Shown piece by piece: positions 1 through 64,000 of a stretch of 64,000 nucleotides of DNA. The translations under genes and the position numbers were made by a program. Where the stretch lies: contig NZ_JOFV01000003.1 of assembly GCF_000718325.1 (NCBI RefSeq), positions 124,001 to 188,000 on the forward strand, in the 5' to 3' direction. Numbering within the stretch: the first letter of the stretch is position 1; every line of letters starts with the position of its first letter. The notes under the pieces are model-generated. The model was not told the DNA's origin. It made no database searches and saw only the letters and a list, made by a program, of their open reading frames with translations. This stretch comes from Oerskovia turbata (lineage in GTDB: Bacteria; Actinomycetota; Actinomycetes; Actinomycetales; Cellulomonadaceae).

Positions 1-2
1 AG

Positions 3-428
3 GAGCTCGAGATCCTCGACCGCATCTCGACGGGCCGCATGTCGGCGCCTCTCACGGCCGAGCCGATCAGCATCGACGACGTGGTCTTCCTCCAGCGCCT
101 GGTCGACGACGTGTACGTGGACGAGTCGATCAAGCGGTACATCGTCGATCTCATCAACACGACGCGTCTGTCGGGTCCGCGGCCGGTGCCGGGCCTCGAC
201 CGGCACGTGCGGGTCGGCGCGAGCCCGCGTGGTGGGATCGCGCTCATGCGCGTGGGTCAGGCGCTCGCGATCCAGGCGGGTCGTGCGTACGTCGTCCCGG
301 ACGACATCAAGGCGGTCCGTTACTCGGTCCTGCGTCACCGCCTGGTCCGTACGTTCGACGCGCTCGCGACCGACGTCGCGCCCGAGCAGCTCATCGACGC
401 CGTGTTCGACGCGGTCCCGACCCCGTAG
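3..428 (+). CDS. MoxR-family AAA+ ATPase, C-terminal fragment (5' end outside window)
   Basis: The frame is open from the left edge (codon phase begins at base 3) and gives 141 codons before TAG, so only the C-terminal part is visible. It has the MoxR lid layout: helix ELEILDRI, then DDVVFLQRLVDDVYVDESI, then GASPRGGIALMRVGQALA with the sensor-2 arginine in the SPRG turn, and VVPDDIKAVRYSVLRHRL near the end. MoxR ATPases act as chaperones, usually for the vWA proteins encoded beside them, and such genes follow here. The next gene starts 8 bp after the stop, so this is probably the first or second gene of the operon. The Walker A and B motifs lie outside the window. Confidence 0.9.
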   Translation, partial: ELEILDRISTGRMSAPLTAEPISIDDVVFLQRLVDDVYVDESIKRYIVDLINTTRLSGPRPVPGLDRHVRVGASPRGGIALMRVGQALAIQAGRAYVVPDDIKAVRYSVLRHRLVRTFDALATDVAPEQLIDAVFDAVPTP

Positions 429-436
429 GGCTCCCC

Positions 437-1387
437 ATGACAGACGTGTCGCGACTGGCCCAGGTGCGGGCCAGGCTCGAGCTCCCGCTGGCCCGGCGGG
501 CCTCGGGGCTGCTCGAGGGGCGGCACCGTTCGATCCTCAAGGGGCACGGGCAGGACTTCGACGACCTCCACCTGTACGCGCCGGGCGAGGACGTGGGCGA
601 CATCGACTGGAAGTCGAGCGCTCGCGCGGGCATCCCCGTGGTGCGCCGGTTCGTGCGCGAGTCCAACGTGAACCTCGTCCTGGTCGTGGACACGGGCCGC
701 AACATGGGGGCGACGGCGGCGAGCGGGGAGCCCAAGGCCGACGTCGTGAGCTTCTGCTGCGCGCTCGTGGCGTACCTCGCGCGTGACCGTGGCGACCGGG
801 TCGCGCTCGTCGCGGCGGATGCGGAGCGCGTGGTCCAGCTTCCTCCTCGGGCGAGCACGCGGGACCTCGAGCTCCTGCTCCGCACGGTCGAGGGGCAGCT
901 GGGCGTCGACGCGCCCGCGAGCGACCTGAACCGCGCGCTCGACCGGGCGCTCAACGCCTTCCGGCGCCGGTCGCTCATGGTCGTCGTGACCGACGAGGCC
1001 CGCCCTGGTCCGGAGCACGAGCGCCTGCTGCGGCGTCTGCGCGTGCGCCACGAGGTCATGGTCGTCGCGGTCGCGGACCTGTCGCCCGTCGCGGGCGGCC
1101 TCGTGCCGGCGGGTGCGGACCACGCGATCGCGGCCGGTCCGACGGGCCGGGCCTCCCGGCGGGCGACGCAGGTCGCCGACGTCGACGGCACGCTCGACCT
1201 GCCGCCGTTCCTGCGTGGTCGGGCGGACGTCGCAGCGGGTGCGGCGCAGGCCGCGCAGTCCCGGCGCGAGTCGGTCGTGGCCCTGCTGCGTTCGCTCGAG
1301 ACGGAGGCCGTGAGCGTGACCGGGACGCACGACGTCGTGCCGCGCTTCGTCGAGCTGCTGGGGAGGGCGAAGCGTGCCCGACGATGA
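437..1387 (+). CDS. DUF58 domain protein
   Basis: A 316-residue soluble protein. Residues about 40-60 carry the DUF58 signature PGEDVGDIDWKSSARAG, followed by a vWA-like fold (LVLVVDTGRNM near residue 80, with the first MIDAS position present but a degenerate remainder). DUF58 proteins almost always accompany MoxR and vWA membrane proteins in Bat-like modules of uncertain substrate, and the same order is seen here. The start at 437 is 8 bp after the upstream stop. The 3' end overlaps the next gene by 14 bp, suggesting translational coupling. Family assignment is firm; the cellular role is not known. Confidence 0.9.
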   Translation: MTDVSRLAQVRARLELPLARRASGLLEGRHRSILKGHGQDFDDLHLYAPGEDVGDIDWKSSARAGIPVVRRFVRESNVNLVLVVDTGRNMGATAASGEPKADVVSFCCALVAYLARDRGDRVALVAADAERVVQLPPRASTRDLELLLRTVEGQLGVDAPASDLNRALDRALNAFRRRSLMVVVTDEARPGPEHERLLRRLRVRHEVMVVAVADLSPVAGGLVPAGADHAIAAGPTGRASRRATQVADVDGTLDLPPFLRGRADVAAGAAQAAQSRRESVVALLRSLETEAVSVTGTHDVVPRFVELLGRAKRARR

Positions 1388-1901
1388 GCTGTACGCCCCC
1401 GCGCTGTACAGCGGCTGGTGGGCGGCCCTCGGGGTGGTCCTCGTGCTGCTGGTCGTGGGCTGGGTCGTGTTCGCGCTGGCGTCCACGCGCGCGTCGGCCC
1501 AGGAGAAGGCTTCACGGTTCGCGCCGCCCTGGGCGGCCCCGGGGCTCCACGACCCGTTCGCGGGGCTGCGCGTCGAGTTCGCGTCGCGCCTCGACGCGGT
1601 CGAGGCGACGTATCTCGCGGGCGGGCTCGACGAGCGCGGTCTGCACCTGGCGTTGTCCAAGGAGGTCCGCGGGTTCGCGTCGGGTCGCCTGGGCGTCGAC
1701 GCGTCGGTGCTGACCCTCTCGGAGATCGAGCACATGACGGGCACGCAGCACCTGACCCGCCTGATCGCCCGGTACTACCACCCGTCGTTCGCGGAGGACG
1801 AGGCGTGGGAGCACGCGCCGCCGACCGGGCGGGACCTGGCCGGCACGCCCACGGGCAGGGAGTCGATCGACCGCGCCCGTTCGGTGGTGAGGACGTGGTG
1901 A
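1374..1901 (+). CDS. Small membrane protein of the MoxR/vWA operon
   Basis: A 175-residue protein with one strong membrane helix at about residues 13-37 (WWAALGVVLVLLVVGWVVF) and a charged, probably cytoplasmic, C-terminal domain. No enzymatic motif is visible. Its position between DUF58 and the first vWA gene is where Bat-type operons often have a DUF4381-like single-pass protein, so that role is inferred from place rather than from sequence. It overlaps DUF58 by 14 bp and the following gene by 4 bp (GTGA at 1898-1901). Confidence 0.8.
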   Translation: MPDDELYAPALYSGWWAALGVVLVLLVVGWVVFALASTRASAQEKASRFAPPWAAPGLHDPFAGLRVEFASRLDAVEATYLAGGLDERGLHLALSKEVRGFASGRLGVDASVLTLSEIEHMTGTQHLTRLIARYYHPSFAEDEAWEHAPPTGRDLAGTPTGRESIDRARSVVRTW

Positions 1902-2968
1902 CGCCGGGTCCGCAGGGCGCCTCGATCCTGTGGCCGTGGCTGCTGGCCGCGGTCGTGGTCCTCGTCCTGGCCGCGGGTGCGACGGGGTGGTGGCTCGCGC
2001 GCCGGCGTCGGGCGCGGGCGGAGAAGGCGCGGCCCGACGACGTCACGTGGGTCGCGAACTCGTCGTACCTCGCGCAGGTCCCGGCCTTCGCGGCGTGGGT
2101 GCGCCGCTACCGGGCGCTCCAGGTCGCGGGGCTCGTGGGGCTGCTCGTCGCGCTGGTCGGTGTCGGCGCGGTGGCTGCCCGGCCGGTCGAGACGGACCTG
2201 GTCGTGGACCGGCTGGGGACCCGGGACATCGTCCTGTGCCTCGACGTGTCGGGGTCCATGACGGCGTACGACGGAGAGATCCTGAAGGTCTACTCGGAGC
2301 TGGTGGACAACTTCGAGGGCGAGCGCATCGCGCTGTCGATCTTCAACTCGACGTCGCGCACCGTGTTCCCGCTGACGGACGACTACACCCTGGTCCAGGA
2401 GGAGCTCGCGGCGGGCGTCGCGGCGTTCGACAAGGACCCCAGTACGCTCGACTTCAGCAGTGCGCGCGACGAGAAGGACATCCTGGAGTTCCTCACGTAC
2501 ACCGCGGGGACCCTCGCGAACGAGTCCGCGGCGAGCCTGATCGGCGACGGGCTCGCGAACTGCGCGCTGCAGTTCGACGAGGGGGCGACCGACCGGTCGC
2601 GCTCGATCATCCTCGCGACCGACAACTACGTCGCGGGCGAACCCATCTACACCCTCGAGGAGGCCTCGGCGCTCGTGGCGTCGCGCGACATCACGCTGCA
2701 CGGCATCTACGGCGGTTCCGACCTCTACGCGGGCACCCCCGAGGAGACGCGGTACCGCGAGGTCGTCGAGGGAGGCGGCGGGCTGTACTTCCTCGCGGGC
2801 GACCCGCAGGCCGTCGAGGGCATGGTCGAGGACGTGGTCGCGCAGCAGGCCGTCGAGCTCGACGCGAGCCCCGAGGTCGTCGTGACGGACCTGCCCACGG
2901 CCTGGTTCCTCGTGGCGACCGCCGGTGCCGCACTGCTCGTCGTCGTCGCCTGGAGGTTGCGCGAATGA
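1898..2968 (+). CDS. Membrane-anchored von Willebrand factor A protein (first of two)
   Basis: A 356-residue protein. The GTG at 1898 is chosen because it overlaps the upstream stop as GTGA, the junction type used throughout this window; GTG at 1895 is the alternative. Membrane segments lie at about residues 8-27 and 70-90, a vWA domain at about 105-305 contains the metal-binding MIDAS start DVSGSM, and a final membrane helix ends in WRLRE. The domain sits outside the membrane between helices, as in BatA/BatB. It overlaps the next vWA gene by 4 bp (ATGA at 2965). The likely partner is the MoxR ATPase encoded upstream. Confidence 0.88.
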   Translation: MTPGPQGASILWPWLLAAVVVLVLAAGATGWWLARRRRARAEKARPDDVTWVANSSYLAQVPAFAAWVRRYRALQVAGLVGLLVALVGVGAVAARPVETDLVVDRLGTRDIVLCLDVSGSMTAYDGEILKVYSELVDNFEGERIALSIFNSTSRTVFPLTDDYTLVQEELAAGVAAFDKDPSTLDFSSARDEKDILEFLTYTAGTLANESAASLIGDGLANCALQFDEGATDRSRSIILATDNYVAGEPIYTLEEASALVASRDITLHGIYGGSDLYAGTPEETRYREVVEGGGGLYFLAGDPQAVEGMVEDVVAQQAVELDASPEVVVTDLPTAWFLVATAGAALLVVVAWRLRE

Positions 2969-4014
2969 CCTTCCAGCCGTTGATCCCCCTGTGGGCGTGG
3001 GTCGTCGTGTTCGTCCCGCTGCTCGGTCTCGCCGGGTGGCAGCTCGTCGTCGCGCTCCGCGGCCCGTCGCGCCGCGCCGCCGGGCGGGGCACGCCCGCCG
3101 GGCCGCGCGGCGCGTGGGTCCGGCGCACCGCGCTGGTCGCGGTCCTCGCCGTGGTCGGGCTCGGGCCGTCGGTCCCCGTGACGGACCGCGACACGTCGGT
3201 CGCGAACGTCGACATGTTCTTCGTGGTCGACCGCACGGGTTCCATGGCGGCCGAGGACTTCGACGGCGCGAACGAGCGCCTCGTGGGCGTCCGGCACGAC
3301 GTCGCGAGCCTCACGGCCGACATCCCGGGGGCCCGCTACTCGATCATCTCGTTCGACTCCCAGGCCAGCCGCCAGGTCCCCCTCACGACGGACGCCCGGG
3401 CCGTCACGTCCTGGGCCGACACGTTCAAGCGCGAGATCACCCTCTACTCCAAGGGGTCCCTCACCGACCGGCCGCTCGACGCGCTGCGTACCGCCCTCGA
3501 GGGGGCCGCGACGGACCGCCCGGCCAACGTCCGCCTGGTGTTCTTCCTGTCCGACGGCGAGCAGACGGCGGACGGCGAGCCCCGCTCGTTCGAGGACCTC
3601 GCACCTTTCGTCGACGGCGGCGCCGTCCTCGGCTACGGCACCCCGGAGGGCGGGCGCATGAAGGAGTACATGCCGGGCGAGGACCCGGCGACGGCCGAGT
3701 ACCTGCGGGACCCGTCGGGCGCGACCCTCGACGACCCCGACTCGCCCGACGCGCTGTCGGTGATCGACGAGGACAACCTGCGGGCGATCGCCGGCCAGCT
3801 GGGGGTGCCGTACGTGCACCGCGAGACCACGGGTCCGACGGCGGAGCTCGTCGCGGGCGTCGACCCTCAGCAGGTCGCGGCGGACGGCAGGCGCCTCGTC
3901 ACGGCCTACCGTCCGGTCGTGTGGCCGTTCGCGCTCGTGGGCGCCGTGCTGCTCGGGTTCGAGGCGTGGGCCGCGGGCAGGTCGGCCTCGCGTCGGGTGG
4001 GGGTGAGCGCATGA
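2965..4014 (+). CDS. Membrane-anchored von Willebrand factor A protein (second of two)
   Basis: A 349-residue protein with the same plan as its neighbour: an N-terminal membrane helix (WAWVVVFVPLLGLAGWQLVV), a second near residue 60, a vWA domain at about 80-300 and a C-terminal helix (VWPFALVGAVLLGFEAW). The MIDAS reads DRTGSM, so threonine replaces the usual serine; this variant could still bind metal. The start at 2965 overlaps the previous stop as ATGA, and the stop overlaps the next start as ATGA at 4011-4014. Tandem vWA genes are typical of Bat modules (BatA/BatB). Confidence 0.88.
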   Translation: MTFQPLIPLWAWVVVFVPLLGLAGWQLVVALRGPSRRAAGRGTPAGPRGAWVRRTALVAVLAVVGLGPSVPVTDRDTSVANVDMFFVVDRTGSMAAEDFDGANERLVGVRHDVASLTADIPGARYSIISFDSQASRQVPLTTDARAVTSWADTFKREITLYSKGSLTDRPLDALRTALEGAATDRPANVRLVFFLSDGEQTADGEPRSFEDLAPFVDGGAVLGYGTPEGGRMKEYMPGEDPATAEYLRDPSGATLDDPDSPDALSVIDEDNLRAIAGQLGVPYVHRETTGPTAELVAGVDPQQVAADGRRLVTAYRPVVWPFALVGAVLLGFEAWAAGRSASRRVGVSA

Positions 4015-5078
4015 GCGGCGACGGCCTGCCTCCCCAGCCTCCTCAGCCCCCGCCCTCGTGGGGCAGCCCTGGCGCCACCGGCGACCGGCGAGCGACGCAC
4101 GGAGGGACGCCGTTCCCGGCGCCCCGGGCCGGCGTGCTCTCCCCCCAGGGTGCGGCGTTGCGCACGAGGCGGCTGCGTCGTCGGGCGCTGCTGCTCCTCC
4201 TGCCTCTCCCCCTGCTGGTCGCTGTGCTCGTGCTCGGTGCCAAGCTGGTCTCCCTCCCGGTGGTCGCGTCCTCCGCGTCCGGGCGCTACGACGCAGGTGA
4301 CTACACGGATGCCGCGGCGAGCTTCGGGCTCCAGAAGACGATGAACCTCGTCGACCCGTGGAAGGCGTGGTTCAACACCGGTACCGCGGCCCACAGCGCG
4401 GGCGACGACACCGCGGCGATCGCCGACCTGCACCGCGCCTACGACCTCGCCGAGGGCGAGCAGCCGATGGTCCGCTGCCAGGTCCAGGTCAACCTGTCGA
4501 TCTCCTACGAGACCTCGGGCGACCACGAGACGAGCACGGGTGAGGACCTCCTGGCGCAGAAGGCCGCGCTCGAGCAGGCGCTCGCGGCACGGGCGGCGGG
4601 CGAGGACTACGACCAGTACGTGATCGACCCTTACGGCACGGGCGAGGAGCTCGCCCCCCAGGACCTCCAGGACGAGGCCACGCAGTGGTTCTCGTTCGCC
4701 GAGCGGTCCTTCGCGACGGCCGAGCAGGTCCGCGGCTGGCCGGGCTGCGAGGAGCAGCCGCCCGAGGAGAAGGAGCAGAACGAGGCGTCCGTCCAGCGTC
4801 TGCAGGACAAGCAGCAGCGGGCGAAGGACGCGCAGCCGCAGGCCCCGCAAGACCCTCAGGGCGGTGCGCAGGGCGAGGAGGTGCCACCTGAGACGGACCG
4901 GACCGACCAGAGCGAGCAGGAGCGGGCCGAGGCCGAGCGGCAGGAGAGGCTCCAGCAGCAGAACTCCGAGGCCCGTGACGACGAGGACCAGAGCCGGCAG
5001 GAGTACCAGGAGTACTTCGGTGGCGAGGACCCGGCCGGCGGCTCGGGCGACGGCGGCGGGTCCTCGAAGAACTGGTGA
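4011..5078 (+). CDS. BatE-like membrane protein with TPR-like segment and acidic coiled-coil tail
   Basis: A 355-residue protein. The first 55 residues are Pro-rich and disordered, followed by a basic stretch and one membrane helix (about 62-85, LLLLLPLPLLVAVLVLGAK). Residues about 95-170 look like TPR helices (GRYDAGDYTDAAASF, WKAWFNTGTAAHSAGDDTAA). The rest, from about 240 to 340, is Glu/Gln/Arg-rich and likely coiled coil, ending in a Gly/Ser tail. It is the last gene of the MoxR operon, where Bat modules carry the TPR protein BatE. Assignment rests on position and the TPR-like pattern. Confidence 0.8.
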   Translation: MSGDGLPPQPPQPPPSWGSPGATGDRRATHGGTPFPAPRAGVLSPQGAALRTRRLRRRALLLLLPLPLLVAVLVLGAKLVSLPVVASSASGRYDAGDYTDAAASFGLQKTMNLVDPWKAWFNTGTAAHSAGDDTAAIADLHRAYDLAEGEQPMVRCQVQVNLSISYETSGDHETSTGEDLLAQKAALEQALAARAAGEDYDQYVIDPYGTGEELAPQDLQDEATQWFSFAERSFATAEQVRGWPGCEEQPPEEKEQNEASVQRLQDKQQRAKDAQPQAPQDPQGGAQGEEVPPETDRTDQSEQERAEAERQERLQQQNSEARDDEDQSRQEYQEYFGGEDPAGGSGDGGGSSKNW

Positions 5079-5111
5079 GGGCTCGCGCCCTCGCACCCCC
5101 GTGGCCGGGTG

Positions 5112-5152
5112 TGTCAGAAGGAGCGTGGTCCCCGGGCACGTCGGTTCTGACA
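5112..5152. repeat. SEPA palindromic element, copy 1 (intergenic, 41 bp)
   Basis: Starts TGTCAGAA and ends TTCTGACA, matching the ends of the nine 42-bp copies, but is 1 bp shorter and has diverged arms. It lies between the convergent ends of the BatE-like gene and soxR, where length is not constrained by a reading frame. Confidence 0.9.
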
Positions 5153-5167
5153 GCCTTGCACGAGCCC

Positions 5168-5599
5168 TCAGTCGTCGAGGCCTTCGACGAGCCAGGTGCG
5201 CGGACCGGGGCCCTCCTCCGCGAGCACGTCGTGCGGGTTGGCCAGGACGCACTTGCGCAGGGAGAGGCACCCGCAGCCGATGCAGTCGGTGAGGTGGTCG
5301 CGCAGGCGCACGAGCTGTTCGATCCGGGCGTCGAGGTCCGCGTGCCACATCCGGGACAGCCGCCGCCAGTCCTTGGCGGTCGGGGTCCGGTTCTGCGGGA
5401 GCGTCGCGAGGGCCTCGCGGACCAGCGCGAGCGGGATCCCGACGCGCTGCGAGACGCGGATGAACGAGACGCGGCGCAAGGTCTCGCGGGGGTAGCGGCG
5501 CTGGTTGCCGGGCGTGCGGCGGGCCGTGAGCAGACCTTCGCGTTCGTAGAAGTGCAGGGCCGACACCGCGACGCCGCTGCGCCGCGCGAGCTCGCCGAC
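5168..5599 (-). pseudogene. soxR: SoxR-type MerR regulator lacking its start codon
   Basis: 143 codons on the minus strand match SoxR from VGELARRSGVAVSALHFYER onward, with the redox-sensing [2Fe-2S] ligands CIGCGCLSLRKC (C-x2-C-x-C-x5-C) near the C-terminus. SoxR normally begins about 5-8 residues before VGEL. Here the sequence upstream of base 5599 is instead antisense to an MFS gene, with no ATG, GTG or TTG close by in frame (the nearest is a GTG about 110 bp upstream). The gene therefore seems to have lost its start codon and promoter to a deletion that also removed the front of the divergent transporter gene. Translation of a long fusion from a distant start cannot be excluded. Confidence 0.75.
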
Positions 5600-6571
5600 C
5601 GCGTCTTCCCCGAGGCACGACGGCCCGCGGTGTTCGCGGCGTTCGCCGCGGCGTGGGTCGTGCCCTCGCTCGTCGGGCCCGTGATCTCGGGACTCATGGT
5701 CCAGCACCTCGGATGGCGCTGGGTCTTCCTCGCCGTGCCCGTGCTCGCCGTCCCGGCCGTGCTCATGATGCGCCCAGGCCTGCGGGCCGTCGAACGGGAC
5801 CGCCGCGAGGCCACCCCCGACGCGACCGGGAACGCGGCCCTGTGGTGGGCCGTGGCCGCCGCGGTGGGGATCGGGCTGCTGCACTTCGCCGGGCAGCAGG
5901 AGGGAGCGCGGCTGTACGTCCCGCTGGTCGTGGCGCTCGCGCTCGTCGTCGTCGCCGTCCCGCGCCTGCTCCCGCGCGGCACCGCGCGCGCCGCCCGCGG
6001 CCTCCCGTCGGTCATCGCGATCCGCGGCCTCGTCGCGGCGGCCTTCACCGGGACCGAGGTCCTGCTCCCCCTGCTCCTCCAGTCCGAGCGTGCCCTGTCC
6101 CCGACCCTGGCCGGTGGCATCCTCACGTTCGGGGCGATCGGCTGGTCGGTGGGCGCATGGTTGCGCGGCAAGGCGCACTGGGGCTGGTCGCACGCACGGT
6201 TCGTGCTCGTCGGGTCGCTGTTCGTCGCCGGCGGGATCTCCGGCACGGTGCTGCTCGCCTGGTCCGCGGTGCCGCCGATCGTCGGCATGCTCGCCTGGAC
6301 GTTCGCGGGCCTGGGCATGGGCCTGGTCCACCCGACGCTCTCGGTGCTCACGCTCGCGCTGTCCCCCGAGGACCAGCAGGGCGCGAACAGCTCGGCGCTC
6401 CAGGTGTCCGACGCCCTGTCCGCGGCCATCGCGCTCGCCGTGGCGGGATCGATGCTCGTGGTGCTGCGCGAGCCGCTGGGGCTCGGGGCGTACGTCGTGT
6501 GCTTCGGGGCCATGGTCGCGATCGCGCTGCTCGCGGCGTTCGTCTCGCCGCGTACCCGGGTCCCGGCCTGA
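5594..6571 (+). pseudogene. MFS transporter, N-terminal third missing
   Basis: The + strand from base 5594 reads ADRVFPEARRPAVFAAF, a point normally about 130-150 residues into a 12-14 helix MFS drug exporter, then continues with about nine hydrophobic helices to TGA at 6569-6571. The first four or five helices are absent and the coding sequence runs directly into the antisense of soxR at about 5597-5603. The only plausible local start is GTG at 5630, giving 313 residues. MFS exporters are commonly divergent from soxR, so the original layout was probably soxR and MFS back to back, with one deletion removing both 5' ends. Unlikely to make a working transporter. Confidence 0.75.
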
Positions 6572-6581
6572 ATCCCTCGTG

Positions 6582-7520
6582 TCAGCGGCTCGCGAGCGCC
6601 TCGACGCCCTCGGCGTAGCGGTCGAGCACGATGGCCGTCAGGCGCGCGTCGGGTGCGAGCGGGGCCGTGACGAGGTCGGCGCCGGTCTGGAGCAGCCGGT
6701 CGTGGAAGAAGCCGGGGGCGAGCAGGTAGGCGGCGACGACGACGCGCGGAGCGGGTGCGCCCGTCCCGCGCTCGTCGCTGCCCGACGGCGTCGCGTGGGT
6801 CTCACCGGTGGGTTCGCCGTCCGCGGTGGCCACCTCGCCCGTGGCTGCGCTCGTGGCGAGCGCCTCGCGCGCCGCCGCGACGGCGTCGCGCACCGTCGGG
6901 GTGGCCATGGCGCCGAACCCGACCGTGACGGGGCCGTCGTGGCGCGCACGCAGGAGCTCGGCAACGGCCTCGACGTCGCGTGCGGCGCCCGCCTTGCTCG
7001 ACCCGGCAGCGGCCAGGACCACCGAGTCGTGCGGACGGACACCGGCCTCGGCCAGGCGGTCGGCGAGGATCTCGGCGAGGCGCGGGTCGGGGCCGAGCGC
7101 GCGGGCTGCGGCCGCCGCTCCGTGCTGGGGTCCGCGGCCCTCGTGCGTGGGCGAGACGGCCTCGGTGATGTCGACGTTCACGTGGAAGCCCGTGGACAGC
7201 AGCAGGGGGACGACCACGGCTGCCGCGCCCCGACCCTCGCCCGTGGCGGGCGGTGCGACGGACTGCGTGACGACGTCGGCAACCTCCGGCTGCTGGACGT
7301 CGACGAACGCCTCGCGCACGTCGAGGTCGGGGCGGGTCGCACGGACGTCGTCGAGGATCGCGCGGATCGCGGCCTGGCCGTCCGGGTTGTCGGTGCCGTG
7401 CGAACAACCCACGAGCACAGGGCCACCACCGCCCGCGCCGCTGCCCGCGACGGCGCCGGCGCCGGACGGCACGCTCCCCTCGGTCGCGTCGGAGGGGAAC
7501 CCCAGGATCTCCGTGCTCAT
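6582..7520 (-). CDS. cbiX: Sirohydrochlorin chelatase (CbiX/SirB family)
   Basis: A 312-residue protein. The N-terminal 35 residues are Gly/Ala-rich linker, then VLVGCSHGTDNPDGQ carries the chelatase HGT motif, and VVPLLLSTGFHVNVDI supplies the second metal-site histidine. A second half-domain follows (VVLAAAGSSKAGAARDVEAVAELL, VVVAAYLLAPGFFHDRL), so this is the long two-domain form. It would insert iron into sirohydrochlorin to make siroheme for NirB, encoded in the same run of genes. The start ATG at 7520 overlaps the nnaR stop as ATGA. The precorrin-2 dehydrogenase step (SirC or CysG type) is not encoded in the window. Confidence 0.88.
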   Translation of the reverse strand: MSTEILGFPSDATEGSVPSGAGAVAGSGAGGGGPVLVGCSHGTDNPDGQAAIRAILDDVRATRPDLDVREAFVDVQQPEVADVVTQSVAPPATGEGRGAAAVVVPLLLSTGFHVNVDITEAVSPTHEGRGPQHGAAAAARALGPDPRLAEILADRLAEAGVRPHDSVVLAAAGSSKAGAARDVEAVAELLRARHDGPVTVGFGAMATPTVRDAVAAAREALATSAATGEVATADGEPTGETHATPSGSDERGTGAPAPRVVVAAYLLAPGFFHDRLLQTGADLVTAPLAPDARLTAIVLDRYAEGVEALASR

Positions 7521-8698
7521 GCCAGCTCCAGTCGATAGCCACGTTTGACGACGGTCTTGACGAGGGTGCGGTCGCCGACCGCCTCACGCAACCTGGCGAC
7601 CGCGACCTCGGCGGCGTGCGGGTCGCGCGAGTCGCCGGGCAGGGCCGCGAGGACCTGGTCCCGCGTCACGACGTCCCCCGCCCGGTCGCCCGCGCGCGCG
7701 GCCAGCAGCCGCAGGACCTCGAGGCCCGACGGCGAGAGCGGCAGGACGCGGCCGTCGAGCACCGCGACGCGTGAGCGGATCTGCAGGTTGCCCGCGACGG
7801 TCACGAGCGCGAGGGTCTCGGCGTGCTCGTAGTGCCCGACGAGCGTGCGGACCAGCGCGCCGAGGCGGCCGCGGTCCGGCTGGAGCGTCGGGATGCCGCG
7901 GTGCGCGAGCGGGCGGGCCGTGATGGGGCCGACCGCCGCCGCGATCATGGCACCGCTCGCGAAGCGCGCGACGACGGCGTCCCCGACCCCCTCGGACTCG
8001 GTGGCCGCGAGCCAGGCCTCGGCACCGGGGGCCGACGTGAAGACGACCGCGTCGATCTCCCCGGCCGCGGCAGCGTGGACCGACGCGCGCAGCGCCGCCT
8101 CGTCGGGCGGCGGCCCCCAGCGGTACACGATGAGGCTCGCGACGTCGGCCCCCGCCTGCGCGAAGACCACGTCGAGGCCGTCCGCGCCGGCGCCGTGGTG
8201 CTGGACCGCGATCCGCGACCCGTCGACCCCCTCGCCGAGCAGCACGTCCGCGATCTCGCCCGACGTCTCGGACTCGGCGACCCAGTCGGCCTGGAGGCCC
8301 GCGGCCTGGATCGCACCGCGCGCCTTGGGGCCCCGCGCGACCAGGCGGGCCCGGCCCATGACGTCCAGCAGCTCGTCGGCCAGGCCGTGCGCGTCGGCGG
8401 CCTCGATCCAGCCCCGGAACCCGATGCCCGTGGTCACGACCACGACGTCCGGCGGGTGCGCGATCAGGTCCCGCGTACCCGCGAGCAGCGCCTCGTCGTC
8501 CTCGTTGGGCACCATGCTCAGGGCCGGCGCGTGCCGCACCTCGGCGCCCCGGCGGGACAGCGCCGCGGCGAGCTCGGCCGACCGGCGGTCGGCCGTGACG
8601 AGGACCGTGCAGCCTGCCATGACCTGGCCCAGCGCGGGCCGGCGCTCACCGGTGGGCTCGTCCGCGACATCGGTGACGTCCGTGGCCTGCCCCGTCAC
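7517..8698 (-). CDS. nnaR: NnaR-type regulator: uroporphyrinogen-III synthase-like domain fused to winged helix
   Basis: 393 residues. Residues about 28-285 form a HemD-like two-lobed domain (VLVTADRRSAELAAALSR at the front, TSAPGAEAWLA, and AAVGPITARPLAHRG late in the domain). Residues about 305-393 form an OmpR-type winged helix (SPSGLEVLRLLAARAGDVV..., ending VVKRGYRLELA). In Streptomyces and Mycobacterium this fusion is NnaR, a nitrate assimilation activator that cooperates with GlnR, and its position among nirB, cobA and cbiX fits. A second stand-alone HemD at 55402 makes a purely catalytic role here less likely. The GTG at 8698 overlaps the cobA stop as GTGA. Confidence 0.85.
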   Translation of the reverse strand: MTGQATDVTDVADEPTGERRPALGQVMAGCTVLVTADRRSAELAAALSRRGAEVRHAPALSMVPNEDDEALLAGTRDLIAHPPDVVVVTTGIGFRGWIEAADAHGLADELLDVMGRARLVARGPKARGAIQAAGLQADWVAESETSGEIADVLLGEGVDGSRIAVQHHGAGADGLDVVFAQAGADVASLIVYRWGPPPDEAALRASVHAAAAGEIDAVVFTSAPGAEAWLAATESEGVGDAVVARFASGAMIAAAVGPITARPLAHRGIPTLQPDRGRLGALVRTLVGHYEHAETLALVTVAGNLQIRSRVAVLDGRVLPLSPSGLEVLRLLAARAGDRAGDVVTRDQVLAALPGDSRDPHAAEVAVARLREAVGDRTLVKTVVKRGYRLELA

Positions 8699-9594
8699 AG
8701 GGCGGGCTCCGGCACGAGGACGGACAGGGCGGGCAGAGCAGGCAGCGGCGCCGATCCGTCCGGGACGAGCAGCCCCTCGGCCGCGACGTCGCCCACGACC
8801 ACGACCGCGGGCGCGCGGATCCCGACCTCGGCCGCACGACGGACGAGCGTCCCGAGCGTGGCGCGCGTGACCCGCTGGTGCTGCGTGGAACCGGACTCGA
8901 CCACGGCGACGGGCGTGGCGACGTCGGCCCCGGCGGTGATCGCCTGGTCCGTGATCTCGCTCAGCATCGACACTCCCATGAGGATCACCAGGGTAGCCGT
9001 GCGGTCGCGCACCGCGGTCAGCGCGACCACGCCCAGGGGCTCGTGACCGTTGACGACCAGGAACGCGCCGACCGTCCCGCGGTGCGTGAGCGGGATGCCC
9101 GCGAGCGCCGGCACGGACAGCGCGCTGCTCACGCCGGGCACGACCTCGACCGGGACGCCCGCGGTCCGGCACGCGAGGACCTCCTCCCCGCCCCGCCCGT
9201 AGACGAACGGGTCGCCGCCCTTGAGCCGGACCACGCGTCGCCCGCGGCGGGCCTGCTCGACGAGGATCGCGTTGATCTCGTGCTGCGGGACGGGGTGGTG
9301 GCCCGGGGTCTTGCCGACGTCGATGATCTCGACGCCCGCGGGCAGGTCGGCGAGGACCTCGGTAGGCCCGAGGCGGTCGGTCACGACGACGTCGGCGCTC
9401 GCGAGCGCTCGCCAGGCGCGCACCGTGAGGAGGTCGGCGGCACCAGGTCCGCCGCCCACGAGCACGACCGAGCCGCCGGGCCCGGTGCCGCCGGCGCCGA
9501 ACATGCGGTTGGCGTCCGCCGAGCATGCGGTTGGCGTCCGTTCCTGGTCCGATCCGGACGACGACCGCATGCTCGGCACCGAGGGGGGCGTCAC
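8695..9594 (-). CDS. cobA: Uroporphyrinogen-III C-methyltransferase (SUMT)
   Basis: 299 residues from the GTG at 9594, which overlaps the nirD stop as GTGA. The catalytic domain begins at about residue 42 ([22 protein letters not shown]) and carries [17 protein letters not shown] and the GVSSAL SAM-binding segment. SUMT methylates uroporphyrinogen III to precorrin-2, the entry to siroheme. The first 30 residues are translated from an inserted 82-bp three-box repeat. An ATG inside the repeat at 9504 would give a cleaner 269-residue protein, so the start is uncertain. NasF-like genes often sit beside nirBD, as here. Confidence 0.88.
9496..9577 (-). repeat. 82-bp three-box repeat, copy 1 (start region of cobA)
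   Basis: Two direct boxes GCCGARCATGCGGTTG at 9496-9511 and 9518-9533 and one inverted box at 9562-9577, giving offsets 0, 22 and 66. The element sits between the nirD stop and the recognisable SUMT domain. Each box contains CATG, so it also provides an alternative ATG start. Confidence 0.9.
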
Positions 9595-10067
9595 GGGGTG
9601 GGGCCGGTCGGGGTGGGATCAGCCAATGTGGGGCCGGTCGGCACGGCGAGGTTCACGACGCCGTCACGCACCTCGACCGGCCACGTCGCCAGGTCCGGGC
9701 CTGCCGCGAGCACCGGGAGGAACCCGACGGGATCGAGGCACTCGCCCGTCTCGAGCGCGAAGACCTGCTTGTACATCGGGGACGCGACGGTCGGCACCCC
9801 GCGACGTGTCCCGACGATGCCGCGCGACATGACGTTCGCGCCGCTGAACGGGTCGAGCTGCTGGACCGCGAGCACGCGGTCGTCGGTCAGTCGGAAGAGC
9901 GCGACCTGCCTCCCGCCGACGAGTGCTGCGGCCCCGCGCTCGACCGCGAGGTCGGCGACCCCGCACACGGGCTGCCACACCAGGTCGGCCTGCCCGTGGG
10001 GATCGACCCGCCCCGCGCCACCGGGTGCCCCCGTCGGCCCCGTCAACCCCGTCATCTGCGCGTTCAT
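9591..10067 (-). CDS. nirD: Nitrite reductase small subunit
   Basis: 158 residues, Rieske-like NirD fold (VWQPVCGVADLAVERGAAALVGGRQVALFRL, AVQQLDPFSGANVMSRGIVG, ASPMYKQVFALETGECLD). The cluster cysteines of true Rieske proteins are absent, as is normal for NirD. It is longer than the usual 105-120 residues because of a Gly/Pro-rich N-terminal extension of about 25 residues and a Thr/Pro tail repeating GPT. ATG at 10067 overlaps the nirB stop as ATGA, so the two subunits are coupled. It supports assimilatory reduction of nitrite to ammonium. Confidence 0.92.
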   Translation of the reverse strand: MNAQMTGLTGPTGAPGGAGRVDPHGQADLVWQPVCGVADLAVERGAAALVGGRQVALFRLTDDRVLAVQQLDPFSGANVMSRGIVGTRRGVPTVASPMYKQVFALETGECLDPVGFLPVLAAGPDLATWPVEVRDGVVNLAVPTGPTLADPTPTGPTP

Positions 10068-12748
10068 GCCCGTACCTCCAACGTCGTCCCGGCGACCAGC
10101 ACCGCGCCCGCTCGCTCCGCGGTCGTCGCCGGGCGCGGCTGCCCACGCTCGGCCACGTACGCGAGGTCGGGGTCCGCCGTCGTGGGCGCGTTGACGAACG
10201 ACCCGAACCGTCTGAGCTTCTCGGGGTCCTCCAGGACCGCGCGCCACTCGTCCTCGTAGGTGTCCACGTGCAGCGCCATCGCGGCGTCGAGGTCCGCCGC
10301 GATGCCCAGCGAGTCGTCGAGGATCACCGCGCGGATCCCGTCGAGCCCACCCTCGACCTCGTCGACCCACACCGACGTGCGCTGGAGCCGGTCGGCGGTG
10401 CGGACGTAGTACAGGAGGAAGCGGTCGATCGTCCTGATGAGCGTCTCGTCGTCGAGGTCCTCCGCGAGGAGTCGCGCGTGCCGGGGCGTGAAGCCGCCGT
10501 TGCCGCCCACGTACACGTTCCAGCCCTTGTCGGTCGCGATGACCCCGACGTCCTTGCCCCGCGCCTCGGCACACTCGCGCGCGCAGCCCGAGACGCCGAG
10601 CTTGATCTTGTGCGGCGACCGCAAGCCGCGGTACCGCAGCTCGAGGCGCACCGCCATGCCCACCGAGTCCTGCACCCCGAACCGGCACCACGTCGACCCG
10701 ACGCACGACTTCACGGTCCGCAGCGACTTGCCGTACGCCTGCCCCGACTCCATGCCCGCGTCGACCAGGCGGCGCCAGATCAGCGGGAGCTGCTCGATCC
10801 GTGCCCCGAACATGTCGATCCGCTGACCGCCCGTGATCTTGGTGTAGAGCCCGAAGTCCTTCGCGACCTGCCCGATCACGAGCAGCCCTTCGGGCGTGAT
10901 CTCTCCACCCGGGATGCGCGGGACCACCGAGTACGTGCCGTCCTTCTGCATGTTCGCCATGACGTGGTCGTTGGTGTCCTGGAGCGCGGCCTGCTCACCC
11001 GACAGGATGTGACCGTTGCCCAACGACGCCAGGATCGACGCCACGACCGGCTTGCAGATGTCGCACCCCCGGCCGGGGCCGGCGGCCGGGAGCGCGGCCG
11101 GTGCGACGCCGTCGGGCATCTGGGGGGCCGTGGCCGCGACCGGCGCCGGGACGCGGCCGAACCGCGCGATGATCTCGCTGAACGTGTGCAGGTCCGCGAC
11201 GCGGACCGCGTCGAAGAGCTGCGCGCGCGAGAGCTCGAAGTGTTCGCACAGCGCGTTCGAGACCTCGATGCCGGCCCTCTCGAGCTCGGTCGTCGTGATT
11301 TTCTTGACCAGCGGGAGGCACGAGCCGCAGCTCGTGCCGGCCCTGGTGCACGACTTGACCGCGGCGACGTCGGTGCACGCGTGCTCGGTCACGGCCGAGC
11401 GGATGGTGCCCGCCGTGACGTTGTTGCACGAGCAGACGGTCGCGTCGTCGGGCAGCTCGATCCCTGCTGCACCGCCGCCCGCGGCACCCTCGGGCAGGAG
11501 GAACGAGCCGGGGTCGGCCGGCAGCTCGCGCCCCAGCAGGGGCCGCAGGGCCGCGTACGGCGACGCGTCGCCCACGAACACACCACCCAGGAGGGTCCGT
11601 GCGTCGTCGGACAGGACGAGCTTCTTGTAGACGCCCGCGACCGGGTCCGCCCAGACGAGCTCCATGGCGCCTTCGGTGCGCGCGAACGCGTCGCCGAAGC
11701 TCGCGACGTCCACGCCCCGCAGCTTGAGCCTGGTCGCGGTGTCCGCGCCCGGGAACGTCGCCTCGCCGCCCAGCAGGCGGTCCGCGACGACCTCGGCCAT
11801 CGCGTAGCCCGGGGCCACGAGGCCCAGGCACCGGCCCTCGATGCACGCGACCTCGCCGACCGCCCACACGTGCGGGTCCGGCGTCCGGCACGACAGGTCG
11901 ACGACCGCTCCCCCGCGCTCGCCGACCGGCAGGCCGGCCGCCCGGGCCAGCTCGTCGCGCGGCCGGACGCCTGTCGCCAGGACGACCACGTCGACGTCGA
12001 GCCGCCCGCCGTCCGCGAAGTCGAGGCGGCCCACGTGACCCGTGGTGCGCGCGGGCCGCATCTGCTGGGTCGCGGTGCTCACGCGCACCGCGATGCCCCT
12101 GTCGTTGATGAGGCGACCGAGCGCCTGCCCACCGCCCAGGTCGACCTGCGCGTCCATGAGGTGCGTCCCGAACTGGACGACGGTCGCCTGCGCGCCGAGC
12201 GCCTTGAGGGCTCCCGCGGCCTCGAGCCCCAGGAGCCCGCCACCGATGACGGCGCCGCGCACCGGGCGGTCGTACGACGCCCCCGAGCGTTCCGCCCGCT
12301 TGGCCTCGACCCACCCGCGCAGGGCCGCGACGTCGTCGATCGTGCGGTACACGAACACGCCCGGCAGGTCGTTGCCCGGGATCGGCGGCCGCGCGGCGTC
12401 CGAACCCGTCGCGAGCACGAGCTCGTCGTAGTCGTGGACCCGGCCCAGCCGGTCGGTGACCTGGCGGGCCGCGCGGTCGATCGAGTCGACGCGGCAGTCG
12501 CGGACCAGGCGCACGAGCGGGTCGTCCCACAGCGCAGGGTCCCCGAGATCGAGCTCCTCGGGGTCGCGCGCCGAGAAGTACGAGGTGAGCGCGACGCGGT
12601 CGTACGGGTAGCGGGGTTCCTCGGCGAAGACGGTGACCCGCCACTCGCCGGCGGTGTCACGGGCGCGCAACGCCTCGACGAGACGCTGGGCGACCATGCC
12701 GCCGCCGACGACCACGAGGTGGCGGGGAGAGCTCGATGGTGTGGTCAC
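10064..12748 (-). CDS. nirB: NAD(P)H-dependent assimilatory nitrite reductase, large subunit
   Basis: 894 residues. Order: FAD domain (HLVVVGGGMVAQRLVEAL at residues 9-26), NAD domain (AVIGGGLLGLEAAGAL near 150), a BFD-like [2Fe-2S] domain (CSCNNVTAGTIRSA with CGSCLPLVKKI, about 440-500), and the siroheme/[4Fe-4S] domain with CVGSTWC and CARECAEA ligand pairs. It catalyses nitrite to ammonium. GTG at 12748 is preceded by AGGAG at good spacing. A Pro/Ala linker (APQMPDGVAPAALPAAGPG) near residue 545 looks like an insertion. A GlnR-like array lies 69-106 bp upstream, and it forms an operon with nirD, cobA, nnaR and cbiX. Confidence 0.95.
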   Translation of the reverse strand: MTTPSSSPRHLVVVGGGMVAQRLVEALRARDTAGEWRVTVFAEEPRYPYDRVALTSYFSARDPEELDLGDPALWDDPLVRLVRDCRVDSIDRAARQVTDRLGRVHDYDELVLATGSDAARPPIPGNDLPGVFVYRTIDDVAALRGWVEAKRAERSGASYDRPVRGAVIGGGLLGLEAAGALKALGAQATVVQFGTHLMDAQVDLGGGQALGRLINDRGIAVRVSTATQQMRPARTTGHVGRLDFADGGRLDVDVVVLATGVRPRDELARAAGLPVGERGGAVVDLSCRTPDPHVWAVGEVACIEGRCLGLVAPGYAMAEVVADRLLGGEATFPGADTATRLKLRGVDVASFGDAFARTEGAMELVWADPVAGVYKKLVLSDDARTLLGGVFVGDASPYAALRPLLGRELPADPGSFLLPEGAAGGGAAGIELPDDATVCSCNNVTAGTIRSAVTEHACTDVAAVKSCTRAGTSCGSCLPLVKKITTTELERAGIEVSNALCEHFELSRAQLFDAVRVADLHTFSEIIARFGRVPAPVAATAPQMPDGVAPAALPAAGPGRGCDICKPVVASILASLGNGHILSGEQAALQDTNDHVMANMQKDGTYSVVPRIPGGEITPEGLLVIGQVAKDFGLYTKITGGQRIDMFGARIEQLPLIWRRLVDAGMESGQAYGKSLRTVKSCVGSTWCRFGVQDSVGMAVRLELRYRGLRSPHKIKLGVSGCARECAEARGKDVGVIATDKGWNVYVGGNGGFTPRHARLLAEDLDDETLIRTIDRFLLYYVRTADRLQRTSVWVDEVEGGLDGIRAVILDDSLGIAADLDAAMALHVDTYEDEWRAVLEDPEKLRRFGSFVNAPTTADPDLAYVAERGQPRPATTAERAGAVLVAGTTLEVRA

Positions 12749-12816
12749 GGGGGCTCCTGGGGGGTGCGGTCCGGGTGTCCGGGAAGCGGCTGCTGCTCAG
12801 ACACTAGGGACGCCCC

Positions 12817-12854
12817 GTTTCCGTGCCGCACCCTCCCCTTTGCCCCTCCGTAAC
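12817..12854 (-). promoter_or_regulatory. GlnR-type box array upstream of nirB
   Basis: On the minus strand this reads GTTAC-n6-GCAAA-n6-GGTGC-n6-GAAAC: four 5-bp boxes with exact 11-bp spacing. The actinobacterial GlnR consensus is GTnAC-n6-GAAAC repeated. The outer GTTAC and GAAAC match fully and the inner two are degenerate. It lies 69-106 bp before the nirB start, a suitable place for an activator. Confidence 0.7.
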
Positions 12855-12895
12855 GTTCTTCTCACGCCCGCCGGGGCCCGCCCGTGAGAACGTCC
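12852..12895. terminator. Imperfect hairpin after nasB
   Basis: ACGTTCTTCTCACG pairs with CGTGAGAACGT around a GC-rich loop. The first arm carries 3 extra bases. It lies just downstream of the nasB stop (minus strand) and touches the GlnR-like array of nirB, so it may separate the two nitrate transcripts. No U-tract is evident. Confidence 0.45.
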
Positions 12896-12928
12896 CGGGC
12901 GACCCGCGAGCGCCGCCCGGGAGTCCTG

Positions 12929-14857
12929 TCAGCGGGGCAGGTCGGCGGGCTGGGGGGCCGTGGGATGCGCGGGCGCGGGGCTGTCCTGCTCCGGGTCCGC
13001 GCGGCGCAGCCAGTCGGCGAGCCCGCACACGACGTCCTTGCACCCGCCGCACCCGGTCGTCGCACGCGTCGTGCGCGCGATGTCCGTGGTGCTGCGGGCG
13101 CCTTCTCGCCAGCTCGCGACGATGTCGCCCTTGGTCACGCCGTTGCAGCTGCACACCGTGGTCCGGTCGGGCATGCGTGTGGGGTCCGACGCCGGTGCGG
13201 CGGCCTGCGCGACGGGTCGCAGCAGGAGGTGGGCCGGGTCCGCGGGCACGGGGACCCGGCGCGTGTAGGTCGCGGCGAGGTCGGCGCCGACCTGGGCGGC
13301 GCCGACGACGGTCGCCCCGACGAGGACCCCGCCCGCGACCACGACCTCGACGTGGCGTCCCGCGTCGGGGTCGGTCAGGCGCAGCGTGCGGTGGGTGGGG
13401 TCGTGGGGGCGCTGCGACCCGCAGACTCCCATCGCGACGACGTCGAGACCCGCGGCCTTGAGCCGCACGACGTCGGTGGGTGGTGTGGTGGACGCCCCAC
13501 CGCCGCGAGGGTCTTCCCGAGTTGCGGCCAACGGGGGTTCCTGGGCGCCGTGGACCCCCGCTGGCCTCGTCTCGCGAGGGCCGCGACCCGGCGTATCCCA
13601 CGCGCTCCGCCCGACGTCGAGCGCGATCCGCAGCGCCATGCTGGGTCGGTCCTCGTCGACGAACCGGACTCGGGGGCCCGGCCCGGCCTCCGTGGCGCCG
13701 GAGGCCGAGCGCCGTGGCCCCCTCACCGGTTCCGAGACGTCCGACACCCGCAGGGCGAGCCGTGCCGCGAGCCGCCGCGACTGCTCCCACCCCTGTGCGA
13801 TCAGGCCCGTGCCACCCTCGGGCGGCTGCGCGCAGTCACCGATCGCGTAGACGTCCGGGTCGTCGGGGCTCACCAGCCCCTGCCCGACGACGACGCCCCG
13901 GTCCACCGTCAGTCCGGCGGTCCGGGCGAGGGTCGCCTCGGGCACCGTCCCGCACGCGAGCACGAGCAGGTCGGCCGGGATCTCGTCGGCCGGGGCGACC
14001 GGGTCCGGGGCGGTGGGCCCCCCGGTGATCCCGGTCCCCGGTGCGCCGGTCGCACGAGGCGGGCGTCCACCGTCGGGCACGAGGACGAGGCCCGAGACCA
14101 CCGCGCCCTCGTCGCCGACGCCGCGCACCACGACCTCGCGCGTGCGCGTCCCGGTGCGCACCGTGATCCCGAGCGCGGTGAGCGTGCGCAGCGCGGCGAG
14201 GCCCGCGTCCGGGCCGAGCTGCCGGTCCATGGGGCTCGCGCCGCCGTGCGCCACGGTCACCGCGAGACCGCGCCGGGCCAGGCCGCACGCGACCTCGAGC
14301 CCGAGGACCCCCGCACCGATCACGACGGCGCGGCGCGCGTTGGCGGTCGCGGCGACGATCTCGCGCGCGTCGTCGAGCGTGCGCAGGGCGTGCACCCCGG
14401 CGGGCAGCGAGCCGCCGGGCCCCGAGCGCAGGCCCGGGACGTCCGGGATGCGCGCGGCCGAACCGGTCGCGAGCACCACCGCGTCGTACCCGAACGCGCC
14501 GTCGCTCGTGAGCACGGTGCGCGAGGCCCGGTCGATCGCGATCGCGGGCGCTCCCCGGTGGACCTCGACGCGTCCGTCGTCGACCGAGGGCAGGGTCAGG
14601 GCACCGATGTCGGCCCGGCCCGCGACGACGTCGCTCAGCAGGACACGGTTGTACGGCTCGTACTCCTCGTCGCCGAGCACGGTGACGTGCAGGGCACGGG
14701 CGCGGTGCTCCTGGTCCGGGTCGATCGCGGCCAGGAGGTCGGCCACGAACCGCGACCCGACCATCCCGTCACCCACGACGACGACCCGGAACGAGGTGTC
14801 AGAACCAGCGTGACCCCTGGCCCACGCTGGTTCTGACACCTCGATGGCGTGGGTCAT
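12929..14857 (-). CDS. nasB: NasB-like electron-transfer subunit of assimilatory nitrate reductase
   Basis: 642 residues. FAD domain (VVVVGDGMVGSRFV at about 24), NAD domain (VVIGAGVLGLEVACGLA near 175) and a C-terminal BFD-like [2Fe-2S] domain (CSCNGVTKGDIV, CGGCKDVV). It would pass NAD(P)H electrons to NasC. ATG at 14857 is preceded by a perfect AGGAGG and overlaps the nasC stop as ATGA. Residues 7-21 (VSEPAWARGHAGSDT) are encoded by a SEPA palindromic element placed directly before the FAD-binding strand. There is also a long Arg/Pro-rich, poorly conserved-looking stretch around residues 400-470. No siroheme domain, which distinguishes it from NirB. Confidence 0.88.
   Translation of the reverse strand: MTHAIEVSEPAWARGHAGSDTSFRVVVVGDGMVGSRFVADLLAAIDPDQEHRARALHVTVLGDEEYEPYNRVLLSDVVAGRADIGALTLPSVDDGRVEVHRGAPAIAIDRASRTVLTSDGAFGYDAVVLATGSAARIPDVPGLRSGPGGSLPAGVHALRTLDDAREIVAATANARRAVVIGAGVLGLEVACGLARRGLAVTVAHGGASPMDRQLGPDAGLAALRTLTALGITVRTGTRTREVVVRGVGDEGAVVSGLVLVPDGGRPPRATGAPGTGITGGPTAPDPVAPADEIPADLLVLACGTVPEATLARTAGLTVDRGVVVGQGLVSPDDPDVYAIGDCAQPPEGGTGLIAQGWEQSRRLAARLALRVSDVSEPVRGPRRSASGATEAGPGPRVRFVDEDRPSMALRIALDVGRSAWDTPGRGPRETRPAGVHGAQEPPLAATREDPRGGGASTTPPTDVVRLKAAGLDVVAMGVCGSQRPHDPTHRTLRLTDPDAGRHVEVVVAGGVLVGATVVGAAQVGADLAATYTRRVPVPADPAHLLLRPVAQAAAPASDPTRMPDRTTVCSCNGVTKGDIVASWREGARSTTDIARTTRATTGCGGCKDVVCGLADWLRRADPEQDSPAPAHPTAPQPADLPR
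14797..14838. repeat. SEPA palindromic element, copy 2 (inside nasB)
   Basis: 42 bp with perfect arms. With the flanking bases the stem reaches 20 bp (14795-14840 and slightly beyond). It begins at the second base of codon 7 and encodes SEPAWARGHAGSD, lying about 20 bp after the start codon. Confidence 0.97.
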
Positions 14858-17175
14858 GCGACCACCTCCTCCGGGGCCGGCTCGACCGCGACCGCGCAGA
14901 CCTTGAACTCGGGCATCCCGGAGATCGGGTCTGTCGCGTCGGTCGTGATGCGGTTGACGCTCCCGGCGCCGCTCCAGTGGAAGGGCATGAACACCGTGTC
15001 GGTGCGGATGTCGTCGCTCCACCGCGCGGGGGCCCGGACGTCGCCCCGGGCAGACGTGAGCCGCACCGGGTCGCCGTCGCGGATGCCCAGGCGGAACCCG
15101 AGGACCGGGTGCATCTCGACGAACGGACCAGGCACGATCCGTTCGAGGTCGGCGACGCGGCGCGTCTGCGCACCCGACTGGTAGTGCTGCAGGACGCGGC
15201 CCGTCACGAGGTACACCGGGGCGTCGGGCCGCAGGTCGTCGCTGGGCCCGACGTGGTCGACCGCGACCATGCGCGCACGCCCGTCGGGGGTGTGGAAGCG
15301 GTCGAGGAACAGTCGCGGGGTGCCGGGGTGCGGCTCTCCCCCGACCGGGTTGTCAGAACCAGCGTGGACCATGGCACTCGCTGGTTCTGACAAGCCAGCG
15401 GGTTCCGCCGGCACCGGCCAGTACAGGCCCGGTCCGCCCGCGGCCTCGTCGGCGTCGAGCCTCGCGTGGCTGAGCCCCGAGTAGTCCGCGACGCCGCCCG
15501 CCGAGGCGCGGGCCAGCTCGTCGAAGACCTCGGCCGGGTCGAGCGGGAACGGCACGGTCGAGCCCAGGCGTCGCGCGAGCTCGGCGAAGACCCACAGCTC
15601 GGACCGGACGTCTCCCGGCGGCGTCACGACCTGCCGTCGGCGGATCACGCGTCCTTCGAGCGACGTCATGGTCCCCTCCTCCTCGGCCCACTGCGTCACG
15701 GGCAGCACGACGTCGGCGCGCAGCGCTGTCTCGGACGGCACCAGGTCGCACACCACGAGCAGGTCGAGGGCGTCGAGGCGCTCCGTGACGCGGGTCGCGT
15801 CCGGGGCGCTGACCAGCACGTTCGAGCCGTGCACGAGCAGCGCCCGGGGGCCGCCCGGTGTCCCGAGCGATCGCAGCAGCTCGACCGCCGGCCTGCCGGG
15901 CCCGGGCAGCGAGTCCGGGTGCACGCCCCACACCGCAGCGACGTGGGCGCGTGCGGCCGGGTCGTCGATCTTGCGGTAGCCGGGGAGCTGGTCGGCCTTC
16001 TGCCCGTGCTCGCGCCCGCCCTGCCCGTTGCCCTGCCCGGTGATCGCGCCGTACCCGGACCCGGTCCGGCCGGGCAGGCCCAGCGCGAGCGCGAGGTTGA
16101 TCGCAGCGGTGACGGTCGCGGTCCCCTGGGTCGACTGCTCGACGCCCCGGCCCGTGAGGACGTACGCCCCGCGCCCGCCGCGCGCGGGCGAGGCCGCAGC
16201 GAGCAGCCGAGCGACGCGGCGGAGGTCGTCGGCAGGGACACCGCACACGGTCTCGGCGCGCTCGGGCCACCAGGCCGCGACCGCTCGCCGCACGTCCTCG
16301 ACCCCGGACGCCCGCGCCGCGAGGTACTCGGTGTCGGCGAGGCCCTCGGCCCACACGACGTGCAGGAGCGCGAGCAGCACCACGAGGTCGGTGCCCGGCA
16401 CGGGCTGCAGGTGGATTCCCTGCGGCGGGCCCTCGCGCGGCCCGGTGAGCGCGGCGGTCGCCGAGCGTCGCGGGTCCACGACCACGAGCCCGCCGCGCTC
16501 GCGCACGCCCGCGAGGTGCTGGACCGAGGGCGGCATGGTCTCGGCCGGGTTCGAGCCGAGCAGCAGCACGGCATCGGCCCCGGCGAGGTCGGCGAGCGGG
16601 AAGGGCAGACCGCGGTCGGCACCGAACGCGCGGTTGGCGCCGGCGGCCGCGCTCGCCATGCAGAAGCGCCCGTTGTAGTCGATGTTCGCGGTGCGCAGCA
16701 CGGCCCGTGCGAGCTTGCCCAGCGCGTACGCCTTCTCGTTGGTGAGTCCCCCGCCGCCGAAGACCGCGACCGCGTCGCGCCCCGACGCAGCCTGGATCTC
16801 CGTGATGCCGCGGGTGACCCGCCCGAGCGCCTCGTCCCACGTCGCGGGCCGCAGCCCGCCGCGCGTCACCGCCCCCGCCGCATCGACCGTGCGGTCGCGC
16901 ACGAGTGGGACCGTGAGCCGGTCGTGCGCGGTGAGCAGGCTCGCGCTGGTCCAGCCCTTCTGGCACAGCCCGCCCTTGTTGGTGGGGAACTCGCGCGGTA
17001 CGACGACCACGCGGGGCGAGACTCCGCCGTCGGGCCCGGGGTCCTGTGCGGGCGTGAGCGTCATGCCGCACTGCAGCGCGCAGTAGGGGCAGTGCGTGTC
17101 CCGGCCCGACGGCGCCGCTCGCCCGGCGCGGGCTGCGGCACCCGGGGCGTGGGCCGGCCGGGCGACGGGGTCCAC
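14854..17175 (-). CDS. nasC: Assimilatory nitrate reductase catalytic subunit
   Basis: 773 residues. N-terminal [4Fe-4S] motif CPYCALQCGM with the fourth cysteine in GGLCQKGW, then the molybdopterin-binding domains (VFGGGGLTNEKAYALGKLAR, LLGSNPAETMPPSVQHL, TGRGVEQSTQGT, ITGQGNGQGGREHGQKADQLPG) and the C-terminal dinucleotide-binding domain (VYLVTGRVLQHYQSGAQTRR). It reduces nitrate to nitrite. GTG at 17175 lies 2 bp after the narK stop. A SEPA element encodes residues 595-609, in a loop before the C-terminal domain. It is the middle gene of narK-nasC-nasB. Confidence 0.93.
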   Translation of the reverse strand: MDPVARPAHAPGAAARAGRAAPSGRDTHCPYCALQCGMTLTPAQDPGPDGGVSPRVVVVPREFPTNKGGLCQKGWTSASLLTAHDRLTVPLVRDRTVDAAGAVTRGGLRPATWDEALGRVTRGITEIQAASGRDAVAVFGGGGLTNEKAYALGKLARAVLRTANIDYNGRFCMASAAAGANRAFGADRGLPFPLADLAGADAVLLLGSNPAETMPPSVQHLAGVRERGGLVVVDPRRSATAALTGPREGPPQGIHLQPVPGTDLVVLLALLHVVWAEGLADTEYLAARASGVEDVRRAVAAWWPERAETVCGVPADDLRRVARLLAAASPARGGRGAYVLTGRGVEQSTQGTATVTAAINLALALGLPGRTGSGYGAITGQGNGQGGREHGQKADQLPGYRKIDDPAARAHVAAVWGVHPDSLPGPGRPAVELLRSLGTPGGPRALLVHGSNVLVSAPDATRVTERLDALDLLVVCDLVPSETALRADVVLPVTQWAEEEGTMTSLEGRVIRRRQVVTPPGDVRSELWVFAELARRLGSTVPFPLDPAEVFDELARASAGGVADYSGLSHARLDADEAAGGPGLYWPVPAEPAGLSEPASAMVHAGSDNPVGGEPHPGTPRLFLDRFHTPDGRARMVAVDHVGPSDDLRPDAPVYLVTGRVLQHYQSGAQTRRVADLERIVPGPFVEMHPVLGFRLGIRDGDPVRLTSARGDVRAPARWSDDIRTDTVFMPFHWSGAGSVNRITTDATDPISGMPEFKVCAVAVEPAPEEVVA
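15351..15392. repeat. SEPA palindromic element, copy 3 (inside nasC)
   Basis: 42 bp, arms TGTCAGAACCAGCG and CGCTGGTTCTGACA. Read on the minus strand it encodes SEPASAMVHAGSD in frame, starting at the second codon base of residue 595. Confidence 0.97.
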
Positions 17176-17177
17176 GC

Positions 17178-18602
17178 TCAGACCCCCGCCGCGGCCAGCG
17201 ACGCACCCTGGCGCTGGTAGACGGCCCACGTCACGACGGCCATGACGGCGTACACGCCGATGAAGATCCACAGCGCCGGGACGAGCGACCCCGCGAGGTC
17301 GTTCGAGACCGCGAAGCCGCGCGGGATGAGGAACCCGCCGAACGCCCCCACAGCCCCTGCGATCCCGATGCACCCCGCGGCCGCCTTGCGGACCCGCAGG
17401 CGGTGGGCGGCGCGCTCGTCGTCGGGCAGTCCCTTCGCGGTCGCCTCCCCCGACGCCGCGAACACCGCGGGGATCATGCGGTAGGTCGCGCCGTTGCCGA
17501 TGCCCGTCGCGACGAACAGCAGCAGGAAGGAACCGAAGAACAACCCGAAGTCGTGCGACTCGAGGGCCCGGATCGCGCCGAACGCACCGACGGCCATGAC
17601 CACGAACGCCACGATCGTCACGCGCGCCCCGCCGACCCTGTCGGCGACGATCCCGCCGAGAGGTCGGGACACCGAGCCGACGAGCGCACCGAGGAACGCG
17701 ATCGAGAGCGTGACCTCGGGGAACTGGTTCCCCAGCAGCGTCGGGAACGCGCCCGAGTAGCCGATGAACGACCCGAACGTCCCGATGTAGAGGAACGAGA
17801 TGATCCACGTGTGCCGGTTGCGCGTCGCCGCCGCGAACGACCGCACGTCGGCCTTGGCGTGCGACAGGTTGTCCATGAAGCGCCACGCGAGGAACGCCGC
17901 GAGCAGGACGAACGGGATCATCATGAGACCCGCCCGCTCCAGGGCGATGCCCGCCCCCGTCACGATCACGAGCGGCACCGCGAGCTGGACCGCGGCCGTC
18001 CCGAGGTTGCCGCCCGCAGCGTTGAGCCCGAGCGCCCGGCCCTTCTCCTTCTCCGGGTAGAAGAACGAGATGTTGGCCATCGAGGACGCGAAGTTGCCGC
18101 CGCCGACACCCGCGAGCGCCGCGACGAGCAGCATCACGCCGAACGGCGTCCCCGGGTCCTGCACGACGACCGCGAGCGAGACCGTGGGCACCAGGAGCAG
18201 CAGCGCGGACACGACCGTCCAGTTGCGTCCCCCGAACAGCGGCACCGCGAACGTGTACGGGATGCGCAGGGTCGCGCCCACGAGGCTCGGGACGGCGATG
18301 AGCCAGAACTGCTGGTCCACCGTGAAGGCGAAGCCCGCCGCACCGAGCTGCGGCACGACGATGGACCACAGGGCCCACACCGCGAACCCGAGAAACTCGG
18401 CGAGCACCGAGATCCACAGGTTGCGGGTCGCGACCGTCCGACCGCCGTCGCGCCAGAACGTGGGGTCCTCGGGGTCCCAGTGCTCGATCCAGCGACCGCG
18501 GCGACGAGCCGGGGACGGTGCGGGAGACTGCGGCGGTGACGCCGATGACGGCCCGAGCGTGGTGGTCGTGGCCTGCGGGGTGGGGCCTGCGGGGACGGGC
18601 AT
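17178..18602 (-). CDS. narK: Nitrate/nitrite transporter, NarK-type MFS
   Basis: 474 residues with about 12 hydrophobic helices. After a disordered Pro/Ser-rich N-terminus the NarK features are visible: RWIEHWDPEDPTFWRDGG, the first helix LAEFLGFAVWALWSIVVPQL, and Gly-rich nitrate-signature stretches (AGVGGGNFASSMANISFFYP and FVATGIGNGATYRMIP). ATG at 18602 is preceded by AGGAGG. It would import nitrate for NasC, encoded 2 bp downstream. A GlnR-like box array lies 110-147 bp upstream. Confidence 0.93.
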   Translation of the reverse strand: MPVPAGPTPQATTTTLGPSSASPPQSPAPSPARRRGRWIEHWDPEDPTFWRDGGRTVATRNLWISVLAEFLGFAVWALWSIVVPQLGAAGFAFTVDQQFWLIAVPSLVGATLRIPYTFAVPLFGGRNWTVVSALLLLVPTVSLAVVVQDPGTPFGVMLLVAALAGVGGGNFASSMANISFFYPEKEKGRALGLNAAGGNLGTAAVQLAVPLVIVTGAGIALERAGLMMIPFVLLAAFLAWRFMDNLSHAKADVRSFAAATRNRHTWIISFLYIGTFGSFIGYSGAFPTLLGNQFPEVTLSIAFLGALVGSVSRPLGGIVADRVGGARVTIVAFVVMAVGAFGAIRALESHDFGLFFGSFLLLFVATGIGNGATYRMIPAVFAASGEATAKGLPDDERAAHRLRVRKAAAGCIGIAGAVGAFGGFLIPRGFAVSNDLAGSLVPALWIFIGVYAVMAVVTWAVYQRQGASLAAAGV

Positions 18603-18711
18603 GGCGCCTCCTGATGGGACCGGGCGTGGGACCGGGGGACCTGACGTGGGACCGGTTCGGCGGGCTCGTCGAGCGACGCCCGACCGGTACCAGCGACGGT
18701 AGGAAGCGCGT

Positions 18712-18749
18712 GTTTCTGCCGGACGCGGCGCCCGTTTCCCGTCCGTAAG
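18712..18749 (-). promoter_or_regulatory. GlnR-type box array upstream of narK
   Basis: On the minus strand: CTTAC-n6-GAAAC-n6-CGCGT-n6-GAAAC, with exact 11-bp spacing. Both GAAAC half sites are perfect, CTTAC is one base from GTTAC, and the third box is poor. Similar in phase and strand to the array before nirB. Confidence 0.72.
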
Positions 18750-18863
18750 GGTTTGCGCACACCGCGACCTGCCCGGCTGTGAGGGCTCGTGCCGCACGGC
18801 GGGGAGAGGCACAGTGACCAAACCGTCAGGTGATTTGCGGGCGGTGCGGCGTTTCATCCTGCC

Positions 18864-18891
18864 TGAGTCTCACGACGCCGGTTTAGACTCA
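18864..18891 (+). promoter_or_regulatory. Inverted repeat over a possible -10 element
   Basis: TGAGTCT, 14 bp, AGACTCA. The right arm contains TAGACT (18884-18889), a plausible -10 for the gene at 19000, so a dimeric regulator bound here would block the promoter. Confidence 0.45.
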
Positions 18892-18999
18892 CGCCAGTCC
18901 CTTCGACGGCGGCCGGGCTGGGCGCGCTCCGACCACTGCACGACGGGGCGAACCTCCGGACCGACGTCCAGGGGTTGAATTCGAGAAAAGGATCCACGC

Positions 19000-19368
19000 A
19001 TGCCGCGACAGAGCACCGCTGCATCCGGAGCGGTCAACCCGCTGCGCGCGCTCGCCGCGCTCGTCCGTCTGACGAGCGCGCCCGCACCGAAGGACGTCGA
19101 CCACAGCGCGGCCCTGTGCCGGGTGTGCGCCTGGTACCTCGACGACGCGGGCTGGACGCTCGACGGCCCCACCCACACGATCTGCGACTGCTGCGGCGCG
19201 GAGAGCGGGATCGACGACACGACCCCCGAGCGCATCATCGCGTACCGCCGCCGCTGGACCCGCGGTGGCCACGTCTGGTTCGACCCGACGCGCAGGCCCG
19301 CGGGCTGGTCCTACGACGAAGGGCTGCCGTCGGACACGCAGGACCGTTCGAGCGCCGCACGTCACTGA
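19000..19368 (+). CDS. Small cysteine-rich CPCC-like protein
   Basis: 122 residues. Two cysteine pairs, CRVC and CDCCG, with the context ICDCCGAESGIDD...RIIAYRRRWTRGGHVWFD, resemble the cysteine-rich CPCC family of small soluble proteins (CPCCGxEFGYED...W...GxxWF). Function of the family is unknown; zinc binding is plausible. AAAGGA lies 8-10 bp before the ATG. It is monocistronic, with a strong bidirectional hairpin after it. Confidence 0.75.
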   Translation: MPRQSTAASGAVNPLRALAALVRLTSAPAPKDVDHSAALCRVCAWYLDDAGWTLDGPTHTICDCCGAESGIDDTTPERIIAYRRRWTRGGHVWFDPTRRPAGWSYDEGLPSDTQDRSSAARH

Positions 19369-19403
19369 CGGGGGCGTCGTCGGGCCCGGCGGGAGCCGGC
19401 CGA

Positions 19404-19456
19404 CGAACGAGCAGGGGGTGGTGAGCCGGTCCGGCTCGCCACCCCCTGCTCGTTCG
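19404..19456. terminator. Bidirectional terminator hairpin
   Basis: 24-bp stem with one mismatch (left arm begins CGAACGAGCAGGGGGTGG) and a 5-bp loop, between the convergent CPCC-like gene and surface protein gene. Confidence 0.9.
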
Positions 19457-19465
19457 GGCCCGGAG

Positions 19466-21799
19466 CTACTTCGTGCCTGACGTCCAGCGTCGGCGGGCGA
19501 CGACCGCCGCGAGGCCGACCGCGACGAACAGCACCGACAGCCCGGCGATCATCGCGATGTCCGCTCCCGTCGTCGCGAGGTCGCCGTCGGGGGTCGTCGG
19601 GACGGACGGCGTGGGCGTCGGCGTGGGGGTCGGCACGGCGTCGGCCGTGTTGGTCACGACGACCTCGGCCGAGGCCCCTCCACCCACCACGAGCCGGTTC
19701 GTCGACTGACCGTCGACCGTGATCGTCGGTGTCCCCCAGGTGACCCCCGGGACCCCGGGCAGCGCGATCTCCTCGAACGTGACGACCGTGCCCTCGGGCA
19801 GGTCCTGCGGCCCTGCGACCGAGGTTCCGTCTGCCGGGACCTGGACGTCCTGGCTGACGGTCGTGCCGTTGAGCGCGTACGAGTAGCGCACGGTGAACAC
19901 GGCGTCCGCGGGCACCTGGGCGGCGGCGTCCCCGTCGAGCGCCTTCGCGATCTCGAACCCGCCGACGGTGCTGCGGAACGTGTTGGTCACGGTGACCGCG
20001 ACGATCCCCGTCTCGCCCGTGCCGATCACGACGTCCGTGGGGTCGACGTCGGAGCCCGTCCACTCGTGGGTGTCCGACGCGAAGTCCCCCGGTTCCTCGG
20101 TGAGCGGCGCCTCGGTGAAGGTGCACGTGGTCCCGACCGGGAACCACGCCTCGTCGCCGCCGACCGCGGGGCGGACCGTCGCGCCCGCCGCGACGCTCAC
20201 GGTCCCGGACGTCACGGCCGGGTCGACGGCGACGCCGTCCACGTAGGCCCCGGCCGAGCACTGCCAGTCGACGTCGAACGTCCGGTCACCGACATACCCG
20301 CCCTCGGGTCCGGACACGACCTTCGTCACGTCGGCAGTGCCGAGCAGGGTGTTGTCGATGTCGATCGTGATGTTCTGACCGTCCTCGGTGATCTCGAAGG
20401 TGTCGGTCTCGACCCCGTCGACCGTGTACACCGGCTCGGCCCACTGCCTGTCCTCCACGTCCACGGGGACGAGCACCCCGTCGACGTCCTCGTAGACCCC
20501 GTCGAGGTCCTCGATGATCACGCACCTGACGTCGAGCGGGAGGCTGTCGAAGACCGTGACCTCGTCGGCCCTGACGGACCACCCGGCGATGAAGATCGAG
20601 CCGTCCGTGAGGGTGCAGCGCGCCGACCCCGTGAAGACGAGGTTCGTGAGACCCGAGCCTGGCGCGACGCTCTTGGTCACCGTGAGGGAGCCGTTCTCGG
20701 TCGGGAGGGGCGGCACGTCGTCCTCGCACGGGAACGCGTAGTTCCAGGGGTAGTTGTGGTGCTCGGTGCCCGCGCCGCCCATCGTGTAGTCGCCCCCGAC
20801 GAGGAGGCGGCCGTTGGTGCTGGTCGTCGCCGTGAGGTTGATACCGGGACCCATGATCGATCCCATGAACTGGCCGTTCTGACCGATCGACACGTCGGTG
20901 TCCCCCGTGAAGTTCCACATCAGGCTCGACGCGAAGGCACCGAACCCGGGGAAGCCGAACGCGTCGACCCGCACACCGTCCGCGGTGAAGTCCTGCGGCG
21001 AGAAGTCCACCGGGCCACCGGTCACGTTGACCACGATCGAGTCGCCGTCCGGGATGCCGTTGAACTGGAGGGCGGTCGTCCCGTTCAGGCTCGCCGCGTC
21101 GATCTCGAAGACCTGGAGCCCGCTGTGGGTCGGGTCGTCGGGGCCCGCGGTGAAGATCACCGTGTCGCCCGACCGTGCGGCCGTACCGTTCGCGGCGAAC
21201 GCGGCGAGCTCGGCCGAGACGTCGACCATCTCCTGCGGGAAGACGTCCGGGTCGTAGGGCAGCAGCGCGCTCGCCCCCATGTTCTCGATCGCCCCCGCGC
21301 CGTTCGTCACGAGCCGCGACTCGCCGTCGATCTCGCCGCCGACGTGCACGGCGCCCCCTCCGGTGGCCCCGGCACCGACGTCGACCGCCGACGAGGGGCC
21401 GATGGTCAGGTTCCCGCCCACGGCCAGCATGGTCGAGCCGGGGGTGGGTACCGCCCCCGAACCTGCTCCCACGATCCCGACGTTGAAGAGGCCCTCCCGC
21501 TCGAAGCTCGCGTCCCCGTGCACCACGAGCAGGCCCTCGCTCTCGGCCGCGTTCTCGTGCGCCGTGAAGTCCCCGCCGACGTACACCGAGACGGCGTTGT
21601 CGGTGAACAGCGGTGGCCCGACGGTCCCGTCCCCCTCGCCGTCGGGGCAGGTCGGGAGCTGTTCGGCGGCGGCCGGGGCGACGTACGGCCCGACCGCCGC
21701 GGCCCCGAGCGTCAGTGCGGCCGTCAGGACCAGGACCGACGTCGCGGCGACCAGCCGTCGACGCGAGGTCCGTCCTTCGGGGGAGCGGGTGATCGTCAT
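19466..21799 (-). CDS. Sortase-anchored surface protein with choice-of-anchor A domain
   Basis: 777 residues. Signal peptide (about 15-42, LVAATSVLVLTAALTLGAAAV), then a choice-of-anchor A domain (about 65-340: DNAVSVYVGGDFTAHENAAESEGLLVVHG..., AVGGNLTIG, VHVGGEID). Three DUF5979-like beta domains follow (starts near GSLTVTKSV, ADVTKVVSG, GGFEIAKAL). A Pro/Thr spacer precedes the sorting signal LATTG, a hydrophobic helix and an RRRW tail. LAxTG is the actinobacterial class E type sortase signal. Likely an adhesin or pilus-like cell wall protein; no sortase gene is in the window. Start ATG 21799 with GAGGAAGG upstream. Confidence 0.85.
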   Translation of the reverse strand: MTITRSPEGRTSRRRLVAATSVLVLTAALTLGAAAVGPYVAPAAAEQLPTCPDGEGDGTVGPPLFTDNAVSVYVGGDFTAHENAAESEGLLVVHGDASFEREGLFNVGIVGAGSGAVPTPGSTMLAVGGNLTIGPSSAVDVGAGATGGGAVHVGGEIDGESRLVTNGAGAIENMGASALLPYDPDVFPQEMVDVSAELAAFAANGTAARSGDTVIFTAGPDDPTHSGLQVFEIDAASLNGTTALQFNGIPDGDSIVVNVTGGPVDFSPQDFTADGVRVDAFGFPGFGAFASSLMWNFTGDTDVSIGQNGQFMGSIMGPGINLTATTSTNGRLLVGGDYTMGGAGTEHHNYPWNYAFPCEDDVPPLPTENGSLTVTKSVAPGSGLTNLVFTGSARCTLTDGSIFIAGWSVRADEVTVFDSLPLDVRCVIIEDLDGVYEDVDGVLVPVDVEDRQWAEPVYTVDGVETDTFEITEDGQNITIDIDNTLLGTADVTKVVSGPEGGYVGDRTFDVDWQCSAGAYVDGVAVDPAVTSGTVSVAAGATVRPAVGGDEAWFPVGTTCTFTEAPLTEEPGDFASDTHEWTGSDVDPTDVVIGTGETGIVAVTVTNTFRSTVGGFEIAKALDGDAAAQVPADAVFTVRYSYALNGTTVSQDVQVPADGTSVAGPQDLPEGTVVTFEEIALPGVPGVTWGTPTITVDGQSTNRLVVGGGASAEVVVTNTADAVPTPTPTPTPSVPTTPDGDLATTGADIAMIAGLSVLFVAVGLAAVVARRRWTSGTK

Positions 21800-21894
21800 C
21801 GGGCACGCCCTTCCTCGTCGGTTCCTGACAGTCTCCGGTGGAGGACCTGGACGAGCAACCGGTAGGGATTCGGCGTGGTGGTGCTGCGAGGGCG

Positions 21895-23343
21895 TCAGCC
21901 CCAGACGAGCGCCTGGGCCGGGTCCTCGAGGATCTTCGCGACGTCGGCGAGGACGTACGCGCCGAGCGCGCCGTCGACCAGGCGGTGGTCGAAGCTCAGC
22001 GCGAGCTGCGTGACCCAGCGCTTCTTGATCTTGCCCTTGTGGACCCAGGGCTGCTCGCGGATCGCGCCGAACGCGAGGATCGCGGCCTCGCCCGGGTTGA
22101 GGATCGGGGTACCGGTGTCGATCCCGAACACGCCCACGTTCGTGATGGTGATGGTGCCGTCGGACATGTCGGCGGGCGACGTGCGTCCTGCACGGGCCGT
22201 GGCCGTGAGGTCGGAGAGCCCCTGTGCGAGTCCCTTGAGGTCGAGGCGGTGCGCGTCCTTGATGCTGGGCACGACGAGCCCGCGCGGCGTCGCGGCCGCG
22301 ATCCCCAGGTTCACGTAGTGCTTGTAGACGATCTCCTGCGCGGCCTCGTCCCAGCTCGCGTTGATGTCGGGGTGGCGGCGCACGGCGAGCAGCAGCGCGC
22401 GGGCCGTGATGAGCAGGGGCGTGACGCGCACGTCCTTGAACTCGCGGTCCTCGCGGAGCCTCGCGACGAGCTTCATGGTCTTGGTGACGTCGACCGTCTG
22501 GAACTCGGTCACGTGCGGGGCCGTGAACGCGCTCTGGACCATGGCCTCGGCCGTGCGCTTGCGCACCGACTTCACGGGTACGCGCGTCTGGCGTCCGTCG
22601 GGGGTCACGGTCGAGCCCGCGCCGGCGTCGTTGAGCCAGGGCGAGTCGTCGCCCGCGTAGGTCGCGAGCGTGCGCGGCTCGGAGCGTGCGTTGTAGGCGA
22701 GCACGTCCTCGCGCGTGATGATCCCGCCGGGACCGGTCGCGGGCACGGACGCGAGCTCGACGCCCAGGTCGCGCGCGAGCTTGCGCACCGGGGGCTTCGC
22801 GAGGACGGTCCGACCGGCGGTCGCGGCGGAGACCAGGGCCCGGATGGGGCCCGACGGCGCCGGTCGCGCCGGCTGCACGGGTGCGGCGGGTGCCGGGGTC
22901 ACCCGAGCGGGGGGCGCGGCGACGGGAGCGGGGCGCTCCGCCGTCGGGCCGGCGGCAGGGGCTGCGGCGGCGCGGCGCGGGCGACGCGCGCTCGCCTGCT
23001 CGGCGACGCCGTAGCCGACGAGGACGGCACCGCCACCCTCTGCGGCAGGGGCCTGCGCCGCGGGGGCGGCGGGGTCCGACGCCGACGGCTGACCCGTCGG
23101 GTCGGTGTCGACCACGATGATCGGCACGCCGACCTCGACCGTGTCGCCCTCGGCGACGAGCAGCTCGGTGACGACGCCCGTGTAGGGCGACGGGAGCTCG
23201 ACGAGCGACTTGGCCGTCTCGATCTCCACGATCGTCTGGTTGACCGTGACCTCGTCACCGACGGCGACGTGCCACTGCACGATCTCCGCCTCGGTGAGTC
23301 CCTCGCCGGCGTCAGGGAGCTTGAACTGCTCGAAGGTGGGCAC
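21895..23343 (-). CDS. bkdC: 2-oxoacid dehydrogenase E2 (dihydrolipoyl acyltransferase)
   Basis: 482 residues. Lipoyl domain at residues 1-80 with the lipoylated lysine in IETAKSLVELPSPY, Ala/Pro linkers, a peripheral subunit-binding domain (about 175-210, PVRKLARDLGVELASVPATGPGG) and a C-terminal acyltransferase with SFDHRLVDG (catalytic His and Asp). The ETAKSLVELPSPY form favours branched-chain over pyruvate substrate, but this is not decisive. GTG at 23343 is preceded by GAGGAG. It is the third gene of the E1alpha-E1beta-E2 operon, 59 bp after E1beta. Confidence 0.92.
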   Translation of the reverse strand: MPTFEQFKLPDAGEGLTEAEIVQWHVAVGDEVTVNQTIVEIETAKSLVELPSPYTGVVTELLVAEGDTVEVGVPIIVVDTDPTGQPSASDPAAPAAQAPAAEGGGAVLVGYGVAEQASARRPRRAAAAPAAGPTAERPAPVAAPPARVTPAPAAPVQPARPAPSGPIRALVSAATAGRTVLAKPPVRKLARDLGVELASVPATGPGGIITREDVLAYNARSEPRTLATYAGDDSPWLNDAGAGSTVTPDGRQTRVPVKSVRKRTAEAMVQSAFTAPHVTEFQTVDVTKTMKLVARLREDREFKDVRVTPLLITARALLLAVRRHPDINASWDEAAQEIVYKHYVNLGIAAATPRGLVVPSIKDAHRLDLKGLAQGLSDLTATARAGRTSPADMSDGTITITNVGVFGIDTGTPILNPGEAAILAFGAIREQPWVHKGKIKKRWVTQLALSFDHRLVDGALGAYVLADVAKILEDPAQALVWG

Positions 23344-23402
23344 TGCCTGCTCCTCGGGTGGTCGTGCTGCTGTGGTCAGGGGGTGGTGCGACGGGGCCGG
23401 GG

Positions 23403-24425
23403 CTAGAACGCCATGGCGCGGTCGACCGCGTCGAGGACCCGGTCGAGGCTCGGCAGGTACTCGTGCTCGAGCTTCGCGACGGGGTACGGCGTGTGGAAGC
23501 CGCCCACGCGCAGCACGGGCGACTCGAGCGCGTAGAAGCACTCCTCGGTCACGCGTGCGGCGATCTCGGCGCCCGAGCCGAGGAACGTCGCGGCCTCGTG
23601 CACGACGACGCAGCGACCGGTCCGGCGGACCGACGCGACGACGGTCGCGGTGTCGAGCGGCGAGATGGTGCGCAGGTCGACGACCTCGATGCTCGTGCCC
23701 TCGGCGGCGGCCGCGGCCGCGGCCTTGAGCGCGGTCGGGACCGTGGGGCCGTACGCGACGAGCGTGAGGTCCGTGCCCTCGCGCACCACGACCGCGGAGT
23801 TGAGGGTCGAGTCGCCGACGGGTCCGTCGAGCACGACGTCGCCCTTGTCCCAGTAGCGTCCCTTGGGCTCGAAGAACAGCACGGGGTCCGGGGACGCGAC
23901 GGCCTCGCGAAGCATCGTGTACGCGTCCTGCGGCGTCGACGGCGAGACGACGCGCAGCCCGGGGGTGTGCGCGAACAGGGCCTCGGGGCTCTCGCTGTGG
24001 TGCTCGACCGCGCCGATCCCGCCGCCGAACGGCACCCGGATGACCACGGGCAGGTTGAGACGCCCGCGCGAGCGGTAGTGCATCTTGGCGAGCTGCGTCG
24101 TGATCTGGTCGTAGGCCGGGAAGATGAAGCCGTCGAACTGGATCTCGCACACGGGCCGGTACCCGCGCAGCGCGAGGCCGATCGCGGTCCCGACGATGCC
24201 GGACTCGGCGAGCGGGGTGTCGACCACGCGGTCCTCGCCGAAGCTCGCCTGGAGCCCGTCGGTCACGCGGAAGACGCCGCCGAGCCTCCCGATGTCCTCA
24301 CCCATGAGCAGGACCTTGGGGTCGCCCGCGAGCGAGGCGCGCAGCCCCTCGTTGATGGCCTTGCCGAGCGTGAGGCGGACCGCTCCGGTCGCCGCGGCGG
24401 GTGCGGTGGTGGTCGGCGCGCTCAT
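23403..24425 (-). CDS. bkdB: 2-oxoacid dehydrogenase E1 beta
   Basis: 340 residues, the usual length. Transketolase-like pyrimidine-binding domain (ALGKAINEGL-type start, MGEDIGRLGGVFRVTDGL, VVDTPLAESGIVGTAIGLAL, VRVPFGGGIGAVEHHSES) and a C-terminal transketolase domain (VVDLRTISPLDTATV). It binds thiamine diphosphate at the interface with E1alpha. ATG at 24425 has GGAGGAG upstream and overlaps the E1alpha stop as ATGA. Confidence 0.94.
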   Translation of the reverse strand: MSAPTTTAPAAATGAVRLTLGKAINEGLRASLAGDPKVLLMGEDIGRLGGVFRVTDGLQASFGEDRVVDTPLAESGIVGTAIGLALRGYRPVCEIQFDGFIFPAYDQITTQLAKMHYRSRGRLNLPVVIRVPFGGGIGAVEHHSESPEALFAHTPGLRVVSPSTPQDAYTMLREAVASPDPVLFFEPKGRYWDKGDVVLDGPVGDSTLNSAVVVREGTDLTLVAYGPTVPTALKAAAAAAAEGTSIEVVDLRTISPLDTATVVASVRRTGRCVVVHEAATFLGSGAEIAARVTEECFYALESPVLRVGGFHTPYPVAKLEHEYLPSLDRVLDAVDRAMAF

Positions 24426-25717
24426 CGTGCTCCTCCGTGCTGGTCGTGCGTCCTCGAGGCTCCCTCGTCCGTGAAGGACGCCTCGTACTCCTCGAACCAC
24501 CGGCGCTCGGCCGTGACGACCGCGTGCTCGGTCGCGTACACGTGCTCGAACATCGACTCGGTCGACGGGCGGCCCAGCCCGCGGACGAACGTCCGCAGGC
24601 GTTCGCCGAGCGCGTCGCCCTCGGCCTCGAGGTCCGCGGCCCACCGCTCGTCCCAGGCGCCCTCGACCTCCAGGAGGAGGCGCAGTCGGTCGATCGGGTC
24701 CCGACGGCGCCACAGCTCCTCCTGCTCGGAGGTGCGGTAGCGCGTGGGGTCGTCCGAGGTCGTGTGGGCGCCCATGCGGTACGTGTACGCCTCGATGAAC
24801 GTGGGGCCTCCGCCCGAGCGCGCACGCTCGAGGGCCTCGGCCGTCGCGGCGTAGCACGCGAGGACGTCGTTGCCGTCGACCCGCAGGCTCGGGATGCCGA
24901 AGCCGTGGGCGCGCTGGTGGATCGGCACGCGCGACTGCTTGGTCGTGGGCTCGGAGATGGCCCACTGGTTGTTCTGGCAGAAGAACACGACCGGCGACTC
25001 GTTGACCGCGGCGAACACGAGGGCCTCGTTCACGTCGCCCTGGGACGTGGCGCCGTCGCCGAAGTACGTCACGACCGCGGTGTCCTTGGTCGCGTCGCCC
25101 GTGCCGACGAGGCCGTCGCGCTGGACGCCCATCGCGTAGCCCGTCGCGTGCAGCGTGTGCGAGCCGATCACGAGCGTGTAGAGGTGGAAGTTGTGCTCGT
25201 CCGGGTCCCAGCCGCCGTGGTCGATGCCGCGGAACTGGCGCAGGACGTCCGCGACGTCGACGCCGCGCGTCCAGGCGACCCCGTGCTCACGGTAGGACGG
25301 GAAGACGTAGTCCTGCGGGGCGAGCGCCCGGCCCGAGCCGATCTGCGCGGCCTCCTGGCCGAGCGCCTGCGGGAAGAGCCCGAGCTCGCCCTGACGCTGC
25401 AGCGAGGTCGACTCGTCGTCGAAGCGGCGGGTCAGGACCATGTCGCGGTACAGGCCGCGCAAGGCGTCGGCGTCCAGGTGGGCGACGCGCTCGCGGTAGG
25501 CCGCGTTCTCCGGGGTCACGACCCGCGCACCGGTCGGGGTCAGGAGCTGGAGGAGGTCCGCGTCGACGGGGAGCGTCGCCCCGGTGTCCGTCGCATCGGC
25601 GGTGCCGGTGTCCGTCGTGCCGGTGTCCGTCGTGCCGGGGTCGGTCGAGGCCGCCAGGGGACCGCCGGCCGGCTCGGCTGCGAGGTCGGCCGCGGGGGCC
25701 GTGTGCTGCTGCTTCAC
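24422..25717 (-). CDS. bkdA: 2-oxoacid dehydrogenase E1 alpha
   Basis: 431 residues. The ThDP motif is GDGATSQGDVNEALVFAAV...NNQWAIS, with HGVAWTRGVDV and SYREHG upstream. The phosphorylation-loop region is YRMGAHTTSDDPTRYR. The first 70 residues are an extra, low-complexity extension in which the pentapeptide GTTDT is repeated, encoded by a 15-bp tandem repeat of about three units at 25602-25646. Forms the decarboxylase with E1beta. Branched-chain keto acid dehydrogenase is the favoured identity, pyruvate dehydrogenase the alternative. First gene of the operon, behind an inverted-repeat operator. Confidence 0.92.
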   Translation of the reverse strand: MKQQHTAPAADLAAEPAGGPLAASTDPGTTDTGTTDTGTADATDTGATLPVDADLLQLLTPTGARVVTPENAAYRERVAHLDADALRGLYRDMVLTRRFDDESTSLQRQGELGLFPQALGQEAAQIGSGRALAPQDYVFPSYREHGVAWTRGVDVADVLRQFRGIDHGGWDPDEHNFHLYTLVIGSHTLHATGYAMGVQRDGLVGTGDATKDTAVVTYFGDGATSQGDVNEALVFAAVNESPVVFFCQNNQWAISEPTTKQSRVPIHQRAHGFGIPSLRVDGNDVLACYAATAEALERARSGGGPTFIEAYTYRMGAHTTSDDPTRYRTSEQEELWRRRDPIDRLRLLLEVEGAWDERWAADLEAEGDALGERLRTFVRGLGRPSTESMFEHVYATEHAVVTAERRWFEEYEASFTDEGASRTHDQHGGAR

Positions 25718-26043
25718 GCGTTCTCCTTCGGTGCGGCCCGGGGCGTGAGCCCGGGTCGCTCGGGGGCGGTCCTCGGCCGTTCCCGACCGAACCTACGACA
25801 ACCTACGACACCGTAGCTTACGCAAGCGTAGGCTACGAGTCCGTAACCTCCATCGCCACGGGAGGACAAACGTTGCCCGCTCATCTTTAGAGGTTCCCTC
25901 CAACCCGGCGTCCACGTCACGCCACGAACCACGGCGTCACGGGCAGAACGGTTGGCGCAACCCCTCAGAAGCCGGAGGCCACCCCTGCCCCCAGGTCACG
26001 TGCCCCGCGCGCAGACACCTGTCCGCACGACGAGACACCGAGG
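25718..26043. other. Intergenic region upstream of bkdA
   Basis: 326 bp. The part next to bkdA is GC-rich leader, followed by the operator cluster at 25791-25837 and a moderately AT-richer stretch to about 25905. I see no coding sequence or RNA structure in the remainder. Confidence 0.6.
25791..25837. promoter_or_regulatory. Operator cluster upstream of the bkd operon
   Basis: Two direct copies of ACCTACGACA (25791-25810) abut an inverted repeat: CGTAGCTTACG, spacer CAAG, CGTAGGCTACG (25812-25837), with 10 of 11 positions pairing. The CTACG half site recurs in all. It lies 74-120 bp before the E1alpha start, consistent with repression by a dimeric regulator of unknown identity. Confidence 0.65.
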
Positions 26044-26325
26044 TCAGCCCGGCGGGTACTGGCCCGTGTACCCGGCCCGCGCACGCAACGCGTCCCGCTC
26101 GCGGATCACCGGCCACGTCGAGAACGCGAACACCAGGAACATCACGACGTTCAGCAGCGGCACGAGCCCCACGAGGACCCACCACCCCGAGTAGCCGGCC
26201 TTGCGGATGATCTGGATGTAGGCGATCAGGAAGATGATCGCGACGGCCGCCCAGACGATCAGGGCCGCCGTGCCGAAGAGCCAGCCGTAGTCGTCCTGGA
26301 GCTGGTCGTACGAGGGAGTGTCCAT
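26044..26325 (-). CDS. Small membrane protein with two or three helices
   Basis: 93 residues from ATG 26325. Helices at about 15-37 (LFGTAALIVWAAVAIIFLIAYI) and 50-70 (WWVLVGLVPLLNVVMFLVFAF), separated by IRKAGYSG, then WPVIRERDALRARAGY. The KAGYSGWW...PLLN pattern is common in small DUF805-like actinobacterial membrane proteins. GTG at 26352 would add 9 residues; neither start has a convincing ribosome binding site. Function unknown. It is followed at 26376 by hisC transcribed in the same direction from upstream. Confidence 0.7.
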   Translation of the reverse strand: MDTPSYDQLQDDYGWLFGTAALIVWAAVAIIFLIAYIQIIRKAGYSGWWVLVGLVPLLNVVMFLVFAFSTWPVIRERDALRARAGYTGQYPPG

Positions 26326-26375
26326 ACCGGGAGTCTCGTCCGGGCCGGACACCTCGGCAACAGGGACCGGTGCCG

Positions 26376-27473
26376 CTACCGCCAGCCCGCCGCGACCCTC
26401 AGGAACGCCTCGGTCGCCTCCTCCTCGCCCACGCTCACCCGGATGCCCTCACCCGCGAAAGGGCGCACCAGCAGACCCGCGGCCGACGCGCCCGCGGCGA
26501 GCTCCGCCGTCGGGCCGCCGAGCGGGAACCACACGAAGTTCGCCTGCGTCTCCGGCAGGTCCCACCCCTGGTCGCGCAGTCCCTCGACCAGGCGCTCGCG
26601 CCGCGCGACCAGGTGCTCGACGCGCTCGAGCAGCTCGTCCTTGACCGACAGCGCCGCGAGCGCCGCGCGCTGGGCCACGTGCGAGACGCCGAACGGCGTC
26701 GAGACCGCACGGATGCCTGCCGCGAGCGCCGGCTCGGCGACCGCGTAGCCGACGCGCAGCCCCGCCAGCCCGTACGCCTTGGACAGCGTGCGCAGCAGCA
26801 CCACGTTGGGGTGCGCCGCGAGGACCGCGAGGCCGTCGGGCGCCTGCGTGTCGCGCACGAACTCCAGGTAGGCCTCGTCGAGGACGACCAGGACGTCGGA
26901 CGGGACCGCCGCGAGGAACGCGTCGAGCTCGCCCTGGTGCACCACGGGTCCCGTGGGGTTGTTGGGCGTGCAGACCAGGACGACGCGCGTGCGGTCGCTG
27001 ATCGCCGCGGCCATCGCGGGCAGGTCGAGCCGACCGTCCCGGGTCACCGGGACACGCACCGACGTGCCGCCCGCGACCGCGACCGCGATCGGGTACGCCT
27101 CGAACGAGCGCCACGGGTAGACGACCTCGTCGCCCGCCTCCACGACGGCCGACAGGACGTGCGCGAGCACCGCCACCGAGCCGTTGCCCACGACGACCTG
27201 CGCCGCGCCGACGCCCAGGTCGGCCGCGAGCGCCTCCGTCAGGTCGGTCGCGTACATGTCCGGGTAGCGGTTGGTGTCCGCGGCGGCGTCGACGATCGCC
27301 GCGACGACCGCGGCGGGCGGCGGGTACGGGTTCTCGTTGGACGACAGCTTGAACGCGCTCGACCCGGGCGCCAGGCGCGCACCCGGCACGTACGCGGGCA
27401 GCGCGGCGACGGCGGCACGGAGCGGGACGCCTGCGGCGGGGGGCGTGGGCACGGAGGGCGCGGGGCTGGTCAC
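26376..27473 (-). CDS. hisC: Histidinol-phosphate aminotransferase
   Basis: 365 residues, standard length for a fold type I aminotransferase. Seen: LSSNENPYPPP near the N-terminus, NGSVAVLAH, CTPNNPTGPVV, VLDEAYLEF and the PLP lysine in TLSKAYGLAGLRVGY, then the C-terminal arginine in GIRVSVG. It converts imidazole-acetol phosphate to histidinol phosphate; many actinobacterial members also accept aromatic keto acids. GTG at 27473 is preceded by GGAGG (close spacing). Not in a his operon here, so an aromatic aminotransferase role is the alternative. Confidence 0.85.
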   Translation of the reverse strand: MTSPAPSVPTPPAAGVPLRAAVAALPAYVPGARLAPGSSAFKLSSNENPYPPPAAVVAAIVDAAADTNRYPDMYATDLTEALAADLGVGAAQVVVGNGSVAVLAHVLSAVVEAGDEVVYPWRSFEAYPIAVAVAGGTSVRVPVTRDGRLDLPAMAAAISDRTRVVLVCTPNNPTGPVVHQGELDAFLAAVPSDVLVVLDEAYLEFVRDTQAPDGLAVLAAHPNVVLLRTLSKAYGLAGLRVGYAVAEPALAAGIRAVSTPFGVSHVAQRAALAALSVKDELLERVEHLVARRERLVEGLRDQGWDLPETQANFVWFPLGGPTAELAAGASAAGLLVRPFAGEGIRVSVGEEEATEAFLRVAAGWR

Positions 27474-27599
27474 GCCCTCCAGGATGCCACCGCCCCTCGC
27501 TGCCCGACGGCGTCGCTCACCTCGTGAGCGGGGTGCGGCATCGCGCGGAGACCGCGTGTGCGGCACCGACCCGCGGTAGCCGGTGGCAGGATGGCACGC

Positions 27600-27989
27600 A
27601 TGAGCTTCGTCATCCGCGTCATCGTCACCGGCATCGCGATCTGGCTCACGAGCCTGTTCATCGACGACCACTTCTCGATCGTCGGCTCCGACACCGTCGG
27701 CGGCCAGATCGTGATCGTCCTCGCCGTGGCCCTCATCTACTCGCTGGTCAACGCGATCATCAAGCCGATCGTGCAGATCATCTCGATCCCCCTCTACATC
27801 CTCACGCTGGGCCTGTTCACGCTCGTCGTGAACGCCCTCATGCTGATGCTCACGGCGTGGATCACCGAGCAGACCGACTGGGGCATCCGGATCGAGGGCG
27901 GGTTCTGGTGGGCGCTGCTCGCCGCGCTCGTCATCGGCGTCCTGAACTTCCTCATCTCCGCGGTCGTCGCGCCCAAGTCGCGGGTCTGA
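27600..27989 (+). CDS. Phage holin family (PF04020-type) membrane protein
   Basis: 129 residues, four hydrophobic segments: VIRVIVTGIAIWLTSLFI, IVIVLAVALIYSLVNAIIKP, ILTLGLFTLVVNALMLMLTAW and WWALLAALVIGVLNFLIS. The ALIYSLVNAIIKPI and LTLGLFTLVVNALMLM stretches are typical of the YvlD/PF04020 group, which is chromosomal and not a true phage holin. ATG at 27591 would add MAR. No prophage genes are nearby. Confidence 0.85.
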   Translation: MSFVIRVIVTGIAIWLTSLFIDDHFSIVGSDTVGGQIVIVLAVALIYSLVNAIIKPIVQIISIPLYILTLGLFTLVVNALMLMLTAWITEQTDWGIRIEGGFWWALLAALVIGVLNFLISAVVAPKSRV

Positions 27990-28044
27990 CCCGGCCGGGC
28001 CAGGCCTCGACCAAGGGTCATGACGGGGTGACGGCTCTGCAGGG

Positions 28045-29550
28045 TCACGGCGGCGCGACCGGCAGCGGGACGAGGGTCCCTCGGAAGTAGCGCGCCTCGA
28101 CGCGGTCACCCGAGACGGCCTTCTCGAGCGCGTCGAGGTTGTCCATGAGGCCCGGGTGCCCGACCTCCCGGGCCCGGCTCAGGACGTCGACGTGGAACGG
28201 CACGCTGTGCGGGACGCCCTCCGTCCGGGGTGCGCCCGGTGCGTCGAGGTCTGCCCGGACCGTGACCCGGTCCGGGCCGACCGGGTTGTCGGTGCCGTCG
28301 AGCTGCGAGACGCCCTCCTGCTCGTTCTCGACGTGCGTGGCGCGGACACCCGCGGGCAGGGCCGCCAGCCCGACCGGCGCACCGGCCGTCAGAACCTGCC
28401 GGACGTCGTAGCGGGGCACTGTCCCTGCCGCGCCGGAGGCACCGGACGCCGCCGCCGCGACGGCCATCGCGACCATGCCGCCCTGCGAGTGGCCGACGAG
28501 CACGACCTCCTCCCCCTCGGGGATGCCGGCCTGACGCATGGCGTCGAGCACGTGCGCGGTGCTGTCCGCTGCCTCGCCCTGCACCAGGTCGAAGTTCGAC
28601 GTCATGCTGAACGGCGTCGTCGGGTTCCCGAGCTGGGTCCCGGGCACCGTCACGACCCAGGTGGCCCGCTGGTCGTCGCCGACGTACTTCTCGACCGAGA
28701 CGACCGAGTCCGGGAGGTCGTTCCCCGTGCCGTAGACCACGTCGATCCCGGACAGGAGGTCCTCGGCGCTGCGCGCCACGGGCTTGTCGAACCCGTCAGG
28801 CAGTGCGTCGCCGGTCAGCTCGGTCGTCTCGACCCCCGGCTCGAACAACCGGCGGTAGGACTGCGACACGCCGCGCAGCACACCGGCCGCGTCCTGGACG
28901 GTCGCCCCACGGAACCACCCGCCGAGGGCGCTGAGCCCTCGACCGGCCGCGCCGATCCCGACGAGCGCGCTCGTACCCCGCACGACCTCGTCGTGGTACG
29001 CTCCGGACCCCGTGACCAGACGCCCCGGCTGCATCCCCTGCCCCGCCCCCATCCCCTTCCCGACGTCGAAGACCCCGGCCGCCAGCACCACACCCACACC
29101 GAGCCCGGGCACCGTCGCGAGCCACGAGACGAAGCCCTCGGCCCCCGACTCGCCCTCCTCGTAGATCCCGGCGGCCTTCCGCAGCCGGTCGAACAGCCCC
29201 AGGAGCACCTCGCGCGCCAGGACCAGGGCGTCGGTGTACGCCACGGTCTCGTCGAGCAGCACGGAGCGGGCCGCGACGACCTCGGGCGGGACGGGGGCCC
29301 ACGCCGACGTCCCGGGACCGAGGGCCCCGTAGCACGCGGCCAACCCGCCGCCCCAGCGCACCGAGGACTGCGGCGCGTCCACGAGGCCGCTGACCAGCCC
29401 GTACGCACGCCGGCTCTCGTCGAGGGCGGCCTCGACGTGCAGCGCGGCCTCGAGGACGGTGGCGGCGGCCGCGATCAGATCGGCCGTCTCGACCCGGGTC
29501 ACTCCGCCGGAGACGACGATCCCCGCGGTCGGGTCCGGTGAGCGGCTCAT
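28045..29550 (-). CDS. Alpha/beta hydrolase with N-terminal WXG/LXG-like helical region
   Basis: 501 residues. The first 230 are helical and Ala/Val-rich, like the N-terminal targeting part of type VII secretion substrates. Around 150-175 is a Gly/Val-rich hydrophobic stretch (PGLGVGVVLAAGVFDVG). Residues about 290-500 are an alpha/beta hydrolase with the nucleophile elbow VLVGHSQGGMVA and a later HSVPFHVD that could give the catalytic histidine. ATG at 29550 overlaps the upstream WXG gene stop as ATGA. A second protein of the same plan is encoded at 42705. No secretion apparatus is in the window. Substrate unknown. Confidence 0.75.
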   Translation of the reverse strand: MSRSPDPTAGIVVSGGVTRVETADLIAAAATVLEAALHVEAALDESRRAYGLVSGLVDAPQSSVRWGGGLAACYGALGPGTSAWAPVPPEVVAARSVLLDETVAYTDALVLAREVLLGLFDRLRKAAGIYEEGESGAEGFVSWLATVPGLGVGVVLAAGVFDVGKGMGAGQGMQPGRLVTGSGAYHDEVVRGTSALVGIGAAGRGLSALGGWFRGATVQDAAGVLRGVSQSYRRLFEPGVETTELTGDALPDGFDKPVARSAEDLLSGIDVVYGTGNDLPDSVVSVEKYVGDDQRATWVVTVPGTQLGNPTTPFSMTSNFDLVQGEAADSTAHVLDAMRQAGIPEGEEVVLVGHSQGGMVAMAVAAAASGASGAAGTVPRYDVRQVLTAGAPVGLAALPAGVRATHVENEQEGVSQLDGTDNPVGPDRVTVRADLDAPGAPRTEGVPHSVPFHVDVLSRAREVGHPGLMDNLDALEKAVSGDRVEARYFRGTLVPLPVAPP

Positions 29551-29846
29551 CGCAGGCTCGCCTCGGCGTTCGCGGCCTCGACCGTCCGGACGTACCGTGC
29601 CGCCGCCCCCACCGCACGGTCGGCGGCACGGTCGGTCCGGTACAGCTCGTGGACGGCCTCGACGACGAGGTCGCGGTACCCGTCCGACGCCTGCCCCTCC
29701 CACGCGACGTCCGCGGTCCGGCGGACCAACCCGATGGCCTCGGCGGCGAGGTCGGCCGCGCGGCGCAGCTCGGGTCGCGGATCGACCACGTCGAGGGCGA
29801 GGGACCAGCCGGACGTGGCGCCGGGGAGGGAGAAAGAGGTCGACAT
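29547..29846 (-). CDS. WXG100-like small protein
   Basis: 99 residues, helical, with WEGQASDGYRDLV near residue 49, the W-x-G turn of WXG100 proteins. Coupled (ATGA) to the hydrolase downstream, as WXG100 partners often are to their larger substrates. ATG at 29846; the ribosome binding site is weak. Divergent from purB across 212 bp. Confidence 0.7.
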   Translation of the reverse strand: MSTSFSLPGATSGWSLALDVVDPRPELRRAADLAAEAIGLVRRTADVAWEGQASDGYRDLVVEAVHELYRTDRAADRAVGAAARYVRTVEAANAEASLR

Positions 29847-30058
29847 GCGCACGACCGTAGGGACCTCCGACAGGGTCCCGCTGGGCCGGCGACCGGGTCT
29901 GTGGGCACAGGCTCCGCACCCCGGTCCTGTGCACGGCCCCGTCGCCCGAGCACGCGGTGACCGTCCTCCGAGCAGGCGGTGGGCGGCGACGCGCACCCAG
30001 CGGTGGACGACCGCGAGACGCTCGCTCCGCCGTCGGGCCACCGTGGGAGAATGGCGCC

Positions 30059-31531
30059 ATGCCTACGGACTCCGCCGACTCCGCCGCGCCTGTGACCACC
30101 CCGCAGCGCGCCACGCTCGCCGACATCACCCCTCCCATCGCCCTGGGCCCGCTCGACGGGCGCTACCGCGGTGCCGTCGCGCCCCTGGTCGACCACCTGA
30201 GCGAGGCCGCGCTCAACCGCGAGCGCCTCCACGTCGAGGTCGAGTGGCTCATCGCCCTCACCGAGGGCCCCGTGGTCCCGGGCGCGCCCACGCTGAGCGA
30301 CGCCGAGAAGGCGTACCTGCGCGCGATCGTCACCGACTTCGACGCCGCGGGCATCGCCGAGCTGGGCGAGATCGAGCGCGTCACGGTGCACGACGTCAAG
30401 GCGATCGAGTACTACATCAAGCGTCGCCTCGAGGCCGCGCCGGGCGTGCTGGGCGAGGGCACGGTCCTGCCGTCGGCGGGCGAGCTGGTGCACTTCGCGT
30501 GCACGAGCGAGGACATCAACAACCTGTCGTACGCGCTCATGGTGCAGGGCGCGGTGCGCGACGTGTGGCTGCCCGCCGCGACGGCCCTCGCGGACCAGCT
30601 CGCCGAGATGGCCCGCGAGCACGCGGCCGTCCCGCTGCTGAGCCGCACCCACGGCCAGCCCGCGACGCCGTCGACGCTCGGGAAGGAGCTCGCGGTGCTC
30701 GCGCACCGCCTGCGCCGCCAGCTGCGCCGCATCGAGGGCGCCGAGTACCTCGGCAAGCTCAACGGCGCGACGGGCACCTACGGCGCGCACACGGTCGCCG
30801 TCCCGGGAGTCGACTGGCCCGCGGTCTCGAAGTCGTTCGTCACCGGGCTGGGGCTGACCTGGAACCCGCTGACGACGCAGATCGAGTCGCACGACTGGCA
30901 GGCCGAGCTCTACAGCGACATGGCCCGCTTCAACCGCATCCTCCACAACCTCAGCACCGACGTGTGGACGTACATCTCGCTCGGCTTCTTCAAGCAGATC
31001 CCGGTGCCGGGCGCGACGGGGTCCTCGACCATGCCGCACAAGGTCAACCCGATCCGCTTCGAGAACGCCGAGGCGAACCTCGAGATCTCCTGCGCGCTGC
31101 TCGACACGCTCGCCTCGACGCTCGTGACCTCGCGCCTGCAGCGCGACCTCACGGACTCGACGACGCAGCGCAACATCGGCCCGGCGTTCGGCCACTCGCT
31201 GCTCGCGGTGGACAACGTCTCGCGCGGGCTGCGCGCCCTCGCGGTCAACGCGGACCTGCTCGCCGCGGACCTCGACGCCAACTGGGAGGTGCTCGGCGAG
31301 CCCATCCAGTCGGCCATGCGCGCGGCCTCGGTCGCGGGCGTCCCCGGCATGGAGAACCCGTACGAGCGCCTCAAGGACCTCACGCGCGGACACCGCCTCA
31401 CGGGCGAGGAGATGCGGGAGTTCGTCCAGGGCCTCGGCCTGCCCGACGACGTCACGCGCCGCCTCGTCGACCTCACCCCGGGCACGTACACGGGCATCGC
31501 GGAGCGCCTGGTGGGCGACTACCTGGAATGA
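30059..31531 (+). CDS. purB: Adenylosuccinate lyase
   Basis: 490 residues. Fumarase/aspartase superfamily signature GSSTMPHKVNPIRFEN, with TSEDINNLSYALM and LSRTHGQPATPSTLGKEL giving the catalytic histidine, and PLDGRYRG near the N-terminus. It catalyses two steps of purine synthesis. Length and motifs match the larger E. coli-like PurB subfamily. ATG at 30059 has GGGAGA 9-14 bp upstream. Strong hairpin terminator after it. Confidence 0.96.
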   Translation: MPTDSADSAAPVTTPQRATLADITPPIALGPLDGRYRGAVAPLVDHLSEAALNRERLHVEVEWLIALTEGPVVPGAPTLSDAEKAYLRAIVTDFDAAGIAELGEIERVTVHDVKAIEYYIKRRLEAAPGVLGEGTVLPSAGELVHFACTSEDINNLSYALMVQGAVRDVWLPAATALADQLAEMAREHAAVPLLSRTHGQPATPSTLGKELAVLAHRLRRQLRRIEGAEYLGKLNGATGTYGAHTVAVPGVDWPAVSKSFVTGLGLTWNPLTTQIESHDWQAELYSDMARFNRILHNLSTDVWTYISLGFFKQIPVPGATGSSTMPHKVNPIRFENAEANLEISCALLDTLASTLVTSRLQRDLTDSTTQRNIGPAFGHSLLAVDNVSRGLRALAVNADLLAADLDANWEVLGEPIQSAMRAASVAGVPGMENPYERLKDLTRGHRLTGEEMREFVQGLGLPDDVTRRLVDLTPGTYTGIAERLVGDYLE

Positions 31532-31547
31532 GTCCGCTCCGAGCAGC

Positions 31548-31611
31548 GCTGAGACGTGAGGAGGCGCCCCCGGATCCGACTGGATCGGGGGCGCCTCCCT
31601 CACGTCTCAGC
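31548..31611. terminator. Bidirectional terminator between purB and the ABC permease gene
   Basis: Long stem starting GCTGAGACGTGAG on the left with its complement on the right, about 29 pairs with small bulges around a short loop. Lies between convergent genes. Confidence 0.9.
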
Positions 31612-31624
31612 CGTCCGGCGCTCG

Positions 31625-32848
31625 CTACTGGAACTCGCGGTTCGCCCGCAAGAGCGTCAGGACGTCCCGTCGGGTCCACGGGCGGATCACGAACAGGGTC
31701 ACGAACACCCCGAGAAGGCAGAGCACGACCAGCAGGACCGCCATGCTGAGCAAGGCCCTGACCGTGCCCGCGGTGGCACCGAACAGAAGCAACGACCCCA
31801 GCCATGCCGCCGCCGTCGCCACAAGGAACGGCGTCACCAACGACCGCGCGAGCCGTCCGGAGTAGAGCCGGCGGATCTCGTGCTCAGAGATCTGCCAGTG
31901 CTTCAGCGTCCCGATGTCCCGACGGCTCAAGGACATGTACGAGCGCCAGCTCAGGACGAAGTGCAACCCGACACCGACGATCAAGGCCAGCCCCAAGGCC
32001 AGCCCCAGGAGCCGCTGTGTAGCGAGGCCGGACTCGATCTCGTCGAAGGCCTGGAGGGCGTAGCTCACCGCGTACCCCCGCTCCTCGAGGAGCCCGGCGA
32101 CCCTCCTCACGTCGTTCAGCTCCGGCACGTCGACGTAGACCGCCTCGACGAGCGGGACCATGGGCAGCTCACCCGACTGGTAGGCGCTCTCGATCGCGGT
32201 GCGATCACGGTCGAACATCGTCTCGGCAACACGCCAATAGGTGTCCGAGGTGACGTAGGTGAGAGAGTCGATCCGCCCGCCTTCCAGATACTTCACCTTG
32301 AGGGGGTCGATCGTGTGCCCGGGTTTGAGCTCCATCTCCACGAGCTCGTCGCTCACCATGCCGTCGCTGCCCTCTGCGGCGACCACGGGAATGGCCACCA
32401 AGAGAGGCCCGGACGACGGGTTGGTCGAGTAGCCGAAGCCATCCTTCATGCCGTCGATCCCGATCAGCCCTCCCGCCTCCGGGTCGATGCCGATGAGCGC
32501 GACTGGTTCGTCGGCCCCTGCGACGAGTCCTGCCCCCAGCGCCCATCGGGGAGAGACGGTCGTCGTGCCGGGGAGCCCGTCGGCTCCGACGACGACCGAG
32601 CGCACGTCCTCGACGTCTGCCGGGACGAGCGTCTGCAGCGCAGGCCCCTGGAGCCGATGCGTCACAGAGATCACGTGCAGGTTCGAGTTCGCGTCGAAGT
32701 TGGTGCGCTTGACGTCGGCCTGGTGCTGCAGCACGAGGAGGACCGCCACGCACAGGACGAGGACCGCAGAGAGCAGCATCGTCGAGACACGCAGGTACCC
32801 CCGGGCCTTGGTGACGACGGGGGTGAGCGTCGGGTCCGGGCGCTTCAT
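31625..32848 (-). CDS. ABC transporter permease, FtsX/MacB type
   Basis: 407 residues. One N-terminal helix (about 20-41, LLSAVLVLCVAVLLVLQHQ), an extracytoplasmic domain of about 230 residues, and three C-terminal helices (GLALGLALIVGVGLHFVL, LVTPFLVATAAAWLGSLLLF, LLSMAVLLVVLCLLGVFVTLFV), the FtsX/MacB topology. Such exporters move peptides or transduce force across the membrane using the ATPase encoded just upstream (ATGA overlap at 32845-32848). Substrate unknown. Confidence 0.82.
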   Translation of the reverse strand: MKRPDPTLTPVVTKARGYLRVSTMLLSAVLVLCVAVLLVLQHQADVKRTNFDANSNLHVISVTHRLQGPALQTLVPADVEDVRSVVVGADGLPGTTTVSPRWALGAGLVAGADEPVALIGIDPEAGGLIGIDGMKDGFGYSTNPSSGPLLVAIPVVAAEGSDGMVSDELVEMELKPGHTIDPLKVKYLEGGRIDSLTYVTSDTYWRVAETMFDRDRTAIESAYQSGELPMVPLVEAVYVDVPELNDVRRVAGLLEERGYAVSYALQAFDEIESGLATQRLLGLALGLALIVGVGLHFVLSWRSYMSLSRRDIGTLKHWQISEHEIRRLYSGRLARSLVTPFLVATAAAWLGSLLLFGATAGTVRALLSMAVLLVVLCLLGVFVTLFVIRPWTRRDVLTLLRANREFQ

Positions 32849-33459
32849 GGTTCCTCGAATCGTGCGTTCTTGATGGTCAGACGACGAAACCCGCCGCGGA
32901 TCGTCGACAGGTCCCGCTCGTGCGTGACCACGACGATCGTCCGTCCTGCGCGCAGGGACCAGAGCGCGTCGTAGACGTCGCGCGCGCTGTCCGGATCCAG
33001 GTGGGCCACCGGCTCGTCGAGCAGGAGGACGCGAGGATCGCTCAACAACGTCCCGGCGAGCTCGACACGGCGTCGTTCTCCCCCGGACATGAACGACACC
33101 CGATCATCCTCGCGTCCCGCGAGCCCTAGTCGTGCCAGCGCGTCGTGGACCGAGACCTGCGAGTCACGCGCTCCTGCGCGACCCGGACGCAACCCGAGGG
33201 AACGCGCACGCAGGTTCTGTCCGACAGTGAGCTCGCTGAAGAGCAGCTCGTCCTGCATCAGGTACTCCACCGGTCCTCCGGCGAGCACGCGTCCTGACGT
33301 CGGCGTGACGTAGCCCGCCGCGATGTTGAGGACAGTGGACTTGCCGGCCCCGGACGGGGCCTGGAGCACGTACGGCTCGCCGGGTTCGAACGTGAAGCAG
33401 ACGTCGTCGAGCACGCGCCGGCCACCGAAGGCCATCCCGACGTGTTCCAGCGCGATCAC
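32845..33459 (-). CDS. ABC transporter ATPase, MacB/LolD type
   Basis: 204 residues. Walker A APSGAGKST, Q-loop YLMQDELLFSELTVGQNL, signature MSGGERRRVELA (M replaces the usual L), Walker B VLLLDEPVAHLDPDSA and switch histidine VVVTHERD. Compact LolD/MacB type that pairs with one FtsX-like permease. ATG 33459 overlaps the upstream lipoprotein stop and its own stop overlaps the permease start. Confidence 0.92.
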   Translation of the reverse strand: MIALEHVGMAFGGRRVLDDVCFTFEPGEPYVLQAPSGAGKSTVLNIAAGYVTPTSGRVLAGGPVEYLMQDELLFSELTVGQNLRARSLGLRPGRAGARDSQVSVHDALARLGLAGREDDRVSFMSGGERRRVELAGTLLSDPRVLLLDEPVAHLDPDSARDVYDALWSLRAGRTIVVVTHERDLSTIRGGFRRLTIKNARFEEP

Positions 33460-34379
33460 GGGAGATTCTCCTCGGGGAGGGTGACGCTGCCCGTCCGCAG
33501 GTGGACCACCAGGCCGTCAGGTCCTGGTGCGAAATCGACGATGTCGCCTTCGACGACGGTGCGTTGCTCACCTGAGGCGAGGTCGACCGCGACGAGCACG
33601 AGGTTCTCCGCGGTGGTCTGCAGGGCGTAGAGGCGGTCGGCGGCCTCGTCGACGTAGCAGTAGAGATCGCACTCCGGTGCGTCGGGGCCTAGCCCGAAGT
33701 CGCCGTCGACGATCAGTCGCCCCTGTGTCGCGAACAGGGCGCCGTCCTCCAGTCCGGTCGAGACCACGACAGGAGAGGCGGTCTCGTCGCTCGGCAGGAC
33801 GGAACTGAGCGTGAAGGAGTCGCTCGGCTCGTCGTACGAGGTGAACCACAACAGACCATCGACGAGCGCGCCTCCCGCGACGTTCCCGGTGATCTGCGGC
33901 AGCTCGCGCAGCTCAGCGTCACGGAGCACCGCCACCGTCGAGTCCTCGACCGCGCCGTCCGGGCCGTAGTCGTTGATGAGGAAGTACTCGTCGGCCCCGT
34001 CCGTCGCCAACGGGAAGACACCCCGGTCAGCGACCGTCAGCACCGATCTCAGCTCGGTGTCCGTCCGGCGAACGATCTCGAAGTCTCCGCCGAGGCTGCT
34101 GCCGACAGTCATGAGGTCGCTGTCCCTCGTCGGGAAGGCGTACCCGAAGCTCTGCTCGCGCTCGTCCTCCTCGACCACACCGAGTTCGGCGTCGAAGACG
34201 ACCAGCTTGTTCTTGTATCGGTCGAGAAGGAAGACCTCTCCGTCTGTGAGCGAAGAGGGAAGATCGACCACTGCCTCTGGCTGAGGGGCGGCCTGCTCCG
34301 ACGCGCTGCACCCTGCCAACAGAATCACGCCGGGAATCACCCACGCAGCGCGGAGAATTCTAGGCAACCAAGCCCCCAT
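33456..34379 (-). CDS. Lipoprotein with predicted beta-propeller-like repeats
   Basis: 307 residues from ATG 34379. Signal peptide with lipobox LLAGC (cysteine near residue 23). The body repeats short D-G-x-L/hydrophobic strands (DGEVFLLDRYKNKLVVFDAEL, DGLLWFTSYDEP, DGLVVHLRTGSVTL), suggesting a beta-propeller. Couples to the ABC ATPase by ATGA, so probably an accessory or immunity-like protein for this exporter. GTG at 34397 is an alternative start. Function unknown. Confidence 0.72.
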   Translation of the reverse strand: MGAWLPRILRAAWVIPGVILLAGCSASEQAAPQPEAVVDLPSSLTDGEVFLLDRYKNKLVVFDAELGVVEEDEREQSFGYAFPTRDSDLMTVGSSLGGDFEIVRRTDTELRSVLTVADRGVFPLATDGADEYFLINDYGPDGAVEDSTVAVLRDAELRELPQITGNVAGGALVDGLLWFTSYDEPSDSFTLSSVLPSDETASPVVVSTGLEDGALFATQGRLIVDGDFGLGPDAPECDLYCYVDEAADRLYALQTTAENLVLVAVDLASGEQRTVVEGDIVDFAPGPDGLVVHLRTGSVTLPEENLP

Positions 34380-34405
34380 CCCGATGTTCTTGACCACTCG
34401 ACAAC

Positions 34406-34440
34406 CGGTCGGGCCGGGGTGCGACACCCCGGCCCGACCG
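34406..34440. terminator. Terminator after the secreted protein gene
   Basis: Perfect 15-bp stem (CGGTCGGGCCGGGGT and complement) with a GCGAC loop, directly downstream of the secreted protein gene on the minus strand. Confidence 0.88.
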
Positions 34441-34452
34441 ATCACCCGACGA

Positions 34453-34965
34453 TCAGGCAGCCGCCGCGATCTGCCAGTTGCGCGCGTCGCCCTTGAACTT
34501 CACGAAGGCCGTGTTCGACAGACTCACGGTCCCGAAGCGGTAGTCGGCGGCAGGCATGGCGACCATGTTGGAGCGGTACGAGGCGGTGCGCGCCCCGTTC
34601 GTGTTGGACCAGTACTTCGTCTGGCTCACGTACTGCCAGCTCGAACCGCCACCGACACCGACCGAGTCGGCGCCCGCGGAGACGGAGAAGTTCGCCGAAT
34701 TGCGCATGCTCGCGCCACCGGTCCACGTGGCCTTGATCTGCGCGACGGACTGGGTTCCCGCAACCTTGGCGGTGACCTGGTAGTCCCACTTGCGAGCGCC
34801 ACCGGTCGTGGCCCCTCCGTCGTACCAGACATCAGCGGTGAGTTTCCCGTAAGGCGTGTTCAACGGCTTGCTGTCCTGCCACGCCGACGCCGGGGCTGCC
34901 GTCACCAGCATTCCCCCCAGACCCAGGACGGTGGCGGTGGCGAGCACCATCAGCTTTCGCAGCAT
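34453..34965 (-). CDS. Small secreted protein of unknown function
   Basis: 170 residues with a clear signal peptide (MLRKLMVLATATVLGLGGML, cleavage about APASA-W). The mature part is rich in Ser, Thr, Ala and aromatic residues (WDYQVTAK, ATWTGGAS, SSWQYVSQTKYWSNTNG) and has no cysteines, compatible with an extracellular beta fold. AGAGGGGA precedes ATG 34965. The next gene downstream starts the lipoprotein/ABC operon after a terminator, so the ABC exporter and this protein could form a bacteriocin-like or signalling unit. That link is conjecture. Confidence 0.7.
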   Translation of the reverse strand: MLRKLMVLATATVLGLGGMLVTAAPASAWQDSKPLNTPYGKLTADVWYDGGATTGGARKWDYQVTAKVAGTQSVAQIKATWTGGASMRNSANFSVSAGADSVGVGGGSSWQYVSQTKYWSNTNGARTASYRSNMVAMPAADYRFGTVSLSNTAFVKFKGDARNWQIAAAA

Positions 34966-35305
<340 letters not shown>

Positions 35306-36976
35306 ATGACGCACCACCCGAACGACCCCACCGCGGTCGCCCCCGCTCCCACCACCCCCTCGCCCGAGACCACCGGCCTCGGTCGCCGCGGCTTCCTCAC
35401 GCTCGCGACCGCCGGCATCGCGGCCAGCACGCTGAGCGTGACGATCGGCTCGCTCTCCCCCGCCGCGGCCGCGACCGCACCCGCCCCGGCGACGGGAGCG
35501 ACGCCGTCGGGCCCTGCGCCGCGCAAGCGCGAGCTGCGCGCGATGTGGATCTCGAGCGTCGTCAACATCGACTGGCCCTCGGCCGCCGGGCTGAGCGCCG
35601 AGCAGCAGAAGGCCGAGTACCTGCACTGGCTCGACGTCGCCGAGCAGTACCGGCTCAACGCCGTGTTCGTGCAGGTCCGGCCCACGGCCGACGCGTTCTG
35701 GCCCAGCCCCTACGAGCCGTGGTCGCAGTACCTCACGGGCACCCAGGGCAAGGACCCCGGCTACGACCCGCTCGCGTTCGTCGTCGAGGAGTCGCACAAG
35801 CGCAACATCGAGATCCACGCCTGGTACAACCCGTACCGCGTCTCGATGCAGGCCGACCCCGCCCAGCTCGTGCCCGAGCACCCCGCCCGCCAGCACCCCG
35901 ACTGGGTGTGGGCGTACGGAGGCAAGCTCTACTTCGACCCCGGCCTGCCCGAGGCGCAGGAGCACATCCAGCGCGCGATCCTGCACTCGGTCGAGAACTA
36001 CGACCTCGACGGCGTGCACTTCGACGACTACTTCTACCCCTACGCGGTCGCAGGCCAGACCATCCCCGACGCACACACCTACGCGACGCACGGCGCGGGC
36101 TTCGCGACCGTCGAGGAGTGGCGCCGCCACAACGTCGACACGTTCGTGCAGTCCATCTCGCAGCGCATCAAGCAGGTCAAGCCGTGGGTCAAGTTCGGGA
36201 TCAGCCCGTTCGGGATCTGGCGCAACGCCTCGACCGACCCGCGCGGCTCGGCGACCAACGGCTCGCAGTCGTACGACATGCAGTTCGCCGACACGCGCAA
36301 GTGGGTCACCGAGGGGTGGCTCGACTACATCAACCCGCAGATCTACTGGCAGATCGGGCTCGCCGTCGCGGACTACGCGAAGCTCGTGCCCTGGTGGGCC
36401 GAGGTCGCGGCCCAGTCCGGCACACAGCTCTTCATCGGCGAGGCGCTCTACAAGGTCACCTCGGGGGTCTTCACCGACCCGGCCGAGATGTCGAACCACC
36501 TGACGTTCAGCCAGCAGGTCGACGCCGAGGTCGGGCCCGTGCTCGGCAACGTCTACTTCTCGGCCAAGCACGTCCCCGCCGACCCGCAGGGCTCCATGAG
36601 CCGCGTGCTCGAGGACCACTACCGGCACCCGGCACTCGTGCCCGCCTCCCCGAAGCTGCCCGCGCAGCCGCTGCGCACCCCGGTCCTCGCGTGGGCCGGA
36701 TGGCGCGACGACGGCGTCCGCGTCCACTGGACCGACGCCGGCGGACGCCGCTTCCCCGCGACGTCGTTCGCGATCTACCGCGTCGACGGCTGGGTCAAGA
36801 AGGTCGACGTCGAGAACCCCGCGCACCTCGTCGCGACGCAGCGCGCCGAGGGGCGGATCCTGCAGGACTACCTCGACGAGACCGCGCTGCGCGGCAAGAA
36901 GTACACCTACGTCGTCACCGCGCTCGACCGCCTGTGGAACGAGTCGCGACCCAGCGAGGTCCGCTGGTCGGTCTGA
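35306..36976 (+). CDS. Secreted glycoside hydrolase-like protein (GHL10/DUF187 family)
   Basis: 556 residues. Twin-arginine-type signal GLGRRGFLTLATAGIAAS, then a GHL10 (alpha/beta)8 domain at about 75-400: KRELRAMWISSVVNIDWP, FVQVRPTADAFWPSPYEPWS, IEIHAWYNPYRV and the DGVHFDDYFYPY acidic loop. A fibronectin-like C-terminal domain is suggested by PVLAWAGWRDDGVRVHW. Family members are putative glycosidases of the cell envelope, with no substrate assured here. Start ATG 35306 is chosen because GGAGG lies 7 bp before it; ATG 35300 is too close to it. Monocistronic, with a terminator after it. Confidence 0.88.
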   Translation: MTHHPNDPTAVAPAPTTPSPETTGLGRRGFLTLATAGIAASTLSVTIGSLSPAAAATAPAPATGATPSGPAPRKRELRAMWISSVVNIDWPSAAGLSAEQQKAEYLHWLDVAEQYRLNAVFVQVRPTADAFWPSPYEPWSQYLTGTQGKDPGYDPLAFVVEESHKRNIEIHAWYNPYRVSMQADPAQLVPEHPARQHPDWVWAYGGKLYFDPGLPEAQEHIQRAILHSVENYDLDGVHFDDYFYPYAVAGQTIPDAHTYATHGAGFATVEEWRRHNVDTFVQSISQRIKQVKPWVKFGISPFGIWRNASTDPRGSATNGSQSYDMQFADTRKWVTEGWLDYINPQIYWQIGLAVADYAKLVPWWAEVAAQSGTQLFIGEALYKVTSGVFTDPAEMSNHLTFSQQVDAEVGPVLGNVYFSAKHVPADPQGSMSRVLEDHYRHPALVPASPKLPAQPLRTPVLAWAGWRDDGVRVHWTDAGGRRFPATSFAIYRVDGWVKKVDVENPAHLVATQRAEGRILQDYLDETALRGKKYTYVVTALDRLWNESRPSEVRWSV

Positions 36977-36995
36977 CCCTGACGGTTCCGCTCCG

Positions 36996-37030
36996 CGGTG
37001 CCGAGGGAGCACGGTGCTCCCTCGGCACCG
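36996..37030. terminator. Terminator after the GHL10 gene
   Basis: Perfect 17-bp stem beginning CGGTGCCGAGGGAGCAC with almost no loop, between convergent genes. Confidence 0.85.
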
Positions 37031-37047
37031 GCGGCTGGCCGGGCCGC

Positions 37048-38415
37048 TCAGGCCGGCAACGCGAACCTCCCGTCGGGGTCGATCTCGCGACGCACGGTCG
37101 CGAGGTGCGCCTGGTCGGCGGGCGACCACAGGTCGACCGGCGCCGCCTGGCTGATCGTGCCGGCGAAGTTGGCCTGGGTGCGACCGAGCGACCAGGGCTG
37201 CGTCGCTTCGAGGAGGCCGTTGATCGCCGCGGGCACGGCGGTCTCGAACAGCTCGGGGACGGGCAGGCCGATCGTGAAGAGCGCGAACGCGGCGTCTCGT
37301 CCCGTCACCGAGTCGGGGCCGTTCGTGCCGTCGGCGAGCGCCCCGCCGAGGTGGCGGATCTCGGTCATCATGAGCGGGGTCTGCGTCTGCGGTCCTGCGA
37401 CCGCGAGCACCGCCTCGGCGGTCTGCGGCTCGAACGTGTGCAGCAGGGTCGACCCGTCGATGAACGGCATGGGCTCGGTCGGGTCGGCGTGCACTCCCCC
37501 GATCGCCGCGTAGGGGATCTCGGCGATCGTGTCCATGAGGATCGGGACCGTGGTCCGCAGGGGGGCGATGGCGCTCTCGACCTCGGCCAACGGCCGGGTC
37601 GAGGCCACGCGGACGTTCGCGACGTACTGGCCGCGCAGGGGCTCGGGCAGGAACTCGAGCGGTGGCAGGCGTAGCAGAGCGATCGAGGTCGTGATGTCGG
37701 ACGGCGCGCTCGGGACCCACTCCGCGTAGGCCCGGAAGAGCGTCGCGGCGTCGTCCCCGAGGGCGAAGAAGTTCCCGCCTGTCACCTTCTCGAGGTTCAG
37801 CAGCCGGACGGTCACCGAGGTGACGACGCCCAGGCCCCACTTGCCGCCGCGCAGCGCCCGCAGGATCTCCGGGTGGTGCTCGTCGTCGACGTGGAGCAGG
37901 GTGCCGTCGCCCGTGACGACGTCGGCGGCGACGAGGTAGCTCGACCCGAAGCCGACCTCGCGCGCGAGGGGGCCGATCCCGCCGCCGAGGAGGAAGCCGA
38001 CGGCTCCCACGTCGGGCGAGGACCCGGTGACGGCCGCGAGCCCGAGGGGCGTGACGACGTCGAGCACGTCCTTCCACCGGGAACCGGCGGCGATGCGGGC
38101 CGTGCGTGCGGGCTGGTCGACCTCGACGCCGGTCAGGCCGGCGGTGCTCACGGCGATTCCGCCCTCGATCCCGCGGGCGAACCCGTGTCCTGTGCTGAAC
38201 ACGGTGACGGGCAGCCCGAAGCGCTGGGCGGTGCGCACGGTCGCCTGGACGTCGTCGGCGGACGTGGCGTGGACGACGTAGTCGGGCCGGTGCTCGACGG
38301 CGACGTTCATGCCGGAGAGCCTGGCGTCGGGGTCGGTGCCGGCGAGGACCCGGCCGGTCACGCCCTGTGCGAGCGCGGCGAGCACGACGTCCTGCGTGGT
38401 CTCGTGGGCAGTCAT
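37048..38415 (-). CDS. FAD-linked oxidoreductase (berberine-bridge/hydroxynicotine oxidase type)
   Basis: 455 residues. FAD-binding domain with FSTGHGFARGIEGG, where the histidine is in the position of covalent flavinylation, and GAVGFLLGGGIGPLAREVGFGSSYLVAADVV. A C-terminal substrate domain ends DPDGRFALPA. The family includes oligosaccharide and nicotine oxidases. ATG 38415 has GAGAGGGA upstream. A CelR-type operator lies 57-70 bp upstream, which would link it to cellobiose or other sugar signals; an oligosaccharide oxidase role is therefore an attractive inference. Confidence 0.82.
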   Translation of the reverse strand: MTAHETTQDVVLAALAQGVTGRVLAGTDPDARLSGMNVAVEHRPDYVVHATSADDVQATVRTAQRFGLPVTVFSTGHGFARGIEGGIAVSTAGLTGVEVDQPARTARIAAGSRWKDVLDVVTPLGLAAVTGSSPDVGAVGFLLGGGIGPLAREVGFGSSYLVAADVVTGDGTLLHVDDEHHPEILRALRGGKWGLGVVTSVTVRLLNLEKVTGGNFFALGDDAATLFRAYAEWVPSAPSDITTSIALLRLPPLEFLPEPLRGQYVANVRVASTRPLAEVESAIAPLRTTVPILMDTIAEIPYAAIGGVHADPTEPMPFIDGSTLLHTFEPQTAEAVLAVAGPQTQTPLMMTEIRHLGGALADGTNGPDSVTGRDAAFALFTIGLPVPELFETAVPAAINGLLEATQPWSLGRTQANFAGTISQAAPVDLWSPADQAHLATVRREIDPDGRFALPA

Positions 38416-38471
38416 GGAAGTCCCTCTCGGACGGTGGGGAGCGCGGAGCAGCGCTACCACAGAGAGAGGGT

Positions 38472-38485
38472 TGGGAGCGCTCCCG
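38472..38485. promoter_or_regulatory. CelR/CebR-like operator
   Basis: TGGGAGCGCTCCCG, 13 of 14 matches to TGGGAGCGCTCCCA, the CelR/CebR (LacI family) operator that responds to cellobiose in actinomycetes. Located 57 bp before the FAD oxidoreductase start. Confidence 0.75.
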
Positions 38486-38574
38486 GTGACACGTCCGCCG
38501 AAGGTGACCGAACTGTCCGCCGACGGTGACGCCCGCAGGCACCCACGGTGACGCTCCGCCGCGCCCACGGTGAC
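38485..38574 (+). repeat. GGTGAC direct repeat array, copy A
   Basis: GGTGAC at 38485, 38503, 38525, 38547 and 38569, spaced 18, 22, 22 and 22 bp. The preceding bases are often CCGACGGTGAC or CCCACGGTGAC. Lies in the gap between divergent oxidase and DUF2252 genes. Confidence 0.85.
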
Positions 38575-38629
38575 CGCACGCGCCATGATGAGCGAGGGCG
38601 CCCGCACGCCCCGGACCCGAGGAGCGACG

Positions 38630-40093
38630 ATGCCCCAGCACGCGACGGACCAGGCCCCGACCCTGCCCCCCACCCGGCCCGACGGCCGCCCACCCCTGCG
38701 CGGGACGCCTCCCCCCGAACAGCGCAAGGAGGAGGGGCGCGCCGCACGCGCCCTCCTGCACCGCCGCGCGACCGCCTCGTGGGGTCCCGCCGCCGACCGC
38801 CGCGACCCCGTCGCGATCCTCCAGGCCCAGAACGCGAGCCGCGTCCCCGAGCTCGTCCCGCTGCGCATGGGCCGCATGGCCGCCACGCCGTTCACGTTCT
38901 ACCGCGGTGCCGCGGCCGTCATGGCGGCCGACCTCGGCACCGGGCCCAGGACGGGGCTGACCGTCCAGCTCTGCGGTGACGCGCACCTCGCGAACTTCGG
39001 GGGCTTCGCGTCCCCCGAGCGCTCGCTCGTGTTCGACGTCAACGACTTCGACGAGACGCACCGCGGACCCTTCGAGTGGGACGTGCAACGCCTCGTCGCG
39101 AGCCTCGAGATCGCGGGCCGGCACCGAGGCATGTCGCACCACGAGCGCGAGCGGATCGTGCTGGGGGCGGGGCGCGCCTACCGCGAGACCCTGCGGACGT
39201 TCGCCGACCTGGGGCACCTCGACCTGTGGCACGTGCAGCTCCGCGGCGACGAGATCGTCGACAGGTGGCGCGGCTCGGTCCCGCCCGCCGTCATGGACAA
39301 CCTCCGCAGGGCCCTGCGGAAGGCGCGCACGAAGGACCGGCAGAAGGCACGCCGTCGCCTCACGGTCCTCCACGACGACGGCGAGCTGCGCTTCCAGAGC
39401 AACCCGCCCCTGCTCGTGCCCGTCCGCGACCTCTTCAGCGCGGACGAGCGGGCGCGCCTCCTGGGCGTCGTGACCACGGCCCTCGCGGCGTACGGCGACT
39501 CGCTCACCGGCGCCCGCCGCATCCTGCTCGAGCGCTACCGCCTCGTCGACCTGGCGCGGCGCGTGGTCGGGGTCGGGAGCGTCGGGACGCGCTGCTGGGT
39601 CGCGCTGCTCGTGGGCCGGGACAACGACGACCCCCTGTTCCTGCAGGTCAAGGAGGCCGAGCCGTCGGTGCTCGAGCCGTACACCTCGGCGAGCCCCTAC
39701 CCCGAGAACGGGCGGCGCGTGGTCGAGGGGCAGCGGCTCCTGCAGGCGACGAGCGACGCCCTGCTCGGCTGGAACACCGTGCACGGCGCCGACGACCGAC
39801 GGCACGACTACTACTTCCGCCAGCTCTGGGACTGGAAGGTCTCGGCCGACCTCGAGACCATGCTCCCGGTCGCCATGGCCGCGTACGCGCAGATGTGTGC
39901 GTGGGTCCTCGCGCGCGGCCACGCCCGCTCGGGCGACGCGCTCGCGATCAGCGCGTACCTCGGCAAGGGCGACGTCGCGGACCGCTCGTTCGCCGAGTTC
40001 GCGACGCGCTACGCGGACCAGAACGCCCTGGACCACCGGGCCCTCGTGGACGCGATCGCCGCGGGGGACGTGGAGGCGGTCCGGGGCGTCTGA
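38630..40093 (+). CDS. DUF2252 protein
   Basis: 487 residues, family PF10009. Kinase-like core features: QLCGDAHLANFGGFASPERSLVFDVNDFDET (the GDxHxxNFG and DxNDFD motifs), WDVQRLVASLEIAGR, and DYYFRQLWDWKVS later. No biochemical role is established for the family; the motifs resemble phosphotransferases. ATG 38630 is preceded by GAGGAG; ATGs at 38585/38588 lack one. The stop codon sits inside a perfect hairpin (40073-40109). Confidence 0.88.
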   Translation: MPQHATDQAPTLPPTRPDGRPPLRGTPPPEQRKEEGRAARALLHRRATASWGPAADRRDPVAILQAQNASRVPELVPLRMGRMAATPFTFYRGAAAVMAADLGTGPRTGLTVQLCGDAHLANFGGFASPERSLVFDVNDFDETHRGPFEWDVQRLVASLEIAGRHRGMSHHERERIVLGAGRAYRETLRTFADLGHLDLWHVQLRGDEIVDRWRGSVPPAVMDNLRRALRKARTKDRQKARRRLTVLHDDGELRFQSNPPLLVPVRDLFSADERARLLGVVTTALAAYGDSLTGARRILLERYRLVDLARRVVGVGSVGTRCWVALLVGRDNDDPLFLQVKEAEPSVLEPYTSASPYPENGRRVVEGQRLLQATSDALLGWNTVHGADDRRHDYYFRQLWDWKVSADLETMLPVAMAAYAQMCAWVLARGHARSGDALAISAYLGKGDVADRSFAEFATRYADQNALDHRALVDAIAAGDVEAVRGV

Positions 40094-40109
40094 CGCCCCG
40101 GACCGCCTC
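40073..40109 (+). terminator. Hairpin overlapping the DUF2252 stop codon
   Basis: Perfect 18-bp stem (GAGGCGGTCCGGGGCGTC with its complement, 1-base loop). The last codons form the left arm and TGA lies at the loop. Confidence 0.85.
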
Positions 40110-40195
40110 GCCCCCTGCCCGACGGCGCCGCCCACCCTGCGCGGACGTGTCCCGTCAGTCCGTGGCCGGGGCGTGTCACGCGAGGCGGGGCGGGC

Positions 40196-40936
40196 TCAGG
40201 CGCCCGCGGTCCGGCCCGCTGCCGACCGCGCGAGTCCCCGGCGCAGAAGGAGCGCCTGGACCACGAGGCCGCCCAGGATGACCGCCCCGAGCAGGACGGC
40301 CACGACGATCCCGCCGACGTTCGCGCCCGCGGCCTCGCACGTGGTCGTGAAGTCCCCGGTCGTCGGCGCGTGGAAACCGCCCTCACCCTCGGCCGCGAGC
40401 GCGCCCGAGGCCTCCACCGCGGACAGGGAGCTGACCGACGTGCAGGTCGTGGACGGCAGCAGCATCATGCCCGTGATCCCGAGCCAGGCGGCACCCGCGG
40501 CGAAGCCCGAGACGATCCCCCAGACCTTCTCGTTCGCGGTCCACAGCGGCGAGGATCCCAGCAGGACCGCGGCGGCCAGCCACAGGACGCCGGGGATGAG
40601 CAGCGGCGCACCGACGATGCCCGCGATCGCGAGCCCGAACACGACCGGGGCGACCCACGCGGCGGTGAGGGACGGGCGGGAGGTGGCTCCGCCGTCGGGC
40701 AGCGGGACCCCGGTGGTCCCGGACGCGACCCGCGCGACGTCCTCAGGAGCCCCCAGCGACGCCAGGATCGTCGCGACCTCCTGGTCGTTGGGCGCGTGCC
40801 CCAGCTCGGCCAGGCTCGCGTCGACGTGCTCACGCACACCGCCCAGGACGTCGGCACGCTCGGCCGGGTCGAGGTGCGTGAGCATCCGACCGAGGTCGTC
40901 GAGGTAGGTGGTGATCGCGTCGGTCGTGTCGTTCAT
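40196..40936 (-). CDS. HAAS/DUF1700-type membrane protein, PadR partner
   Basis: 246 residues. N-terminal HAAS-like domain (IATYLDDLG-type start, LDPAERADVLGGVREHVDASLAELG), then membrane helices (AAWVAPVVFGLAIAGIVGAPLL, GVLWLAAAVLLGS, VWGIVSGFAAGAAWLGITGMMLL, VGGIVVAVLLGAVILGGLVVQALLL). Genes of this type are regularly coupled to PadR regulators and are thought to sense envelope signals. ATG 40936 overlaps the padR stop as ATGA and has GGGGAG upstream. Confidence 0.82.
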   Translation of the reverse strand: MNDTTDAITTYLDDLGRMLTHLDPAERADVLGGVREHVDASLAELGHAPNDQEVATILASLGAPEDVARVASGTTGVPLPDGGATSRPSLTAAWVAPVVFGLAIAGIVGAPLLIPGVLWLAAAVLLGSSPLWTANEKVWGIVSGFAAGAAWLGITGMMLLPSTTCTSVSSLSAVEASGALAAEGEGGFHAPTTGDFTTTCEAAGANVGGIVVAVLLGAVILGGLVVQALLLRRGLARSAAGRTAGA

Positions 40937-41274
40937 CGGTGGCTCCCCAGGGTCGAGTCGACGGCATCGCGGAAGGGCGCCCACGTGCGGGCGAAGGTCT
41001 CGAGGGCCGCGCGTCCCTCAGGGGTCAGCGCGTAGTAGCGGCGGGGTGGTCCGGCGTCGGACTCCCGCCAGTGCGTCTCCACGAGCCCGCCCTTGCGCAG
41101 CCGCGCGAGGAGCGGGTAGAGCGTGCCCTCGCCGCTCAGGAGGACGCCGTCGCCGGACAGGCGGCGGGCGATGTCCAGCCCGTACCACTCGTCGTCGGCC
41201 AGGAGGGCGAGCACGCAGTACTCGATCGCCCCCCGCCGGAGATGGGTGAGGATCATGTCCTCGGTAGGTACCAT
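40933..41274 (-). CDS. PadR-family transcriptional regulator
   Basis: 113 residues. Winged helix: ILTHLRRGAIEYCVLALLADDEWYGLDIARRL, then GTLYPLLARLRKGGLVETHWRES and RRYYALTPEGRAAL, the PadR signature. Short C-terminal helix (subfamily 2). Regulates its own operon with the HAAS partner in typical cases. ATG 41274 chosen; ATG 41256 is possible. Confidence 0.88.
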   Translation of the reverse strand: MVPTEDMILTHLRRGAIEYCVLALLADDEWYGLDIARRLSGDGVLLSGEGTLYPLLARLRKGGLVETHWRESDAGPPRRYYALTPEGRAALETFARTWAPFRDAVDSTLGSHR

Positions 41275-41353
41275 GCGACACAAGGTAGCAGGGCCGCGTC
41301 GGGCCGGGAAGGGCTTCTCGGGTGGTGTCGTGCTCCGCGCGAGCCGGGCGGGG

Positions 41354-42277
41354 TCAGATCTGGTCGAGACGACGCAGGATCGCGCCCTCCCGCAAGGCCC
41401 ACGGGCAGATCTCCACCTCAGCGACCTTGAGCGCCTTCATGGTCTCCTCCGCGACCACGCCACCGGCCACGATCTGATACGTCCTCTCGGCTGTGATGCC
41501 CGGCAGCTCCGTGCGGCCCGTCGCCGGGATGCGCGCGAGGCGCGGAACCCAGTCGGAGAGCTGCGAGCGCTCCATGCGCCACCGCTCCTCCGGCCCCACG
41601 ACCGCGACCTTCATGCCCGCGAGCCGCGCGAGCGACCGGAAGGTCTTGGACGTCGCGACCACGTGGTCCGGGCGCGGCAGCCGCTTGACCTCGCTGAGCG
41701 CCCCCGCCAGCACCCCCCGCACGTGAGCCCGGAGCGCCGCGACCTGCCTGGCCGACGGCGGGTCGTCCGGCAGGAACTCGATCGTCATGCGTCCCGCACC
41801 GAGCGGCACCGAGACCGCGACGTCGGGCTCCTCGTCGAGACCCGACGCGATCTCGAGCGAACCACCACCGATGTCGAGCACCATGAGCCGCCCCGACGCC
41901 CACCCGTGCCAACGGCGCGCGGCGAGGAACGTCAGCCGCGCCTCCTCAGGCCCCGAGAGGACCTCGATCGGCACGCCCACGCGCTCCTCGATCGCGGCCA
42001 GCACCTCGGCGCCGTTGCTCGCCTCGCGCAGGGCCGACGTCGCGAGCGCCAACGACTCCTCGACCTCGTACTCACGGGCCAGGGCCGCCGCCTTGTCAGC
42101 CGCATCCAGGAGGGCATCGACACCCTCCGCCGAGATCGAACCGTCGGGCTGCAGGTAGCGCATGAGACGGACCACCGACCTGCCCGACGCCGCCGGGTCC
42201 GGACGCGCACCCCGCTCGGCGTCCACGACGAGCATGTGGACCGTGTTGGAACCGATGTCGAGCACTCCCAGTCTCAT
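41354..42277 (-). CDS. ppx: Exopolyphosphatase/pppGpp phosphohydrolase, Ppx/GppA family
   Basis: 307 residues. Actin-like ATPase fold with VLDIGSNTVHMLVVD (phosphate 1), ALATSALREASNG, and VLDIGGGSLEIASG (phosphate 2). Length matches the short actinobacterial Ppx, which lacks the C-terminal HD extension. It hydrolyses polyphosphate, and some homologues pppGpp. ATG 42277. Upstream is a 16-bp perfect palindrome shared with the divergent operon. Confidence 0.9.
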   Translation of the reverse strand: MRLGVLDIGSNTVHMLVVDAERGARPDPAASGRSVVRLMRYLQPDGSISAEGVDALLDAADKAAALAREYEVEESLALATSALREASNGAEVLAAIEERVGVPIEVLSGPEEARLTFLAARRWHGWASGRLMVLDIGGGSLEIASGLDEEPDVAVSVPLGAGRMTIEFLPDDPPSARQVAALRAHVRGVLAGALSEVKRLPRPDHVVATSKTFRSLARLAGMKVAVVGPEERWRMERSQLSDWVPRLARIPATGRTELPGITAERTYQIVAGGVVAEETMKALKVAEVEICPWALREGAILRRLDQI

Positions 42278-42328
42278 CGCCCCACGGTAGCGGGCGTGAG
42301 CAGGGCGGGCCCGACGCCACGCACCGGC

Positions 42329-42362
42329 CGTCGCCCATGGGGAGGTCTCCCCATGGGCGACG
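42329..42362. promoter_or_regulatory. Perfect 16-bp inverted repeat between ppx and the WXG-like operon
   Basis: Arms CGTCGCCCATGGGGAG and CTCCCCATGGGCGACG with GT between. It lies between divergent start codons, so an operator or cruciform is more likely than a terminator. Confidence 0.6.
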
Positions 42363-42412
42363 ACGCACTTCTCCGTTATCGTCCACCTGGAACCTGCACC
42401 GAGGAGAGACAC

Positions 42413-42703
42413 GTGCCTGACCTGAAGCTCGACCTCGATGCGATGGCCGACGCCGCAACCGGCCTGCGCGCCCTGCGCACCGAGTTCCTCGCTGCCGAGG
42501 AGTTCAACCGCGGGCTCGCCGACGCCGCCGGCCACCGACGCCTCGGCAGCACGATCGACGACTTCGCGAGCGCGTGGAACATCCGGCGCGAGAGGCTCAG
42601 CGAGGAGATCCAGGCCGTCGCGGACGCGACGCAAGCCGTCTGCGACACGTTCCGCGAGCTCGACGAAGCCACGGCCGCACAGCTCCGGAACGTGGAGCTC
42701 TGA
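42413..42703 (+). CDS. WXG100-size helical protein
   Basis: 96 residues from GTG 42413 with GAGGAG upstream. Two predicted helices (LDLDAMADAATGLRALRTEFLA and NIRRERLSEEIQAVADATQAVC) joined by DDFASAWNI. Size and hairpin plan match ESAT-6/WXG100 proteins, but no W-x-G turn is present. First gene of a six- or seven-gene operon that includes a secreted-type hydrolase. Confidence 0.68.
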   Translation: MPDLKLDLDAMADAATGLRALRTEFLAAEEFNRGLADAAGHRRLGSTIDDFASAWNIRRERLSEEIQAVADATQAVCDTFRELDEATAAQLRNVEL

Positions 42704-42704
42704 C

Positions 42705-44372
42705 ATGGTGCACGCCTCCGCGGTCCCCTACCTCGAACCTCTCAGCGGCGAGCCCGACCAGCTCGAGCAGGCCGGTACCCACTACCTCTCGGTCGCGGAC
42801 CAGATCAGGGAGGTCAGCCGCGGTCTCGCGGACCTCTCGAACCGCACCGAGTCCTTCGGCAGGGCGGCCGACGCCCTGCACGAACGGACGCTGGACGTGT
42901 CCGGCGCCGTCGAGGACGTGATCCCCCGCTACGAGACCACCGCGAACGCGATCAAGGTGTACGCCGTCGCGCTCGCGGACGCCCAGGCCGAGGCGCGGAC
43001 CGCGCTCACCGTGGTCGACGACGAGCGCAACCAGCTCTGGTCCCTGTACACCCGGCAGGACCAGGCCGAGCAAGACGTCTACCTGGCGGCCGCGTCCGGG
43101 GCGTCGGACACCTCCATGGACGACGCGCACCACGAGCTGCGCCGGGCGGGCGCGCTCGTGCGGGACCACGAGGAGGCGCTCGACGTCGCGCTACGCCGGT
43201 TCCGGGACGCCGAGGACGCGAAGGACGCGGCTGCCCTGCGGGCGGCAGACGCGATCCGACCGGTGCTGGACCAGCTCGACGACAGCTTCGGGGACAAGGT
43301 CGGAGCGTTCTTCGCCCCCGTCGGGGACTTCCTCGCGATGGTCGACCAGTGGCTCGCGGACGTCCTGGAGCAGGTGCTCCAATGGCTCTCCGACGTCGTG
43401 GTCATCGTCCTGGCGATCGCGCTCGTCGCCTTCTCGTTCGTGGTGTACTCGATCCCCGCGCTCCTGGGGTGGGTCACCTGGGACCAGGTCCTCGACGCCG
43501 GGATCGGCGCCACGATGATCCTGCTCAAGGGGCTCGCGCCGATCCTCGTGCCGGCGCTGTGGGCCGAGGTCGCCAGCGAGACGCCCGAGATGCGGTTCAC
43601 GGGCGTCACGGTCGAGTCCCCCTCGGGGGACCCGTATACCCAGGCCTTCAAGGACGCCGAGGACGTGGACCTGCTCGGCGGAGCCGACAGCACGGCCGTC
43701 CGGATCGTCCGCGTCGGCACCGGCCCCGACGGATTGCCCGTCTGGCGCGTGATCCCGCCGAGCACGCAGGACTGGGAGCTCGGCAGCGACACCGGTGCCG
43801 CCAACGACCTGGGTTCCAACCTGACCCTCATGCTCGCCCCCGACCAGCAGGCCGCGTACGAACGAATGGTCCTGCAGGCCATGGAGAAGGCAGGCATCGG
43901 ACCCCAGGACCACGTCATGATGGTGGGCTTCAGCCAGGGCGGGATCCTCGCGGGCAAGTTCGCCGCCGACCCGGACCTCCCGTACAACATCGAGGCGATC
44001 GTCGTTGCCGGCGCGCCGATCGACGCGATGGACATCCCGTCGGGCGTCTCGGTCGTCTCCTACCAGCACCGGGGCGACCCGGTCCACCGTCTGGACGGCG
44101 AGGCACCACCCTCGCCGCACGACCGCTGGGTCACCGTCGAGACGGACACGTGGGACGGTCCCTCCGCACCCTCGTCCAGTCCGTTCTTCGACGCAGGGCG
44201 CCACCACGCCGGGAAGTACTCCACCACGGCCGAGCACCTCTCCGACGGTTCGCTGCACGACGGCGGCTACGTCTCAGGCTCGACCCAGGACGCCTTCGAG
44301 AAGATTCGCGCGGACCAGTCGATCTTCTTCGGCGACAGCGAGACCTACTACACCTACGAAGGAAGCGAATAG
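42705..44372 (+). CDS. Alpha/beta hydrolase with N-terminal helical and membrane regions (second paralogue)
   Basis: 555 residues. Helical N-terminus to about 225 (SVADQIREVSRGLADLSNR, EEALDVALRRFRDAEDAKDAAALR), a hydrophobic segment at about 228-255 (VVIVLAIALVAFSFVVYSIPALLG) and a second near 275-295, then a hydrolase domain with the nucleophile elbow MMVGFSQGGILAG. Same plan as the protein at 28045, so the two loci are paralogous. Starts 1 bp after the previous stop region with GGAG upstream. Ends overlapping the lipoprotein gene by one base. Confidence 0.75.
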   Translation: MVHASAVPYLEPLSGEPDQLEQAGTHYLSVADQIREVSRGLADLSNRTESFGRAADALHERTLDVSGAVEDVIPRYETTANAIKVYAVALADAQAEARTALTVVDDERNQLWSLYTRQDQAEQDVYLAAASGASDTSMDDAHHELRRAGALVRDHEEALDVALRRFRDAEDAKDAAALRAADAIRPVLDQLDDSFGDKVGAFFAPVGDFLAMVDQWLADVLEQVLQWLSDVVVIVLAIALVAFSFVVYSIPALLGWVTWDQVLDAGIGATMILLKGLAPILVPALWAEVASETPEMRFTGVTVESPSGDPYTQAFKDAEDVDLLGGADSTAVRIVRVGTGPDGLPVWRVIPPSTQDWELGSDTGAANDLGSNLTLMLAPDQQAAYERMVLQAMEKAGIGPQDHVMMVGFSQGGILAGKFAADPDLPYNIEAIVVAGAPIDAMDIPSGVSVVSYQHRGDPVHRLDGEAPPSPHDRWVTVETDTWDGPSAPSSSPFFDAGRHHAGKYSTTAEHLSDGSLHDGGYVSGSTQDAFEKIRADQSIFFGDSETYYTYEGSE

Positions 44373-44857
44373 TGCGCCCTCATCCTCGACGTCGCACCAC
44401 GGCCGCCATACTGCTTGCCCCGCTCCTGCTCCTGACCGCGTGCTCGGGATCCTCGGAGAAGGACGCCCAGGACGTCCGCGAGGCGATCGTCGCCAACGCC
44501 CCCGGCGTCGAGGACGCCATGGTGCGCTACCGCACGGACGTCCTCGCGAACGACCTCGACATCCGGCTCTCCATGCCCACGACCAGCGCGGAGGACGACG
44601 CGGCACTCCTGGCAGCCATCGACGTCGCCCTCGACCAGGCCTGGAACACCTCCCCGTCCGCACCGTCGAACATCAACCTCGACGTCGTCGTCGCTCCGTT
44701 CACCGACGGGGACCGCATCGGAGACTCCCGGGCCGTCGCCATGGAAGACAGGGGAATCGACGAAGCCCTCGGCCTGGAGAACGGCACCAACCGGTCCTCG
44801 GTGGCCGTCCAGTCAGATGTCCTGGCGGAGCGCTACGGCCAGCGGTCCGACACATGA
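44372..44857 (+). CDS. Putative lipoprotein
   Basis: 161 residues from GTG 44372, which shares a base with the upstream TAG. Arg-rich N-terminus, hydrophobic core and lipobox LLTAC (cysteine near residue 24). The mature part contains DVREAIVANAPGVEDAMVRY and INLDVVVAPFTDGD. The following protein (INLDIVLDQRRPEDRLGDGRA) resembles it in the latter stretch, so the two share a domain. Function unknown. Confidence 0.75.
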   Translation: MRPHPRRRTTAAILLAPLLLLTACSGSSEKDAQDVREAIVANAPGVEDAMVRYRTDVLANDLDIRLSMPTTSAEDDAALLAAIDVALDQAWNTSPSAPSNINLDVVVAPFTDGDRIGDSRAVAMEDRGIDEALGLENGTNRSSVAVQSDVLAERYGQRSDT

Positions 44858-45318
44858 GTCTCGATCCGCGAGAGCTTCTCCGCCTGCTCGGTGGTGCCCG
44901 GCGTCATCGCACGGACCCCACGGACGACGCCGTCGCCGTCGCCGCCCGTGCCTCGAACCCCTACGTCGCCGCGTCGATCGGCCGGACCCGGGTCTCGCCC
45001 TTCACCACCGATCTCGACCTGCGCATCTATCTGCCCCGGCTCGCCGCAGAACAGCCCGGCACGATCGCGGAGGTCGTCGAGGCAGCTGCCATGGCTGCGT
45101 GGAGATCGTCATCGCGCCATGTCGACGCCATCAACCTCGACATCGTCCTCGATCAGCGGCGACCCGAGGACCGCCTGGGCGACGGCCGGGCCATGCGTGT
45201 CTCACCACTGGAACACGCGTTGGGCCCTGGCGTGCTCTTCTCATGGAGACGACTGACCTTTCCCGAGGCCGAGCTGGTACGGCGCTTCGGTGCCAGACCC
45301 CAGGAGAGGAGCCGATGA
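44854..45318 (+). CDS. Hypothetical protein paralogous to the lipoprotein
   Basis: 154 residues, soluble. The region LDLRIYLPR...AINLDIVLDQRRPEDRLGDGRAMRVS parallels LDIRLSMPT...INLDVVVAPFTDGDRIGDSRAVAM in the preceding lipoprotein, suggesting duplication with loss of the signal peptide. ATG overlaps the previous stop (ATGA at 44854) and the stop overlaps the next start (45315). Confidence 0.72.
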   Translation: MSLDPRELLRLLGGARRHRTDPTDDAVAVAARASNPYVAASIGRTRVSPFTTDLDLRIYLPRLAAEQPGTIAEVVEAAAMAAWRSSSRHVDAINLDIVLDQRRPEDRLGDGRAMRVSPLEHALGPGVLFSWRRLTFPEAELVRRFGARPQERSR

Positions 45319-45398
45319 CCAGCGTGCCTCTCCCGTTGCGCAGCGCGGCCGACGCCCCCGACCTGATCACCTTCGACGGGCAGCGGGTCGGCACATGA
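45315..45398 (+). CDS. 27-residue micro-ORF in the operon
   Basis: Starts with an ATGA overlap and ends with another (45395-45398). The peptide begins MTSVPLPLRSAADAP and ends GQRVGT. It may be a real coupling peptide or the stub of a gene lost by deletion. No homologue recognised. Confidence 0.45.
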   Translation: MTSVPLPLRSAADAPDLITFDGQRVGT

Positions 45399-45463
45399 CC
45401 GCCGACCACCGAAGCTTCCTCGGCCCGCGCGCCAGTACCCGAGACGAGGCAGACCCACCATGA
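45395..45463 (+). CDS. 22-residue micro-ORF in the operon
   Basis: ATG overlaps the previous micro-ORF stop, and the TGA at 45461-45463 overlaps the ATG of the next gene at 45460. Peptide begins MTADHRSFLGPRAS. Keeps ribosomes coupled across a region without a larger gene. Confidence 0.42.
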   Translation: MTADHRSFLGPRASTRDEADPP

Positions 45464-46110
45464 GCACCACCCCGACGCCCCCGGCCGAGCGGCAGGAGCC
45501 CGCCCCGCCGGCTCCCCTCCCGCAGCTTCGCCTGCGACTGCCAGGGAACTGGTGGCAGGTCCCGTTGCACGACCGCGCCGAGGCACGCGCCTCGGTCCGT
45601 CGGCTCGTGGCGGCGCAGGTCGGCCCGGCCGACGACCGTGCGAACGTACGGATCGAGCTCGAACGCCGCGTCCTCGGTGCGCTCGACGACGCCATCGGTG
45701 GTGACGGCCAGGCGTTCCACGTGGCCCTGTCGATCGTCCCGGGCGTGCCGCTGCCGGTCACGGCGATGGTCTCGCTCCCCGCGCAGCAGCTCACTCCCGC
45801 GATCGGCACCAGTGCCTCCGCGACCATGGCGATCCTCGAACGTGGCCTCGCGGACCTCACCGACGGCGGCGCCGACTCCCTGCACCGCTTCACCGCGGGA
45901 GCCTCGGAGGTCGCCCGACGTACACGCCGGCACGTCGTCGCCGACCCGGACAGCGACGAGAACCTCCCGACCGTGGCGGTCGAGTACTGGATGACCGTCC
46001 CGGGGACCAAGCGGTTCGTCCTGGTGGCCTTCAGCGCACCGGCGGGCGAGCTCGAGGAGCCGTTGACCGGGCTCTTCGACCAGATCGTCCGCGTCAGCTC
46101 GTGGGACTGA
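45460..46110 (+). CDS. Hypothetical protein of the WXG-like operon
   Basis: 216 residues, soluble. N-terminal Pro-rich tail, then LRLRLPGNWWQVPLHDRAEARASVRRLV and later VEYWMTVPGTKRFVLVAFSAP. Proteins with an LPxxWWxVPL start occur beside WXG-type genes in related actinobacteria, to my knowledge without assigned function. Last gene of the operon. Confidence 0.7.
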   Translation: MSTTPTPPAERQEPAPPAPLPQLRLRLPGNWWQVPLHDRAEARASVRRLVAAQVGPADDRANVRIELERRVLGALDDAIGGDGQAFHVALSIVPGVPLPVTAMVSLPAQQLTPAIGTSASATMAILERGLADLTDGGADSLHRFTAGASEVARRTRRHVVADPDSDENLPTVAVEYWMTVPGTKRFVLVAFSAPAGELEEPLTGLFDQIVRVSSWD

Positions 46111-46158
46111 TGCACGTATCGCGCGATCGCGGGCGGGCTCGCGTCCCTGGTCCGACGG

Positions 46159-46434
46159 CTACGACCGGTGGTTCGCGCCGGACATCGAGCTGTTCGTCCG
46201 ACCGATGTACCGCCGCACATGAGTGTCCGCGCCACGGACGTCGCGCACGTCCGACCGGGTCTCCCTCCGGTGGTCGTGCCGCTCGCCGGCGTTGCGGTAT
46301 CGCCGCCACGTCAACCAGTAGAAGAGCGGGCCGGCGAGGAGGAGCGCGCCCACGACGACGAGCTTCACGAACCCCTCCTCGCCGGACGAGGACTCCGCGA
46401 CGACCGTGAGCGCATCCAGCGCGAGCGCGTGCAT
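46159..46434 (-). CDS. Small single-pass membrane protein
   Basis: 91 residues. One helix (about 22-43, FVKLVVVGALLLAGPLFYWLTW) and a basic, His/Arg-rich cytoplasmic tail. ATG 46434 overlaps the stop of the zinc-ribbon gene (ATGA), so it is coupled to it. Unknown function; probably part of the SPFH/zinc-ribbon module. Confidence 0.68.
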   Translation of the reverse strand: MHALALDALTVVAESSSGEEGFVKLVVVGALLLAGPLFYWLTWRRYRNAGERHDHRRETRSDVRDVRGADTHVRRYIGRTNSSMSGANHRS

Positions 46435-47738
46435 CAGAACCCGATCATGACGAAGAGGGCTGCCACGGCCGCCACGGCCTCGACGACGACGGACACCGCG
46501 AACAACCGGCGACGGTTGACCGGGACGGACCCCATGGTCTCCCCCGTCCTGCCGTTGACGGCGACGTAGTGCAGGAGCGAGCTCCCGTTCTTGCGGACCT
46601 CGTGGTACGAGTACAGCCACACCGGCAGGTAGGCGGCGACCCATCGCTCGCCCACGACGTCGAGCCGCTGCTGGTCCCAACGGACACCGCGGTCGTAGGC
46701 GTCGATCATGTCCAACGCCCGGTACCGGGCGATCTCCTTGGCCTGCACCAGCGCCGGACCACGCACGTCGTCGACGTCCGTGTCGCGGCGCTCGGCGGTG
46801 AAGCCCGAGAGGTAGTTCGAGTCGTAGCGCACCGCGTTCTCGACGTCGAACGGCAGGATCGCGTTGATGACGTTGTTCGTCCTCGCACCCGCGGTGTGGT
46901 CCCGCCGATCTGCGGACGACTCGATCGTCAGGTCGTCGACGTGCAGGTCGAACTCGCGCACCACGTCGTAGAGGTCGAAGTCGTAGCGCCGCTCGTCGCG
47001 CTCCTCGCCGTCGGCGCCCTTGACCTTGACCGTGTACGACCGCACCAGGCGCTCACCCTGCCCGGCCAGGCGCGCCTCGGCGTTGAGGTCCGCGACGAGG
47101 TACGGCATGTAGACGCCGACGACGGTCTCCGGGCTGAACTCCGCACGGAACGTCTGGTGGGCGTAGAACTGCCGCTTGCCGACGAACTCACGGATGTGCG
47201 CGACGGCCACGTCCTTGGGCAGCCGGAACGGCAGCACGACGTCGGGCACCGCGCCGTTCGGGACCTGCTGGTTGACCGAGAGCACGTTGCGGCACCAGTG
47301 GCATCGCGCCTGGGTGCCGTGCGCGGTGTCGACGACGACGTCCGCCCCGCACGCCGAGCACCGGAACGTGAGGACCTCGTCGGTCGACGGGACGATGTCA
47401 GCCGTGCCCGACCCACCCACGACACCGCGCAGGGCACCGATGTCGCCGTCGAGACCGAGATCGACGAGCGTGTCGGCATCCGCCCACTCGTACCGGCAGA
47501 ACCCGCAGCGCAGGTTCCCCGTCGCGACGTTGAGCGAGATCTCGGTCGCCCCGCACCGCGCGCACCTGACCAGGCCGTCCTTCGCCCCGTCGTCGGTGCG
47601 GACGACGGTCGGACCGTCCGGAGTCGGTCCGTCGGTCGCAGGCGCATCGGTCGCAGGCGCATCGGTCGCAGGCGCGCCGGTCGAGACCGGTGAGGGTGGC
47701 TGCGGTGGCGCGACGGGCTCGGGCTGGTGAACGGTCAT
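46434..47738 (-). CDS. Zinc-ribbon membrane protein (TFIIB-type ribbon)
   Basis: 434 residues. N-terminal low-complexity region repeating ATDAP (15-bp tandem units near 47629-47690), then zinc ribbons CARCGA...CGFC and CSACGA...CHWC, a long soluble domain and a final hydrophobic helix (SVVVEAVAAVAALFVMIGF). Family members are annotated as TFIIB-type zinc-ribbon proteins and often sit beside SPFH genes, as here (11 bp from the SPFH stop). Function unknown; membrane stress is a guess. Confidence 0.78.
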   Translation of the reverse strand: MTVHQPEPVAPPQPPSPVSTGAPATDAPATDAPATDGPTPDGPTVVRTDDGAKDGLVRCARCGATEISLNVATGNLRCGFCRYEWADADTLVDLGLDGDIGALRGVVGGSGTADIVPSTDEVLTFRCSACGADVVVDTAHGTQARCHWCRNVLSVNQQVPNGAVPDVVLPFRLPKDVAVAHIREFVGKRQFYAHQTFRAEFSPETVVGVYMPYLVADLNAEARLAGQGERLVRSYTVKVKGADGEERDERRYDFDLYDVVREFDLHVDDLTIESSADRRDHTAGARTNNVINAILPFDVENAVRYDSNYLSGFTAERRDTDVDDVRGPALVQAKEIARYRALDMIDAYDRGVRWDQQRLDVVGERWVAAYLPVWLYSYHEVRKNGSSLLHYVAVNGRTGETMGSVPVNRRRLFAVSVVVEAVAAVAALFVMIGF

Positions 47739-47748
47739 CGTCGGTCCC

Positions 47749-48969
47749 TCAGAACCCGAGGACCTTGGCCTTGGCGGCGTCGTAGTCCGCCTGGGTGATG
47801 AGGCCCTGGTCGAGCAGCGACTTGAACTGGGTGAGCTTCGCCACGGGGTCGTCGGCCGCCGGTGCGGGTGCGGGCGGCGCGGCGGGTGCGGGCGTCTGCT
47901 GGACCGGGACCTGCTGGACGGGTACCACGGGCTGCTGCAGCCCGGCCATGGCCCCACCTGCGGCGTTCATCCCCATGCCGAGGATCGCCATGTTCGCCCC
48001 GCCTCCCGCACCGCCCGGGTTCTCCCCCGCGGCCTGGATGCCGCGTGCGGCGGCCTGCTGGAGGAACGAGTTGCCCCGGGCACCGGCGAGCGCGTCGGCC
48101 TTCTTGACGTCGCTGAGCAGCGCACGCGTGTCCTCGTCGTACTCGATCGCCGCGAGCGCGACCTTGACAATCGACAGTCCGCGGTAGGACGTCCACTGGT
48201 AGCCCTCCTCGACGGCACCCGCCAGGGACTGCGCGAAGCCGACCGAGTCGCTCTGGATCCGGGTGATCCGGTTCCCCTTGTCGGGGTCGTTGGTGTAGCT
48301 CGAGAAGGCTGCTGCGAGCGAGCCGACGACCTCGGTGAAGAGCTGGCTCGCGGCGTCGTTGTCGAGGTCGGTGAAGTCGAAGACCTTCGCGCTCGCACCG
48401 AGGTACGTGAGCGGCACGAACTGCTTGACGAAGAGGATCGGGTCGACGATGCGCAGGGAGTAGGTGCCGCGCGTGATCGCCCCGACCTGGGCGCCGAGGT
48501 AGGCGTCGTCCCAGTAGATCTCCGACTGCGTGCCGAACCGGTTGTTCGGCAGCTCCTTGAGGTTCACGTAGAAGCCGAGCTGCTGCGACCCGGGCTGCCC
48601 GCCGAACTTGAACCGCTCCCACGACGTCGTGATCAGGGGACTCAGGATGCCGTTGCCGGCGAAGATCGACTGGGAGTTCTGGTCGTCGGACGTGTAGACG
48701 TACCCGCCCGGCTCGGCCACGAATCCCGTGAGGGCACCGTCCTGGAAGGTCAGGAGACCGTAGCCCTCGGGGACGACGAAGCGGCTCCCGTTGGTGATGA
48801 TGTTCGCGGAGCCCTTGGTGTTGGCCCCACGCCCGGCGTTCTGCCCCTGCGCGACGGCCGGGAAGAGCGCGGCGGTCGGCGCGAGGTTCGTCGGCGGCGT
48901 CAGGAAGTCCTTCCACTGGTCCGCGAGCGTGCCTCCGAGGGCACCAGCAAAGGCCTTGATGAATCCCAT
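47749..48969 (-). CDS. SPFH-domain protein with C-terminal SHOCT
   Basis: 406 residues, YdjI/virion-core-like SPFH family. ATG 48969 with GGAGAG. N-terminal amphipathic start MGFIKAFAGAL, SPFH domain about 40-290 (VVPEGYGLLTFQDGALTG, YVNLKELPNNRFGTQSEIYWDD, RGTYSLRIVDPILFVKQFVP). Gly/Ala/Met and Pro/Gln linkers follow, and the SHOCT motif KLTQFKSLLDQGLITQADYDAAKAKVLGF closes the protein. Likely a membrane-associated scaffold in one transcript with the zinc-ribbon gene. Confidence 0.85.
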   Translation of the reverse strand: MGFIKAFAGALGGTLADQWKDFLTPPTNLAPTAALFPAVAQGQNAGRGANTKGSANIITNGSRFVVPEGYGLLTFQDGALTGFVAEPGGYVYTSDDQNSQSIFAGNGILSPLITTSWERFKFGGQPGSQQLGFYVNLKELPNNRFGTQSEIYWDDAYLGAQVGAITRGTYSLRIVDPILFVKQFVPLTYLGASAKVFDFTDLDNDAASQLFTEVVGSLAAAFSSYTNDPDKGNRITRIQSDSVGFAQSLAGAVEEGYQWTSYRGLSIVKVALAAIEYDEDTRALLSDVKKADALAGARGNSFLQQAAARGIQAAGENPGGAGGGANMAILGMGMNAAGGAMAGLQQPVVPVQQVPVQQTPAPAAPPAPAPAADDPVAKLTQFKSLLDQGLITQADYDAAKAKVLGF

Positions 48970-49131
48970 CGAGCTCTCCGTCCGATCGGGCGGACGGCGC
49001 CGCGCGTGACCTGTGTTCGTCGCGTCGGGCCGTGTGGGTCCGTCCGCGATCGGCACAGTATCGACTTTCGTTCCGGAACGGAACTATCGGCGAGTTTCCG
49101 GCGCATCGCCTCTCACGGACCGGACGTCGAG

Positions 49132-49225
49132 GGTGACGACCCCACCCGCCGACGGTGACGGCCCCACCCGCCGAGGGTGACCGACCCGCCCGCCGACGGT
49201 GACCGACCCGCCCGCCGACGGTGAC
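49132..49225 (+). repeat. GGTGAC direct repeat array, copy B
   Basis: GGTGAC at 49132, 49154, 49176, 49198 and 49220: five units, each exactly 22 bp apart, mostly preceded by CGCCGAC or CGCCGAG. Intergenic, upstream of the Nudix gene. Confidence 0.95.
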
Positions 49226-49249
49226 GCACCGGATGACAGGATGTTCCCC

Positions 49250-49678
49250 GTGACCTCCCCCACCCCCCTCGCAGAACCTCTGAAGACCGTCGGCTGGATC
49301 CACGTCGTGGACGGGCGGCTGCTCGTCGTCCGCAGCCGGGACAACGACCTGTTCTTCATGCCGGGCGGCAAGCTCGATCCCGGCGAGAGCGACGAGCAGG
49401 CACTGGTCCGGGAGATCGAGGAGGAGCTCGGCGTGCTGCTCGACCCGGCCACCGTGACGTCCGGGTTCGTCGCCGAGGCGCCCGGTCATGGCCTGGGCGG
49501 GCGGCTCGTGCAGATGCACTGCCTCTACGCCGAGCCGCTCCCCGGCTCCCCCGAGCCGACACCCCGTGCCGAGGTCGGCGAGCTCACCTGGCTCGGTGCG
49601 CAGGACGCGCACCGGGTGCCGCCCGCGGGCCGGATCGTGCTCGAGCGTCTGGCGGCGAGCGGCGAGCTCGCGGCCTGA
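49250..49678 (+). CDS. Nudix hydrolase
   Basis: 142 residues. Nudix box GGKLDPGESDEQALVREIEEELG matches G-x5-E-x7-REUxEExGU. Residues before it (VVRSRDNDLFFMPG) and after (VTSGFVAEAPGHGLGGRLVQMHCLYAE) are typical of MutT-like NTP hydrolases of actinobacteria. GTG 49250 preferred (AGG 9 bp upstream); ATG 49241 is possible. A GGTGAC array ends 25 bp before the start. Confidence 0.88.
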   Translation: MTSPTPLAEPLKTVGWIHVVDGRLLVVRSRDNDLFFMPGGKLDPGESDEQALVREIEEELGVLLDPATVTSGFVAEAPGHGLGGRLVQMHCLYAEPLPGSPEPTPRAEVGELTWLGAQDAHRVPPAGRIVLERLAASGELAA

Positions 49679-49705
49679 CCCTGCGGAACATCCGAGCGGG
49701 TCGGC

Positions 49706-49787
49706 GGCGAACATGCGGTTGCCGCTCGCCGAGCATGCGGTCAGCGTCCGGATCCGGCCCGATCGCGACGTCAACCGCATGTTCGGC
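49706..49787 (+). repeat. 82-bp three-box repeat, copy 2
   Basis: Boxes at 49706-49721, 49728-49743 (direct) and 49772-49787 (inverted): offsets 0, 22 and 66, identical to copy 1. Lies between the convergent Nudix and hemA genes. Confidence 0.92.
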
Positions 49788-49801
49788 ACCGAGGGGTCGG
49801 C

Positions 49802-51364
49802 TCAGCGGCCGGCGCACACCTCGTCGCGGTCCGGCACGTCGGCGCTCAGGATCGCCGCCTCGGCGTCGGCCACCACTGCCGAGGCCTCCTCGCGGGCCGC
49901 AGCCAGCGCCGACGCCCGTGCCGCGACGATCGCGTCGTGCAGCTCGGCGTGCACGCGTCGCCGGACGGAACGTGCGAGCGCCTCGGTGTCGGCGTCGTCG
50001 ACCTGGCCGCCCGCGGCCCGGCGCTCGGCCACGCGTTCGGCGACCTCGGCCGCGATGCGCCGGTCGGCGTCGTCGAGCAGCGCGACGACCGCGGTGTCGG
50101 CCGCGCGCCCCAGGCGGGTCTCCTCGAAGTCCTGCGTCGCACGGTCCACGATCGTCCGCGCCTGCCCGACGACGAGCGACCCCAGGGCGGGTGAGTGCGC
50201 CTTGAGGGAGGCCAGGTCGTAGAGCAGGACGCCGTCGAGGTCCGCGACCCGCGGGTCCACGTCGCGGTGGAGGGCGAGGTCGAGGACGACCATGGGCCGG
50301 TGCGGCGCCTCGTCGCCGACGGCCTCCGCGGCGCGGGACCGGGCGCGGACGACTGCGGCGGCGTCGAGCACGTGCCCCAGGGCGTCACCGCCGCCCACGA
50401 AGAAGCCACCATCGACCGGGGCGTCGTCACCCTCGACGACCAGCACGTCACCCTCGGCCGGGTTGCCGTCACCCTCGGCGAGCAGCACGTCACCCTCGGC
50501 GACCAGCACGTCGCCCTCGGCACCCCGCCCGGTCACCCTCGGCGCACCGGCACCAGCACCAGCACCAGCACCGGCACCGGCACCCGCAGCCAGCGCCCGT
50601 CCCCGCGCACCGCTGCACGACACGACGAGGTCGGCGTCCTCGAGGGCCTCCACGAGGTCGGTCACGGCCTCGACGCCGCGGTCGGCCGCGAACTGCTCGG
50701 CGCGCCCCGACCCCGAGTACACGCGCACGTCGTCGCAGCCGCGGGCCCGCAGCGCGGCGAGCGACGCCCCGGCGTACGACCCGGTGCCGATGAGCACGGC
50801 GCGGACCTGGCGCCAGGGCGGCAGCTCGGCGCTCGCGAGGTCGAGCCCGAGGGACACGACCGACCGGCCGTTGCCCCCGAGGGTCGTCTCGTTGCTGATC
50901 TTCTTGGAGGTGCGCGACGCGGTCTGGAAGAGGAGCTCGAGCGTGGAGGACGTCACGCCGCCCTCCCGGGCTTCTTCGAGGGCGCGTTTGACCTGCCCGG
51001 CGATCTCTCGCTCTCCCACGACCATCGAGTCGAGGCCGGCGGCGACCTCGAAGAGGTGGGCGGCGACGTCGGGCCCTGTGCGGGTCGAGAACGCGCGGAC
51101 GGCGACGTCCTCCGTGACGCCCGACGCGGCGGCGACGAGTCGCGCGACCTCGCGCGACGCGTGCTGCACACCCCAGCCGTCGACGGGCGACTCGACGTCC
51201 AGGTACACCTCGAACCGGTTGCACGTCGCCACGACGACGGCACCGGTGATCGCTTCGCAGGTCGCGACGGCTGCCCGTCCGACCGACCCGGCTCCGGTGG
51301 ACAGGAGCTCGAGGGTGGACATGTCCAGCTCGTGGTGACTTGCAGTCATCGACAGGAGAACCAC
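49802..51364 (-). CDS. hemA: Glutamyl-tRNA reductase, with a large repeat-derived insertion
   Basis: 520 residues, about 75-100 more than usual. Catalytic cysteine C48 in VVATCNRFEVY, NADPH domain RAVLIGTGSYAGASLAALR, and C-terminal dimerisation helices. GTG 51364 is chosen because the actinobacterial start VLLSxxASHHELD begins there and GGAG precedes it. Residues about 258-335, between VVSCSGARGRALAA and RPMVVLDLALHRDVD, are an insertion. It begins with an Ala-Gly run (a 6-bp tandem repeat) and continues with AEGDVLVAEGDVLLAEGDG (a 21-bp tandem repeat). The reaction is glutamyl-tRNA to glutamate-1-semialdehyde, first step of heme synthesis. Divergent from hemE, starts 49 bp apart. Confidence 0.93.
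   Translation of the reverse strand: MVLLSMTASHHELDMSTLELLSTGAGSVGRAAVATCEAITGAVVVATCNRFEVYLDVESPVDGWGVQHASREVARLVAAASGVTEDVAVRAFSTRTGPDVAAHLFEVAAGLDSMVVGEREIAGQVKRALEEAREGGVTSSTLELLFQTASRTSKKISNETTLGGNGRSVVSLGLDLASAELPPWRQVRAVLIGTGSYAGASLAALRARGCDDVRVYSGSGRAEQFAADRGVEAVTDLVEALEDADLVVSCSGARGRALAAGAGAGAGAGAGAGAPRVTGRGAEGDVLVAEGDVLLAEGDGNPAEGDVLVVEGDDAPVDGGFFVGGGDALGHVLDAAAVVRARSRAAEAVGDEAPHRPMVVLDLALHRDVDPRVADLDGVLLYDLASLKAHSPALGSLVVGQARTIVDRATQDFEETRLGRAADTAVVALLDDADRRIAAEVAERVAERRAAGGQVDDADTEALARSVRRRVHAELHDAIVAARASALAAAREEASAVVADAEAAILSADVPDRDEVCAGR
50426..50537 (-). repeat. 21-bp in-frame tandem repeat inside hemA
   Basis: GTCACC at 50426, 50447, 50468 and 50489, GTCGCC at 50510, then GTCACC at 50532: 21-bp spacing except for the last. 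On the coding strand the core is GCCGAGGGTGAC, the same as the intergenic arrays, but the period is seven codons. It is followed at about 50543-50590 by a (GCACCN) tandem encoding Ala-Gly. Confidence 0.95.
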
Positions 51365-51413
51365 AGTGCTCCGATTCAATCATCGCGTCGGGCGCAAGGC
51401 AGAATCGGTTCTT

Positions 51414-52523
51414 GTGACGTTCACCGCGCTTTCCGACAACCACCCTCTCGTCGACGGTCGGACGACGAATTCCTCGCTCGTGCGCGCATTGCGCGGCGAG
51501 CGCCCCGAGACCACTCCTGTGTGGTTCATGCGACAGGCCGGGAGGTCGTTGCCCGAGTACCGCGAGCTGCGCCGGGGCGTCGGCATGCTGGACTCGTGCC
51601 TGCGCCCGGACATGGCGAGCGAGATCACGCTCCAGCCGGTGCGCCGGCACGGTGTGGACGCGGGGATCTTCTTCTCGGACATCGTGATCCCGCTCAGGCT
51701 CGCGGGGGTCGAGGTCGACATCGTCCCGGGTGTGGGCCCGGTCATGGGCCAGGCGTACCGGACGCCCGCCGACGTCGCGCGCCTCGTCGAGCACGAGCTG
51801 ACCCCGGAGTCGCTCGCCCCGGTGACGGAGGCGGTCTCGCTCACGGTCGCGGCGCTCGGGTCGACGCCTCTCATCGGTTTCGCGGGGGCGCCGTTCACGC
51901 TCGCGGCGTACCTGGTGGAGGGGCGGCCGTCGCGCGACCACCTCGCGGCGCGCACGCTCATGCACGCGGACCCGGAGTCGTGGGCGCGCCTGACGGCGTG
52001 GACGGCGCAGATCACGGGCGCGTTCCTGCGGGCGCAGGTGCTGGCGGGGGCCAGCGCGGCGCAGCTGTTCGACTCGTGGGCCGGGAGCCTGTCCCTGGAG
52101 GACTACCTCGCAGGTGCGAAGCCGGGCAGCACGGTGGCGTTGTCACAGGTCAGCGACCTGGGTGTGCCTGCGATCCACTTCGGGACGGGCACGGGGCACC
52201 TGCTGGGTGCGATGCGGGACGCCCTCACGGAGGCCGGCGTGACGCACCCGACCGTGGGTGTCGACTACCGCACGCCCCTCGACGAGGCCGCCGCGGCGCT
52301 CGGCGGGTACGTGCCGGTCCAGGGCAACATCGACCCGGCGCTGCTCGCGGCACCGTGGCCGGTGCTCGAGGCGCACGTGCGCGACGTCCTGCGTCGTGGG
52401 GGCGCGGCGCCGGGGCACGTGGTGAACCTCGGCCACGGGGTGCCGCCCGAGACGGACCCGACGGTCCTGACCCGGGTGGTCGAGCTGGTCCATTCCGTCC
52501 GGAACGTGTCAGAACCTGCGTGA
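51414..52523 (+). CDS. hemE: Uroporphyrinogen decarboxylase
   Basis: 369 residues. PVWFMRQAGRSLPEYR (substrate-binding arginines), GIFFSDIVIPL, GFAGAPFTLAAYLVEG, and VVNLGHGVPPETDP at the C-terminus. Decarboxylates uroporphyrinogen III to coproporphyrinogen III. GTG 51414 is a plausible start with no strong ribosome binding site (leaderless or weak). The last five codons (VSEPA) and the stop TGA lie inside a SEPA palindromic element. Confidence 0.95.
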   Translation: MTFTALSDNHPLVDGRTTNSSLVRALRGERPETTPVWFMRQAGRSLPEYRELRRGVGMLDSCLRPDMASEITLQPVRRHGVDAGIFFSDIVIPLRLAGVEVDIVPGVGPVMGQAYRTPADVARLVEHELTPESLAPVTEAVSLTVAALGSTPLIGFAGAPFTLAAYLVEGRPSRDHLAARTLMHADPESWARLTAWTAQITGAFLRAQVLAGASAAQLFDSWAGSLSLEDYLAGAKPGSTVALSQVSDLGVPAIHFGTGTGHLLGAMRDALTEAGVTHPTVGVDYRTPLDEAAAALGGYVPVQGNIDPALLAAPWPVLEAHVRDVLRRGGAAPGHVVNLGHGVPPETDPTVLTRVVELVHSVRNVSEPA

Positions 52524-52548
52524 CCTCTGGGTCTCGCACGGTCTGACA
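52507..52548. repeat. SEPA palindromic element, copy 4 (end of hemE)
   Basis: 42 bp. It enters hemE at the second base of codon 365 in the usual phase, and a variant base in the centre (GCG TGA) makes the hemE stop codon. The rest is intergenic, 29 bp before the next start. Confidence 0.96.
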
Positions 52549-52577
52549 CACCCTCTCAGCGGGGGCACACTTGACGT

Positions 52578-54071
52578 GTGCACCCCGTTGCTGAACCCTC
52601 TGGCACCTCATCTCCCACGTTCGACGCCGTGGTCGTCGGCGCCGGCATCGCCGGTCTGACCGCCGCACGCACGTTGCGCCGTCGCGGTCTGCGGGTCCTG
52701 GTCCTGGAGGCGGCCGACCGCCCGGGCGGGCCCGTGCACGGCGACAAGCTGGGCTCGACGGGTCTGTCCGTCGACGTGGGTGCGGAGTCGTTCGCGGCGC
52801 GTGGCTCGGCCGTGGGTGACCTGGTGACCGACCTGGGCCTGACGGTCGTCGAGCCCGCACCGCTCGGCGCGTGGGGCTACGCCGCGAGCCGCGCGTTCCC
52901 GCTGCCGAGGGCCGGGATCATGGGCATCCCGGCGCACCCGTTCGCGGCTGACGTGCGCCGCGCGGTCGGTTGGCCCGGTGCGCTGCGCGCGGGCATGGAC
53001 CGGGTCAAGCCGCGCCGCTGGGTCGACGAGGAGAACCTCGAGACGTTCGCGCGCTCGCGTCTGGGGCGACGTGTCGCGGAGCGCCTCGTGGCGCCGGTGG
53101 CTGCGGGGGTGCACTCGGCGCCGCTCGAGCGGCTCGACGTCGACGCGGTCGCCCCGGGCCTGCGCGAGGCCTATGCCCGGGAGGGTTCGCTGACGCGTGC
53201 GGTCGCGGCGATGCGCGCCCTGGCGCCGGCGGGCTCGGCGGTGCGCGGCATCGAGGGCGGCATGCACCGCCTGGTCGAGGAGCTCACGCTCGCCGTGACG
53301 AGCGAGGGGCCCGACGGCGTCGCACCGGCCGGGAGCGCCGGCCCCGCGGGGGTGCTGCTCACGCGCCACGAGGTGGTGGACCTGGGCAGGGCCGCGGACG
53401 GGGGCTGGACGGTCCAGGTCGAGACCTCGGGGGGCCCGGCGACGTTCCGGGCGCCGCGCCTGCTCGTGACGACCCCTGCGGTCGTGGACCTGGTGTCGCC
53501 GCTCGCGGGCCGCACGGCCGACCCGGTCCCGGACCCCGAGCCGGGGGCCGACATCCGGCTCGTGACGTTGCTGCTCGAGGCTCCTGCGCTCGACGCGGCC
53601 CCGCGCGGGAGCGGTCTGCTGGTCGCCCCGAAGCCGCGCACGTGGTCGACGCGCGACGAGAACCACCGGGCGGGCGCGCACGACCCGGTCCAGGCCAAGG
53701 CACTGACCCACTCGACCGCGAAGTGGCCGTGGTTGGCCGCCCGGGTGACGGACGCCGTCGGGCCGGGGAACCATGTGGTGCGCCTGAGCTACGGGCGCAT
53801 CGGGGAGTCGGTCGAGCCGAGCATCGACCAGGTGGTCCGTGACGCGTCGGTGCTGCTGGGTGTGGACCTGGAGGGGAGGGTGCGCGAGCACCTGTCGACG
53901 CGGTGGAACGGGTCGCTCCCGCCGCCCACGCCTGTGTACCGGCGTGAGGTCGCGGCGTTCGTGGAGCGGGTGTCGCACGTCGAGGGCCTGGGGGTCACGG
54001 GTGGGTGGATCGCGGGGACGGGCCTCGCGGCGATCGTGGGGCACGCGCAGGTTTCTGCCGAGCAGCTCTGA
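52578..54071 (+). CDS. hemY: HemY-type protoporphyrinogen/coproporphyrinogen oxidase
   Basis: 497 residues. FAD motif DAVVVGAGIAGLTAARTLRRRGLRVLVLE at the N-terminus and the C-terminal GVTGGWIAGTGLAAIVGHA flavin clamp. Actinobacterial HemY usually oxidises coproporphyrinogen III in the coproporphyrin-dependent route. GTG 52578 lacks a clear ribosome binding site. HemQ and HemH of that route are not in the window. Central Gly/Ala/Pro-rich stretches (SEGPDGVAPAGSAGPAG) look inserted. Confidence 0.92.
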   Translation: MHPVAEPSGTSSPTFDAVVVGAGIAGLTAARTLRRRGLRVLVLEAADRPGGPVHGDKLGSTGLSVDVGAESFAARGSAVGDLVTDLGLTVVEPAPLGAWGYAASRAFPLPRAGIMGIPAHPFAADVRRAVGWPGALRAGMDRVKPRRWVDEENLETFARSRLGRRVAERLVAPVAAGVHSAPLERLDVDAVAPGLREAYAREGSLTRAVAAMRALAPAGSAVRGIEGGMHRLVEELTLAVTSEGPDGVAPAGSAGPAGVLLTRHEVVDLGRAADGGWTVQVETSGGPATFRAPRLLVTTPAVVDLVSPLAGRTADPVPDPEPGADIRLVTLLLEAPALDAAPRGSGLLVAPKPRTWSTRDENHRAGAHDPVQAKALTHSTAKWPWLAARVTDAVGPGNHVVRLSYGRIGESVEPSIDQVVRDASVLLGVDLEGRVREHLSTRWNGSLPPPTPVYRREVAAFVERVSHVEGLGVTGGWIAGTGLAAIVGHAQVSAEQL

Positions 54072-54229
54072 TTTCTCGCGTCGGCGACATTTCCTGACGT
54101 GCTGACAATTCGTCTCTTTGTCATGACTTCATGTCAGGTCGATGTCACTCGTGGACGTTTCCCGGGAATCCGCACCGGACGGGTCGGCACGCATTTCGAC
54201 ATCACCGCCCGGCAGAGGACACTGGAAGC

Positions 54230-55402
54230 GTGAGCATTCGTGTCGGAACCCGTGGCAGCGCCCTCGCGACGACCCAGACGGGTCTCGTCGCCCGGCGCAT
54301 CGAGACCCTGACCGGTCAGCCGGTCGAGATCGTGCGCGTCCGCACCGAGGGCGACGTCCGCACCGGCTCGCTCGCCCAGATGGGCGGCACGGGGGTGTTC
54401 GTGACCGCGCTGCGCGAGGCGCTGCTCGACGGCCGCTGCGACGTCGCCGTCCACTCCCTCAAGGATCTCCCGACCGGCGCGGCCGAGGGCCTGACCCTCG
54501 TGACGCCCGAGCGGGAGAACCCGCGCGACGCCCTGTGCGCCCGCAACGGCTGGACCCTGGAGACCCTGCCGCGCGGGGCCAAGGTCGGCACGGGTTCGCC
54601 GCGCCGCGCGGCCCAGCTCCTCGCGGTGCGCCCCGACCTCGACGTGCTCGACATCCGCGGCAACGTCGACACGCGCCTCGCACGGGCGCTCGGCCCCGAC
54701 GCCGACCTCGACGCGGTCGTCCTCGCCTACGCCGGGCTCTCGCGCCTCGGCCGCCTCGACGCGGTGTCCGAGGTCATCGACGTGCGCATCATGGCCCCGG
54801 CCCCCGGGCAAGGCGCGCTGGGCGTCGAGGTCCGCACGGCAGACCTCTCGCCGCTGTCCTCGTTCGACCTCCTGCCCGACGGCGCCACGCACCGCCCGCT
54901 CGACCTCGCCGACGTCGTCGCGGGCCTCGACCACGTCCCGACCCGCCTCGCGGTCCTCGCCGAACGCGCCCTCCTCGCACGCCTCGAAGCCGGCTGCGCG
55001 GCGCCCGTCGGCACGCACGCCGTGGTCGAGGACGACGAGATCCGGCTCTCGGCGGTCGTCGCCCGGCTCGACGGCGGGCAGGTCCTCACGCACTCGGCGC
55101 GGGTCGCGCTGCCGTCGCCCGCGGGCACGCTGGACCCGTCGGGCGTCGCACGCTCGTCCGCCGAGAGGCACGACGCCACCGACGCGCTCGCCCGCGGCCT
55201 CGGGGTCCAGGTCGCCGACGCGCTGCTGGCCGCAGGCGCCGCCGACCTCGCGCCGCTGCGCGCGACCGGCCCCGGAGGTGACTCGCTCCCCCCGTCCGAG
55301 GCACCTGCCCTCTGGGCCCCGGGCACCGCGCCCGGCGACGGCACGGGCGACGAGCCCCCTGTCGGCGGCACCGACGCCCCTGTGGGCCCGGAGCAGCGCT
55401 GA
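54230..55402 (+). CDS. hemC: Hydroxymethylbilane synthase (porphobilinogen deaminase)
   Basis: 390 residues. IRVGTRGSALATTQTGLVA start, VHSLKDLPTG, VGTGSPRRAAQL, DIRGNVDTRL, and the dipyrromethane cofactor cysteine in RLEAGCAAPVG. About 70 residues longer than usual because of a Pro/Gly-rich C-terminal tail. GTG 54230 has GGAAG upstream. The 158-bp gap before it (54072-54229) has lower GC than the genes and probably carries the promoter. Stop overlaps hemD start as TGATG. Confidence 0.95.
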   Translation: MSIRVGTRGSALATTQTGLVARRIETLTGQPVEIVRVRTEGDVRTGSLAQMGGTGVFVTALREALLDGRCDVAVHSLKDLPTGAAEGLTLVTPERENPRDALCARNGWTLETLPRGAKVGTGSPRRAAQLLAVRPDLDVLDIRGNVDTRLARALGPDADLDAVVLAYAGLSRLGRLDAVSEVIDVRIMAPAPGQGALGVEVRTADLSPLSSFDLLPDGATHRPLDLADVVAGLDHVPTRLAVLAERALLARLEAGCAAPVGTHAVVEDDEIRLSAVVARLDGGQVLTHSARVALPSPAGTLDPSGVARSSAERHDATDALARGLGVQVADALLAAGAADLAPLRATGPGGDSLPPSEAPALWAPGTAPGDGTGDEPPVGGTDAPVGPEQR

Positions 55403-56427
55403 TGCCCGGACGCCTGCGCGACCCGCAGCGCGGCCGCGACCTGCCACCGCTGCACCCGGCCACTGCTGCCGGGGACACCCCCTCCGAGTCCCCCGGCCGA
55501 CCGGGCGCGGCGAGCGACGCCGTCGGGCAGGACGGTGCCGGGCGGCTGGCCGGGACCACCGTCCTCCTCCCGCGGTCGCCCGAGCGTGCTGCTGCCCTCG
55601 CGGCGCGGCTGCGCACCCACGGTGCGACCGTGCTCGTGAGCCCCGCGATCGAGCGCGCCCCCATCGAGGACACGTCGGCGATGGACGCCGCCGTGGCGGA
55701 CCTCGCGGCGTTCGCGTGGGTCGTCGTCACGAGCGTCAACGCGATCGACGAGCTGACCGCGAGCGCCGCACGCCGCGGTGTCTCGCTCGCCGACCTGTCA
55801 GAACGAGCGAGGGCTGGAGTGCGCGCTGGTTCTGACACGAAGTGGGCGGCGGTCGGGCCCGCGACGCGACGAGCCCTGGAGTCCGCGGGTGTCCGGGTCG
55901 ATCTGGAGGCGGCCGTGAACTCGGCGGTCGGGCTGCTCGCGGCGTTCGACGCTTTTCCTGCCCCCGACCCGTCGCGGCGCGGCGTGCTCGTGCCGCAGGG
56001 CGACCTCGCGAAGCCCACCATGGCCGACGGCCTGCGCGCCCGCGGCTGGGACCCGCACGTCGTGACCGCGTACCGGACCGTCTCGCACACGCTCTCCCCG
56101 GAGGTCGTGGACGCGTGGCGCACGGGCGAGGTCGACGTGGTCGTGCTCACCTCGGGCAGCGTCGCACGCGAGGTCGCGACCCAGCTCGGCGCGGACCCGC
56201 GCGTCGCGGGCGTCGCGATCGGCGAGCCGACGGCGGAGGCCGCGCACGCCGTCGGGCTGCGGATCGACGAGGTGGCCACCCAGGCGACCGACGACTCCCT
56301 GGCCGACGCGGTGCTGCACGTCGCCGCCCGCCCCGCCACCCCCACGAACCTGTCAGAACCAGCGAGCACCCCAGGTCACGCTCGTTCTGACAACACCACC
56401 ACGACAGAAGGCAGGAACCACCCGTGA
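55402..56427 (+). CDS. hemD: Uroporphyrinogen-III synthase with two SEPA insertions
   Basis: 341 residues. Two HemD lobes: [54 protein letters not shown] and [13 protein letters not shown]. It closes hydroxymethylbilane to uroporphyrinogen III. Residues 132-146 ([15 protein letters not shown]) and 317-331 ([15 protein letters not shown]) come from two SEPA palindromic elements, one between the lobes' strands and one in the tail. The first 50 residues are a Pro/Gly-rich extension. ATG 55402 overlaps the hemC stop and the stop overlaps hemB (GTGA). Confidence 0.93.
55796..55837. repeat. SEPA palindromic element, copy 5 (inside hemD)
   Basis: 42 bp, left arm TGTCAGAACGAGCG, right arm GCGCTGGTTCTGACA (one base longer, overlapping the centre). 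In frame with hemD from the second base of codon 132. Confidence 0.96.
56351..56392. repeat. SEPA palindromic element, copy 6 (C-terminus of hemD)
   Basis: 42 bp, in frame from codon 317, encoding [13 protein letters not shown] eleven codons before the hemD stop. Confidence 0.97.
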
Positions 56428-57410
56428 TCCGTCCCCGCCGCCTGCGCTCGACCCCGCAGATGCGCCGGCTCGTCGCCGAGACCCGGCTGCACGCCGCCGA
56501 CCTGGTCCTTCCCCTGTTCGTCAAGGAGGGCCTGACCGAGCCCAAGCCGCTCGGGTCCATGCCGGGCATCGTGCAGCACACCGAGGAGAGCCTCGCCGGC
56601 GCCGTCGCGCAGGCCGCCGCCGCCGGGCTGGGCGGCGTCATGCTGTTCGGCATCCCCGCGCACCGCGACGCGACCGGTTCCCAGGCCGACGCACCCGACG
56701 GCATCCTCAACCGCGCGATCCGCATCGCGCGCGACGCCGCCCGGGACGCCGCCGCCGGCACGGGCCGCCCCGCCCCCGTCGTCATGGCCGACCTGTGCCT
56801 CGACGAGTTCACCGACCACGGGCACTGCGGGGTGCTGACCCCTACGGGTGACGTCGACAACGACGCGACCCTCGTCCGCTACGCCTCGATGGCCCTCACC
56901 CAGGCCGAGGCGGGCGCGGAGGTCGTGGCGCCGTCGGGCATGATGGACGGCCAGGTCGCCGTGATCCGCGAGGCCCTCGACGACGCCGGGCACACGGGCG
57001 TGAGCATCCTGGCGTACAGCGCCAAGTACGCGAGCGCGTTCTACGGGCCGTTCCGCGAGGCCGTCGACTCGACGCTCCAGGGCGACCGCCGCACCTACCA
57101 GATGGACTCCGCGAACTTCCGCGAGGGCCTGCGCGAGGCCGACCTCGACCTTGCCGAGGGCGCCGACATGGTCATGGTCAAGCCCGCGGGCTCGTACCTC
57201 GACGTGCTCGCGGCCGTGGCCGAGCGCAGCGACGTCCCCGTGGTCGCCTACCAGGTGTCGGGCGAGTACGCGATGATCGAGGCGGCCGCCGCGAACGGCT
57301 GGATCGACCGGCGCGGCGCCGTCCTGGAGTCCGTGCTCGGCATCAGGCGCGCGGGCGCCGACATCGTCCTGACCTACTGGGCCCTCGAGATCGCAGATTG
57401 GATTCGGTGA
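56424..57410 (+). CDS. hemB: Porphobilinogen synthase (delta-aminolevulinic acid dehydratase)
   Basis: 328 residues. Schiff-base lysines in [17 protein letters not shown] and [10 protein letters not shown]. The metal region [14 protein letters not shown] has two cysteines and one aspartate, so the third zinc cysteine is replaced. GTG 56424 overlaps the hemD stop (GTGA). Joins two 5-aminolevulinates. Confidence 0.96.
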
Positions 57411-58786
57411 CACCGATGACCATCCACCCGACCGGTTCGCCGCTGCGCGCGACCACCCTCCACGACAACCACGAGGCGTTCGTGCGCGCCCAGGGCGCGA
57501 TCCCGGGCGGCGTGAACTCACCCGTGCGGGCGTACGGCTCGGTCGGCGGCGACCCGCGGTTCATCGCGAGCGCGCGCGGCGCCTACGTCACGGACGTGAC
57601 GGGCCGCGAGTACGTCGACCTGGTGTGCTCGTGGGGTCCCGCGCTCCTGGGGCACGCGCACCCCGCGGTCGTCGCCGCGGTCCAGGACGCCGCGGCACGC
57701 GGCCTGTCGTTCGGCGCCCCGACGCTGGGCGAGGTCGACCTCGCGGAGGAGGTCCGCCGTCGGGTCCCTGCGGCCGAGCGCGTGCGCCTCGTCTCGACCG
57801 GCACCGAGGCGACCATGACGGCGGTGCGCCTGGCGCGCGGCGTCACGGGACGCAACCTGCTCGTCAAGTTCGCGGGCTGCTACCACGGGCACGTCGACGC
57901 GCTGCTCGCCGAGGCGGGCTCGGGCGTCGCAACGCTCGCCCTGCCCGGCTCGGCCGGGGTCACCGAGGCGAGCGCGGCCGAGACCCTGGTCCTGCCGTAC
58001 AACGACCTCGAGGCCGTCGAGCGCGCGTTCACCGAGCGCGGCTCGGAGATCGCTGCGGTCATCACCGAGGCGGCGCCCGCGAACATGGGCATCGTGCCGC
58101 CGGGTCCGGGCTTCAACGAGGGCCTGCGCCGCATCACGGCCGAGCACGGAGCGCTGCTCATCCTCGACGAGGTCCTCACCGGCTTCCGTGTGGGGCCGAG
58201 CGGCTGGTGGGGCCTGGAGTCGGGTGCAGCGGCGGGCGCCGTCCCGGAGTACACGCCCGACCTGTTCACGTTCGGCAAGGTCGTCGGCGGCGGCATGCCT
58301 GTCGCGGCCCTGGGCGGCCCGGCCGCGATCATGGACCAGCTCGCGCCGCTCGGCCCGGTCTACCAGGCGGGCACCCTGTCCGGGAACCCGGTCGCAGTCG
58401 CGGCGGGCCTCGCGACGCTGCGCCTGGCCGACGACGCCGTGTACGCCCGGGTCGACCACGTCGCCCAGGTCGTGGGCGACGCCGCGAGCGCGGCGCTGGC
58501 CGCAGAAGGTGTCCCGCACGCCCTGCAGCGCTCGGGGAACCTGTTCTCGATCATGTTCGGCGACTTCGCCGCCGCGGCCGGGGTCCGCACGTACGCGCAG
58601 GCCCAGGCGCAGGACGTGTTCCGCTACCGGGCGTTCTTCCACGCGATGCTCGACGCGGGGGTCAACCTGCCGCCGTCGGTGTTCGAGGCGTGGTTCGTGT
58701 CGTCCGCGCACGACGACGTCGCGGTCGAGCGCATCCTCGCAGCCCTGCCCGCAGGGGCGCGGGCCGCGGCGCGGGCTCAACGCTAG
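57407..58786 (+). CDS. hemL: Glutamate-1-semialdehyde 2,1-aminomutase
   Basis: 459 residues, PLP fold type [60 protein letters not shown] and the PLP lysine in [18 protein letters not shown] 57407 overlaps the hemB stop; ATG 57416 is the alternative. Makes 5-aminolevulinate with HemA. Last gene of the cluster, followed by a strong hairpin. Confidence 0.96.
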
Positions 58787-58816
58787 CCCCCGCACGGGGC
58801 GAGGGGTGCCCGGCGG

Positions 58817-58868
58817 GGTGAGCTGCGCCGTCGGGCACCTTCCTCCGTGCCCGACGGCGCCGCTCACC
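58817..58868. terminator. Terminator-like hairpin after hemL
   Basis: 22-bp stem with one mismatch (GGTGAGCTGCGCCGTCGGGC and its complement) and an 8-bp loop. The arms carry CGCCGTCGGG, a word that is frequent in this window. Confidence 0.75.
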
Positions 58869-58919
58869 TCACGCCCGACCGTGCCGTGATCGACGGCTCG
58901 GCAGGCGGCTCGGGGCCGG

Positions 58920-59507
58920 TCAGTAGGAGATCTGCCCGAGCTTCTTGCCGAGGCTACGGATCTGGAAGCCGAACGCGATGAGCGCGACGCCCCAGACGAG
59001 GGCGACGATCGCGAGGATCCACACGATCGACACGACGCCCGCGCTCACGTTGAACAGGACCAGGGCACCGAAGACGAGCGACAGCAGACCCGCGAAGACG
59101 CCCCAGCCCCAGCCGCTGCCGGGGACCTTGCGGAGCTCGATGCTCGCGATCGTCTGGAAGATGCCCAGGACCACGGCCCACAGACCGATGATCCACACGA
59201 GGACCTCGGCGGTCTTGCCGGGCCACACGAGGAGCACGATGCCGACGGCGACGCTCACGAGACCGACCGTGACGAGGGCCGCGGTGCCGCCCGTGCCTCG
59301 GCGGCGGATGCCCTCGACGATCTCGAACAGGCCGTCGACGAGCGTGAAGATCGCGACGATCCAGATGAAGACGACGGCCGTGATCTCGGGCCACACGAGC
59401 GCGACGACGCCGAAGAGGATCGCGACGACACCGCGGACGACTGGCCAGTACCAGACCTGCTTGGCGGTGGTGGAGAAGGCGGTGAGGATCGGGTCCTGCG
59501 TGGTCAT
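58920..59507 (-). CDS. HdeD/DUF308 family membrane protein
   Basis: 195 residues with six hydrophobic helices in three repeated pairs (VVAILFGVVALVWPEITAVV, LVTVGLVSVAVGIVLLVWPGKTAEVLVWI, WGVFAGLLSLVFGALVLF), the DUF308 pattern of HdeD-like acid resistance proteins. ATG 59507 has AGGAG upstream. Monocistronic. Confidence 0.88.
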   Translation of the reverse strand: MTTQDPILTAFSTTAKQVWYWPVVRGVVAILFGVVALVWPEITAVVFIWIVAIFTLVDGLFEIVEGIRRRGTGGTAALVTVGLVSVAVGIVLLVWPGKTAEVLVWIIGLWAVVLGIFQTIASIELRKVPGSGWGWGVFAGLLSLVFGALVLFNVSAGVVSIVWILAIVALVWGVALIAFGFQIRSLGKKLGQISY

Positions 59508-59647
59508 GGTGGGCTCCTGACGTCGTGTCGTGTCCCGCCAGGAACGCTGGAGCACCGTCCGTGCGGGCTGTTCGGTTCTCATCGAACACCCGAAACGGCT
59601 GCATGTCGTGGCGAACCGCGCATTCGTCGCGGAGGGACCGTGGCCCC

Positions 59648-59703
59648 TTGACAAGACGATACCCCGCCGGGGTACCTTGGAGGGTTGGTACCCAGTAGGG
59701 GTA
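59648..59703 (+). promoter_or_regulatory. Copper-responsive promoter with two CsoR operators
   Basis: TTGACA (59648-59653) and TACCTT (59673-59678) as -35/-10, spacer 19 bp. Operator 1 is TACCCCGCCGGGGTA (59660-59674), between and touching the -10; operator 2 is TACCCAGTAGGGGTA (59689-59703). Both fit the CsoR palindrome TACCC...GGGTA. Located 29-84 bp before csoR. Confidence 0.85.
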
Positions 59704-59731
59704 TCCGAGCGAGTGATCACGGAGGCCCAGC

Positions 59732-60073
59732 ATGAGCGACACGACCACCCAGCGCCCGGTCGAGCCGGGCGCTGCCCCCGCCCACACCGGCCCCCACGGG
59801 TACGCCTCCGACAAGGAGGCCTACCTCAAGCGCATGCGCCGCATCGAGGGCCAGGTCCGTGGCATCGCCCGCATGATCGACGAGGACGTCTACTGCATCG
59901 ACATCCTCACCCAGGTCTCCGCGGTGACCAAGGCCCTCCAGGCGGTGTCCATCGGACTCGTCGAGGACCACCTCGGCCACTGCGTCGTCGACGCCGCCCG
60001 GTCCTCCGAGGCCGAGGGCGCCGCCAAGGTCCGCGAGGCGTCCGACGCCATCGCCCGTCTCGTCCGCAGCTGA
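59732..60073 (+). CDS. csoR: Copper-sensing repressor CsoR
   Basis: 113 residues. All-helical CsoR with RRIEGQVRGIARMIDED and the Cu(I) ligands C55 (VYCIDIL), H80 and C84 (EDHLGHCV), spaced 25 and 4 residues apart as in known CsoR. ATG 59732 with GGAGG. Represses the operon with copZ and copA through the two TACCC...GGGTA sites. Release on copper binding is established for the family. Confidence 0.94.
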   Translation: MSDTTTQRPVEPGAAPAHTGPHGYASDKEAYLKRMRRIEGQVRGIARMIDEDVYCIDILTQVSAVTKALQAVSIGLVEDHLGHCVVDAARSSEAEGAAKVREASDAIARLVRS

Positions 60074-60099
60074 CACCCCACCCCTCCCCAAGGAGCACC

Positions 60100-60468
60100 A
60101 TGAGCACCGTCACCACCCTCGGCGTCACCGGCATGACCTGCGGCAACTGCGTCTCGCACGTCACCAAGGACGTGAGCGCCGTCCCCGGAGTCGAGAACAT
60201 CAGCGTCGACCTGAACGTCGGCGGCGCCTCCGAGGTCACCGTCTTCTCTGACGACCCGCTCGACGAGGCCGCGCTGCGCGAGGCCGTCGACGAGGCCGGC
60301 TACGAGGTCGTGAGCTACGACGTCCAGCTCGACGCCCAGGCCGCGCAGTCGGCCGAGCAGGCCGCCGACCGCAAGGCGCACAACTGCGGCTGCGGCTGCG
60401 GCACGGACTCGGCCGCGGACGCCGCGCCGGCACAGAAGACGTACGACCTCCAGGTCCCGCAGGCCTGA
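60100..60468 (+). CDS. copZ: Copper chaperone CopZ with Cys-rich tail
   Basis: 122 residues. HMA domain (1-68) with the copper site GMTCGNC. An extra tail has NCGCGCGT, four more potential ligands not usual in CopZ (about 68 residues). AAGGAGCACC before the ATG. Carries copper to CopA. Followed by a SEPA element and 197 bp to copA. Confidence 0.92.
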   Translation: MSTVTTLGVTGMTCGNCVSHVTKDVSAVPGVENISVDLNVGGASEVTVFSDDPLDEAALREAVDEAGYEVVSYDVQLDAQAAQSAEQAADRKAHNCGCGCGTDSAADAAPAQKTYDLQVPQA

Positions 60469-60485
60469 CCAGTCCCGGTCGGGGT

Positions 60486-60527
60486 TGTCAGAACCAGCGA
60501 GGCCTCGGCCCCACGCTCGCTCTGACA
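60486..60527. repeat. SEPA palindromic element, copy 7 (between copZ and copA)
   Basis: 42 bp with diverged arms (right arm TCGCTCTGACA). Flanking GGGGT and ACCCC extend the stem. It lies 17 bp after copZ and could act as a partial terminator. The adjoining 197 bp (60528-60724) is GC-rich with no supported gene. Confidence 0.95.
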
Positions 60528-60724
60528 ACCCCACCCCGCCCCACCCCCGCAGGCCGCTTGCCGACACCTCAGCCGCGCCCCTCACGCCGCTGACCCAGGC
60601 CGCCCGCGCCGCCGCCCCGCACCTCGGGGCGCGCCCACCGTCCCCGCCCGCGACGCACGGGCCGCGACGGAGCACCCCCGCCTGGCGGGAACCGCCGGAC
60701 GCACCACACTGTCGAGGAGCACCG

Positions 60725-63406
60725 ATGACCACCCCCACCGGCCTGACCGCCGGCCCGACCTTCGTCGAGGTCGACCTCGCGATCGAGGGCATGACGTGCG
60801 CGTCGTGCGTCGCACGCGTCGAGAAGAGGCTCAACCGCGTCGACGGCGTCGAAGCCACCGTCAACCTGCCGCTCGAGAGCGCGCACGTCGTGCTGCCCGA
60901 GGGAGTCACCGACGCCGAGCTCGTCGCGGCCGTCGAGAAGGCCGGCTACCAGGCACGCGTCACGGGACGTCGCGCGGCGAGCCTCGCCGTCTCGGCGAGG
61001 GTGGCGGCCCCTGGAGCCGCCGTCGTGTCAGAACCAGCGAGCACCCCGGATCACGCTGGTTCTGACAGGCCCGCCGAGCCGGTCCCGGCCCCGGCGCCCG
61101 CTCCGTCTCCGGCCTCGGCGACCCTCGCGTCGACCGACACCTCGGCACCCACGCGCGACCGCGGCGCCGACCTCGGGCGCCGCCTCAAGGTCGCCGCGGT
61201 CCTCACGCTGCCCGTCGTGCTGCTGTCGATGATCCCGGCCCTGCAGTTCCCCGGCTGGCAGTGGGTCGTCACGGCCCTCGCCCTGCCGGTCGTGACCTGG
61301 GGCGCGTGGCCGTTCCACACCGCGGCCTTCCGCGCAGCCCGCCACGGCGCCTCGACCATGGACACGCTCGTGTCGATCGGCGTATTCGCCGCGACCCTGT
61401 GGTCCCTGTGGGCGCTGCTGCTGGGCGGCGCAGGCGAGATCGGCATGCGCATGTCGGTGTCGCTGCTGCCCTCGCGCGCCCACGGCTCGATGCCCGAGCT
61501 CTACTTCGAGGTCGCAGCCGTCGTCACGACGTTCCTCCTCGCGGGCCGCTGGTCCGAGCACCGCTCGCGCCGCAAGGCCGGCGACGCACTGCGCTCGCTC
61601 CTCGCGATGGGCGCCAAGGACGCCGAGCGCGTCACGACCGGCCCCGACGGGCAGCGCGTGACCGAGCGCGTCCCCGTCGCGGCCCTGCGTGAGGGCGACC
61701 TGTTCACGGTCCGCCCCGGCGAGAAGGTCGCGACCGACGGCGTCGTGGTCGAGGGGAGCTCGGCCGTCGACACCTCGCTCCTGACCGGCGAGCCCGTCCC
61801 CGTCGACGTGACGCCGGGCGCCGACGTCACGGGCGCGACCGTCAACACCTCGGGCCACCTGCTCGTGCGTGCGACACGCGTGGGCGAGGAGACGACGCTC
61901 GCGCAGATCGGGCGCCTCGTGAGCCAGGCACAGACGGGCAAGGCCCCCGTGCAGCGCCTCGCGGACCGCATCTCGGCGGTGTTCGTGCCGATCGTCCTGG
62001 TCCTGGCCGTGCTCACCCTGGGCGGCTGGCTGCTCGCGGGAGCCAGCACGCAGTTCGCGTTCACGGCTGCCGTGGCCGTGCTGATCATCGCGTGCCCGTG
62101 CGCCCTGGGGCTCGCGACGCCGACCGCGCTGCTCGTCGGCACGGGCCGCGGCGCCCAGCTCGGCATCCTCATCAAGGGCCCCGAGGTCCTGGAGTCCACG
62201 CGCCGCGTCGAGGTGATCGTGCTCGACAAGACCGGCACCGTCACGCAGGGCCGCATGGCCCTCGAGCGCGTGGTCACGCGCGAGGGCACGCTCGACCTGT
62301 CGTCGGACGCGGCGCGGGCTGCCGCCGGCTCGTCGAGCGAGACGCCCGACGGCGCCGCTCACCACGCCCTGCGTCTCGCCGGCGCCGTGGAGGGCTTGAG
62401 CGAGCACCCGATCGCGCAGGCGATCGCAGCCGCTGCGACGCGGATCTCGGTGCCGACCGGCGCCCGCCTGTCAGAACCAGCGGGTACTGGAGGTCACGCT
62501 GGTTCTGACAACTCAGACGCGGCGGGCGTCGAGACCGGCGCCGACGGCGTCGTGATCGGCTCGGCGCAGGTCTTCGACTTCGTGAGCTCCCCCGGCGGCG
62601 GCGTGAGCGGCCTGGTCCGCACCGCGCACTCGGGCCTGTCCCCTGACGGTGGGCTCAACGCGCAGCGGGTCCTGGTCGGTCGGCCGACGTGGCTCGCCGA
62701 GCAGGGCGTCGCGTTCGACGTGTCAGAACCAGCGGGGACCATGGGTCACGCTCGTTCTGACACCACTGAGGGTGAGCTGCGCCGCGTGTTCGACGAGGCC
62801 GAGGCCACGGGCGCGACCGCCGTCGTCGTCGCCTGGAACGGCACCGCTCAGGGCGTCCTCGTCCTGCGCGACCCCGTCAAGGAGACCTCGGCCCAGGCCG
62901 TGGCCGAGCTCCGCGACCTGGGGCTGCGTCCCCTCCTCCTCACGGGGGACAACGCGGGCGCGGCCCGCGTCGCGGCCAGCCAGGTCGGGATCGCGGACGA
63001 GGACGTGATCGCGCAGGTCCTGCCGCAGGACAAGGTCGACGTCGTCGCCCGCCTGCGCGCGCAGGGCCGCGTCGTGGCGATGGTCGGGGACGGCGTGAAC
63101 GACGCCGCCGCGCTCGCCGGGGCCGACCTCGGCCTGGCCATGGGTACCGGCACCGACGTCGCGATCGAGGCGAGCGACATCACGCTCGTGCGCGGCGACC
63201 TGCGCTCGACCGCGACCGCGATCCGGCTCTCACGGCAGACGCTGCGCATCATCAAGCAGAACCTGTTCTGGGCCTTCGCCTACAACGTGGCCGCGATCCC
63301 GCTCGCCGCCGCCGGGCTGCTCAACCCGATGATCGCGGGCGCGGCGATGGCCATGAGCTCGGTGCTCGTCGTGGGCAACTCGCTCCGCCTGCGCCGAGCG
63401 GGCTGA
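60725..63406 (+). CDS. copA: Copper-exporting P1B-type ATPase carrying three SEPA insertions
   Basis: 893 residues, about 140 above a typical one-HMA CopA. HMA domain with GMTCASC (C25/C28), membrane helices, the CPC metal site (about residue 457), phosphorylated D501 in DKTGT, SEHPIA, TGDN and GDGVNDAAAL (about 788). SEPA elements encode residues 101-115 (linker after HMA), 582-596 and 666-680 (both in the nucleotide-binding domain, outside the motifs). Residues about 598-640 are also low-complexity insertion. Start ATG 60725 with GAGGAG. Exports Cu(I). Confidence 0.94.
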   Translation: MTTPTGLTAGPTFVEVDLAIEGMTCASCVARVEKRLNRVDGVEATVNLPLESAHVVLPEGVTDAELVAAVEKAGYQARVTGRRAASLAVSARVAAPGAAVVSEPASTPDHAGSDRPAEPVPAPAPAPSPASATLASTDTSAPTRDRGADLGRRLKVAAVLTLPVVLLSMIPALQFPGWQWVVTALALPVVTWGAWPFHTAAFRAARHGASTMDTLVSIGVFAATLWSLWALLLGGAGEIGMRMSVSLLPSRAHGSMPELYFEVAAVVTTFLLAGRWSEHRSRRKAGDALRSLLAMGAKDAERVTTGPDGQRVTERVPVAALREGDLFTVRPGEKVATDGVVVEGSSAVDTSLLTGEPVPVDVTPGADVTGATVNTSGHLLVRATRVGEETTLAQIGRLVSQAQTGKAPVQRLADRISAVFVPIVLVLAVLTLGGWLLAGASTQFAFTAAVAVLIIACPCALGLATPTALLVGTGRGAQLGILIKGPEVLESTRRVEVIVLDKTGTVTQGRMALERVVTREGTLDLSSDAARAAAGSSSETPDGAAHHALRLAGAVEGLSEHPIAQAIAAAATRISVPTGARLSEPAGTGGHAGSDNSDAAGVETGADGVVIGSAQVFDFVSSPGGGVSGLVRTAHSGLSPDGGLNAQRVLVGRPTWLAEQGVAFDVSEPAGTMGHARSDTTEGELRRVFDEAEATGATAVVVAWNGTAQGVLVLRDPVKETSAQAVAELRDLGLRPLLLTGDNAGAARVAASQVGIADEDVIAQVLPQDKVDVVARLRAQGRVVAMVGDGVNDAAALAGADLGLAMGTGTDVAIEASDITLVRGDLRSTATAIRLSRQTLRIIKQNLFWAFAYNVAAIPLAAAGLLNPMIAGAAMAMSSVLVVGNSLRLRRAG
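61026..61067. repeat. SEPA palindromic element, copy 8 (copA linker)
   Basis: 42 bp, perfect TGTCAGAACCAGCG arm and CGCTGGTTCTGACA arm, in frame from codon 101. Confidence 0.97.
62469..62510. repeat. SEPA palindromic element, copy 9 (copA N-domain)
   Basis: 42 bp with both 14-bp arms intact, in frame from codon 582; encodes SEPAGTGGHAGSD. Confidence 0.97.
62721..62762. repeat. SEPA palindromic element, copy 10 (copA N-domain)
   Basis: 42 bp, in frame from codon 666; encodes SEPAGTMGHARSD. Only 210 bp after copy 9. Confidence 0.97.
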
Positions 63407-63457
63407 ACAGGGCTGAACAGGGCTGGACCCGGCTACCCCGGGCTACCCCACCGCGGT

Positions 63458-63539
63458 GCCGAGCATGCGGTTGTCGCTCGGATTCGGCCGGATCTCGACG
63501 ACAACCGCATGGTCGGCCGACGACAACCGCATGCTCGGC
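63458..63539 (-). repeat. 82-bp three-box repeat, copy 3 (reverse orientation)
   Basis: Boxes at 63458-63473, 63502-63517 and 63524-63539. On the minus strand the offsets are 0, 22 and 66, the same as copies 1 and 2. Between the convergent copA and the ribbon-helix-helix gene. Preceded by a short GGGCTGAACAG direct repeat at 63403-63426. Confidence 0.92.
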
Positions 63540-63551
63540 AGCGAGCGCAGG

Positions 63552-63854
63552 TCACTGGGCGGGCGGGCGGCCCGGGCGGCGCGGCGGGCGCACGTCTCGT
63601 GGGAGCCGGCCCTCCGCGTCGAGGGCCCGGCGCAGCACCATGTCGATCTGGGCGTTGACGCTCCGCAGCTCGTCCGACGCCCAGCGCGCGAGTGCGTCGT
63701 GCACCGCCGGGTCGAGCCGCAGCAGGACCTGCTTCCGCTCGGTCCGGGGACGTCGAGGCGCACCCTCTCGCCCGACTGACGCTCCGCCGTCGGGCCCCTG
63801 AGCGTCCTCCCCCGGCGACCCGCCGGGGGCGGGCGCCGGGACCTCGGCGGTCAC
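63552..63854 (-). CDS. Ribbon-helix-helix-like protein
   Basis: 100 residues. Pro/Gly-rich N-terminus, then [39 protein letters not shown], an Arc/MetJ-type ribbon-helix-helix (strand plus two helices), and a Pro/Arg tail. GTG 63854 overlaps the stop of the upstream SPFH gene (GTGA). This pairing recurs in actinobacteria beside SPFH proteins. Could bind DNA; target unknown. Confidence 0.78.
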
Positions 63855-64000
63855 GAGTAGAGCGACCCGGCGTTCACGACGGGGGTCGCGCGGCTGTCGC
63901 TGCACAGGACGACGAGGAGGTTCGAGACCATGGCGGCGCGGCGCTCGTCGTCGAGCGTGACGATCGACTCCGCCTCGAGGCGCGCCAGGGCGTCCTCGAC
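63851..64000 (-). CDS. SPFH-domain protein, C-terminal fragment (5' end outside window)
   Basis: Minus-strand frame open from the right edge, 49 residues to TGA. The ending [20 protein letters not shown] and ...[10 protein letters not shown] matches the C-terminus of actinobacterial SPFH/band-7 proteins that I recall ending [17 protein letters not shown]...PVVNxGTLY. Coupled to the ribbon-helix-helix gene. Confidence 0.7.

Follow-up and report, generated by a model that had tools for sequence, protein, structure and literature searches.

Palindromic 42-bp elements in genes of Oerskovia turbata and the predicted nuclease gene that they flank

The window analysed here, a 64-kb stretch of O. turbata DNA, carries a short palindrome repeatedly, between genes as well as in frame inside them, and raises the question of how these elements came to lie in coding sequence and what moves them. 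A preliminary description had listed ten palindromes, nine of exactly 42 bp; all ten places were found (Table 1), and the copy at 5112 is the one of 41 bp. Four of the ten have perfect 14-bp arms on both sides of a 14-bp middle, an arrangement that appeared in none of the shuffles, while the arms of the remaining six carry one to four changes in all. Two copies (5112 and 60486) are intergenic, and the other eight overlap coding sequence, five of them lying wholly within it (15351, 55796, 61026, 62469, and 62721). All eight begin at the second base of a codon, as had been claimed.

Table 1. Palindromic elements of the window, the genes that hold several of them, and the cognate nuclease gene.
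Feature	Coordinates	Strand	Context
Degenerate palindromic element, 41 bp	5112..5152	.	between two genes
42-bp element	14797..14838	.	in frame, near N-terminus of minus-strand pyridine-nucleotide/BFD protein (MTHAIEVSEPAWARGHAGSDTSFRV...)
42-bp element	15351..15392	.	within molybdopterin oxidoreductase (nitrate reductase-type) gene, phase 2
42-bp element	52507..52548	.	hemE 3′ end; encodes final residues VSEPA + stop
42-bp element	55796..55837	.	within hemD, phase 2 (LSERARAGVRAGSD)
42-bp element	56351..56392	.	hemD C-terminal tail, phase 2
42-bp element	60486..60527	.	gap preceding copA
42-bp element	61026..61067	.	within copA, phase 2
42-bp element	62469..62510	.	within copA, phase 2
42-bp element	62721..62762	.	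within copA, phase 2
hemD	55402..56427	+	two in-frame elements
copA (P-type copper ATPase)	60725..63406	+	three in-frame elements
Cognate nuclease gene	G000:C9:23686-24549 (= L101:8187-9050)		outside window
Elements beside nuclease gene	L101:7970, 9056, 9119		

Comparison with homologues supports reading the elements as insertions and not as ancestral sequence, because HemD outgroups and most CopA homologues appear to lack them and because their sites vary among Oerskovia species. The aligned HemD outgroups are without inserts, as are most outgroup proteins checked; the same peptide at the same sites was looked for in distant genera, and at the three CopA sites it was recognised in 2, 1, and 0 of 100 non-Oerskovia proteins. 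The elements at 14797 and 15351 are not present in G005, G006, or G001, the copA insert at 62721 has a decayed version in G002 and G004, and O. jenensis (G003) has a doublet at the place of the 56351 element in the hemD tail. Comparing homologues with and without the element, as had been proposed, bore out the absence and polymorphism of the inserts, but the filled/empty differences, read by eye, were 39-54 bp and included neither a clean 42-bp empty site nor a target-site duplication. Ancestral hemD sites common to Oerskovia and G168 were considered and rejected, since the alignment shows the internal copies at different HemD places; the other copy sits in the tails of both. This pattern is read as repeated use of tolerant positions.

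The family had been thought to be confined to the nitrate, heme, and copper loci. Searching the full genome and its relatives, as the preliminary description had suggested, gave 79 copies of TGTCAG-N30-CTGACA in the source genome (reversed control, 0); with copies genome-wide, a functional story for those three gene groups was dropped. From genus to genus the outer ends reappear at a length of 42 bp, and the interior and neighbouring bases differ by lineage: flanks follow GATCAGT in G002, CTCG in G013 and G022, and, in Oerskovia, G[AG][CG]N with CGTC frequent, though often paired, at the outer right, so far as these profiles go without a family-wide tag. An order-wide scan of 396 genomes (35 of this bacterial family) for the 9-bp ends matched none of the 361 others. 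Although both G002 and G004 have the cognate gene described below, intact 9-bp ends occur in 12 of 60 copies in G002 and 1 of 12 in G004, because the ends vary there after TGTCAGAA, so that the comparison of decay is valid only for the G000/G003 end type. Rfam gave no match at gathering scores on the window and four loci. A separate search of plasmids gave no match.

The copies have a characteristic placement. Elements are strongly biased toward gene 3′ ends: among 97 intergenic copies that have a gene close by on either side (a count that leaves out six with distant neighbours), 42 lie between convergent and 5 between divergent genes, against 124 and 136 of 606 gaps. Spacing is also regular, with 15 of 24 neighbouring pairs less than 88 bp apart separated by spacers of 18-22 bp, giving a doublet period of 60-64 bp (element counts exclude copies closer than 350-400 bp to the end of a fetched sequence, as well as duplicates whose flanks are the same). 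Five elements stand in tandem in one array, and one doublet has been copied as a unit, the flanks of its copies being unrelated. The genes between the doublets of locus L158 were assessed solely by visual inspection of the ORF list.

Inside genes, the reading frame is fixed. All 35 fully inserted copies, at 18 independent places, are in phase 2 according to a home-made codon model, and all inserted copies remained so at thresholds of 8, 12, and 20 (38, 35, and 26 copies); the tabulation of codon phase was thus far from random. Genes running into an element do so in phase 2 in 32 of 37 cases, four of the five exceptions being at nuclease-gene loci, and genes reading out of an element have no fixed phase (phases 2, 1, and 0 in 19, 9, and 6 of 34). 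Of the other two frames, the one said to run into a TGA in the right arm does so: none of its 534 readings over all fetched elements is open, and for the remaining frame 499 of 534 are.

A mobiliser had been supposed to lie elsewhere or to be lost. A cognate gene does lie elsewhere, on contig C9 of the same genome, but family searches recognised neither a RAYT nor a transposase. The gene is unannotated, encodes about 311 aa, and has in G000 three neighbours assigned by Pfam to DUF47, PHO4 (phosphate transporter), and NUDIX; its locus is that between the phosphate transporter and NUDIX genes, and the Oerskovia genomes G001, G005, and G006 are without it. A protein search made with no reference to the repeats gave relatives of at least 50% identity, a cut chosen after the list was seen, in 22 genomes, which are not phylogenetically independent. 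Exact palindromes lie on both sides of the gene in 19 of these (21 with one mismatch allowed) and on at least one side in all 22, and each genome holds 6-200 copies. Some of the five partial-length relatives (G132, G143, G166 in two pieces, G177, and G147) may be broken, and in G004 the gene is accompanied by as few as 12 copies. Genomes without the gene, at a search depth of usually 11 scored candidates per genome, hold at least five copies in 17 of 199 cases. These exceptions have 5-109 copies (97 in G190, 109 in G193); a profile search of them gave no good match to the gene, with a weak one of 63 bits in G187, and if the nuclease is the mover, their repeats would have to reflect loss of the gene. 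The gene also evolves faster than its neighbours at the same locus. The preliminary description under-called what is a family-wide, two-part system.

In two clades, the type of gene matches the type of palindrome. For a sister clade of the protein, the palindrome beside the gene is another one, ACGTCCG..., which occurs in 9 of 10 genomes with the sister-clade gene and in 4 of 211 others, and which lies on both sides of the gene in all eight loci fetched. In the phage collection, one unverified 7.6-kb record encodes a 32% relative flanked by yet another repeated palindrome; IMG/VR gave one partial relative, with no repeated palindrome, and three weak relatives (L203, L204, and L205) have no palindrome repeated on both sides. 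The match of gene type and palindrome type is left unexplained if the nuclease gene is a passenger and an ordinary insertion sequence with TGTCAGAAC ends has left the palindromes behind as miniature remnants. TG...CA ends such as these are common in transposons, and 42 bp could represent two fused 21-bp ends. However, a scan for end words that lack an intact right partner gave 83 matches in six whole genomes, of which about nine were non-elements by eye, a number at chance level (reversed control, 8), and two in 1.28 Mb of fetched sequence, both of them degenerate elements; no insertion sequence with identical exact ends was recognised in either set. An insertion-sequence origin is considered very improbable. 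Other genes flanked by elements in locus L026 belong to ordinary families or to none.

Structure prediction gives the flanked protein two joined parts, the first AbiEi-type and the second a Vsr/homing-type nuclease. Residues 11-186 match the PADLOC AbiEi model (2e-19), and the modelled N-terminal part matches the 6y8q structure by Foldseek and fold comparison; at E<=0.001, Foldseek matched this part alone (6y8q and 1zel). Confidence is lower for the nuclease part, with pLDDT blocks of 51-84 and fold matches of middling Z; the prediction for it is a Vsr-like fold in which acidic and histidine residues are conserved. E209, D241, H261, and D270 are invariant, which we take to fit the EDxHD pattern. 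The protein has no Y1 match, and Y1 (PF01797) was found at E<=0.001 in none of seven Oerskovia genomes, the control responding in 5 of 14.

AbiEi binds inverted repeats at its own promoter. The resemblance to it, palindromes flanking the gene, and the conservation of some gene-3′-end sites between species would suit an autoregulated repressor whose operators are the palindromes, with the scattered copies forming a regulon and not mobile DNA. Such a regulon should have upstream sites, whereas the orientation counts above favour convergent gaps, and it would hardly place copies inside the coding regions of unrelated genes, leave them mostly missing from outgroups, or yield the run of five and the copied doublet with its unrelated flanks. 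It also leaves the nuclease part unexplained, and is considered unlikely. A similarly low probability is given to hairpins kept by host selection, as transcription ends or for mRNA stability, which the nuclease would synchronise by cutting and gene conversion and not by transposition. The 3′-end bias agrees with this, as do the lineage-specific interiors at sites common to G000/G003 and G002 and the 52507 palindrome, which is retained in all five relatives compared and keeps its pairing through changes, paired ones in G004. Against it, the number of copies at a site varies (several inserts appear to be present in O. turbata HemD), elements are mostly missing from outgroups, and the doublet was copied as a unit.

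Taken together, the flanking of the gene in all 22 genomes and the chromosomal scatter of the 42-bp family make it quite probable that the predicted AbiEi-Vsr/homing nuclease copies the palindromes, and as their mover it is the likely candidate. The AbiEi-like part would recognise the palindrome ends and the nuclease part would cut at or near them, after which a single palindrome or a doublet would be copied elsewhere via break repair. Most insertions in genes would subsequently be lost, the survivors being those in linkers and tails, read in the sole phase that is both usually open and hydrophilic (xSE...SDx). With somewhat more reserve, we favour the broader view that this is an independently evolved second solution to bacterial palindrome mobility, in which an AbiEi-Vsr fusion nuclease without HUH or DDE chemistry recognises the palindromes beside its own gene and copies them chromosome-wide, as singlets and doublets, under a clade-specific palindrome code, the 14-codon length and the ends making each insert an in-frame hydrophilic linker. 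A non-HUH nuclease with its own flanking palindromes is a candidate, specific enough to test, for a mobility chemistry of another kind, would assign a function to some of the uncharacterised DUF559/AbiEi-like proteins, and offers in its matched nuclease-palindrome pairs a natural series for specificity work. The case also indicates how mobile DNA may add protein linkers in a single reading phase.

No description of a palindrome-linked nuclease of this type was found in the open PMC literature, and the available portions of PMC12306157, PMC2817692, PMC8266576, and PMC3733652 describe no such pairing. The predicted C-terminal fold and its four invariant residues resemble the Vsr/DUF559/EDxHD homing endonuclease I-Bth0305I, but the Oerskovia-type protein is fused to an AbiEi-like part, is flanked by palindromes, and has no intron that was seen. 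Its AbiEi-like part recalls the antitoxin of type IV toxin-antitoxin systems, from which it differs in its nuclease part and, in G000, in its three gene neighbours named above. In-frame palindrome insertion in protein genes is shared with the Rickettsia palindromic elements (RPE); by description, the Oerskovia element differs in its 42-bp length, its phylum, and its cognate gene. As far as the consulted part of the source goes, RPE-1 is described as longer, and RPE-4/6 are CGTC-type repeats without a known transposase (PMC3733652).

The closest likeness is to REP/REPIN palindromes and RAYT. In the accessible parts of the two sources, REP palindromes are short, often paired, and located mostly at gene 3′ ends and sometimes within genes, and the RAYT gene is flanked by REPs, tracks copy number by its presence, and evolves faster than its neighbours (PMC2817692, PMC3733652). 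The latter, in the same portions, describes REPs as widespread in bacteria, with an HUH tyrosine transposase as the proposed mover, and one large class, the CGTC REPs, as apparently without a dedicated transposase (PMC3733652). Each of these traits recurs in the system described here: the short paired palindromes and their placement, the gene flanked on both sides, its tracking of palindrome abundance apart from the gene-less exceptions, doublets as mobile units, and the faster evolution of the cognate gene. In contrast to REPs, the Oerskovia palindrome is nearly symmetric and has a recurrent length of 42 bp, and, as far as the flank profiles show, it has no family-wide tag comparable to the unpaired GTAG or CGTC at one end of REPs; in contrast to RAYT (TnpA-REP), its cognate gene is predicted to encode an AbiEi-like part with a Vsr/homing-type nuclease and not a Y1 domain. 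In its arrangement the system follows REP palindromes and their RAYT transposases, but the enzyme is an unrelated one.

The ten palindromes of the preliminary description are all present in the window and share the core TGTCAGAAC-N24-GTTCTGACA. All have a length of 42 bp except the copy at 5112, which has 41 bp. Eight involve coding sequence, and in each of these the element starts at codon position 2, as had been claimed.

Palindromic elements in the window and their gene context
Start	Context
5112	intergenic
14797	near N-terminus of pyridine-nucleotide/BFD protein (gene on minus strand)
15351	inside molybdopterin oxidoreductase gene
52507	end of hemE; provides hemE stop
55796	inside hemD
56351	tail of hemD
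60486	intergenic
61026	inside copA
62469	inside copA
62721	inside copA

Over all fetched elements, 35 of 35 fully inserted copies, from 18 independent places, lie in phase 2 (a codon starts at element base 3; coding calls from a codon-usage model), as do 32 of 37 genes running into an element. An earlier pass permitting up to three end mismatches gave 37/37 inserted copies and 33/34 genes running in, while genes reading out of the element have no fixed phase (19, 9, and 6 of 34). Phase 1 always meets TGA, in line with the stop first noticed in one of the other frames. Phase 0 is open in 499 of 534 readings, compared with 414 of 534 for phase 2, but was not observed in any inserted copy. The peptide of phase 0 is much less hydrophilic than that of phase 2 (mean hydropathy -0.04 vs. 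-1.10). Because the fixed ends give S-E...S-D in phase 2 only, the simplest reading of this bias would be selection after insertion.

Insertion is polymorphic. Among 20 aligned HemD proteins, the internal 14-residue insert is missing in Cellulosimicrobium, Isoptericola, Paraoerskovia, Sanguibacter, Promicromonospora, and others, and O. turbata HemD appears to carry several inserts. For CopA, surveyed in the best 120 of 7996 matches with inserts recognized by peptide pattern, the three sites are filled in 12, 9, and 14 of the top 20 proteins (a group with the window's own and 15 named Oerskovia) and in 2, 1, and 0 of the remaining 100, which include O. flava. The sites at 14797 and 15351 are empty in three other Oerskovia (G001, G005, G006), filled in G003, and filled with a different interior in G002. 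Filled and empty versions of a site differ by 39-54 bp by eye and show no clear target duplication. An origin of the palindromes as leftovers of an insertion sequence ranks lower than the proposed mobilization by the partner gene discussed below.

Copy number differs sharply between Oerskovia species, with 59, 1, 12, 68, 1, 4, and 6 copies having both 9-bp ends exact in G000 (the window's genome) to G006, respectively. G000 holds 79 copies of TGTCAG-N30-CTGACA and 0 of the reversed pattern, and a first search there with an open gap (18-30 bp) listed only 42-bp copies. Each lineage has its own, largely palindromic element middle; the majority of interiors in G002 and G004 are of another kind (GGCCGG...CCGGCC type), with the same or similar ends. 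With length preset to 42 bp and one mismatch permitted, the 9-bp-end pattern matches 25 of 221 family genomes, in 10 of 25 genera. Among genomes sampled evenly across the order, it matches 0 of 361 from other families. A possible truncated copy in G000 (C19:64172-64205) has an end word and seven interior element bases before unrelated sequence. Two similar long inverted repeats in G013, of another genus (L067:10893-11022, L079:17692-17890), were missed by the element scan and possibly form another palindrome family.

Comparison of element neighbors across lineages identified an unannotated gene of about 311 codons that is flanked on each side by elements in G000, G002, G003, G004, and G013. 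Its product is predicted to combine a DNA-binding part (AbiEi-type) with a nuclease (Vsr/homing-type). The mobilizer had been supposed elsewhere or lost; this candidate lies outside the window (contig C9) and is present, not lost, in G000. A protein search blind to repeats found relatives in 31 of the 221 family genomes at E ≤ 1e-30, 22 of them with at least 50% identity (near clade; five cover part of the length). Exact TGTCAG-N30-CTGACA occurs within 500 bp on both sides of the gene at 19/22 near-clade loci; with one mismatch, both sides match at 21/22 and at least one side at 22/22. Reversed sequences gave 0, and only 1/70 exact matches lies beyond 600 bp of the gene. The three bases after TGTCAG track lineage (AAC, TAC, AAA, ACC, GGC, GCG, CGC).

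Specificity is matched in a second clade. The remaining relatives, at 36-41% identity, comprise nine from a single genus and an additional gene of G179. In the protein tree (8 rows) they group as a distinct sister clade with full support, and all eight fetched loci have a different palindrome on both sides: six have the ACGTCCGCA type and two the ACGTCCGAG type. At a locus shared by G000 and G004, with a phosphate transporter on one side and a NUDIX gene on the other, their partner genes are 58% identical, vs. 98, 93, and 90% for the neighbors. Next to the gene in G002 (L180:1291-1326) and G004 (L181:1291-1326) is a palindrome of 36 bp that looks like the other Oerskovia type (CAGGACCAGCGTGACC...), perhaps a relic of the G000-type system at this locus. 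An unverified gut "phage" record (MT837139; L207, 3344 and 4408) holds a 32% relative with a different repeated palindrome on both sides, which hints that the system reaches outside this bacterial family.

Copy number also tracks the gene. All 22 near-clade genomes contain TGTCAG-N30-CTGACA (6-200 copies), and of the 199 others 17 have at least five copies, 20 have 1-4, and 162 none (Fisher, gene vs. at least five copies, 4e-20). Of ten genomes that carry the sister-clade gene, all but one, which is 61% complete, have the sister-clade palindrome, as do 4 of the 211 others (Fisher 2e-12). G179 has both gene types and both palindromes, and G131 has two near-clade genes, each adjoining its own end variant. 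Counting against co-occurrence, G190 (97 copies) and G193 (109) have no detected partner gene, and a profile search of gene-less carriers gave nothing above one 63-bit match (G187). These two, with G187 and G186 of the same genus, carry 38-109 palindromes and no clear partner, which would mean either that the gene was lost recently or that their partner has diverged. Gene-less carriers likely reflect gene loss with surviving copies, as reported for REPtrons of E. coli strains (PMC3733652). Intact 9-bp ends number 11/36 in gene-less Oerskovia species vs. 127/167 in G000 and G003 (p = 5e-7); G002 and G004, with another gene version and variable ends, have 12/60 and 1/12.

Elements also occur as doublets: in 15/24 neighboring pairs less than 88 bp apart the spacer is 18-22 bp, and there is one run of five. 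That tandem array (L157:259-549; G002:C49) has a period of 62-63 bp and alternating left flanks. In G013, two near-identical doublets separated by 1.8 kb share a 19-bp spacer and have unrelated outer flanks, indicating that both elements of the doublet were copied together. We propose that the partner protein would recognize the palindrome ends and cut, and that repair would then copy the palindrome or doublet to another place.

Intergenic elements with near genes on both sides (n=97) lie in 42 convergent, 50 tandem, and 5 divergent gaps, vs. 124, 346, and 136 of 606 background gaps at the same loci; a role as operators of a repressor ranks below the partner-gene reading. The palindrome at the end of hemE (52507-52548; L051, L048, L038, L053, L055) is retained in six Oerskovia species, and its two arms carry paired changes in G004, which suggests a hairpin kept at the gene end. 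As a general account, host hairpins maintained by gene conversion likewise rank lower than copying by the partner protein.

Searches of the open PMC literature turned up no report of such a nuclease with cognate palindromes. The organization is the same as that of REP/REPIN palindromes and RAYTs (PMC2817692, PMC3733652, PMC8266576), but the Y1 protein that defines RAYT systems was tested for and not found in seven Oerskovia genomes. We describe the element and its partner gene as working like a REPtron and do not class them within that family.
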